Of a stretch of 27,065 bases of DNA, positions 1-27,065 are shown one piece after another (the stretch's first letter is position 1; every line of letters starts with the position of its first letter). The stretch covers positions 1 to 27,065 of IMG/VR virus record IMGVR_UViG_3300035145_000192. One strand, given 5' to 3'. The stretch comes from a virus. Below the pieces are notes generated by a model. It saw only the letters and a program-made list of their open reading frames with translations, was not told the DNA's origin and searched no databases. Position numbers and translations under genes: made by a program.

Positions 1-1463
1 CCGCCATTAGCTTTAATAGCAGTATTGCCATTGCTCTCTATACGCAAACGCTCCTCAAGGGCAGAGCCGCTATGAGTCATAAAGCTCAGCTCGCCTTGCC
101 TAGCGGAGTGGCTTTTGTGTACCGCCGCTATTCTTGCGTCAATTAGCTCATTGCTATTGTAAAAACCAATAGCGTTTAAATTGTTGTCCGTTGCGCTTGT
201 GTTGAAAAACCGCAACTCGCTGGCGATATGCGCGTTTGCCGCAGGATTAGTTCCTGTGTTTGATGATTTGGCGTGCAAAGCGCCATCAGACTCGATAGAA
301 AATCGCTCAGTGCCACTTGTCCAAAACTCCATCTTATCGAGGTTATGCTCATACCGTATTCGGCCAGAGTTTCTAGAGTCGCCATCCCCAAACCACACTT
401 CACCCGTGTATGAAGATGGAGAAACAAACTGCAAAATATTTCCTTGGTTTGAAGCATCTTCTAGCGTCAGCGTTGTGCCTGCATAAGCTGACCAAGATGG
501 TGACACGGCGCTGTTTTGGACGTGCAGTTTTGTTGTGGGACTCGGCGTACCAACACCGAAATTACCGTCACTAGTTATGCGCGTACGCTCTGCGTTGTTG
601 GCATAAAACACAACAGGGTCACTAGACGATGTACCAAGCTGCAATATATTTGAAGATACTTGTAAAAAAGATGATGTTGTTGCGTTTGATAGCAAAAAGG
701 TACTGTCGCCTTTAATTGTGCCAGCTACATCTAGGGCCGCTGATGGATTAGCATTGTTGATTCCCGTTAAGCCATTATTAGACCCATCTGACTTCATTGT
801 TATATTTAAGGTACTGTTGTTGCTATACAGCTTAAACAAGTCGGCATCTGCACCGAGCCAAGCTCTTTGTCCTGCTGTTGTGTCTGCGTCCCTAAAAGTT
901 ATGTAGCTTCCAGTTGATCCAGAGGTTTCAATCTGCGCGATATTTTGCGCCGAACCCTGAATAGTAAGAACGTCAGCTACAACAGTACCCGTGACATCAA
1001 TGCCTGTGTCGCTAACAGTCAGCTTTGTACTTGTAGCGTTGTCATCAATACCAGTAGACGCAAAGTTAGAGATCGTCCCGCCGTGTACATAGTCACCGCT
1101 AATCTGATCGTTCGTAAACGTCAGAGTCTTGCCAGATAAGTCCAGGCTCGCTTTAAGCTGCGCGTTGCCTACCGTCCCGTCTGATGGTGTGCCAATGTCT
1201 ACCGCGTCACCAATTACTAAGATGTAATCAATCACATCACTTGAGGTAAGCGCGGAAGCAAAGACAATGTGCGATCCAGACACGGTATAGGCTGTCTCGG
1301 GAGCCTGCGTAACACCGTTAAGAGAGACAATCAGGTTTCGGGCAGACTCAGGAAAGTAATGGTCGCCTAGAACCGTCAGCGCGTAGGTGTCAGTAGCAGA
1401 CGTAGTAATGCTGTCGATTAGCCGAAACGCGCCTGTCTCTGGTGTTTTTCCTATGAATGGCAT
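1..1463 (-). CDS. Tail fibre / receptor-binding protein, 3' end outside window
   Basis: This frame is open from an ATG at 1463 to the left edge (487 codons, no stop), so the C-terminus is missing. An AAGGA Shine-Dalgarno lies 7-8 bases before the ATG. The N-terminus (MPFIGKTP, then about 100 residues including the stretch VSLNGVTQAPETAYTVSGS and DIGTPSDGTVGN) matches, from memory, the virion-attachment module common in marine phage fibres. Downstream come beta-rich segments with GVGTPSPTTKLHVQNS-type repeats and ERTRITSDGN/ERLRIESNGN motifs, typical of trimeric fibre shafts. Residues 128-146 are identical to residues 61-79 of the next gene upstream. It is last in the fibre operon and probably binds the host receptor. 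The fibre call is by pattern and the receptor is unknown. Confidence 0.8.
   Translation of the reverse strand, partial: MPFIGKTPETGAFRLIDSITTSATDTYALTVLGDHYFPESARNLIVSLNGVTQAPETAYTVSGSHIVFASALTSSDVIDYILVIGDAVDIGTPSDGTVGNAQLKASLDLSGKTLTFTNDQISGDYVHGGTISNFASTGIDDNATSTKLTVSDTGIDVTGTVVADVLTIQGSAQNIAQIETSGSTGSYITFRDADTTAGQRAWLGADADLFKLYSNNSTLNITMKSDGSNNGLTGINNANPSAALDVAGTIKGDSTFLLSNATTSSFLQVSSNILQLGTSSSDPVVFYANNAERTRITSDGNFGVGTPSPTTKLHVQNSAVSPSWSAYAGTTLTLEDASNQGNILQFVSPSSYTGEVWFGDGDSRNSGRIRYEHNLDKMEFWTSGTERFSIESDGALHAKSSNTGTNPAANAHIASELRFFNTSATDNNLNAIGFYNSNELIDARIAAVHKSHSARQGELSFMTHSGSALEERLRIESNGNTAIKANG
1026..1082 (-). repeat. Shared 19-codon module, copy in left fibre gene
   Basis: It encodes GGTISNFASTGIDDNATST. 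The copy at 3290-3346 encodes exactly the same 19 residues but differs at 8 third-codon positions. The module sits between the N-terminal domain and the shaft in both fibres. Confidence 0.9.
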
Positions 1464-1489
1464 TTAGGTTTCCTTTCCGCGTGAGCTAA

Positions 1490-3526
1490 TCAAGTTTGAT
1501 ATGTGATATTCAAATAGTAGTTTGCATTTGCGTTATTCAAATCTGCGTGCCTAACTACTAAATAATCAGCACCGGCTGATAAAGCATAAAAATTGACGAC
1601 GTTGCTGTTACCGCCTATGTACGCAACTATCGTTCCATTACCGCGGTTAATAAATCTTGATAGCCCAGTGCTAGTCACAAACGTGCTGTTGTTGGATGCA
1701 AAAGGCAATCCGTTAATCTGAAGTGCAGTGCCAGAGCTTAGATCGGTGATACTTATCAATAAAACTGAAAGATGGACTAATCTGCCCACCTTGGTATATG
1801 TGGCGTCGTAAAAACTCGCAGAGCCAGAGGCTATTGACGGCGACCATGTGCCTTCTTCATAGTCATCTAAAACATTAGAGCTAACAGTGATTCCGCTTCC
1901 GCCGGAAACGCCATAATCTATCCCATAACCAGCGTCAAACTTTAAGTGCCCAGCAAAGTGAGCAGATCGCGTTGAGCCCGTATCCCTGCCCACCACAAAA
2001 GGCGTTGCGGCAGAGCTTGGCAAGGCTGTAATACCGTTGACTAGATTAGAGCCGCCAAAAGTAGCCGCCTGCGTTCCAGCGACGGATTTAATGTTTAATC
2101 CGCCGTAAGTGTCGATTCTCAGTCTTTCGGCAGAGCTTCCATTGATGTGAAATGCCAGTGAGTGATTCGTTTGGGTTCCAATACCCAAAGTGCTTGCTGA
2201 GTCATCCCAGACAAATGCAATACTTCTAGTTCCTGCTTGAGAGCTAAAGCGACCGAGTAGCTGGTCCTGACCGGCCGGAGCGCCTACATCAACATCTAGC
2301 TTGTAACTAGGACTCGTAGTGCCGATACCAACGTTACCGTTTGATGCCCAGCGCATAACAGAACCAGTGCTATTAACATCCGCATACAAGGTTACATCGT
2401 CATCATTTTCTAAAAACCATCGCCATTTTTCTGTGCCGCTTCTTCGTATGCTTTGCCAAGTAAAACTTCCAGTGGCTTGTGTTCCATCAAGTATAATTGT
2501 TCTATTTGTAGCGCTTTGAATATGTAATGGCCCAGCAGGACTCGTAGTACCAATACCAACATTACCGCCAGTAGTTACAACAACCTTAGATGCCCCGCCA
2601 ACAGAGGATGAGTTAGACAAATCAAAAGCATTAGAGTTGGAGGTGTCTGTGCCTATAGTCCAATCAGTACCAGTGTTGAAGTAAATACCAGCATCGTTAG
2701 CACCGTTAGAGCCAAGCCGAATGTAGTTGTCTGCGCTTGCCTTTCTAATATGCAAAAGGTGCGTAGGGCTTGGCTGTCCGATGCCAACGAACCCGTCATT
2801 GCGAACTGTAAAAAGCTCATCGCTAATGTTGTGTACGCTAAATATAGACGTGTCGGCGATTCCCGTTCCTCTGCCTGAAGCCTGTACTTTTAGCGCCGCG
2901 CCATCTGTGGCATCCGCGCCACTGTTGTTTATGTAAACTGTAGGCGTAGAGCCGGTATCTTTATCAACGTGCAAAAGGTTTGAAGGGCTGGTGCCGATCC
3001 CGACGTTTTGGCTACTATCAATCGTGATCGCCGTAGTTGCGGAAGTGCCGATCAACATTTGATCTACGGTAGTGTTGTTGTGGTTGTACTGTACAAAGCC
3101 CCTATATTGCTCGTTCCCGCTTGTACCATCAGCAAAAAACAGCGCCCCGTAACCGCCCGAGGTGGAGTCGCTTACAACAGTAATTCCGCCTGCCGCGCCA
3201 GTGTCTACAACCAAGTCTGCGGCACTACTATACGTTGATGGGCTTGTGGCTTTTACGCCTACATTGTGCGCTGAATCAATAGTAATCGCAGTGCTTGTGG
3301 CGTTATCGTCAATGCCAGTAGAGGCAAAGTTAGAAATCGTCCCGCCGTTTACGTCATCACCCGAAATACCATCATCAGGTAGCGTCAGCGTTCCCGTAGC
3401 CGTCAGGTTGGTAAACGCACCCGCATTAGCAGTTACCGAGCCAATAGAGACGCCATCAATGGTGCCGCCATCAATGTCTACTTCGGGGTCTACAATCTGT
3501 GAAGGTGTCTTACCAAGAAACGGCAT
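1490..3526 (-). CDS. Tail fibre protein with VGIGT repeats (678 aa)
   Basis: The ATG at 3526 overlaps the stop of the preceding gene (TAATG), with GGAG 8 bases upstream. The N-terminus MPFLGKTP is shared with the following fibre gene. The body is Gly/Ser/Thr/Asn-rich and contains four VGIG shaft repeats, each followed by L-(H/D)-(I/V) (for example NVGIGTTSPAGPLHI). At residues 554-584 the motif DDYEEGTW then YTKVGRLV begins a C-terminal domain of about 125 residues. That domain is frequent at the end of phage fibres and is probably the knob. No endosialidase-type self-cleaving chaperone was recognised. It probably forms a trimeric fibre or tailspike-like adhesin at the short tail. The role is inferred from repeat architecture and position; the exact receptor is unknown. 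Confidence 0.85.
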   Translation of the reverse strand: MPFLGKTPSQIVDPEVDIDGGTIDGVSIGSVTANAGAFTNLTATGTLTLPDDGISGDDVNGGTISNFASTGIDDNATSTAITIDSAHNVGVKATSPSTYSSAADLVVDTGAAGGITVVSDSTSGGYGALFFADGTSGNEQYRGFVQYNHNNTTVDQMLIGTSATTAITIDSSQNVGIGTSPSNLLHVDKDTGSTPTVYINNSGADATDGAALKVQASGRGTGIADTSIFSVHNISDELFTVRNDGFVGIGQPSPTHLLHIRKASADNYIRLGSNGANDAGIYFNTGTDWTIGTDTSNSNAFDLSNSSSVGGASKVVVTTGGNVGIGTTSPAGPLHIQSATNRTIILDGTQATGSFTWQSIRRSGTEKWRWFLENDDDVTLYADVNSTGSVMRWASNGNVGIGTTSPSYKLDVDVGAPAGQDQLLGRFSSQAGTRSIAFVWDDSASTLGIGTQTNHSLAFHINGSSAERLRIDTYGGLNIKSVAGTQAATFGGSNLVNGITALPSSAATPFVVGRDTGSTRSAHFAGHLKFDAGYGIDYGVSGGSGITVSSNVLDDYEEGTWSPSIASGSASFYDATYTKVGRLVHLSVLLISITDLSSGTALQINGLPFASNNSTFVTSTGLSRFINRGNGTIVAYIGGNSNVVNFYALSAGADYLVVRHADLNNANANYYLNITYQT
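3290..3346 (-). repeat. Shared 19-codon module, copy in 678-aa fibre gene
   Basis: Partner of 1026-1082. All eight nucleotide differences are synonymous, so this is an old duplication or parallel acquisition held by selection on the protein. It could be a trimerisation or connector element, which is an inference. Confidence 0.9.
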
Positions 3527-3858
3527 TAGGTGATCTCCATGACTCCAAGAACAACATCAAGCGCGGACGCGGTGCCAGATTGCACCTTTAACGCATCGCC
3601 TGTTTCCAAGATGTACTTTTGACCAGACAAGGTCTCGAGAGTTGTTTGCCCGGGGATCGCCACGTTTTCGAGCAGCTGATGCGCGGACGATGCAGAAGAA
3701 TCTGAAAACTGCACCTGCACCTCTACGGCTTGCGTCGTCTTGTTGGCGATGGCCAAGCCAAGAACCACAGTCGTGGTTGCCGAGGGTGTCGTGTATAGCG
3801 TGTCATAGGCGGAGTTGTTAACGTCCGTCAATGCCGCATTTTTGAATGTGTTCGCCAT
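3526..3858 (-). CDS. Small virion-like protein of fibre operon (110 aa)
   Basis: The protein begins MANTFKNAALTDV and alternates short hydrophobic beta-strand segments (TTTVVLGLAIANKT, VEVQVQFSDSS, LDVVLGVMEIT) with the loop LLENVAIPGQTTLETLSGQKYILETGDALKV. This composition suggests a small beta-sandwich like those in tail-tip or fibre-associated proteins. From memory, similar proteins beside fibre genes are common in marine phages and lack a defined function. GGGATAAG precedes the ATG at short spacing. The gene starts 3 bases after the previous stop, and its own stop overlaps the next start (TAATG), which indicates translational coupling to the 678-aa fibre. It has no signal peptide or membrane segment. 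A role as a fibre-linking or decorating virion component is inference. Confidence 0.75.
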   Translation of the reverse strand: MANTFKNAALTDVNNSAYDTLYTTPSATTTVVLGLAIANKTTQAVEVQVQFSDSSASSAHQLLENVAIPGQTTLETLSGQKYILETGDALKVQSGTASALDVVLGVMEIT

Positions 3859-3861
3859 AAC

Positions 3862-4221
3862 TTATCCCAATGCGATTGCAAGCGCCGTAGCGTCATCGGT
3901 GGAAGTCGCGGCGGTATCGCTCAGCGCCGTCTCTAGAAGCCCTGCCGTAAAGCGAAGCTCAACTCTGTCGGCAGAATCAAAAGCTCTAGCTGTCGTGCCC
4001 TCCTGCGCCCTAACAACAGTCAGCGTGTTGCTGGATATTGCGGTCACTTTGACCACCTCCAGAACATCTATGTCATCAAGGTCAACGATGGTCGCTAAGG
4101 TGTAATCACTCCCAGACAAGGAAGGAAACCCCGAAGCATCGACAACAGAAATGCTAGTCGCTGAGCTAGTGATCCCAGACGAAAGCTCCGTTTTGACGTT
4201 GTTGCTGAACTTAACCGCCAT
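3862..4221 (-). CDS. Small virion-like protein of fibre operon (119 aa)
   Basis: The protein is Ser/Thr/Ala-rich and beta-prone. It begins MAVKFSNNVKTELSSGITSSATSISV, with a central VLEVVKVTAISSNTLTVVRA stretch and then TTARAFDSADRVELRFTAGLL. The middle pattern (conversion-type strand, then an R-x-QEGTTA-R-A-F loop) recurs, from memory, in uncharacterised marine phage proteins encoded beside fibres. Its start is an ATG with a modest AGG nine bases upstream. It lies 26 bases after the previous stop and 3 bases before the next start. No catalytic motif, cysteine or membrane segment is visible. It is probably a structural protein of the tail or fibre complex, based on neighbourhood only. Confidence 0.75.
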   Translation of the reverse strand: MAVKFSNNVKTELSSGITSSATSISVVDASGFPSLSGSDYTLATIVDLDDIDVLEVVKVTAISSNTLTVVRAQEGTTARAFDSADRVELRFTAGLLETALSDTAATSTDDATALAIALG

Positions 4222-4247
4222 AGTGAAAACCTATGTAAATGGATTAC

Positions 4248-4679
4248 TTAGGAGACAGTCACCGTCCAGGTTATCGTCATGCTATCTGCAGTGCCTTTGT
4301 TGACTACGTCGAACACAGTTCGGCAAAGCATCGTTCCAGAAGTAGATGCATTGAACAGACCAGCTTCAGTGATTGCAGCTGCTGACGACGGCGTGTTGGC
4401 CGGGAAGGTAGCGACGTAAGCCACTTCGTTGTTAGTGACCGTAGTGCTAGTCAAAGCAACGCGTGCAGACTCGCTACCGAGAGCAGAGTCGCCCGCAGCA
4501 GCAGCCGTACTGCCAGTGCCAATCGCCATGTGCGACATCACTGCGTCAGTAGTGCCTTCCATGCGGCTGGCAACAAACTCTTTTCCGTCTGTAACAACAA
4601 GGTTGTCTACTTCCTTGACAATCTCGTTGTTGATTGCGATTGAAAGCTTTCCAGTGAGCTTCAGGTTTTCGTGCAACAT
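4248..4679 (-). CDS. Putative tail/fibre structural protein (143 aa)
   Basis: The protein starts MLHENLKLTGKLSI. Its conserved-looking core has AIGTGSTAAAAGDSALGSE, VAYVATFPANTPSSAAAITEAGLFNA and a terminal VVNKGTADSMTITWTVTVS. The order GTGxTAA / TALGSE / ITEAGLFN / ITWTV is one I recall from a widespread family of putative phage virion proteins near tail fibres. No enzymatic function is known for that family. TAGGAG lies eight to nine bases before the ATG and overlaps the stop of the upstream repeat protein. The gene sits between the repeat protein and two other small beta-rich genes in one transcription unit. It is predicted to be beta-structured and soluble. Confidence 0.8.
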   Translation of the reverse strand: MLHENLKLTGKLSIAINNEIVKEVDNLVVTDGKEFVASRMEGTTDAVMSHMAIGTGSTAAAAGDSALGSESARVALTSTTVTNNEVAYVATFPANTPSSAAAITEAGLFNASTSGTMLCRTVFDVVNKGTADSMTITWTVTVS

Positions 4680-4690
4680 GAGTAATTCTC

Positions 4691-5890
4691 CTACTCGTTG
4701 AATGCGAATGCGTTAATAACGCTTGCGTTAAAAATGCTTTTGCCGCGGTATGCGACAAGGCTTACAGAGGCGCTTTCCGACATAGTCAGGGATTCGTCTA
4801 GTCCCTTAGATGTAGAATTAACAAGCGACTCAGACATCGTCATGGAGTCAGTTTTGACGACTCCTTGATCGAATGCGGTGGACTCAGTTACCGAAGCAGA
4901 GTCTTGGAGAACGCGTGTTACATCTTTCGCTGCGTCCTCTGTTAACGAGACGGTTTCTGAGTTCGACTTTCCGAAATCAACTACCTCAGAATCGGAAAAT
5001 CCAAATGTGTCAGACAACGATCTGGCAAACTGCTTTGCCAGTTGCTCTTGCATTGAAAGCGTGTCAGTAACGGCTTTGGACGCCGAGTAAGCAAGGTCCT
5101 CTGTCAGCGTTGCGATATTGCCTTTATCGAGCCCCGACTGCTTTGCAAAGTCCCCCAATTGAGCAAGATCGTCCAAGGTAAATGCGTCAGTAAAGGACCT
5201 GCTGAACTGCACAACTCTAGATAGCTGCTCTGACACAGACACGCTGTCTGACAAGCCTTTGCCATAGTCAGGCGCATAAGACTCGGCTACAGAAACGCTG
5301 TCGCTATCTGGCCGAGAGAAATCAACGGCCAGCGCCTCTAGCACTGATACGGAGTCGCTTTTACTGGCAGAAAACGAATACTGCGACGCTTCTGTTACCG
5401 AGAAAGAATCCGTCGCCTGCTTACCAAGGGCTGCTGCAAGGCTTTCGCCCATTGAGAACGAATCGTCGAGCCCTTTTGTGAAGTCATAAGACGAACTTTC
5501 GCTTAAAGCAGCCTGATCGGTGAGACCTTTGCCAAAAGAGAGCACGGAACTCTCGGACAAGAAAGTTTGGTCTGTAAAAGCCCTCGCAAAAGAGACTTCT
5601 TTAAACAATGATTCGGTGACGCCAAACGAATCGGTTAGGGGCTTGCTGTAAGAGAACGCATGCTGCTCGGAAAGCTGATACGAATCGCTAAGACTCTTAG
5701 CAAACTCAAACGACAAAACTTCGAGCAGCGTAACTTCCTGCCCTTCTTTAAAGTATCTATTAAGAGAAGATGGATCTAACGCTACATCGACTAACCGGGT
5801 ATCTTCATAATCAACAGACAGGCGAACGCTGACTATCTCAGAAGAGACAATCGCTCGTGCCCGCTGGTAAGTGAAGAATAGTTTGATCAT
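4691..5890 (-). CDS. Repeat-built tail-associated protein, 17 x ~18-residue units
   Basis: An N-terminal domain of about 55 residues (MIKLFFTYQRARAIVSSEIV onward) is followed by 17 consecutive units fitting F-x-(K/R)-x-L-(S/T)-D-S-x-S-(V/L/M)-(S/T)-E-x-L. The key acidic residue falls at 69, 87, 107, 125, 143, 161, 179, 197, 215, 235, 255, 276, 294, 312, 330, 348 and 366. The spacing is almost always exactly 18, with 20-21 only at the third unit and at units 10-12. A short unique tail ends in FNASVINAFAFNE. The ATG overlaps the preceding stop (TAATG). The regular period suggests a rod or solenoid, for example a fibre stalk. Similar DSVSVTES-type repeats occur in marine phage proteins as I recall, but the function is unknown. 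It lies between the BppU-like gene and the small virion genes. Confidence 0.85.
   Translation of the reverse strand: MIKLFFTYQRARAIVSSEIVSVRLSVDYEDTRLVDVALDPSSLNRYFKEGQEVTLLEVLSFEFAKSLSDSYQLSEQHAFSYSKPLTDSFGVTESLFKEVSFARAFTDQTFLSESSVLSFGKGLTDQAALSESSSYDFTKGLDDSFSMGESLAAALGKQATDSFSVTEASQYSFSASKSDSVSVLEALAVDFSRPDSDSVSVAESYAPDYGKGLSDSVSVSEQLSRVVQFSRSFTDAFTLDDLAQLGDFAKQSGLDKGNIATLTEDLAYSASKAVTDTLSMQEQLAKQFARSLSDTFGFSDSEVVDFGKSNSETVSLTEDAAKDVTRVLQDSASVTESTAFDQGVVKTDSMTMSESLVNSTSKGLDESLTMSESASVSLVAYRGKSIFNASVINAFAFNE
4757..5716 (-). repeat. Tandem 54-bp coding repeats (17 units)
   Basis: Residues 59-378 of the 399-aa protein are degenerate 18-codon units. They are conserved as protein (LTDS-x-SVTES core) but diverged in DNA, so the array is old rather than a recent slippage product. 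Units 10-12 are longer (20-21 residues) and mark an irregular middle. Confidence 0.85.
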
Positions 5891-6264
5891 TAGTCGAAGT
5901 CGTCCCTGACCTTGAACTTGATAAGATCGTTAACGGTTTGAATGCCGCCACTGGCAGTCGTGATCTCAACTTCGCCTTCGAAAATACCTGCAGTATCTAA
6001 GGTTCCAGTGGGAAAATTGGTTACTACCTTGCCATCAGTCGGTGCTGTGATGGTGCAGGTGAGTGTCGACTTAACCGTCGTCTCCCCTAGCGCTCTAATA
6101 CGCAGCCTTACCGTAGCGCCGCTAAGATTTATCGGACGCCAAGTGGTGTTGTCGTTTTCATCCAAGACACTACCGATAGCTGCTTTATTGCTATCTCTAA
6201 GGGTGATGGTTAACTCTGGCAGAGTATCCCCAGCAACCAAGTTAATTGTGTCCGAGTAAGCCAT
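5890..6264 (-). CDS. BppU N-terminal-domain-like tail protein (124 aa)
   Basis: The sequence MAYSDTINLVAGDTLPELTI, then W-R-P-INLSGATVRLRIRALGETT and a terminal GIQTVNDLIKFKVRDDFD, fits the N-terminal immunoglobulin-like domain of phage baseplate upper proteins (BppU/DUF2479 type). This is recognised from motif order, not searched. In lactococcal phages that domain attaches receptor-binding proteins to the virion. Here it is probably the anchor for the fibre complex encoded immediately downstream. AGAGGA lies six bases before the ATG. It is the first gene after a 42-bp gap holding a predicted promoter/dyad, so it probably opens the fibre operon. Its stop overlaps the start of the repeat protein. 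Confidence 0.75.
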   Translation of the reverse strand: MAYSDTINLVAGDTLPELTITLRDSNKAAIGSVLDENDNTTWRPINLSGATVRLRIRALGETTVKSTLTCTITAPTDGKVVTNFPTGTLDTAGIFEGEVEITTASGGIQTVNDLIKFKVRDDFD

Positions 6265-6284
6265 AGTTATTCCTCTGCACCATT

Positions 6285-6313
6285 ATATTACCAGAGCTAA
6301 TATTGATTAGTAA
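6285..6313 (-). promoter_or_regulatory. Predicted promoter with dyad ATATTA-N7-TAATAT (fibre operon)
   Basis: On the minus strand TTACTA (6313-6308), 17 bp and TAATAT (6290-6285) form a promoter-like pair. A perfect TATAAT is also present three bases further downstream. The dyad ATATTA GCTCTGG TAATAT (6303-6285) matches 26315-26333 exactly in both arms and in spacer length. Initiation about 7 bases past the -10 would leave a leader of about 14 nt carrying the AGAGGA ribosome site of the BppU-like gene. Confidence 0.6.
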
Positions 6314-6651
6314 GCCCAAATCACCGGCTCCTGGGTCCGAATGTCCACATGTACGAAGGTTTTAGCCACACCGATACCGCCAAAACCAAGCTCCAGGGCG
6401 TGCTTAATAATCGTCCGTCTCTGCGAGCCTGTAGAAACGGCGATGTCTGCAGCAATTCCTTGAGCGTGAGTACCGGGCGCTTGCTTAGCGGCCTCGATGC
6501 TGTGTCTTTCGGACCGATATCCAGAGGTAATTTTGAAGGCAAAACCGCATCTTTCGCGCAGCTCGTCGAGGCTATGTATGAACTCAGGCAGCATCTCGTT
6601 CTCGCCTGTTTCTTGACAATCAAACTCTGAAATATCGAAGTACTTGTACAT
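6307..6651 (-). CDS. Endolysin, peptidase M15 family (D-Ala-D-Ala peptidase-like)
   Basis: This 114-aa protein is a compact, single-domain peptidase M15-type endolysin (Peptidase_M15_3-like) that would cut the peptide part of peptidoglycan at lysis. The motifs are ITSGYRSERH, then THAQGIAADI with zinc ligands H62 and D69, and FVHVDIR with H101. D103 probably belongs to the same centre. It has no signal peptide, so it needs the holin encoded just upstream to cross the membrane. I place the start at ATG 6651 because AAAGAG lies just before it; an in-frame GTG at 6654 would add one residue. Sitting between holin and fibre genes, it completes the lysis cassette. Short M15 endolysins of this size are common in marine phages. 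Confidence 0.88.
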   Translation of the reverse strand: MYKYFDISEFDCQETGENEMLPEFIHSLDELRERCGFAFKITSGYRSERHSIEAAKQAPGTHAQGIAADIAVSTGSQRRTIIKHALELGFGGIGVAKTFVHVDIRTQEPVIWAY

Positions 6652-6678
6652 CACTCTTTCTTCCCAAACGCCTAGTAG

Positions 6679-7080
6679 TTACTTTTCGCGCTGTATGCCT
6701 TTAGTTTTTTCAAAAGTCCGCAATCCGCCGAGCCCAAGCATCCCCAAAAGTACTGTCATAAGGCTTTGCATATCGAAAGTCGGCAGTGTCGGCAGTTCAG
6801 TTCCTGTATATGCGGTAACAAACAGCGTTACTGGTAATCCAAGAAAGTGCCAAAACAGCGCCAAACCACATGTCCAACCAACAAAAGGTCGCCAGCCAGC
6901 TACAAACATCGATTTGTGTGCTGCTTCGGTCTTGTTGACCTCCAGCTGCCCCTTTGCCAACTCCTGTGCATGGCGCTCAGACATGGTGGCAATTTCATGG
7001 GCGAGCCTGTTGCGCTCATCCGCGTCGGGGATGAACTTGTCGAGCAGGCTAGTAACAGGCCCTATTAATGCTTCTAACAC
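6679..7080 (-). CDS. Holin, 3-TM gene-transfer-agent type
   Basis: An amphipathic N-terminus (residues 1-55, SLLDKFIPDADERNRLAHEI then a charged helix) is followed by hydrophobic segments. They are at about 61-90 (VAGWRPFVGWTCGLALFWHF then LGLPVTLFVTAY) and at 105-120 (SLMTVLLGMLGLGGLR), with a basic C-terminus. W-R-P-F-V-G-W-x-C-G is the signature I associate with the GTA_holin_3TM family. It would form membrane lesions that release the M15 endolysin encoded downstream. The start is GTG at 7080, supported by AGGAG six to seven bases upstream. That site overlaps the stop codon of the giant virion gene, so expression is probably coupled to late structural transcription. Confidence 0.85.
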   Translation of the reverse strand: MLEALIGPVTSLLDKFIPDADERNRLAHEIATMSERHAQELAKGQLEVNKTEAAHKSMFVAGWRPFVGWTCGLALFWHFLGLPVTLFVTAYTGTELPTLPTFDMQSLMTVLLGMLGLGGLRTFEKTKGIQREK

Positions 7081-7089
7081 CCTTGTCTC

Positions 7090-10000
7090 CTAAAGCTGGC
7101 TGTATATCGGAATCAAGCGATTACCTAACGTGCGATCGACGCGCCAGCCATTCTGGAATACCTCTTCAATCGTCTCGGCGGTAGGCCCGAGCAAGCTAAA
7201 GATCGCTGAGCCACCCCACTCTGAATTTTGATGTGCCATCTGAGCCATGCTCAGCGGCCCCAGGAATCCTGACTTCTCGATAATCTCAAACCAGTAGTCG
7301 TCCCAGTCCATCTTGTCCGATCGGAAGTACTTCTGATCTGGCTCTTTACCCGGTATCAGCCACGCCAGCCCGTTCTTAGCGTACTCCCGCAGCTCCATGC
7401 CTAGCATCGCAAGCGGCATAGTGGCGACTGCAGTAAGCAGTAGTATCGAAGCAACGGCGGTAAGCTGCGCTTGGCCGGTTGTTGTCTCTGTGCGGGCCTC
7501 GGCTTCCCGCAGTACCCCACCCATGATGGTCTTGTAGTAGCTGTAGAAGTAACCCTTCAACTGCCAAACCAGAGCCCAGCGCGGATCAGAGGCCCAGACC
7601 GGTCGCTCTGCTGCGTTAGGACGCATGATTGATGACTCTACAAAACGAGCCAACGCGTCGCGCACCTTAACGCCTTCGGGAGTATCGAAACTTTTGTTCT
7701 CGTTCCACGCCAGAATTTCTTCGGCAGTGACGCCAAGCTCTTCGAGGTATCGCGTTGAGTTGGGGTTGTTGAACTCGTTCCGAGCGTGGTTTAGCAGGAA
7801 CTGCACGCCCATGTTAGATGCAAACTCGCGGCTGAACTTGGTAAAGAAGTCGAGACCAATCAAACGGAACCAGCCGTCTGACAGCTTCCGCACAAACGGG
7901 TCCATGTAATCCTGTTCGGCTTGCGTAACCCACGCGTTGGCGACGGTCTCGTTAGTAACAACACCAATATCCCTGGCTAGTTGCTGTGCTTCTTGGCGAT
8001 TCTTAACCGTAGCGGCAATCTGCTTGAAGCCTGTCCACAGCCCACTAAAGTCCTTGTGGTTAATAATTGGCCCCGCCAGATCAGGCAGCGAAGCGATAGT
8101 GGCAAACGGCAGGATCGTTACAAACTGCAGGAACTGACCCCAGCTGTTGAGCTTCCGCATCCACGGAGCAATAGGCTCCTTTTGGTAACCGAGGTATGAA
8201 GCGATTACATCTTCAGCTGTCTTGCGGTCCTCAGCTGATAGCTTCGCCAAGCGCTTTTTAAGCTGTTCTGGCCCGCCGGTAGCCTTGTTGAACTCGACGC
8301 GCTTGACTACGTGACGCATGTAATCGACGAATGCTGCCCCCGGTTCATTTACAAAGCCGTAAAAGTCGAGAAGCTCCCGGTCAATATTAGCAGTCAGCTT
8401 GATTGCCTGCTCCACCGCAGCTGCCGGGTTCGTAGGGTCAATGGCAGTCTCTTCCTCAATTGACTGACCAAGTTTCACGAGACGATCGATTGATGCGTCA
8501 ATAGTTTTTGCATCGAGCGTAGGATCGTTATCGAGCAACAGCTGCTTGAACACCTCTCGCCGCTCGGTGACTTCAAACAGGTTTAGTGAAATTGGGAAGT
8601 AGTCAGGCCGCTTGCCGACGCCCGTGTTACTGGGCTCTATGTACTCGTCATAGAAAGTCTCTAGGTAGTCGCGAATCTGGCGAGCTACGCCTGTCAATTC
8701 TGCGGTGGGGATTGAGCTAAATGCCCTCTCAAAACCAGCCTGAACCTCTGGCGAGGTCATGTCGCCAATCTCACGCTCGAATCGGTTCTTCCAGCGGCCT
8801 ACAGTCGTGTTAACCGCGCGCAAGAAGCCAAGCTTGCCACGACCTGCCAAATCCTGCGCTCGGACGTAGAACATGTCTGCAATCTCGTCCCCCGCCACTC
8901 TACGGAGGATGTTGTCTGCGGGGAGCAGTAGGCTGCGGATTGCGCCAGCAAGGTTGCTCTTAGTGGCCTTCTCGTAAGCTCGTGCAGTAGACCGAGCCCC
9001 AGGTGTGTTTTGCACCTGCTCGACTATGTCGGGGACCATCGTCTGTTGCAGCGTTGTGGTATTTGCAGTTTGGTTATGCCTTTCTGCTGAGTCGAGAACA
9101 CCTTCTATGTATTGCTCGAATGTAGTGTCAGGAGTAATGAAGTTCGTTGCTCTACCAGGAGCAAAACTGGTCCCAAATCGATTCTGCCAAGCGCGACCTG
9201 CCCGAAGGAACAGGTCGTACAGGCGTCGACCTAGCTTCTTGAAATGACGCTCCGTCATATTGCGAGCTTGTTTGTTTAGGTAGCGCTTCGTGGCCCATTT
9301 TGCGACCTGATCTGCGTACCATTCCTCGAAAGGCGCATCTTGTCTTTCATAGCCTTTTGTTAACGGGCTTTTCCGATAAGCCTCTTCTAGCCGCTTTCGT
9401 AATGCGGGGTTAGCCATTGCCTTTGATTGCTCCTGACGATAAATCGCGTGGCCCATTTCATGAGCTAGCACAAGCGCATCGAGAGTAGAGTTACCTGTCT
9501 CCCTCAACATGATGATATTCGTTGGCGGATCGTAGTAACCATTCGCATTCGGGTTAGATCCAAGCAAACCCTTCAATCGGAGCACAGTACTAGCCACGCT
9601 AGGCTCATAGGTGTTGCGTATCTCTGTGTCGCTAAGTTGCTCCAGCTCTGCGTAACTGAAGATCGACGGGCGCTCTTCGAATGAAAAGCTATTCAAAAGC
9701 TCGTCATGTACACCTTTAACTATTTCGTCGGTTTGCCATGAGCTAGCAGCACGACCCCCAAAAAAGCGGGAACTTGTGCGCCTTGGGGGTGCCGCCGAAT
9801 CTACCCTACCAGTAGTAGACGGCGCTCCGCCCCTGCGTCGATCAATAGAAAGATCATCTTCGCTTTCAGGTTGCGCTTGCTCTCGTTCTTCTGCAAAAAC
9901 TTGAGTGGTCTGCCCTTCGTCAGTAGTAGCGATTACGCTACTTACAGATCTAGCACCTGCCTCAATCTCAGCTGAGCTCAACCCGTCTTGTGCCTCTAGG

Positions 10001-12516
10001 TTTGCCTCCTCAAAATTAGAATCAGATGTTTCTGCATCTTCGCTAGGATCAAAATCCCTACGTTCATTTATTGGGCCAACTTCGCTAACAGTTTCGCGAA
10101 CCTCGGATGCCGTTACTTCAGATCCGCGAGCCCCGCGACCTAATAAATAGTTGATACTTAGGCCGTCTTTCACCTTCAGGTTTGCGCCTTTAAACTCTCC
10201 GTTCGGCGCAAAATTACGCTGATTTAAGAGGCTAACGCCGTTTTTGTCTTGTATGTCAAAACGGCCTGTGGCTGTAGACACTTCGTCACCTAACAGGTCG
10301 CTTAGCGATGAGTTGAAGACGGAGTTATCACGGTACAAAACTAATTCGGACAAAATCTCAAGCATCGCTGCCCGGTCAGTGTTTAGACGACCGCCGCCGC
10401 CCACATACTCCGTACCTTCTCTGGCACGCAACAACCCTCGGCCCATGTTCATCAACCGAGCAAGGTCTATAGTTGTGCGCCTGCCGTCAGGACGAACCAG
10501 CACTGCGCTCCGATTTCCAGGCTTACCTCCCTGTGCAAATCCAATCGCCTTTATTAGATACTGCTCTTTTGGCAGGCGCTGGCTTCTGCCATCCGCTTCG
10601 AAGGTGTATACCTCGTCAAAATCCTCTCGAATGACTTGGAAAACGCCATCTTTCTCTTGAATAGAAACAACGGAATTTGGATAGTCCGCCTGCTCTCTAA
10701 GGGCGGTACGCATAGTAGAAGCGTTGTATTGGTCTAACTGCGGGTCATCACCAAACTCTCTGGCGTATTCTCGGCGCAGCTCTATCTCATTGTCGAAAGG
10801 CTCCCTAGACGTGTCACGCGGCGTAAACTCTCCAACAACCTCTACTTCTGATTGAGTAACAGTCCTGTTTTCCTCAAACTCCTCGCGCTGTTCGAAACGC
10901 TGTCTCTGCTCTTCGCCCATGTTCTCGAAGGCAGATTGGTCCGTCATACCTAGCTCTTCCAGAGTCTCGTCATCAAACTCCATAGGACGAACATCTTCGG
11001 CCTCAAGCTTTCTCTTACGTGCTTCTAGGGCTTGATCTGCAGATACCACGCGGTATTGGAAGATAGGAGATAATTTTTCAGCGTTGGCTTTTGCTGCTTC
11101 AAGGTTTGCTGCAGTGGTCAGCTCTGCTGACACCACGTTACCTTTGTAGTCCAGAGCTTCTACAACTAGATCAGCGCCATCTACCTTTGGAGATGTATAA
11201 CCTAAAGCTTCGGCCAACGACTCCTCATTAGCACCCGACTTAACTACCTCATCGGCAAGCTTTTCATCCTTTGTGACGATGGTTCCGCGGCCCGGGATGT
11301 ATCGGGCATGGAATACTTTGCCATCTTCTTCGAAGCGACCGTCTTGGGGGAACCGCTCTCTGCCCTGCTCTCCCGCAATCCATACGGCCTGCTTGGTGCT
11401 GTTTGCGTCGTGAATAGCGGCTAGCTGAGCATCTAGGTCGACTTTTGGTTCAGGGGTGGTTACTCCCTCATCGGTTTCACCGAACTGTTCCGCATTGATC
11501 TCTGCATCAACACGCTGTCCCTGAGACTGCGCCAGCTTCTCTCTGGCTTTATCAATGATGCGCTTAGACTCGCCTGCTGCGGCACCCAGCGTACCTCCAG
11601 CAGCACCCGCAGCTTTACCGCCTAAGAAACCGGCGAACGCGGACTCTGCCAAGCGCAACGCAGCGTCCTCGCGGGTAAAGTCATCATCCAGGTCAAACCT
11701 GTTAGCTACGCTAATACCTTCTTGCACAAATTCAGTTGTGCCTTCGATTGCCCCACCCTTCAGAGCGGAGCCAGCGATGTCGCTAGCGAGACGATTAAAG
11801 ATGCCACCTTCCTTGGCAGCGCGTTTACCGGCCACGTTCCCGACCAGCTTGAGCAAAGCGACTTCGCCCAAAACTCCAACGGCAGCTTGTGGTGCGCCCA
11901 CTACTGCTGCACGGAATGCCTGCATTGGATCTAGCTCCTTGCCGGAATCCAACGCTTCAGACAAGTTGCTGCCTGACAGGGGTACGTACTCAGACGTAAA
12001 AGCACCGCCCAACGCGCCGCGCCGGAAGTACTTATACATTTCGTTTGCGAGCTCAGTCTCGTCAGGAGTAGCAACGCCTTTTGCTGTTTTTGACAATGCG
12101 TCACTAACAACTCGTTTTGCCGCGTTGCGGCCTGTTGCTGACAAGACCCCCCGCCCAGCTACTGCGGTGATACCACCAATGCCTGCTCCCGCTATGGTGG
12201 AGACGGCGGATGGTGTGATCTGACCTACTGCTTTTACTGACTGAGTGAGGAAGCCTTCAAAGGTGGGCTGGTCTAAGAACTCCTCGAAAGACTGGATGTC
12301 TCCCATTAAGTCAGCAGTGTATTCCTCGTTCTGACGGGCCTCTGCGATATTTGCGGCGGCAGCTTCGTCTGCCCCGACAAGCGTTTGAGCAAGCGCCTGA
12401 AAATAGTCTACGTCAGTGGAAAGACCTTCGGCACCGGACTCTGCTGCGCGAGAAAAAACCTCAGCGAGAGGGATGTCACGTTCAACCGCTGCTACCTTGT
12501 CACGACCTGTGGCCAA
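7090..12516 (-). CDS. Giant internal virion/polyvalent protein with HEMGH metallopeptidase motif (1808 aa)
   Basis: Regions in order: Ala/Gly-rich N-terminal hydrophobic stretches (about 90-330); acidic linker regions (340-900); a zincin-like segment with HEMGH at 1019-1023, where H1019, E1020 and H1023 are candidate catalytic residues, and a downstream FEEWYAD (1063-1069) that may give the third ligand. The C-terminal half contains KRPDYFPISLN (1302 on), hydrophobic segments at about 1460-1485 and 1685-1710, and an ending that resembles large polyvalent protein-associated domains (LPD38 type, from memory). By size and position it matches the last ejected core protein of podoviruses (T7 gp16 role), helping DNA cross the cell envelope. 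Here a peptidase replaces the usual transglycosylase. The start is TTG at 12516, with TAGGAG eight bases upstream and an in-frame TAG just before. Confidence 0.8.
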   Translation of the reverse strand: MATGRDKVAAVERDIPLAEVFSRAAESGAEGLSTDVDYFQALAQTLVGADEAAAANIAEARQNEEYTADLMGDIQSFEEFLDQPTFEGFLTQSVKAVGQITPSAVSTIAGAGIGGITAVAGRGVLSATGRNAAKRVVSDALSKTAKGVATPDETELANEMYKYFRRGALGGAFTSEYVPLSGSNLSEALDSGKELDPMQAFRAAVVGAPQAAVGVLGEVALLKLVGNVAGKRAAKEGGIFNRLASDIAGSALKGGAIEGTTEFVQEGISVANRFDLDDDFTREDAALRLAESAFAGFLGGKAAGAAGGTLGAAAGESKRIIDKAREKLAQSQGQRVDAEINAEQFGETDEGVTTPEPKVDLDAQLAAIHDANSTKQAVWIAGEQGRERFPQDGRFEEDGKVFHARYIPGRGTIVTKDEKLADEVVKSGANEESLAEALGYTSPKVDGADLVVEALDYKGNVVSAELTTAANLEAAKANAEKLSPIFQYRVVSADQALEARKRKLEAEDVRPMEFDDETLEELGMTDQSAFENMGEEQRQRFEQREEFEENRTVTQSEVEVVGEFTPRDTSREPFDNEIELRREYAREFGDDPQLDQYNASTMRTALREQADYPNSVVSIQEKDGVFQVIREDFDEVYTFEADGRSQRLPKEQYLIKAIGFAQGGKPGNRSAVLVRPDGRRTTIDLARLMNMGRGLLRAREGTEYVGGGGRLNTDRAAMLEILSELVLYRDNSVFNSSLSDLLGDEVSTATGRFDIQDKNGVSLLNQRNFAPNGEFKGANLKVKDGLSINYLLGRGARGSEVTASEVRETVSEVGPINERRDFDPSEDAETSDSNFEEANLEAQDGLSSAEIEAGARSVSSVIATTDEGQTTQVFAEEREQAQPESEDDLSIDRRRGGAPSTTGRVDSAAPPRRTSSRFFGGRAASSWQTDEIVKGVHDELLNSFSFEERPSIFSYAELEQLSDTEIRNTYEPSVASTVLRLKGLLGSNPNANGYYDPPTNIIMLRETGNSTLDALVLAHEMGHAIYRQEQSKAMANPALRKRLEEAYRKSPLTKGYERQDAPFEEWYADQVAKWATKRYLNKQARNMTERHFKKLGRRLYDLFLRAGRAWQNRFGTSFAPGRATNFITPDTTFEQYIEGVLDSAERHNQTANTTTLQQTMVPDIVEQVQNTPGARSTARAYEKATKSNLAGAIRSLLLPADNILRRVAGDEIADMFYVRAQDLAGRGKLGFLRAVNTTVGRWKNRFEREIGDMTSPEVQAGFERAFSSIPTAELTGVARQIRDYLETFYDEYIEPSNTGVGKRPDYFPISLNLFEVTERREVFKQLLLDNDPTLDAKTIDASIDRLVKLGQSIEEETAIDPTNPAAAVEQAIKLTANIDRELLDFYGFVNEPGAAFVDYMRHVVKRVEFNKATGGPEQLKKRLAKLSAEDRKTAEDVIASYLGYQKEPIAPWMRKLNSWGQFLQFVTILPFATIASLPDLAGPIINHKDFSGLWTGFKQIAATVKNRQEAQQLARDIGVVTNETVANAWVTQAEQDYMDPFVRKLSDGWFRLIGLDFFTKFSREFASNMGVQFLLNHARNEFNNPNSTRYLEELGVTAEEILAWNENKSFDTPEGVKVRDALARFVESSIMRPNAAERPVWASDPRWALVWQLKGYFYSYYKTIMGGVLREAEARTETTTGQAQLTAVASILLLTAVATMPLAMLGMELREYAKNGLAWLIPGKEPDQKYFRSDKMDWDDYWFEIIEKSGFLGPLSMAQMAHQNSEWGGSAIFSLLGPTAETIEEVFQNGWRVDRTLGNRLIPIYSQL

Positions 12517-12527
12517 CCCGGTTACTC

Positions 12528-14501
12528 CTATCTAACGCGTGGAACTGCTACGTCTTCTACATCTTGGAGAGAAAGTGGTTGATCTTCGGCATTCGCTAAC
12601 GCAGCAAGAACCAACACGTCGTAAAGTGTTTTGTCCAGCTGTCTAATATCGTTTGCGAGAACAAGCTCGTCTTTGCGGCGTCCTGGTATACGGTTCCCGT
12701 CTTTATCTCGTCCAGGCGGTCCGGTGTAGTAGAAGCCTTCAAACTTCCCATCTGGCGTGAACTTGCCCTCTACACGACTGAGGTCAAAATCCGTCTTGCT
12801 AATGTTGCTCGGGTCTGCGTCGCCTCTAAATATAGATATCAGGGTCTCAGCAACGCCGCCTTCCTCTCTCGCCGCATAAGTAGCGAGAATCTCACTGAAC
12901 ACTGGCGCAAGCGCTCTCATCATTACGGGGCGCTGTTCTGGCGTTAGAGCCGAAGCCATGGTTAAGAAGGGCGCAAGGGAAGGCAGGAACTGTTGAACAC
13001 CTTGCTCTGTAAGAACTCCGTTCTCTTTTACTGCCGCTAAGTCCTCTTGGAGTTTTGCGCCAATTTCTCCTGCCGCCTTTTGTCCTGCTGCAAAGTCAGT
13101 ACGAAGAGTCCGATTAAATCTTTCAATGTCTAATGCGTACTCAGCGCGGCGCTGCTCTAACACATCTCGCTGTAGCCCGAGAGTTGTCGCGTCTTTGGCG
13201 GTCATCGATGCTGTGCCCGTCTCAAAAATGTTTGAGATCTGCTGCAACATATCCCGCCGAGTAGCGAGATCTGGATTTTTACCGCCCCCGATGGCTGCAA
13301 TCATGGCAACCCGAGCCATGGCACGATCTCGTCTGTTCTCAAGCTTCGCCAAGTCGTTGACAGTCTGCACGCCTGCCTGCTGCAACTGTGTTGCAACTGC
13401 AGCTTGATCTTGTGGTGACATGGTGACTTCACCGGACATGACTTTCTCTACTACCTGATCAGTAGGCATGTCCTTGGTTTCTTCAACAACTTTGTCGACG
13501 GACGCCTGTTGCTCGGGCGTGTCCATGGTAAATGTTGCAGGTTCGAGTTCGGCTATTTCTTCTTTCAGCCTATTAACGCGGTTTCTAGCGCCTCTCGCTG
13601 CGTTCTTGCTTCGACCCGATTTTTCCAGGTTCTCAAGTCGAGCCTCTTCTGTTTTAAGCTGCGCCCTCTTTTCTTCTAAACCCGAGTCCATCTTGCGCTC
13701 TTCAATCCGGCGCAACATCTCTTGGTTACGTCCGATTTGCTCAGGCTTGGGTTCAGGCTTGGGCTCAGGCTCGGGGGGCGGCTCACCGGATGCAACCGAG
13801 TCGATAAACTGCTGACGCTCGGTCGGGTCTTCGATATTTGCAGCACCTGCTACCACGCCCCTGCGAATAGCGACCTGCTGCTCTACCGGCTGGTTAGCAA
13901 TGCTTGCTTCAAGTTCAGAAAGATCGGCGTCTACTATGCCCTCAGCGGCCAAGGCACCTTGTATATCGTATGCAGTTTGAATTCTGCGTGAAGCACCTAG
14001 AGCGACATCAGCAGATTTTACGAAATCCTCTAGTGTTGCGAACTTCGCAACAGGCGCATTAGGATCTTTTGATCCATCCGCTGTAATAACGCCGAAAGTC
14101 CCGTCTTCGTTCGATGTTTGAATGACCCAGCCTTTACCATCAGGGGCTTTGACAAAACGGATATCTTTTACTGAGGGATCTATCAAGCCAGAAGTGCGGG
14201 CAATATTCTTCATTGCATCTATAGATGCGGCGTCACCGGCTTCTAACTTCGCTGCTGCTTTTGACGGGTCAATCCGAGTCTTAGTGTCGTTAAACAGACC
14301 CGCGTCGTCGACCATGAGCATGTTCTGATTTGCGGCGGCTACGTCCAGCCTCTCGCGCTCTTGAGCAGCTGCTCGGCCCTCTTGCGCCTCTCGTATAGCA
14401 AGCTCTCGGTCTAGCCGCTCAGCCTCTTCCCTGGCTGCAAATGCTGACCCGGCTCCGGCTAAGCCAACACCAATCCCCGCTAATCCATCCAAAAGACTCA
14501 T
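12528..14501 (-). CDS. Internal virion protein, coiled-coil rich (657 aa)
   Basis: A short Gly/Ala-rich hydrophobic start (MSLLDGLAGIGVGLAGAGSA) is followed by a charged helix (AAREEAERLDRELAIREAQ). Then comes a mixed domain (about 55-200), a proline/glutamate run (PEPEPKPEPKPEQ near 250), a long predicted coiled coil (260-320), and helical Gln/Ala/Arg-rich sequence to the end. No catalytic motif is visible. Length, composition and position between the smaller internal proteins and the 1808-aa protein fit a T7 gp15-like ejected core protein, although no sequence identity is claimed. An AAGGAAG site precedes the ATG, and the upstream stop lies nine bases away. It is likely to be packed in the capsid and injected with the DNA. 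Confidence 0.75.
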   Translation of the reverse strand: MSLLDGLAGIGVGLAGAGSAFAAREEAERLDRELAIREAQEGRAAAQERERLDVAAANQNMLMVDDAGLFNDTKTRIDPSKAAAKLEAGDAASIDAMKNIARTSGLIDPSVKDIRFVKAPDGKGWVIQTSNEDGTFGVITADGSKDPNAPVAKFATLEDFVKSADVALGASRRIQTAYDIQGALAAEGIVDADLSELEASIANQPVEQQVAIRRGVVAGAANIEDPTERQQFIDSVASGEPPPEPEPKPEPKPEQIGRNQEMLRRIEERKMDSGLEEKRAQLKTEEARLENLEKSGRSKNAARGARNRVNRLKEEIAELEPATFTMDTPEQQASVDKVVEETKDMPTDQVVEKVMSGEVTMSPQDQAAVATQLQQAGVQTVNDLAKLENRRDRAMARVAMIAAIGGGKNPDLATRRDMLQQISNIFETGTASMTAKDATTLGLQRDVLEQRRAEYALDIERFNRTLRTDFAAGQKAAGEIGAKLQEDLAAVKENGVLTEQGVQQFLPSLAPFLTMASALTPEQRPVMMRALAPVFSEILATYAAREEGGVAETLISIFRGDADPSNISKTDFDLSRVEGKFTPDGKFEGFYYTGPPGRDKDGNRIPGRRKDELVLANDIRQLDKTLYDVLVLAALANAEDQPLSLQDVEDVAVPRVR

Positions 14502-14510
14502 GACACTTCC

Positions 14511-15224
14511 TTATATAAACGCCGCGAGGATCGCCGCAGCGCCAAGACTACCGATCAGTCCGTAGGTCTGAGCTTTCTGTGCAGCTTTGGCTTGCTCATA
14601 AGCATTTTTGCGAGCAGTAGCATCTGCTGCAGCCGATCCCATTTGCTGCAAAGAGCTTCGATTGACGCCCTGCCCGATGTTGATCAGGTCTGCCAACAAT
14701 GTCTGGTTAGCGTCTCGCTGCGCTAAACGGGCATCGCCAAGTGCCTGAATACCCCCCAGGGTGTTGCTGCGGCCCAAACTGCGCTGCATCTCCTGCTGTT
14801 GAGCGGGAGTCAAAGCAGTGCCGTAGCGACTAATGTTTCGCTGCGCTATGTCGCGGGCCTGTTGCTGCGCGCCTGTAATGTCTTCCCGGGCCTGGTCGAT
14901 AATGCTGGTATCAGTCTGCGCCTGATTGATTAGCTCTTCTTCGAATCCGCCGTAGTTAGTGATGAAGTCCAAATACTGCTGGCGGGTAAGATCGGCAAAC
15001 GCCTGGTCTGGGTCACTGACTGTCGGAATGGAAGCAGCGTTGTTCGGTGGCGTATAGTCTGTAGGGACATTGGGGTAAGCGCCTACTCTTGCCATCCGAC
15101 GATCAGGAACGTCTTGCTGAGCAACTTGTATATCGGGTTGCGGGACAGCTTGCTGCTGCATGCGCTGCACCATCATTTGCTGCTGCTGGACTGTCAGCTC
15201 TTTAGGAAGATCATAAATTGCCAT
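14511..15224 (-). CDS. Small internal virion protein, Gln-rich with C-terminal hydrophobic helix (237 aa)
   Basis: The N-terminus is strongly Gln-rich (KELTVQQQQMMVQRMQQQAV). A helical Ala/Gln/Arg region follows (about 95-215), and the end is hydrophobic, GLIGSLGAAAILAAFI (residues 222-237), long enough to insert in a membrane. Together with 15224-15811 it resembles the small ejection proteins of podoviruses (T7 gp14 type), which insert into the outer membrane after injection. That assignment rests on position and composition. The ATG overlaps the preceding stop (TAATG) with a G-rich ribosome site just upstream. No conserved enzyme motif is seen. Confidence 0.7.
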   Translation of the reverse strand: MAIYDLPKELTVQQQQMMVQRMQQQAVPQPDIQVAQQDVPDRRMARVGAYPNVPTDYTPPNNAASIPTVSDPDQAFADLTRQQYLDFITNYGGFEEELINQAQTDTSIIDQAREDITGAQQQARDIAQRNISRYGTALTPAQQQEMQRSLGRSNTLGGIQALGDARLAQRDANQTLLADLINIGQGVNRSSLQQMGSAAADATARKNAYEQAKAAQKAQTYGLIGSLGAAAILAAFI

Positions 15225-15811
15225 TAGATGCCCCCCTGACTTGAAAGATTGTTGAAGAAGTCTTTCGAGAACCTACCCATGCCAGAATCCGCCGCGTCTG
15301 GGTTTGCATCGAGGTACTTGTTCAATCCGGCCCCAATTGCGGCTCCGGCCAACTGACCGCCTGCCTTGTACTTAGCAGCGGCTACCTGTTGATTCGCTCG
15401 GGCTTTTGTTAACGCCTCTGAAGTAGCAAGACGCGATGCCTGGGCAAGTCCGCTTTGTGCTTCTGCAGCTTGTCCGCGAGCAGTGCCGAGCACGCCAGTT
15501 TTCATCCGGTTCTCGATACCTTTAGCAGCTGCGGTTGCTTGGCCCAGCTGACCCTGAATAGCAGCAGCGCGATCACCAGCAGCTCCAACGCGCATTGTCT
15601 CCTGAAAGCCACCGTCAGCCAGCGCCTGCTGGGTGTCGGCGTTAGCTCTGCCGCGCAACGTGGTTTTGTAGTCGTCGGTCATAGACTTGTCGCGCATCTG
15701 CTGAAGCAGCGGGTCGTACAACTGCTTGAAGCGGTCGTACTCTGCTTTTGCTACGCCTGCTGAAACCTTCTCAGCTTCGGACTGCTTTGGTTTATCTGGG
15801 CTGCTGCTCAT
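15224..15811 (-). CDS. Small internal virion protein, Ala/Gln-rich (195 aa)
   Basis: I place the start at ATG 15811, giving MSSSPDKPKQSEAEKVSAGV. It forms an ATGA overlap with the stop of the GNAT-like gene and has AAGGA at proper spacing. An upstream in-frame start would add 14 residues but lies inside the previous gene. The protein is almost entirely helical, with a repetitive Ala/Gln/Arg centre (AAAIQGQLGQATAAAKGIEN; ARGQAAEAQSGLAQASRLAT). It has a glycine-rich hydrophobic patch near 155-170 (GGQLAGAAIGAGLN). This composition is typical of ejected virion core proteins in the gene slot just before the large internal proteins. Exact function is unknown. Confidence 0.7.
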   Translation of the reverse strand: MSSSPDKPKQSEAEKVSAGVAKAEYDRFKQLYDPLLQQMRDKSMTDDYKTTLRGRANADTQQALADGGFQETMRVGAAGDRAAAIQGQLGQATAAAKGIENRMKTGVLGTARGQAAEAQSGLAQASRLATSEALTKARANQQVAAAKYKAGGQLAGAAIGAGLNKYLDANPDAADSGMGRFSKDFFNNLSSQGGI

Positions 15812-16275
15812 TGCCGCACGTCCTTCTTTAAAGAGATGAAGTCCAAATCCCAACCGACTTCTTTTTCAATGTATCCAGCTAGCTTGTGGTTAAGAGTCCT
15901 TACCTCAACAAAACTAGCTCCAATATCGCGAGCCACTTGCTCGAAAAATGCGGTGTGCCTTACTGCCTCTGCCCCGCCCCGCCTTTTTGCCCACGCAAAC
16001 CATAGAAACAACGACTTAGCACCGCTAAACATGGCCGTAGAGACGGTAGTCACCACAAACCCATCATCTGTAACCCAAAGATGTGCATCCTCTGCTTTAC
16101 ATGCCGCGTAAACGTCTTCGGGAATGACCTCAAGGAACGAAGTGCTGTCAATAATTTCTTCCAGCGCGGGCCTGATCCAACCCCAATGTTCTTTAATGTC
16201 AGCCAGAACCGGGTCACTTGATCTCTCTTCCGTACCTATTTCGCTGGAACTTGTGTGAGCGGTAAACGCCTCCAT
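15808..16275 (-). CDS. GNAT-like virion assembly protein, T7 gp13-like (155 aa)
   Basis: After a polar N-terminus of about 25 residues, the protein has HWGWIRPALEEI, then PEDVYAACKAEDAHLWVTDDGFVVTTV, LFLWFAWAKRRGGAEAV, FFEQVARDIGASFVEVRT and KEVGWDL. This strand-helix order resembles the GNAT-fold proteins found in podovirus structural clusters (T7 gene 13/DUF2833 type, from memory). They act in assembly of the internal core rather than as proven acetyltransferases, and the canonical acetyl-CoA loop is not obvious here. The start at 16275 is well supported by AGGAAGG six bases upstream, even though it overlaps the preceding gene by 62 bp. It is translationally coupled (ATGA) to the next gene. 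Confidence 0.6.
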   Translation of the reverse strand: MEAFTAHTSSSEIGTEERSSDPVLADIKEHWGWIRPALEEIIDSTSFLEVIPEDVYAACKAEDAHLWVTDDGFVVTTVSTAMFSGAKSLFLWFAWAKRRGGAEAVRHTAFFEQVARDIGASFVEVRTLNHKLAGYIEKEVGWDLDFISLKKDVRQ

Positions 16276-16903
16276 AACTAACCTTCCTGGCTATTGGCAT
16301 ATCTGCATGACGCGCTCTGCGGTCTGCTTCTTGAATACTCTGCTGGAACAAGGTGCCGTACACCTGTGCAGCGCCGAAATCTGTCCACTCTTTACTGGGC
16401 AGACGTAAGAGACGAAACAACGTCCCCTGGATAATTGCTTCTCGGTAGTCCGTCATAACATCGTCGTCGCAAGACCTAGATGTATATGTGGGCTTCAACT
16501 GCGCGCGCAGTATTACTGACGAGGATTTCGTTTCGTTTGGAACTGGCACAAGCCAGAAAGTAGATTGATTAACTTTGACGAAGTAGTCGGGCTCGCCAGC
16601 GTTATCGGCATCACGCCACTTCGGTACACGCTGCTCTAACAGCCCGGTCGAAATTGGCTCTAGGTCATTCCCTTTATAGACCACCCACATGATCTTATGA
16701 ACGACCGTCCCGCTCGGGGGCTCTAAGTCATACTCAAAGATATTAGCGACCGTAGTTACTGGATCTAACTCCTGCTGATACACGGGCGCTTTCTCGCACA
16801 GCTCGATAGCTGCTGCCCGAATGTTGCTTTCTATAAGGGTGTCAGGGCACCCCGGCACCATCGGTATGATCTCTGGTAAGAGCGCTTCGTATCTAATAGC
16901 CAC
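16214..16903 (-). CDS. Head-tail adaptor/connector-like protein (229 aa)
   Basis: The N-terminal helical stretch (YEALLPEIIPMVPGCPDTLI) is followed by SNIRAAAIELCEKAPVYQQE, beta-rich FEYDLEPPSGTVVHKIMWVVY, PDYFVKVNQSTFWLVPVPN and ILRAQLKPTY. A helix with DYREAIIQGTLFRLLRLP comes next, and the C-terminus is basic (KVSYGGVYRSHKFQRNRYGR). This order, seen in proteins encoded just after capsid genes, suggests an adaptor or nozzle-type component between portal and tail. It may be distantly related to the next gene upstream. The start is GTG at 16903, six bases after the previous stop, with only a weak G-rich ribosome site. The next ATG would remove 14 residues of the conserved-looking start. The family name is uncertain. 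Confidence 0.65.
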   Translation of the reverse strand: MAIRYEALLPEIIPMVPGCPDTLIESNIRAAAIELCEKAPVYQQELDPVTTVANIFEYDLEPPSGTVVHKIMWVVYKGNDLEPISTGLLEQRVPKWRDADNAGEPDYFVKVNQSTFWLVPVPNETKSSSVILRAQLKPTYTSRSCDDDVMTDYREAIIQGTLFRLLRLPSKEWTDFGAAQVYGTLFQQSIQEADRRARHADMPIARKVSYGGVYRSHKFQRNRYGREIK

Positions 16904-16909
16904 CGGCTA

Positions 16910-17611
16910 TTACCCCGCTACTGCTGTAGTTAAATTAGGGTTGGCTCTACTTTCGGTGTTTGGTGTGGTAATCAGATCTACCTGCCCTTTTCCAGTCAAA
17001 GACTGCAAGAACAACTGGTAGTGCCCGTTGGCACGCTGAGAGTTACCTGCGTACTCGGCGTCTTTCAGGTATGCCTGATACAGCACGTAGTTCATGACCG
17101 CGTTGGCGTAAATGTCAGGAATAGATAGGTTGTCGCTGGCCGTGACAGCTGCGGGGTTCGCAGAGTAGACAATCTCTATGTAGGAGTTACCACTTACGCC
17201 CGGGTATACGTAAAAATTGCGCGGGTTCTGCTCATCGTAAATGTAGTGCTTGACCTCTGCGCCATGAGCCGCATCACCTGAAACGGTCGGGTCATGCCAG
17301 TTAGGTACTTGAGCATCTAGGATCTCACGGCTAACAAGACGGATAGATCGGCCACCCGTCCCCCCTGACGATGCTGACATGTTTCTAACTACTCGCAGCA
17401 AGCGATTGCCAGCGCTAGGGATTTCCTGCTTGGTCCCCGTTGCAAGGGTCACAGTAGCGTTTACGGCGCTTGCATCTGGCTTTAAAAGAGCGATTTCACG
17501 CTGTGCGTCGTTGACCCAAAAAACCAGCTCTGATTCTGGCCATCGGATATTAGAGGTGTCCTGCAGGGTAGTCTCTACTCTTGTAAGGACGCTAGCTACC
17601 GTAACGCTCAT
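16910..17611 (-). CDS. Phage adaptor protein, DUF6682-like (233 aa)
   Basis: It opens with ASVLTRVETTLQDTSNIRWP then ESELVFWVNDAQREIALLKP, the motif I associate with DUF6682/phage adaptor proteins. Next come ATGTKQEIPSAGNRLLRVVRN, a predicted beta sheet with YIYDEQNPRNFYVYPGVSGN, and a C-terminal helix (IYANAVMNYVLYQAYLKDAE) followed by GNSQRANGHYQLFLQSLTGK. Such proteins bind below the portal and connect head to tail. The ATG has a strong AAGGAGAG site. The gene is 12 bases downstream of the 115-aa gene in the unit that follows the capsid terminator. It is soluble, with no signal or membrane segment. Confidence 0.75.
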   Translation of the reverse strand: MSVTVASVLTRVETTLQDTSNIRWPESELVFWVNDAQREIALLKPDASAVNATVTLATGTKQEIPSAGNRLLRVVRNMSASSGGTGGRSIRLVSREILDAQVPNWHDPTVSGDAAHGAEVKHYIYDEQNPRNFYVYPGVSGNSYIEIVYSANPAAVTASDNLSIPDIYANAVMNYVLYQAYLKDAEYAGNSQRANGHYQLFLQSLTGKGQVDLITTPNTESRANPNLTTAVAG

Positions 17612-17623
17612 TGAAACTCTCCT

Positions 17624-17971
17624 TTATGAGTTAAGGGCTTGCTGCCAAGCCTCTTCACGTTCATTCGTGGGTACTGTGCGTCCTGCGTACTTGTTAACAG
17701 CGGTAGCTTTTGGCGTTCCGTCTGCTTTGAAATCATCGGGATTAGCCGTATTGATGATTTCATCCATAACCTCGACCAGCGGCTTCTGATCTTCTGCGGG
17801 TGGCTCTGACTCAACTTCTGGCGTCGGAGCATCCCCTACAATTTCTGCGCCCATAGTTAAAGCGATCTTTCCAATCTCATCGCCAACTTCTCGTGGCACA
17901 CCGGCTTCAAACAGCACTACGGCCCCAGATAGCATGGCTACCCTAAGAGGCTCTTTGCTAACAATCTTCAT
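17624..17971 (-). CDS. Unknown head-associated protein downstream of capsid (115 aa)
   Basis: The N-terminus (MKIVSKEPLRVAMLSGAVVL then FEAGVPREVGDEIGKIALTMG) looks like a small beta/alpha unit. A Pro/Glu-rich acidic linker (about 50-65) leads to a C-terminal motif DDFKADGTPKATAVNKYAGR followed by TVPTNEREEAWQ. From memory, that second motif recurs in small phage proteins located directly after capsid genes, with no assigned function. AAGGA precedes the ATG. The gene begins just past the capsid terminator, so it is probably expressed by read-through at lower level than capsid. A role in head completion is only a positional inference. Confidence 0.7.
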   Translation of the reverse strand: MKIVSKEPLRVAMLSGAVVLFEAGVPREVGDEIGKIALTMGAEIVGDAPTPEVESEPPAEDQKPLVEVMDEIINTANPDDFKADGTPKATAVNKYAGRTVPTNEREEAWQQALNS

Positions 17972-17984
17972 GAGTTTTCCTTAG

Positions 17985-18008
17985 AAAAAAGGCCCCCCGA
18001 AGGGGGCC
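17985..18008 (-). terminator. Intrinsic terminator after major capsid gene
   Basis: On the minus strand GGCCCCC-TTCG-GGGGGCC forms a perfect 7-bp GC stem with a cUUCGg tetraloop (18008-17991), followed directly by six T (17990-17985). It starts 7 bases after the capsid stop codon. This is the clearest terminator in the window and should make the capsid mRNA 3' end, with read-through feeding the connector genes. Confidence 0.92.
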
Positions 18009-18015
18009 ATGGACC

Positions 18016-19161
18016 TTACTGAGCGGTATCGAGGCAGACGACTCCGAAGTCTTCTACGCCGCCGTTGATGTCAGCGTTGTACTTAGGCTTGCGAAGACCG
18101 AAGATCTTGCCTACCGAAATACCCAGCTGATTACCGTAGTCGAAGGTATCTTCTACGATCTCAGGCAGACCAATGTCAGCCATAGCCAGCGCCTGAGCAC
18201 CTACAAACAGAGCTCGTGCACCAGTTACGTCTGCATCAGCACCCCACTTGTAGCCAGCAGCACCAGCGTTAGAGGAAGTACCAGTCGTAGCACCTTCAGT
18301 TGAGAAGACGTGACGGAACTCGTGGACCATTACGCCATCAACCATCAGGCTTGAAGAACCAGCAAACAACTCGTTGCTAGGACCACGGACACCTGCGTTA
18401 CGGACGTTAGCCAGGAAGTCTGAGTCGAGCTTCAGATCAGCCATTTGCTGCGGGGTAACAAACAGGTGGAACACCTCTTGGTTTCCAGCAGCACGCATGC
18501 CACGGATGTAGTTGTCTTTGGCGTATGCCTTGAGCTCTACAATGTGACGGTAAGCCAGCTTGTCAGTGGCTGTAACAGCAGTAGTGTCGCCTGCAGCCAA
18601 AGTCGTGCCGCTAACTCGACGGTGTCGGTTAGTAGTGGGAGCAGACACGTCTGAAGCAAACTCCAGGTCTACCAACTCGTGACCAGCAGATGACGAAGTA
18701 GTTCGCAGCGCACCGTTAGTCTTGTGAGTATAAGCAACACCAGACAGAGTCAGGAACGCCAGCTGGTCGATACGATCAGCCATTGCGTAAGCCAGCATGT
18801 CGCGCGAAGTCTCACGGAAGTTAACGATCGTCTTCTGATCAGCAACTCGGCCCGCGATACGGTTTGCGAAACGCAGCTGGTCCAGCTCAATGGTGATGTC
18901 ATACGCGCGGAGGGCTTCTTCGTTGCCTTCCAGCGTGTTGTCACCAGTGATACCGTCTCCAGTCATGTCAGCAAGCAAGGTCAGGTTCGCCTTGGTGCCT
19001 TTCTCTGACTTAGTGAGCTCAGTAATGCGCTGAACAGCGGCGTTCTGGCCGGTTCCAGCAAACTGGTTAACAAAAGAAGCGTTGCGGGCAACGCGCCAAA
19101 AATCACGGGACCACGCCTGAAGCTGGTCGCCCGTGAGGGTTCCGAAATTAGTAGTAGCCAT
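18016..19161 (-). CDS. Major capsid protein, N4-gp56/DUF4043 type (381 aa)
   Basis: The N-terminus MATTNFGTLTGDQLQAWSRD is followed by FWRVARNASFVNQFAGTGQN, then TELTKSEKGTKANLTLLADM and TGDGITGDNTLEGNEEALRA. That order is characteristic, from memory, of N4-gp56-family (DUF4043) HK97-fold capsid proteins. Further on, LRFANRIAGRVADQKTIVNF, a capsid-like FHLFVTPQQMADLKLD loop and DTFDYGNQLGISVGKIFGLRKPKY support full length. The start ATG has GGGAG 7 bases upstream. The gene has its own 251-bp leader with a predicted promoter and hairpins and ends on a strong terminator. It is therefore set up as a separately controlled, highly expressed transcription unit. It assembles the icosahedral head around the acidic scaffold-like protein. 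Confidence 0.92.
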   Translation of the reverse strand: MATTNFGTLTGDQLQAWSRDFWRVARNASFVNQFAGTGQNAAVQRITELTKSEKGTKANLTLLADMTGDGITGDNTLEGNEEALRAYDITIELDQLRFANRIAGRVADQKTIVNFRETSRDMLAYAMADRIDQLAFLTLSGVAYTHKTNGALRTTSSSAGHELVDLEFASDVSAPTTNRHRRVSGTTLAAGDTTAVTATDKLAYRHIVELKAYAKDNYIRGMRAAGNQEVFHLFVTPQQMADLKLDSDFLANVRNAGVRGPSNELFAGSSSLMVDGVMVHEFRHVFSTEGATTGTSSNAGAAGYKWGADADVTGARALFVGAQALAMADIGLPEIVEDTFDYGNQLGISVGKIFGLRKPKYNADINGGVEDFGVVCLDTAQ

Positions 19162-19412
19162 TTGGGTTCTCCCTTAATAGGCATAAAAATATTGGCGGCA
19201 AAAGCCACCGTTCTTAGCCGACTTAAAGGAGCGGCTAATCCGTACCCCGTATCGTGAGGCGACGAACTAGCGCTGTTTTACGAGGTGCGACCTCGGCTTC
19301 TTTAACGCCTGTGCAGGCGAAGACGTTTTTAGCGTGATCGACACGATCAGTTATCGTACTGATAGACGAATGCTACTGTGATATTAGCGTGGGTAATACC
19401 CAAACGCAAGAT
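19162..19412 (-). other. Structured 251-bp capsid leader, five hairpins
   Basis: No gene with a credible start was found here. In transcription order the region carries the promoter-like dyad (19381-19409) and then five inverted repeats. They are TGATCG-N3-CGATCA (19349-19335), CGCCTGCACAGGCG (19319-19306), CGAGGT-CGC-ACCTCG (19295-19281), TTAGCCG-N11-CGGCTAA (19238-19214) and GGTGGC-TTTT-GCCGCC (19209-19194). The last stem contains a G-U wobble that pairs only in the minus-strand RNA, and it is followed by AATATTTTT. The stems could stabilise, process or attenuate the capsid mRNA. A 45-codon frame without any start (19238-19372) is described in the findings. Confidence 0.7.
19381..19409 (-). 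promoter_or_regulatory. Predicted capsid promoter with dyad near-copy
   Basis: Minus strand TTGCGT (19409-19404), 17 bp, TAATAT (19386-19381). A near-perfect dyad overlaps it: GTATTA-N7-TAATAT, with one arm base changed from the two perfect copies. It lies immediately after the stop of the 156-aa gene. The predicted transcript would have a leader of about 210 nt before the capsid ATG. Confidence 0.55.
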
Positions 19413-19883
19413 CTATGGTGCCGACTTTATAATCAAAAAGACGCCATAAATTACGGCCCCACTAAACGCTAAAGCTAAAATGCTAAAAATAGAATCAAGC
19501 AGTAAACGTCTACGTCTCCTTTGCTTATAAATTGCTTCTTCGCGCTTCTTCTTGATAGAGCGCCGCAGCATTATCATTTCTTGGTAGGTCTCTACTCCAT
19601 ACGCCCAAACAATAAGTTCGCGAATTTGTTTTTCTTGTTCTTCGAGTTTCTTTTTAGCGATTACGCTGTTTAATGCTTGCTGTTCAACGGTATCGCCATC
19701 AAACAGCTTTTTAAAGATGCCTGGATTTTCAGCTTCCTGTTCTGCCTCTTTAATATCAGCTGCAAACGAATACCACTGCCCTAGTTTTTGGGCAACGTGT
19801 TCTATTTCAGCCCCCTTATTTACTAGCGTCTGTATACCCTTGAAGGTTGTAGACGCCATAGCGATCATTGATAGGGGGTCCAT
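19413..19883 (-). CDS. Unknown C-tail-anchored membrane protein before capsid (156 aa)
   Basis: The protein starts MDPLSMIAMASTTFKGIQTL. It then has a charged helical region with KLGQWYSFAADIKEAEQEAE and a predicted coiled coil (about 74-120: KKKLEEQEKQIREL then MLRRSIKKKREEAI). A very basic patch (KQRRRRRLLLD) follows, and one C-terminal transmembrane segment (about 130-152, FSILALAFSGAVIYGVFLII). The positive patch before the membrane segment predicts the bulk in the cytoplasm. I recall similar small proteins with a TM end in structural regions of marine phages, without a known role. The start ATG follows the preceding stop by three bases. It could be a virion, ejection or membrane-assembly factor, but none of these is shown. 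Confidence 0.7.
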   Translation of the reverse strand: MDPLSMIAMASTTFKGIQTLVNKGAEIEHVAQKLGQWYSFAADIKEAEQEAENPGIFKKLFDGDTVEQQALNSVIAKKKLEEQEKQIRELIVWAYGVETYQEMIMLRRSIKKKREEAIYKQRRRRRLLLDSIFSILALAFSGAVIYGVFLIIKSAP

Positions 19884-19886
19884 AAC

Positions 19887-20282
19887 TCACCGATAACGTG
19901 AGGTCTTCTTAGCAATATTTTTAGGCTGCTTAGAAAACTGTTTACCCTTCCTGGTATCTTCGCGCTTCTTCCTAGAAGTTGCTGCGTACTCTTTTTTACT
20001 TAGCGCGTCTCTTGCTTTCTTCGGTAAGTACCGCTCGCCGGTAGCCTTGCTACCCTGTGTGCTGTTCTTCCCGCTTTTGGTGCCCCATTTCTCCTTTGTC
20101 CACTTGGACAAGGACTTTTGTGCTTTGGTTTTAGCACCTGAATAACCGCCTCCAGCCTTTTTGTATCGTTGAGTAGCAAGCTGCGCCTTCCTAGCGCTCC
20201 ATTGCCCCGGTTTACCACCTTTTGAGCCAGCTTTTACCGCTGCGACAATGCGCTTCCACTTCGCCTCGTCAGTGCGAGCCAT
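19887..20282 (-). CDS. Lysine-rich DUF5872-like protein (131 aa)
   Basis: It opens MARTDEAKWKRIVAAVKAGS, then GGKPGQWSARKAQLATQRYK. The core AQKSLSKWTKEKWGTKSGKN then GERYLPKKARDALSKKEYAA fits a small domain I recall as DUF5872, also present in marine viruses and large algal viruses. The basic tail (REDTRKGKQFSKQPKNIAKK) makes the whole protein strongly positive. The ATG overlaps the stop of the 30-codon gene (TAATG). Neighbours are other basic small proteins, the scaffold-like gene and the capsid gene. Nucleic-acid binding in the head or a role in assembly is suggested by charge only; no enzyme motif is visible. Confidence 0.7.
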   Translation of the reverse strand: MARTDEAKWKRIVAAVKAGSKGGKPGQWSARKAQLATQRYKKAGGGYSGAKTKAQKSLSKWTKEKWGTKSGKNSTQGSKATGERYLPKKARDALSKKEYAATSRKKREDTRKGKQFSKQPKNIAKKTSRYR

Positions 20283-20374
20283 TAGTACTTCTTCTTGGCC
20301 TTAGCCTTCGCTTTTTTCTTAGCTGGGGCCTTCTTTTTGCCTCGCTTTGCGCTACAAGGTTTTCCGTCGTGCAT
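20282..20374 (-). CDS. 30-aa lysine-rich peptide (histone-tail-like)
   Basis: This small frame is easily missed. ATG at 20374 has GGGAGC five bases upstream. The gene lies two bases after the 103-aa stop, and its own stop overlaps the next start (TAATG), so it is locked into the operon. The product begins MHDGKPCSAKRG and then is almost only Lys and Ala (KKKAPAKKKAKAKAKKKY), with 15 lysines and one arginine in 30 residues. It resembles the tails of histone H1 or bacterial H1-like proteins. It may bind phage DNA or RNA; this is inferred from charge. The single Cys is its only other feature. Confidence 0.72.
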   Translation of the reverse strand: MHDGKPCSAKRGKKKAPAKKKAKAKAKKKY

Positions 20375-20376
20375 GA

Positions 20377-20688
20377 TTAGCTCCCTTTCTTCCATTTAGT
20401 GGACTTGGATTTCGTCTTACTGGGGGACCACTTGACCTTGTCCGCCCAATAAGCCGCTGACATCTTTCCTTTCGAGATATTTTTGGCATGGCGCGACTTA
20501 AACGCCTTGCGCTGACCAACTGTCTGGTTGGTCTTGACCCCCTGCTGACCAAAACGGATGGTTTTGACCTGATCGCCCTCTTTAGCGACCACAATGTGGG
20601 ACTTAGTTGGGTGAGAGGGGGTGCGCTTGGGCTTGTTGAAACCCGATACACCTGCTCTCGCGAGTCGGGGGTCTTTTTCTCTGGCCAT
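20377..20688 (-). CDS. Conserved-looking basic phage protein (103 aa)
   Basis: The protein MAREKDPRLARAGVSGFNKP then KRTPSHPTKSHIVVAKEGDQ, VKTIRFGQQGVKTNQTVGQR, KAFKSRHAKNISKGKMSAAY and W-A-D-K-V-KWSP has the look of a family I have seen often in marine phages without function. From SRHAKN to the end it is Lys/Ser-rich. The pattern FKSRHAKNI...SAAYWADKVKW could fold as a small metal-free nucleic-acid-binding unit, but no cysteines are present. The ATG overlaps the scaffold-like stop (TAATG), with AGGAGA about ten bases upstream. It is the first of three consecutive basic genes between scaffold and capsid. Confidence 0.75.
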   Translation of the reverse strand: MAREKDPRLARAGVSGFNKPKRTPSHPTKSHIVVAKEGDQVKTIRFGQQGVKTNQTVGQRKAFKSRHAKNISKGKMSAAYWADKVKWSPSKTKSKSTKWKKGS

Positions 20689-21704
20689 TACAAGAGATCT
20701 CCTCGTAATCGTTTAATCGTTGCCTCTGGAAGCGCGTTAAATTCGTCTTCCGTCATAGTGCTGATGTCCAGGGCCTTTTCGCCGCGGGCCGCAGAGCTTT
20801 CACCGGGCAGTTCCGGTGGTTGCGACTTCGCTGCGTTAAGCTTTTTGTTTACTTCGGCGCGTTTTTTGGCAACTTCGTCCTGCACGGGCGCAGCAGACTG
20901 CGTCAAAGTCGACTCTTGCGGAGCTTCTTGGGCCAAATCGTGATCTTTAATGACAAACTTGGCTGCTTTAGACAGTGCGTCTACCGCATCAAAGCCCTGT
21001 ACGATGAAAGCGTCACGCAAATCGATAACTTCTTGCGTGTAATCCGCGTTGTATTCGGCAGAATTCTGGTCAAATACCGGAAAATTCGCCTCTAGCTCGT
21101 TTGCAGCGGCTTGTAACGCAGTAGCTTGTGCATTTTGTGACACGGTCTGCTGCATTTTTTGGCTCATGTCGAACTCAAGCTGCGTTTTTTCCGCAGTTCG
21201 GATCTCTTGACGCAGTCGTACCGCCTCTGCTTCCTTACCGTCGAGCACTAAATTCATGTACTCGCGCTCTTTGGCGTCAAAGTCGTAAGCGTCAGGTGCG
21301 TCCGCAGGGGGTTCCTGCGCTTTTTTCATGTCTTCTACCTGCTTCTGCAGGGCTTTTTGCTTCGCAAGCACCTCATCTAGACGCGATTTCGGCACCATCG
21401 GCTTATCTTTAGTAACGTCGGGCTCTGGGGCGGGCTCCGGCTCTGCTTCTTCGGCAACTACCTCCTCGGTTTCTTCGGCTACTGGCTCCTCTTCAACAGC
21501 CTCTTCCTCCGTTTCTCCCTCTACTTCTTCCTCGGCTTCAGCAACAACCTCCTCTTGCACCTCTTCCTCGGCTTCGGCAACCGGCTCCTCGCCAAGCCCA
21601 AAGTTCAAATCAAGTGCCTCTTCCTGCTCGGTGCTCTTGTCAGCGCCGGGCATTACGTCAAACACTTCGTCGAACTGATTGTTTGGGGTTTCTTCCTTTG
21701 CCAT
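20688..21704 (-). CDS. Acidic scaffold-like protein (338 aa)
   Basis: Residues 25-100 are extremely Glu-rich (for example EAEEEVQEEVVAEAEEEVEG). Next come KPMVPKSRLDEVLAKQKALQ with a predicted coiled coil (about 108-130), and helical charged sequence with DAYDFDAKEREYMNLVLDGK and QEVIDLRDAFIVQGFDAVDA. The C-terminus ends TEDEFNALPEATIKRLRGDL, a motif I associate with capsid scaffold proteins of portal-linked gene clusters. Position between portal and capsid genes, acidity and coiled-coil content all fit a scaffolding protein that directs procapsid assembly. A ribosome site AGGAGA lies seven bases before the ATG. No protease domain is seen. Confidence 0.8.
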   Translation of the reverse strand: MAKEETPNNQFDEVFDVMPGADKSTEQEEALDLNFGLGEEPVAEAEEEVQEEVVAEAEEEVEGETEEEAVEEEPVAEETEEVVAEEAEPEPAPEPDVTKDKPMVPKSRLDEVLAKQKALQKQVEDMKKAQEPPADAPDAYDFDAKEREYMNLVLDGKEAEAVRLRQEIRTAEKTQLEFDMSQKMQQTVSQNAQATALQAAANELEANFPVFDQNSAEYNADYTQEVIDLRDAFIVQGFDAVDALSKAAKFVIKDHDLAQEAPQESTLTQSAAPVQDEVAKKRAEVNKKLNAAKSQPPELPGESSAARGEKALDISTMTEDEFNALPEATIKRLRGDLL

Positions 21705-21715
21705 GTGGCAATCTC

Positions 21716-23878
21716 CTATTGCGGGTTACGAAAATTTGGAACGTCTATCTGCTTTGGCCTTGCTGCCTGTTTCTTGGCAGAGGTCTGCATGGCAGTCGCC
21801 GCGATGCGTGTTGCAGCATTTGTTTCTGACTGATCTCGGCGGGTCTGGTTAGTGAGGTCGGCCAGCTCACGACGCAACATGAGCTCCTGCTCCTTCATCT
21901 GCATCTTGCTCTGCATCTCAGCGATGCGAACCTGCGGATCAACTTCTGCCATGTCCTGAACCTTGGCGACGTTGAGCGCCGCTTCGGTCTGGGTCTTCCT
22001 CACGTCTGCCTCAAGCTGAGCAATTTCAAGCTGCAACTTGGCGATTGCCATCTGTTGCTGCATGGCCATGGCTTCTGCCTGCTCGGGAGTTGGCGGCTCC
22101 TGACCAGTAAGCTGGCGGATGCGCTTGGCCAGCTCACCCTTCTTGGCAAGGTGGCTGTACTCGATGATGGCGTCATCTGGGATGGCAACACCGACCTGCC
22201 GGAGATTAAGCGCTTCAGCGAACTGCACCTCATCGAACGAGTCACGGGCAGGTGCTGTAGCAATTACCACGTCGTACTCACCCAGCGTCAGGTCGTTCAG
22301 GATCTGCCCTTCGGGTGTCACCTCGTTAATCATCATCGGCATGCGGGGCTGCAACGGATCGCTCTCATCTGTAACCATGATGATGCGCTGCTCGGTATAG
22401 AACGCCTGAATAAGATCAAGCACCTTCTCGGCTAGGTACTGCCGCGACTTACGCAGATTGTCGAGTGGCACCTGGATCATGACCACGCCACGGTTCTGCT
22501 TGGCTTGGATCGCGACCCCTGATACTTCGGCGCTGTCAGAACCGAGCATGCTGTCGTTGATGCCCGAGATGGTCTTTATGTTCAGCGCAGCTTTCTGGCT
22601 GATGCGATCAAGACCAGTGGGGATCTGATTAGGCTGAATCTTGGTGGGCGGTGAGGAACCCCGGTTGTACTCGACAACCAGTCCTGTCTCAGCGCCGTGC
22701 TCCTCCAAGTCATCGGCTGTCATACCAACCAACGACCCACTTTCTACCATCCAGCCGCTATTAGCTGTGGTATTAACAATATGCAGCTCTTGGCTGGCAA
22801 TTTTGTTCAACTGCTCCTGCGGTGATAGCAGGTTACGCACCATGCCAAAGGGTCGGCCACGGCGGAAGTATGCGAAGAACGGCACAATCGTCAGGTCGTT
22901 GTAAGGACTCCAATCGTCATGCAGCACGACGTGATCGCAAGTTACGGTCCACCTCACTCGCCGTTTCACTTTGCTAATGATGTCCAGCCCGTACTGCTTG
23001 GCAAACTTCTTAGCCTTAGTGTCAGACCAGTTTTCTGGTACGTCGCGTGCGTCACCCGTGTTCGGATCAACGTAGCAATCCACCCGGGTCATGCGCTTGT
23101 GCTGACGCTCGATGACCCGCAGCGCACGCACGTTGCGATACTCATCATCGCCCGGCACACCCGCGCCAAAATAGTCGTCTACTGAGTCCGTATCCCCGAA
23201 GCGATTTTCCTCATACTCGATGGAGTCACGCCCGAAACCTGCGCCGTTTTCAGCAATGAAGCGCAGCTCTTCCGCCTTCTTCTTGCCGTACAGCTCCTCG
23301 ATCTCATCGAGAGTCATCCACTTCGTCTCAAACACCTCGTTCCAGCTTTTTGGGTCTGAATCTTTTGCGTCTGGGTCAATGAGAATGTCGAGCGGATCTT
23401 TGGCGGTGATGCGGATCTCACCCTCAACGTGATCGCTGAAGTCCATCCGAACGTCGAAATACCCCCGTCCATCGAGGATCAGGCCGTCGCTAAACACCTG
23501 CTGCTCAACCCAGTCGAGCTTATTGTTGTCAGCAATCTGCATGTACAGCTTGGTTAGAGTCTGTGCGACCTCTGCGTCACCGGAACGGCGGGGTTTGAAC
23601 TGCACATCTGCGCGGCGTGTGGACTGCTCGCCCAACACCGTGTTCACCGTTGGCAGAATCGTGTTGATCGTCAATGCTGGACGGCCCTCGTTGTCGAGCG
23701 CGTGCAGATCATCAAGATCCCACTGATCGCCGCGATAGAACGCGTCGCACTTTTTTGCCATCTCGATATATTCGAGGTGGCCGTTGTCTCGGGCGCGAAT
23801 GTAGCGATCCCATTGCTTGGAGGCGACTTCTTGCTGCTCAGCTGCTGTCATCCGTGACAGTGTCTTTTTGTAAGCCAT
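21716..23878 (-). CDS. Portal protein, P22 type (720 aa)
   Basis: The sequence MAYKKTLSRMTAAEQQEVAS then FYRGDQWDLDDLHALDNEGR, PALTINTILPTVNTVLGEQS and TRRADVQFKPRRSG is typical of P22-like portal proteins, as are SGINDSMLGSDSAEVSGVAI and LDNLRKSRQYLAEKVLDLIQ (family recognised from memory). The C-terminal 110 residues form a Gln/Glu/Met-rich coiled coil (barrel-like helix), as in P22 gp1. The portal dodecamer sits at one vertex, takes the terminase and later the adaptor. I chose ATG 23878; an in-frame GTG three codons earlier (23887) overlaps the large terminase stop and is possible. It is one transcription unit with the terminases. Confidence 0.92.
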   Translation of the reverse strand: MAYKKTLSRMTAAEQQEVASKQWDRYIRARDNGHLEYIEMAKKCDAFYRGDQWDLDDLHALDNEGRPALTINTILPTVNTVLGEQSTRRADVQFKPRRSGDAEVAQTLTKLYMQIADNNKLDWVEQQVFSDGLILDGRGYFDVRMDFSDHVEGEIRITAKDPLDILIDPDAKDSDPKSWNEVFETKWMTLDEIEELYGKKKAEELRFIAENGAGFGRDSIEYEENRFGDTDSVDDYFGAGVPGDDEYRNVRALRVIERQHKRMTRVDCYVDPNTGDARDVPENWSDTKAKKFAKQYGLDIISKVKRRVRWTVTCDHVVLHDDWSPYNDLTIVPFFAYFRRGRPFGMVRNLLSPQEQLNKIASQELHIVNTTANSGWMVESGSLVGMTADDLEEHGAETGLVVEYNRGSSPPTKIQPNQIPTGLDRISQKAALNIKTISGINDSMLGSDSAEVSGVAIQAKQNRGVVMIQVPLDNLRKSRQYLAEKVLDLIQAFYTEQRIIMVTDESDPLQPRMPMMINEVTPEGQILNDLTLGEYDVVIATAPARDSFDEVQFAEALNLRQVGVAIPDDAIIEYSHLAKKGELAKRIRQLTGQEPPTPEQAEAMAMQQQMAIAKLQLEIAQLEADVRKTQTEAALNVAKVQDMAEVDPQVRIAEMQSKMQMKEQELMLRRELADLTNQTRRDQSETNAATRIAATAMQTSAKKQAARPKQIDVPNFRNPQ

Positions 23879-23879
23879 G

Positions 23880-25550
23880 TTATGCACTCATCGCTGATTT
23901 AGAGGCCCGTACCGGCCTGACCATGTGTTCCAGTCGATCCCGCCATGAAGGGGGCTTTATGACTGGTGCTTGGTATGTCGAAAACTCAGACATCATCAAA
24001 CCAAGCCACGCAAGCGCGTCGACTTGGTCATCGTGAACACCGTTGGGGAAACGCAACATCTCTGCGACCAACGGCCCTGTAAAATCCTCATCCCTGGGGA
24101 AGAACACCATGCCCTGCTGCATGCGTCCCTGGATGGCTCGGGCTCGGGCTTCCTTGTCCCGTCGACCCGTCTTCAGGTCCTTAAAGTACGCCTCATATAA
24201 GCCGCGCTCTCTGACGCGCTTCTCAAGAAACGGCCCCAGCGCCATCTCGATGTGACCTTTCTCAATGCCGACGATGCTGGGCTTCCACGCTTCGTACAGA
24301 TCTAGAATCTGTTCGACCAGCTCAAAGCCGTCGAACTTTCCGCGCACCACGTCAATGACGTACAGGCAGTCCCGTTCATCCACCCCGATGACCATGCCGA
24401 CCGAGTAGTCGTTACGGTCCCGCTTGCCGATGGCCAAGTCCCACGCGCAGTAGTACCGCATCTGGTTGTAGTCGAGGTCTTCACGGTCGTAGTACTGGAT
24501 CATCTGGCGCGAGAAGTAGTCGCCGTCGTCCGCGACCGGATTCTGCTGATAGAGGGCCGACCAATCTCTCGGTCCAACGGCTCTTTTGATTTGCTGCAGA
24601 GACTCCACGTTATACCGCTCGGCGTGGAGAGCATCGCCCTTAACTCGGAACTCTTCGTCTTCTTCTGCGATGGCTGGGTACTTAACGACGGTCCACTCAT
24701 CTCCGCCCTCTGCTCCTGCTTTGAGAAGCCGCCCAGCCAAATCGTCATCATGCCAGCGAGTGAGAATGACAAGTACGCCACCACCAGGAGCAAGACGCGT
24801 GTAAGCAGTAGACGTATACCAATCCCAGTTAGCGTCGCGGTTATTCTGGCTCTCAGCGTCCTCACGGTTCTTTACAGGATCGTCGATGACAAGGACATGT
24901 GCGCCTTTACCAGTGATACCACCACCGACACCAGCAGCAACGTACCCACCACCTCCAGTAGTAAGCCATGCCTCTGCACTTTGGGAGTCTTTGTCCAGAC
25001 GCGTCTGAAAAGCGGTTTTATACGTCGGTTCACGAAGGAGCTGACGGACCTTGCGACTGAAGCCCATAGCAAGCGAACCCGAATACGAGCAAGATATAAA
25101 TTCGTGGTCAGGATGGCGACCCAGATGCCAAGCCGGGAACGCCACCGACGCCAAGGTACTTTTTCCATGGCGCGGTGGCATGAAGAGCATAAGTCGCGGA
25201 CTTTTCTTTTCAGCCACGTCACGGCTGAACTGCTCCAAGCGCTGACAGATGTCTTTATGGACCCAGCCAGCGTGGTAATCGGGGTTAAAGCGTTCAACAA
25301 ACGGGAGAAGACGCTTTCGCGTAAGGATGCGTAACGCCAACTCCGCTTTTGCTTTGTGCTCAAGACTTTGCTCCTCCTCTTTCTCTTCGAGTGCAGCTTC
25401 TACCTCGGGGGCCACTGATGGTGCTGGCAGTGCTTCGTTTCTTTCAGCTAGGCAATAGACACACTCATCAGCTGTATCACTGGCGAACAAGGTCTCGGGT
25501 TGGAGTGTTTTGCAGTGCCCGCACTCCCTTTTAAGCACCTCATTACTCAA
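23880..25550 (-). CDS. terL: Terminase large subunit (556 aa)
   Basis: An N-terminal Cys pair module C10-x2-C13 ... C30-x2-C33 may bind zinc. The ATPase domain has Walker A MPPRHGKST (124-132), Walker B VLVIDD (219-224) and the coupling motif LTRWHDDD (263-270). The nuclease domain has D371 in YCAWDLAIG, E430 in VGIEKG and D507/D508/D511 in HDDQVDALAW, an RNase H-type metal site. It packages DNA into the procapsid through the portal. The start is TTG at 25550, preceded by GGAG at seven bases and overlapping the small terminase stop by eight bases. An ATG a few bases later is out of frame. Length is typical, and all catalytic residues appear intact. Confidence 0.95.
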   Translation of the reverse strand: MSNEVLKRECGHCKTLQPETLFASDTADECVYCLAERNEALPAPSVAPEVEAALEEKEEEQSLEHKAKAELALRILTRKRLLPFVERFNPDYHAGWVHKDICQRLEQFSRDVAEKKSPRLMLFMPPRHGKSTLASVAFPAWHLGRHPDHEFISCSYSGSLAMGFSRKVRQLLREPTYKTAFQTRLDKDSQSAEAWLTTGGGGYVAAGVGGGITGKGAHVLVIDDPVKNREDAESQNNRDANWDWYTSTAYTRLAPGGGVLVILTRWHDDDLAGRLLKAGAEGGDEWTVVKYPAIAEEDEEFRVKGDALHAERYNVESLQQIKRAVGPRDWSALYQQNPVADDGDYFSRQMIQYYDREDLDYNQMRYYCAWDLAIGKRDRNDYSVGMVIGVDERDCLYVIDVVRGKFDGFELVEQILDLYEAWKPSIVGIEKGHIEMALGPFLEKRVRERGLYEAYFKDLKTGRRDKEARARAIQGRMQQGMVFFPRDEDFTGPLVAEMLRFPNGVHDDQVDALAWLGLMMSEFSTYQAPVIKPPSWRDRLEHMVRPVRASKSAMSA

Positions 25551-26076
25551 CGGACGGCTCCAGGTATGTGGCGTCTTTACCCGCGATCTTTATCAACTCC
25601 TCATCCGACAAGCGCTCTAGCTGCTTAGACGTTGCGTTGATCTGCACATTTACCTGCGCCTGCGGCTCTTGCTGCACCAACCCGTGCAGCTTGACCAACG
25701 AGTCCGTTGTGTTTTTCATTTCAGTAGCATTGGCCGACGCGGAGTAAGCCTCCATGTACATGCCGTGCGCGTTAGCAATGGTGAACTTCACTGTTTCCCG
25801 CGCTTGCTCGCGGAAATAACCCAGCGCCTTCTGTAGCTCTGGGCGACGCACAGCTTTGAGGGCTGCGTCATAGGACTTGTAGCCGACAGCTCGCGCTGCA
25901 GCTCTGATCGACATACCTGATGCGACTAGCATGACGAGCTTTTCTTGTTGGACGGTCAATGTCCCATGGGCCAGGCCCATGTACGGCATCCGAGCTTGAA
26001 ACTCTGTATGTGTTAGATCGACATCCTCTTTAATGGAGTCGATGCCTTCCTCCAGAAGTTCCGCTTTTGATCTCAT
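25543..26076 (-). CDS. terS: Terminase small subunit (177 aa)
   Basis: I start at ATG 26076 (MRSKAELLEEGIDSIKEDVD). The longer upstream in-frame stretch (to 26175) runs through the previous gene and has a Trp/Leu-rich, atypical composition. Residues 40-75 (LTVQQEKLVMLVASGMSIRA then AARAVGYKSYDAALKAVRRP) form a helix-turn-helix like those that bind the packaging site in small terminases. A helical oligomerisation region follows (QARETVKFTIANAHGMYMEA) and then a short tail (LERLSDEELIKIAGK). It would recognise phage DNA and hand it to the large subunit, whose gene overlaps by 8 bp. Its start overlaps the 92-aa gene by 47 bp. Confidence 0.82.
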   Translation of the reverse strand: MRSKAELLEEGIDSIKEDVDLTHTEFQARMPYMGLAHGTLTVQQEKLVMLVASGMSIRAAARAVGYKSYDAALKAVRRPELQKALGYFREQARETVKFTIANAHGMYMEAYSASANATEMKNTTDSLVKLHGLVQQEPQAQVNVQINATSKQLERLSDEELIKIAGKDATYLEPSVE

Positions 26077-26308
26077 ACCGTAAGTCGTCGTCCAACCAAA
26101 CAAACATAGGTGCGCGTTCACCCAGGCCAGCCACATCAAGCTCCTGTATGAACGCCCACAACGAGAGCTCTGCACCGCGGCTCTCTAATAGTTCTTCAAC
26201 GCGTGCGGCGTCGTACACAAGTACTTCTTGGCCGCTTTCCCTTAATCCGATTCCAACCAAGGCTTCGAGAAGCCCATCAATCGCATAAGCTTCAGTGTAG
26301 TCGGACAT
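26030..26308 (-). CDS. Unknown small acidic protein before terminase (92 aa)
   Basis: The protein MSDYTEAYAIDGLLEALVGI then GLRESGQEVLVYDAARVEEL, LESRGAELSLWAFIQELDVA and FVWLDDDLRYEIKSG is acidic, helical and has no cysteine. The segment SGQEVLVYDAARVEELL looks like a strand-helix pair. I do not recognise the family. The ATG follows a predicted promoter so closely that the transcript might begin at or next to the start codon. No convincing ribosome site is present at ideal distance (AGGT lies 11 bases upstream). The 3' end overlaps the small terminase start by 47 bp. It might be a packaging accessory or early regulator. Confidence 0.65.
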   Translation of the reverse strand: MSDYTEAYAIDGLLEALVGIGLRESGQEVLVYDAARVEELLESRGAELSLWAFIQELDVAGLGERAPMFVWLDDDLRYEIKSGTSGGRHRLH

Positions 26309-26314
26309 AGATAC

Positions 26315-26343
26315 ATATTACCTGTACTAATATTTACTCGCAA
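26315..26343 (-). promoter_or_regulatory. Predicted promoter with dyad ATATTA-N7-TAATAT (packaging operon)
   Basis: Minus strand TTGCGA (26343-26338), 17 bp, TAATAT (26320-26315). The dyad ATATTA GTACAGG TAATAT (26333-26315) fills nearly the whole gap between the HNH stop and the 92-aa ATG, and its -35 lies in the end of the HNH gene. Seventeen of 20 bases match the element at 6285-6304. It is likely to drive the terminase and portal genes. Confidence 0.6.
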
Positions 26344-26810
26344 GCGTAGTCGTGAATAGTCTTGACCCACCACCAAAACATATCCGTCGATAATGTGTGT
26401 CGCATGATGTTTATACGGTAAGCCACAAGACGCACGTTTACTTTTGAATAACCTTCATCGTTGTTTATTCGGTCGATCGACGCGTTGAACTCTTTAGTGC
26501 CAGAGCCGTCCAGGTGATGAGTCAGCGTTACGCCGGACACAGCGCAGCGCCCGTTCTGCTCGTCCCATAACTCGAAGAGCTCTTCCGGCGAAAGTGACCA
26601 CTCGTGGGTCTTCTGTCTACTGTGCTTCAGCTTTGAAATCAGGTTTCGCAAGTACGCTTCATGCGATCCGTCCATGATCATGTGTCGTCTTCGTGATTTA
26701 TGTTTTATGCGGCATGGTTCACAGATCTTGCGTCTTTTGCCGCTCGGGTACTGCTCAAACTGATCTAGTGGCACGTCTGCTTTACAAGCAGTGCAGTGCT
26801 GCGTATTCAA
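26334..26810 (-). CDS. HNH endonuclease, terminase-linked (158 aa)
   Basis: An N-terminal treble-clef-like zinc finger has CTAC (C6/C9) and CEPC, with a basic linker (RIKHKSRRRHMIMDGSHEAYL). The C-terminal domain has SPEELFELWDEQNGRCAVSG, then ASIDRINNDEGYSKVNVRLV and RINIMRHTL, the order of a phage HNH nuclease fold. H of the classical HNH is not clear, and Asp/Asn residues dominate. HNH nucleases beside terminase genes are known in some phages to assist DNA cleavage at packaging, which fits this position. I start at TTG 26810, with GGGGGAG five bases before. A longer frame to 26864 would begin inside the predicted promoter. Confidence 0.8.
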   Translation of the reverse strand: MNTQHCTACKADVPLDQFEQYPSGKRRKICEPCRIKHKSRRRHMIMDGSHEAYLRNLISKLKHSRQKTHEWSLSPEELFELWDEQNGRCAVSGVTLTHHLDGSGTKEFNASIDRINNDEGYSKVNVRLVAYRINIMRHTLSTDMFWWWVKTIHDYACE

Positions 26811-26836
26811 ACGCTGCTCCCCCAGGGTTTTACCCG

Positions 26837-26864
26837 AAGATAGGGGCAAAAAAATTTTTTGCAA
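26837..26864 (-). promoter_or_regulatory. Predicted promoter for HNH gene
   Basis: Minus strand TTGCAA (26864-26859), 16 bp and TATCTT (26842-26837), each matching four of six sigma70-type consensus bases. A run GCAAAAAAATTTTTTGC in the spacer is a 17-bp palindrome and probably bent A-tract DNA. The leader would be about 20 nt before the TTG start with its strong G-rich ribosome site. It lacks the ATATTA dyad of the other three. Confidence 0.4.
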
Positions 26865-26867
26865 AAT

Positions 26868-26939
26868 TTATTTCTGTACCGCTGACGCACTGTCTCCCTG
26901 CCGGTCAGTCACGCGCCCCTTTCCCCTTTTTTCCGACAT
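26868..26939 (-). CDS. Possible 23-aa peptide upstream of HNH promoter
   Basis: An ATG at 26939 opens a 23-codon frame (MSEKRGKGRVTDRQGDSASA then VQK) ending at 26868. AAGG lies four to five bases upstream, slightly too near. Its start vaguely resembles small-terminase N-termini (RGKGRVTDRQ), so it could be the remnant of a gene. Short random frames of this length are common and it is only weakly supported. Confidence 0.25.
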   Translation of the reverse strand: MSEKRGKGRVTDRQGDSASAVQK

Positions 26940-27062
26940 GGAACCTTGTTTCGAGTCATTACGCATGAACCTTGTCCGTCAGTAACCCCTTCGACGCTCG
27001 CTTCGCTCCCGCCGCCCATACATGTTTGTGAGCAATGACGCTCGCTTACTTGGAGTTACAAC
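26940..27062. other. Divergent intergenic region with short direct repeats
   Basis: Nothing convincing is encoded here. It contains two copies of GACGCTCGCTT (26993-27003 and 27037-27047, 44 bp start to start) and two copies of GAACCTTGT (26941-26949 and 26967-26975). A G/C-rich run GAGCGAAGCGAG on the minus strand includes the stable mini-hairpin sequence GCGAAGC. It separates the leftward late genes from a gene probably starting rightward at 27063, a typical place for promoters and operators. Confidence 0.5.
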
Positions 27063-27065
27063 ATG
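27063..27065 (+). CDS. Start codon of a divergent rightward gene, rest outside window
   Basis: The last three bases are ATG, preceded by TTGGAG with seven bases (TTACAAC) between. This is good spacing for a ribosome site, so a plus-strand gene probably begins here. Only the start codon is visible, so nothing can be said about the product. It would be the only plus-strand gene. Confidence 0.5.

Follow-up and report, generated by a model that had tools for sequence, protein, structure and literature searches.

What might bind an inverted repeat that stands, overlapping promoter-like sequences, in front of the tail-fibre operon, the capsid gene and the terminase/portal operon of a phage? The three repeats lie in a viral record of 27,065 bp (referred to here, at its full length, as the window), which represents the structural half of a phage genome and whose genes are all located on the minus strand. 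In addition to a protein resembling HNH/endonuclease VII and a 92-aa ORF, the window encodes the small and large terminase subunits, the portal and capsid proteins, further virion structural proteins, a holin, an endolysin and tail fibres (Table 1). Its nearest isolates are distant, namely the Pseudomonas KPP25-like phages (capsid 52%) and Aeromonas phage phiA008 (terminase 52%); the phage collection searched contained no isolate that is closely related to the window.

Table 1. Predicted features of the window that bear on the dyads (all on the minus strand).
Feature	Position	Strand	Remarks
First gene of tail-fibre operon, 124 aa	5890..6264	-	weak matches to families of unknown function
Predicted promoter-operator, tail-fibre operon	6285..6313	-	weak -35 TTACTA 6308-6313; -10 TAATAT 6285-6290; 17-bp operator 6286-6302
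Major capsid protein	18016..19161	-	phrog_334, 6.2e-81
Structured RNA leader of capsid transcript	19197..19371	-	between operator-promoter and capsid start
Predicted promoter-operator, capsid gene	19381..19409	-	-35 TTGCGT 19404-19409; -10 TAATAT 19381-19386; 17-bp operator 19382-19398
Portal protein	21716..23887	-	phrog_156, 2.8e-124
Terminase large subunit	23880..25550	-	phrog_38, 1.1e-121
Probable small terminase subunit	25543..26175	-	by position; no PHROG match; true start uncertain, 26175 overlaps 92-aa ORF
92-aa ORF, first gene of terminase operon	26030..26308	-	ATG at predicted transcription start
Predicted promoter-operator, terminase/portal operon	26315..26343	-	-35 TTGCGA 26338-26343; -10 TAATAT 26315-26320; 17-bp operator 26316-26332

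Three dyads in the gaps of the window

The dyad ATATTA-N7-TAATAT is perfect at positions 6285-6303 and 26315-26333 and carries one mismatch at positions 19381-19399; beyond these three, the window holds no site with up to two mismatches. A re-scan bore out these positions, which had been reported in a preliminary description, together with the features that had drawn attention to them: all three copies lie in real gaps between genes (in total about 3% of the window), the arm TAATAT stands on the minus strand exactly 17 bp past TTACTA (6285), TTGCGT (19381) or TTGCGA (26315), and in the 19381 copy it is the other strand that shows the inner bases. The same description considered the dyads very unlikely to have arisen by chance, a judgement that was somewhat too strong for the window taken alone. 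Shuffled versions of the window contained on average 0.39 sites at up to two mismatches and, when any palindrome family of the form 6-N7-6 was allowed, three copies were reached in 2 of 60 shuffled windows. Hence, the three dyads in the window are by themselves only modestly unlikely by chance, and this finding is suggestive rather than conclusive.

All distances to gene starts given here are approximate, as the starts were taken from a simple ORF caller; by this measure, 21 bp separate the 6285 dyad from the gene that opens the tail-fibre operon, and the 19381 dyad lies 220 bp upstream of the capsid start. The former occupies the same place in G001, G011, G015 and G016, the latter is kept before the capsid gene in most relatives, and the terminase/portal dyad recurs as the same site in the same place in relatives L004-L013 and in G001. 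In the majority of relatives, the 92-aa ORF has its ATG 6-8 nt after the -10 box; its mRNA would be leaderless, starting at or next to position 26308 in the window. The HNH/endonuclease VII-like gene (26334-26864) ends directly before the predicted terminase operator, and related genes are likewise placed in several relatives.

Recurrence of the dyad in related phages

We compiled 161 related loci (1.68 Mb), three of which are pieces of the window itself, while some records overlap and several IMG/VR records are fragments; they contain 133 dyads (44 perfect, 89 with one mismatch), as opposed to none and one, respectively, in shuffled sequence. When aligned, the copies display TTGC at the -35 position, a fixed 17-bp spacer, and the sequence ATATTAG-N5-CTAATAT, in which the right arm doubles as the -10 box. 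They precede the terminase operon and the capsid gene, in the latter case about 214 to 228 bp upstream of the start codon in the genomes mapped. The scan of related genomes that had been proposed in the preliminary description therefore found the copies in equivalent gaps, in which they are strongly enriched, and because they recur there while shuffled sequences contain a single copy, the dyad is no accident. A chance similarity of AT-rich -10 regions, for which the outcome of the 2 shuffled windows might have spoken, is excluded by the 133 copies found at the same genes in relatives against one in shuffles, and we give it practically no credence.

Piecewise reading covered twelve relatives, which are 43-61 kb long. 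A count of perfect gapped palindromes that presupposed no motif returned TATTAG-N5-CTAATA, or its longer form ATATTA-N7-TAATAT, as the most repeated one in G003, G005, G011, G013, G015 and G016, and TATTAG-N5-CTAATA is the top dyad in most relatives in which any dyad repeats; the majority of the complete relatives possess about 8 to 16 copies each. Among nine relatives that encode the XRE protein described below, and in which gaps make up 4-9% of each genome, 71 of 100 copies of this dyad type (up to one mismatch, strict call) lie in gaps, a share that rises somewhat with the inclusion of copies at wrongly called gene starts (G001, 9/11; G002, 9/11; G003, 9/13; G004, 0/2; G005, 13/18; G011, 7/10; G013, 7/11; G015, 10/14; G016, 7/10). 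The copies of G004 are degenerate, and few of them contributed to the 100. Copies inside coding regions exist as well.

The genes next to the dyads encode a primase-polymerase-like protein, a PD-(D/E)XK nuclease, a SNF2-type helicase, an excisionase-like HTH_17 protein (preceded by a predicted operator in several genomes), terminase, capsid, tail and fibre proteins. One consensus thus stands at many lytic operons of single genomes. The initial proposal of a late regulon is too narrow, because replication genes and the excisionase-like gene carry the same dyad.

Several further observations were made along these genomes. A one-mismatch dyad recurs within the gene for a large internal virion protein (window 11700, G001 37334, G011 21385, G015 3714), where it may reflect either codon constraint or an internal site. 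The same operator-like sequence, TATTGGTATAGCTAATA with one or two central changes, is present in several genomes within a lysis-region gene (G004 5139, G005 44450, G011 27296, G013 31737, G016 32082); it is accompanied by a TTGGAC -35 hexamer and in several genomes lies 170 bp before a 93-aa ORF. Nearly all complete relatives encode a 58-aa CsrA-like protein just before the primase-polymerase gene (in G001, L164:8933-9109). A contig of the cultured gammaproteobacterium Oceanisphaera litoralis DSM 15406 (L206) contains a prophage-like region whose capsid is 54% identical to that of the window; no dyad was found in the parts read of this Oceanisphaera prophage or of the distant isolates phiA008 and KPP25.

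The stretch of about 200 nt that separates the promoter at 19381 from the start of the capsid gene corresponds to a strongly conserved structured RNA (z -3.65; nine pairs with two-sided compensation). It occurs once per genome, before the capsid gene, in all close relatives that were searched (L088, L090, L099, L107 and others), whether or not they have the XRE gene, and has no match in Rfam. It might act in antitermination or in controlling translation of the capsid gene.

A lambda CI-like protein as candidate binder

Every complete relative that is rich in dyads has a gene for a protein of about 195 aa with an HTH_3 (XRE) domain, located between a nuclease gene and the HTH_17 and integrase genes; in G001, the closest relative, this gene spans 17511-18098. 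It adjoins the integrase gene in relatives and is not contained within the window; as close relatives carry it, the window's own phage is likely to do so too. The best solved match of the XRE profile is lambda CI (E 1.7e-9), with an hhalign value of 96.9% over 68 residues that are restricted to the N-terminal domain, and the predicted structure of this domain also matches lambda CI (Foldseek). Hence, the XRE protein has the five-helix HTH domain of the lambda type. Peptidase_S24 gave no match with the G001 protein at E 0.05, and hhalign covers the N-terminal domain alone. A peptidase-like C-terminal domain, which had been suspected from a sequence pattern, found no support in the model or in hhalign; the C-terminal half is modeled with low confidence and could possibly be a diverged, inactive relative. 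The XRE protein is the best candidate for a binder of the dyads.

The manner in which the dyads and the promoters interlock is informative. As judged from the sequence, the -35 and -10 hexamers at their 17-bp spacing form sigma-70 promoters. In the lambda record, OR1 begins 4 nt past the -35 hexamer of PR, and the -10 hexamer begins at position 14 of OR1; here, the predicted operator begins 5 nt past the -35 hexamer, and the -10 hexamer begins at its position 13. The placement therefore agrees to within 1 bp with that of lambda OR1 on PR, an arrangement that in lambda represses. Moreover, both hexamers are retained in several relatives in which the dyad is degraded or absent; because they persist without it, the dyad is superimposed on the promoter and does not form part of it. 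As the dyad overlaps the -10 box, a bound protein would be more likely to repress than to activate.

Operator and recognition helix change together. In G008, the dyad TAGTAC-N5-GTACTA is present with the same geometry at the terminase, capsid, primase-polymerase, helicase and HTH_17 genes, and the recognition helix of its XRE protein reads SNFSHYIANIN, as compared with GAFSQYLNNIT or GAISHYLNNIT elsewhere. Across 88 typed XRE loci, some of which overlap or stem from near-identical phages, the 79 loci with a helix ending in T are associated with 305 TATTAG and six TAGTAC dyads, and the nine with a helix ending in N with no TATTAG and 15 TAGTAC dyads. In a capsid tree, the latter kind forms a single clade with strong support (100/99) that arises from among the former, and the change of helix and operator consequently represents one evolutionary switch, though one in which many sites were altered at once. 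A rule taken from lambda structures, in which residue 55 sets base 6 of the operator, was discarded, since G and C both occur at this position within the clade of the window itself. The capsid promoters of L107, L110, L115 and L126 carry a third variant of the operator, TAATAC-N5-CTAATA; the capsids of L110 and L126 are nearly identical to that of L111, which has the standard operator, and this suggests a recent exchange of operator types.

The XRE gene was found together with a tyrosine integrase gene in 20 of 20 XRE-bearing records, and the integrase was absent from seven of eight XRE-less records, some of which are fragments; the eighth (G017) is a fragment with an integrase at its edge. 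XRE-less phages contain one dyad (G007), none (G026) or three to four sites (G006 and G009). This joint loss fits a CI-like repressor that disappeared along with the lysogeny module, and the phage family is apparently temperate. Nevertheless, the sites retained in XRE-less G006 and G009 speak against it. The XRE gene, moreover, resides inside the replication operon, whose own promoter bears a predicted operator, and a search upstream of it in relatives revealed no promoter of its own that is conserved; for these reasons, the model leaves expression of the XRE protein in a lysogen unexplained. A scan of genomes across whole species recovered no closely related integrated prophage and no host, the close relatives being phage-like contigs in metagenome bins. 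Of the relatives inspected for an attachment site derived from a tRNA, G005 alone yielded a possible one, a sequence resembling a tRNA 3'-end (2246-2280), 107 bp from the integrase gene.

Taken together, we consider it probable (about three chances in four) that the dyads are dispersed operators of a CI-like lysogeny repressor that act on ordinary promoters. The operators, 17 bp long and with the consensus TATTAG-Y-N3-R-CTAATA, would be bound by a homodimer of the lambda CI-like XRE protein, which would be encoded elsewhere in the phage genome, next to the integrase gene. Each operator would cover the spacer and the -10 box of an ordinary sigma-70 promoter of the host, so that a bound dimer would exclude RNA polymerase, and through some ten operators a single protein would directly silence the replication, excision, packaging, capsid and tail operons in a lysogen. 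It is a more tentative, and on balance unlikely, extension of this scheme that a lambda-type repressor lacking the peptidase silences every lytic promoter, including the late structural ones, with no need for a late activator, and that replication titrates the repressor and thereby times late expression.

The main rival assigns to the same XRE protein a Cro-like lytic role: made from the replication operon, it would shut early promoters and delay the late ones until replication has diluted it over the operators. This would be in keeping with the position of its gene, which lines up with the replication genes downstream of a promoter that carries an operator, with the undetected S24 peptidase domain, and with sites on early and late promoters alike. 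However, the retention or loss of the XRE gene together with the integrase, and the operator before the excisionase-like gene, fit control of lysogeny better, and we hold the Cro-like role to be rather improbable. The preliminary description had offered two interpretations, a dimeric phage regulator or a phage-modified host polymerase. The sites in relatives lend sequence-level support to the former, in the sense of a regulator that would recognize one dyad common to several sigma-70-like promoters. The overlap of dyad and promoter at constant spacing might have suggested that an activator binds the dyad, or that the dyad forms part of promoters for a polymerase modified by the phage. We regard this as very unlikely, since the -35 and -10 hexamers outlast the dyad in some relatives, the dyad covers the -10 box in the position of lambda OR1, its sequence changes with the CI-like protein, and no phage RNA polymerase or sigma factor was seen among 20 early G001 proteins scanned. 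Equally, a stem of 6-7 bp with a 5-nt loop could form in RNA, and many copies lie 20-30 nt before start codons, as a hairpin in transcript leaders might; yet among 70 distinct sites the seventh pair shows 20 breaks, none of them compensated, and the terminase ATG, 6-8 nt past the -10 box, implies that the dyad would not be transcribed there. An RNA hairpin is hence highly improbable.

If the proposed repressor is correct, a regulator of immunity can be named for a large and widespread family of uncultivated aquatic phages, along with its operators and the genes predicted to be under its control. Repressor-operator specificity can be read from metagenomes in this way, and the paired changes in recognition helix and operator form a natural set that is directly testable.

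Comparison with known repressor-operator systems

With lambda CI and its operator OR1 on PR, the proposed system shares a homologous DNA-binding domain and a symmetric 17-bp operator that lies in the spacer and overlaps the -10 box. It differs in that lambda has two clusters of three operators, whereas here about ten single operators are spread genome-wide and include late structural promoters; the half-site is another one, and the S24 peptidase domain of CI is undetected in the XRE protein. Dispersed inverted repeats are familiar from Streptomyces phage phiC31, in which conserved copies serve as repressor sites near phage promoters, a disposition that resembles the one found here.

The C1 repressor of phage P1 has 22 dispersed 17-bp operators per genome, which are asymmetric (ATTGCTCTAATAAATTT; PMC8546580). 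The likeness to P1 is one of architecture, with one repressor and dispersed 17-bp operators; in contrast to the P1 sites, those described here are symmetric and centered on promoters, and the putative binder has a lambda-type domain. Mycobacteriophages L5 and Bxb1 possess many stoperators, whose consensus diverges in step with the specificity of the repressor from one relative to another (PMC6550527); many sites per genome and a joint divergence of this kind are features that the present phages appear to share. Stoperators are asymmetric, mostly located off promoters, and block elongation (PMC6550527, PMC9283540), whereas the present sites are symmetric, mostly situated in gaps before genes, and lie on promoters.
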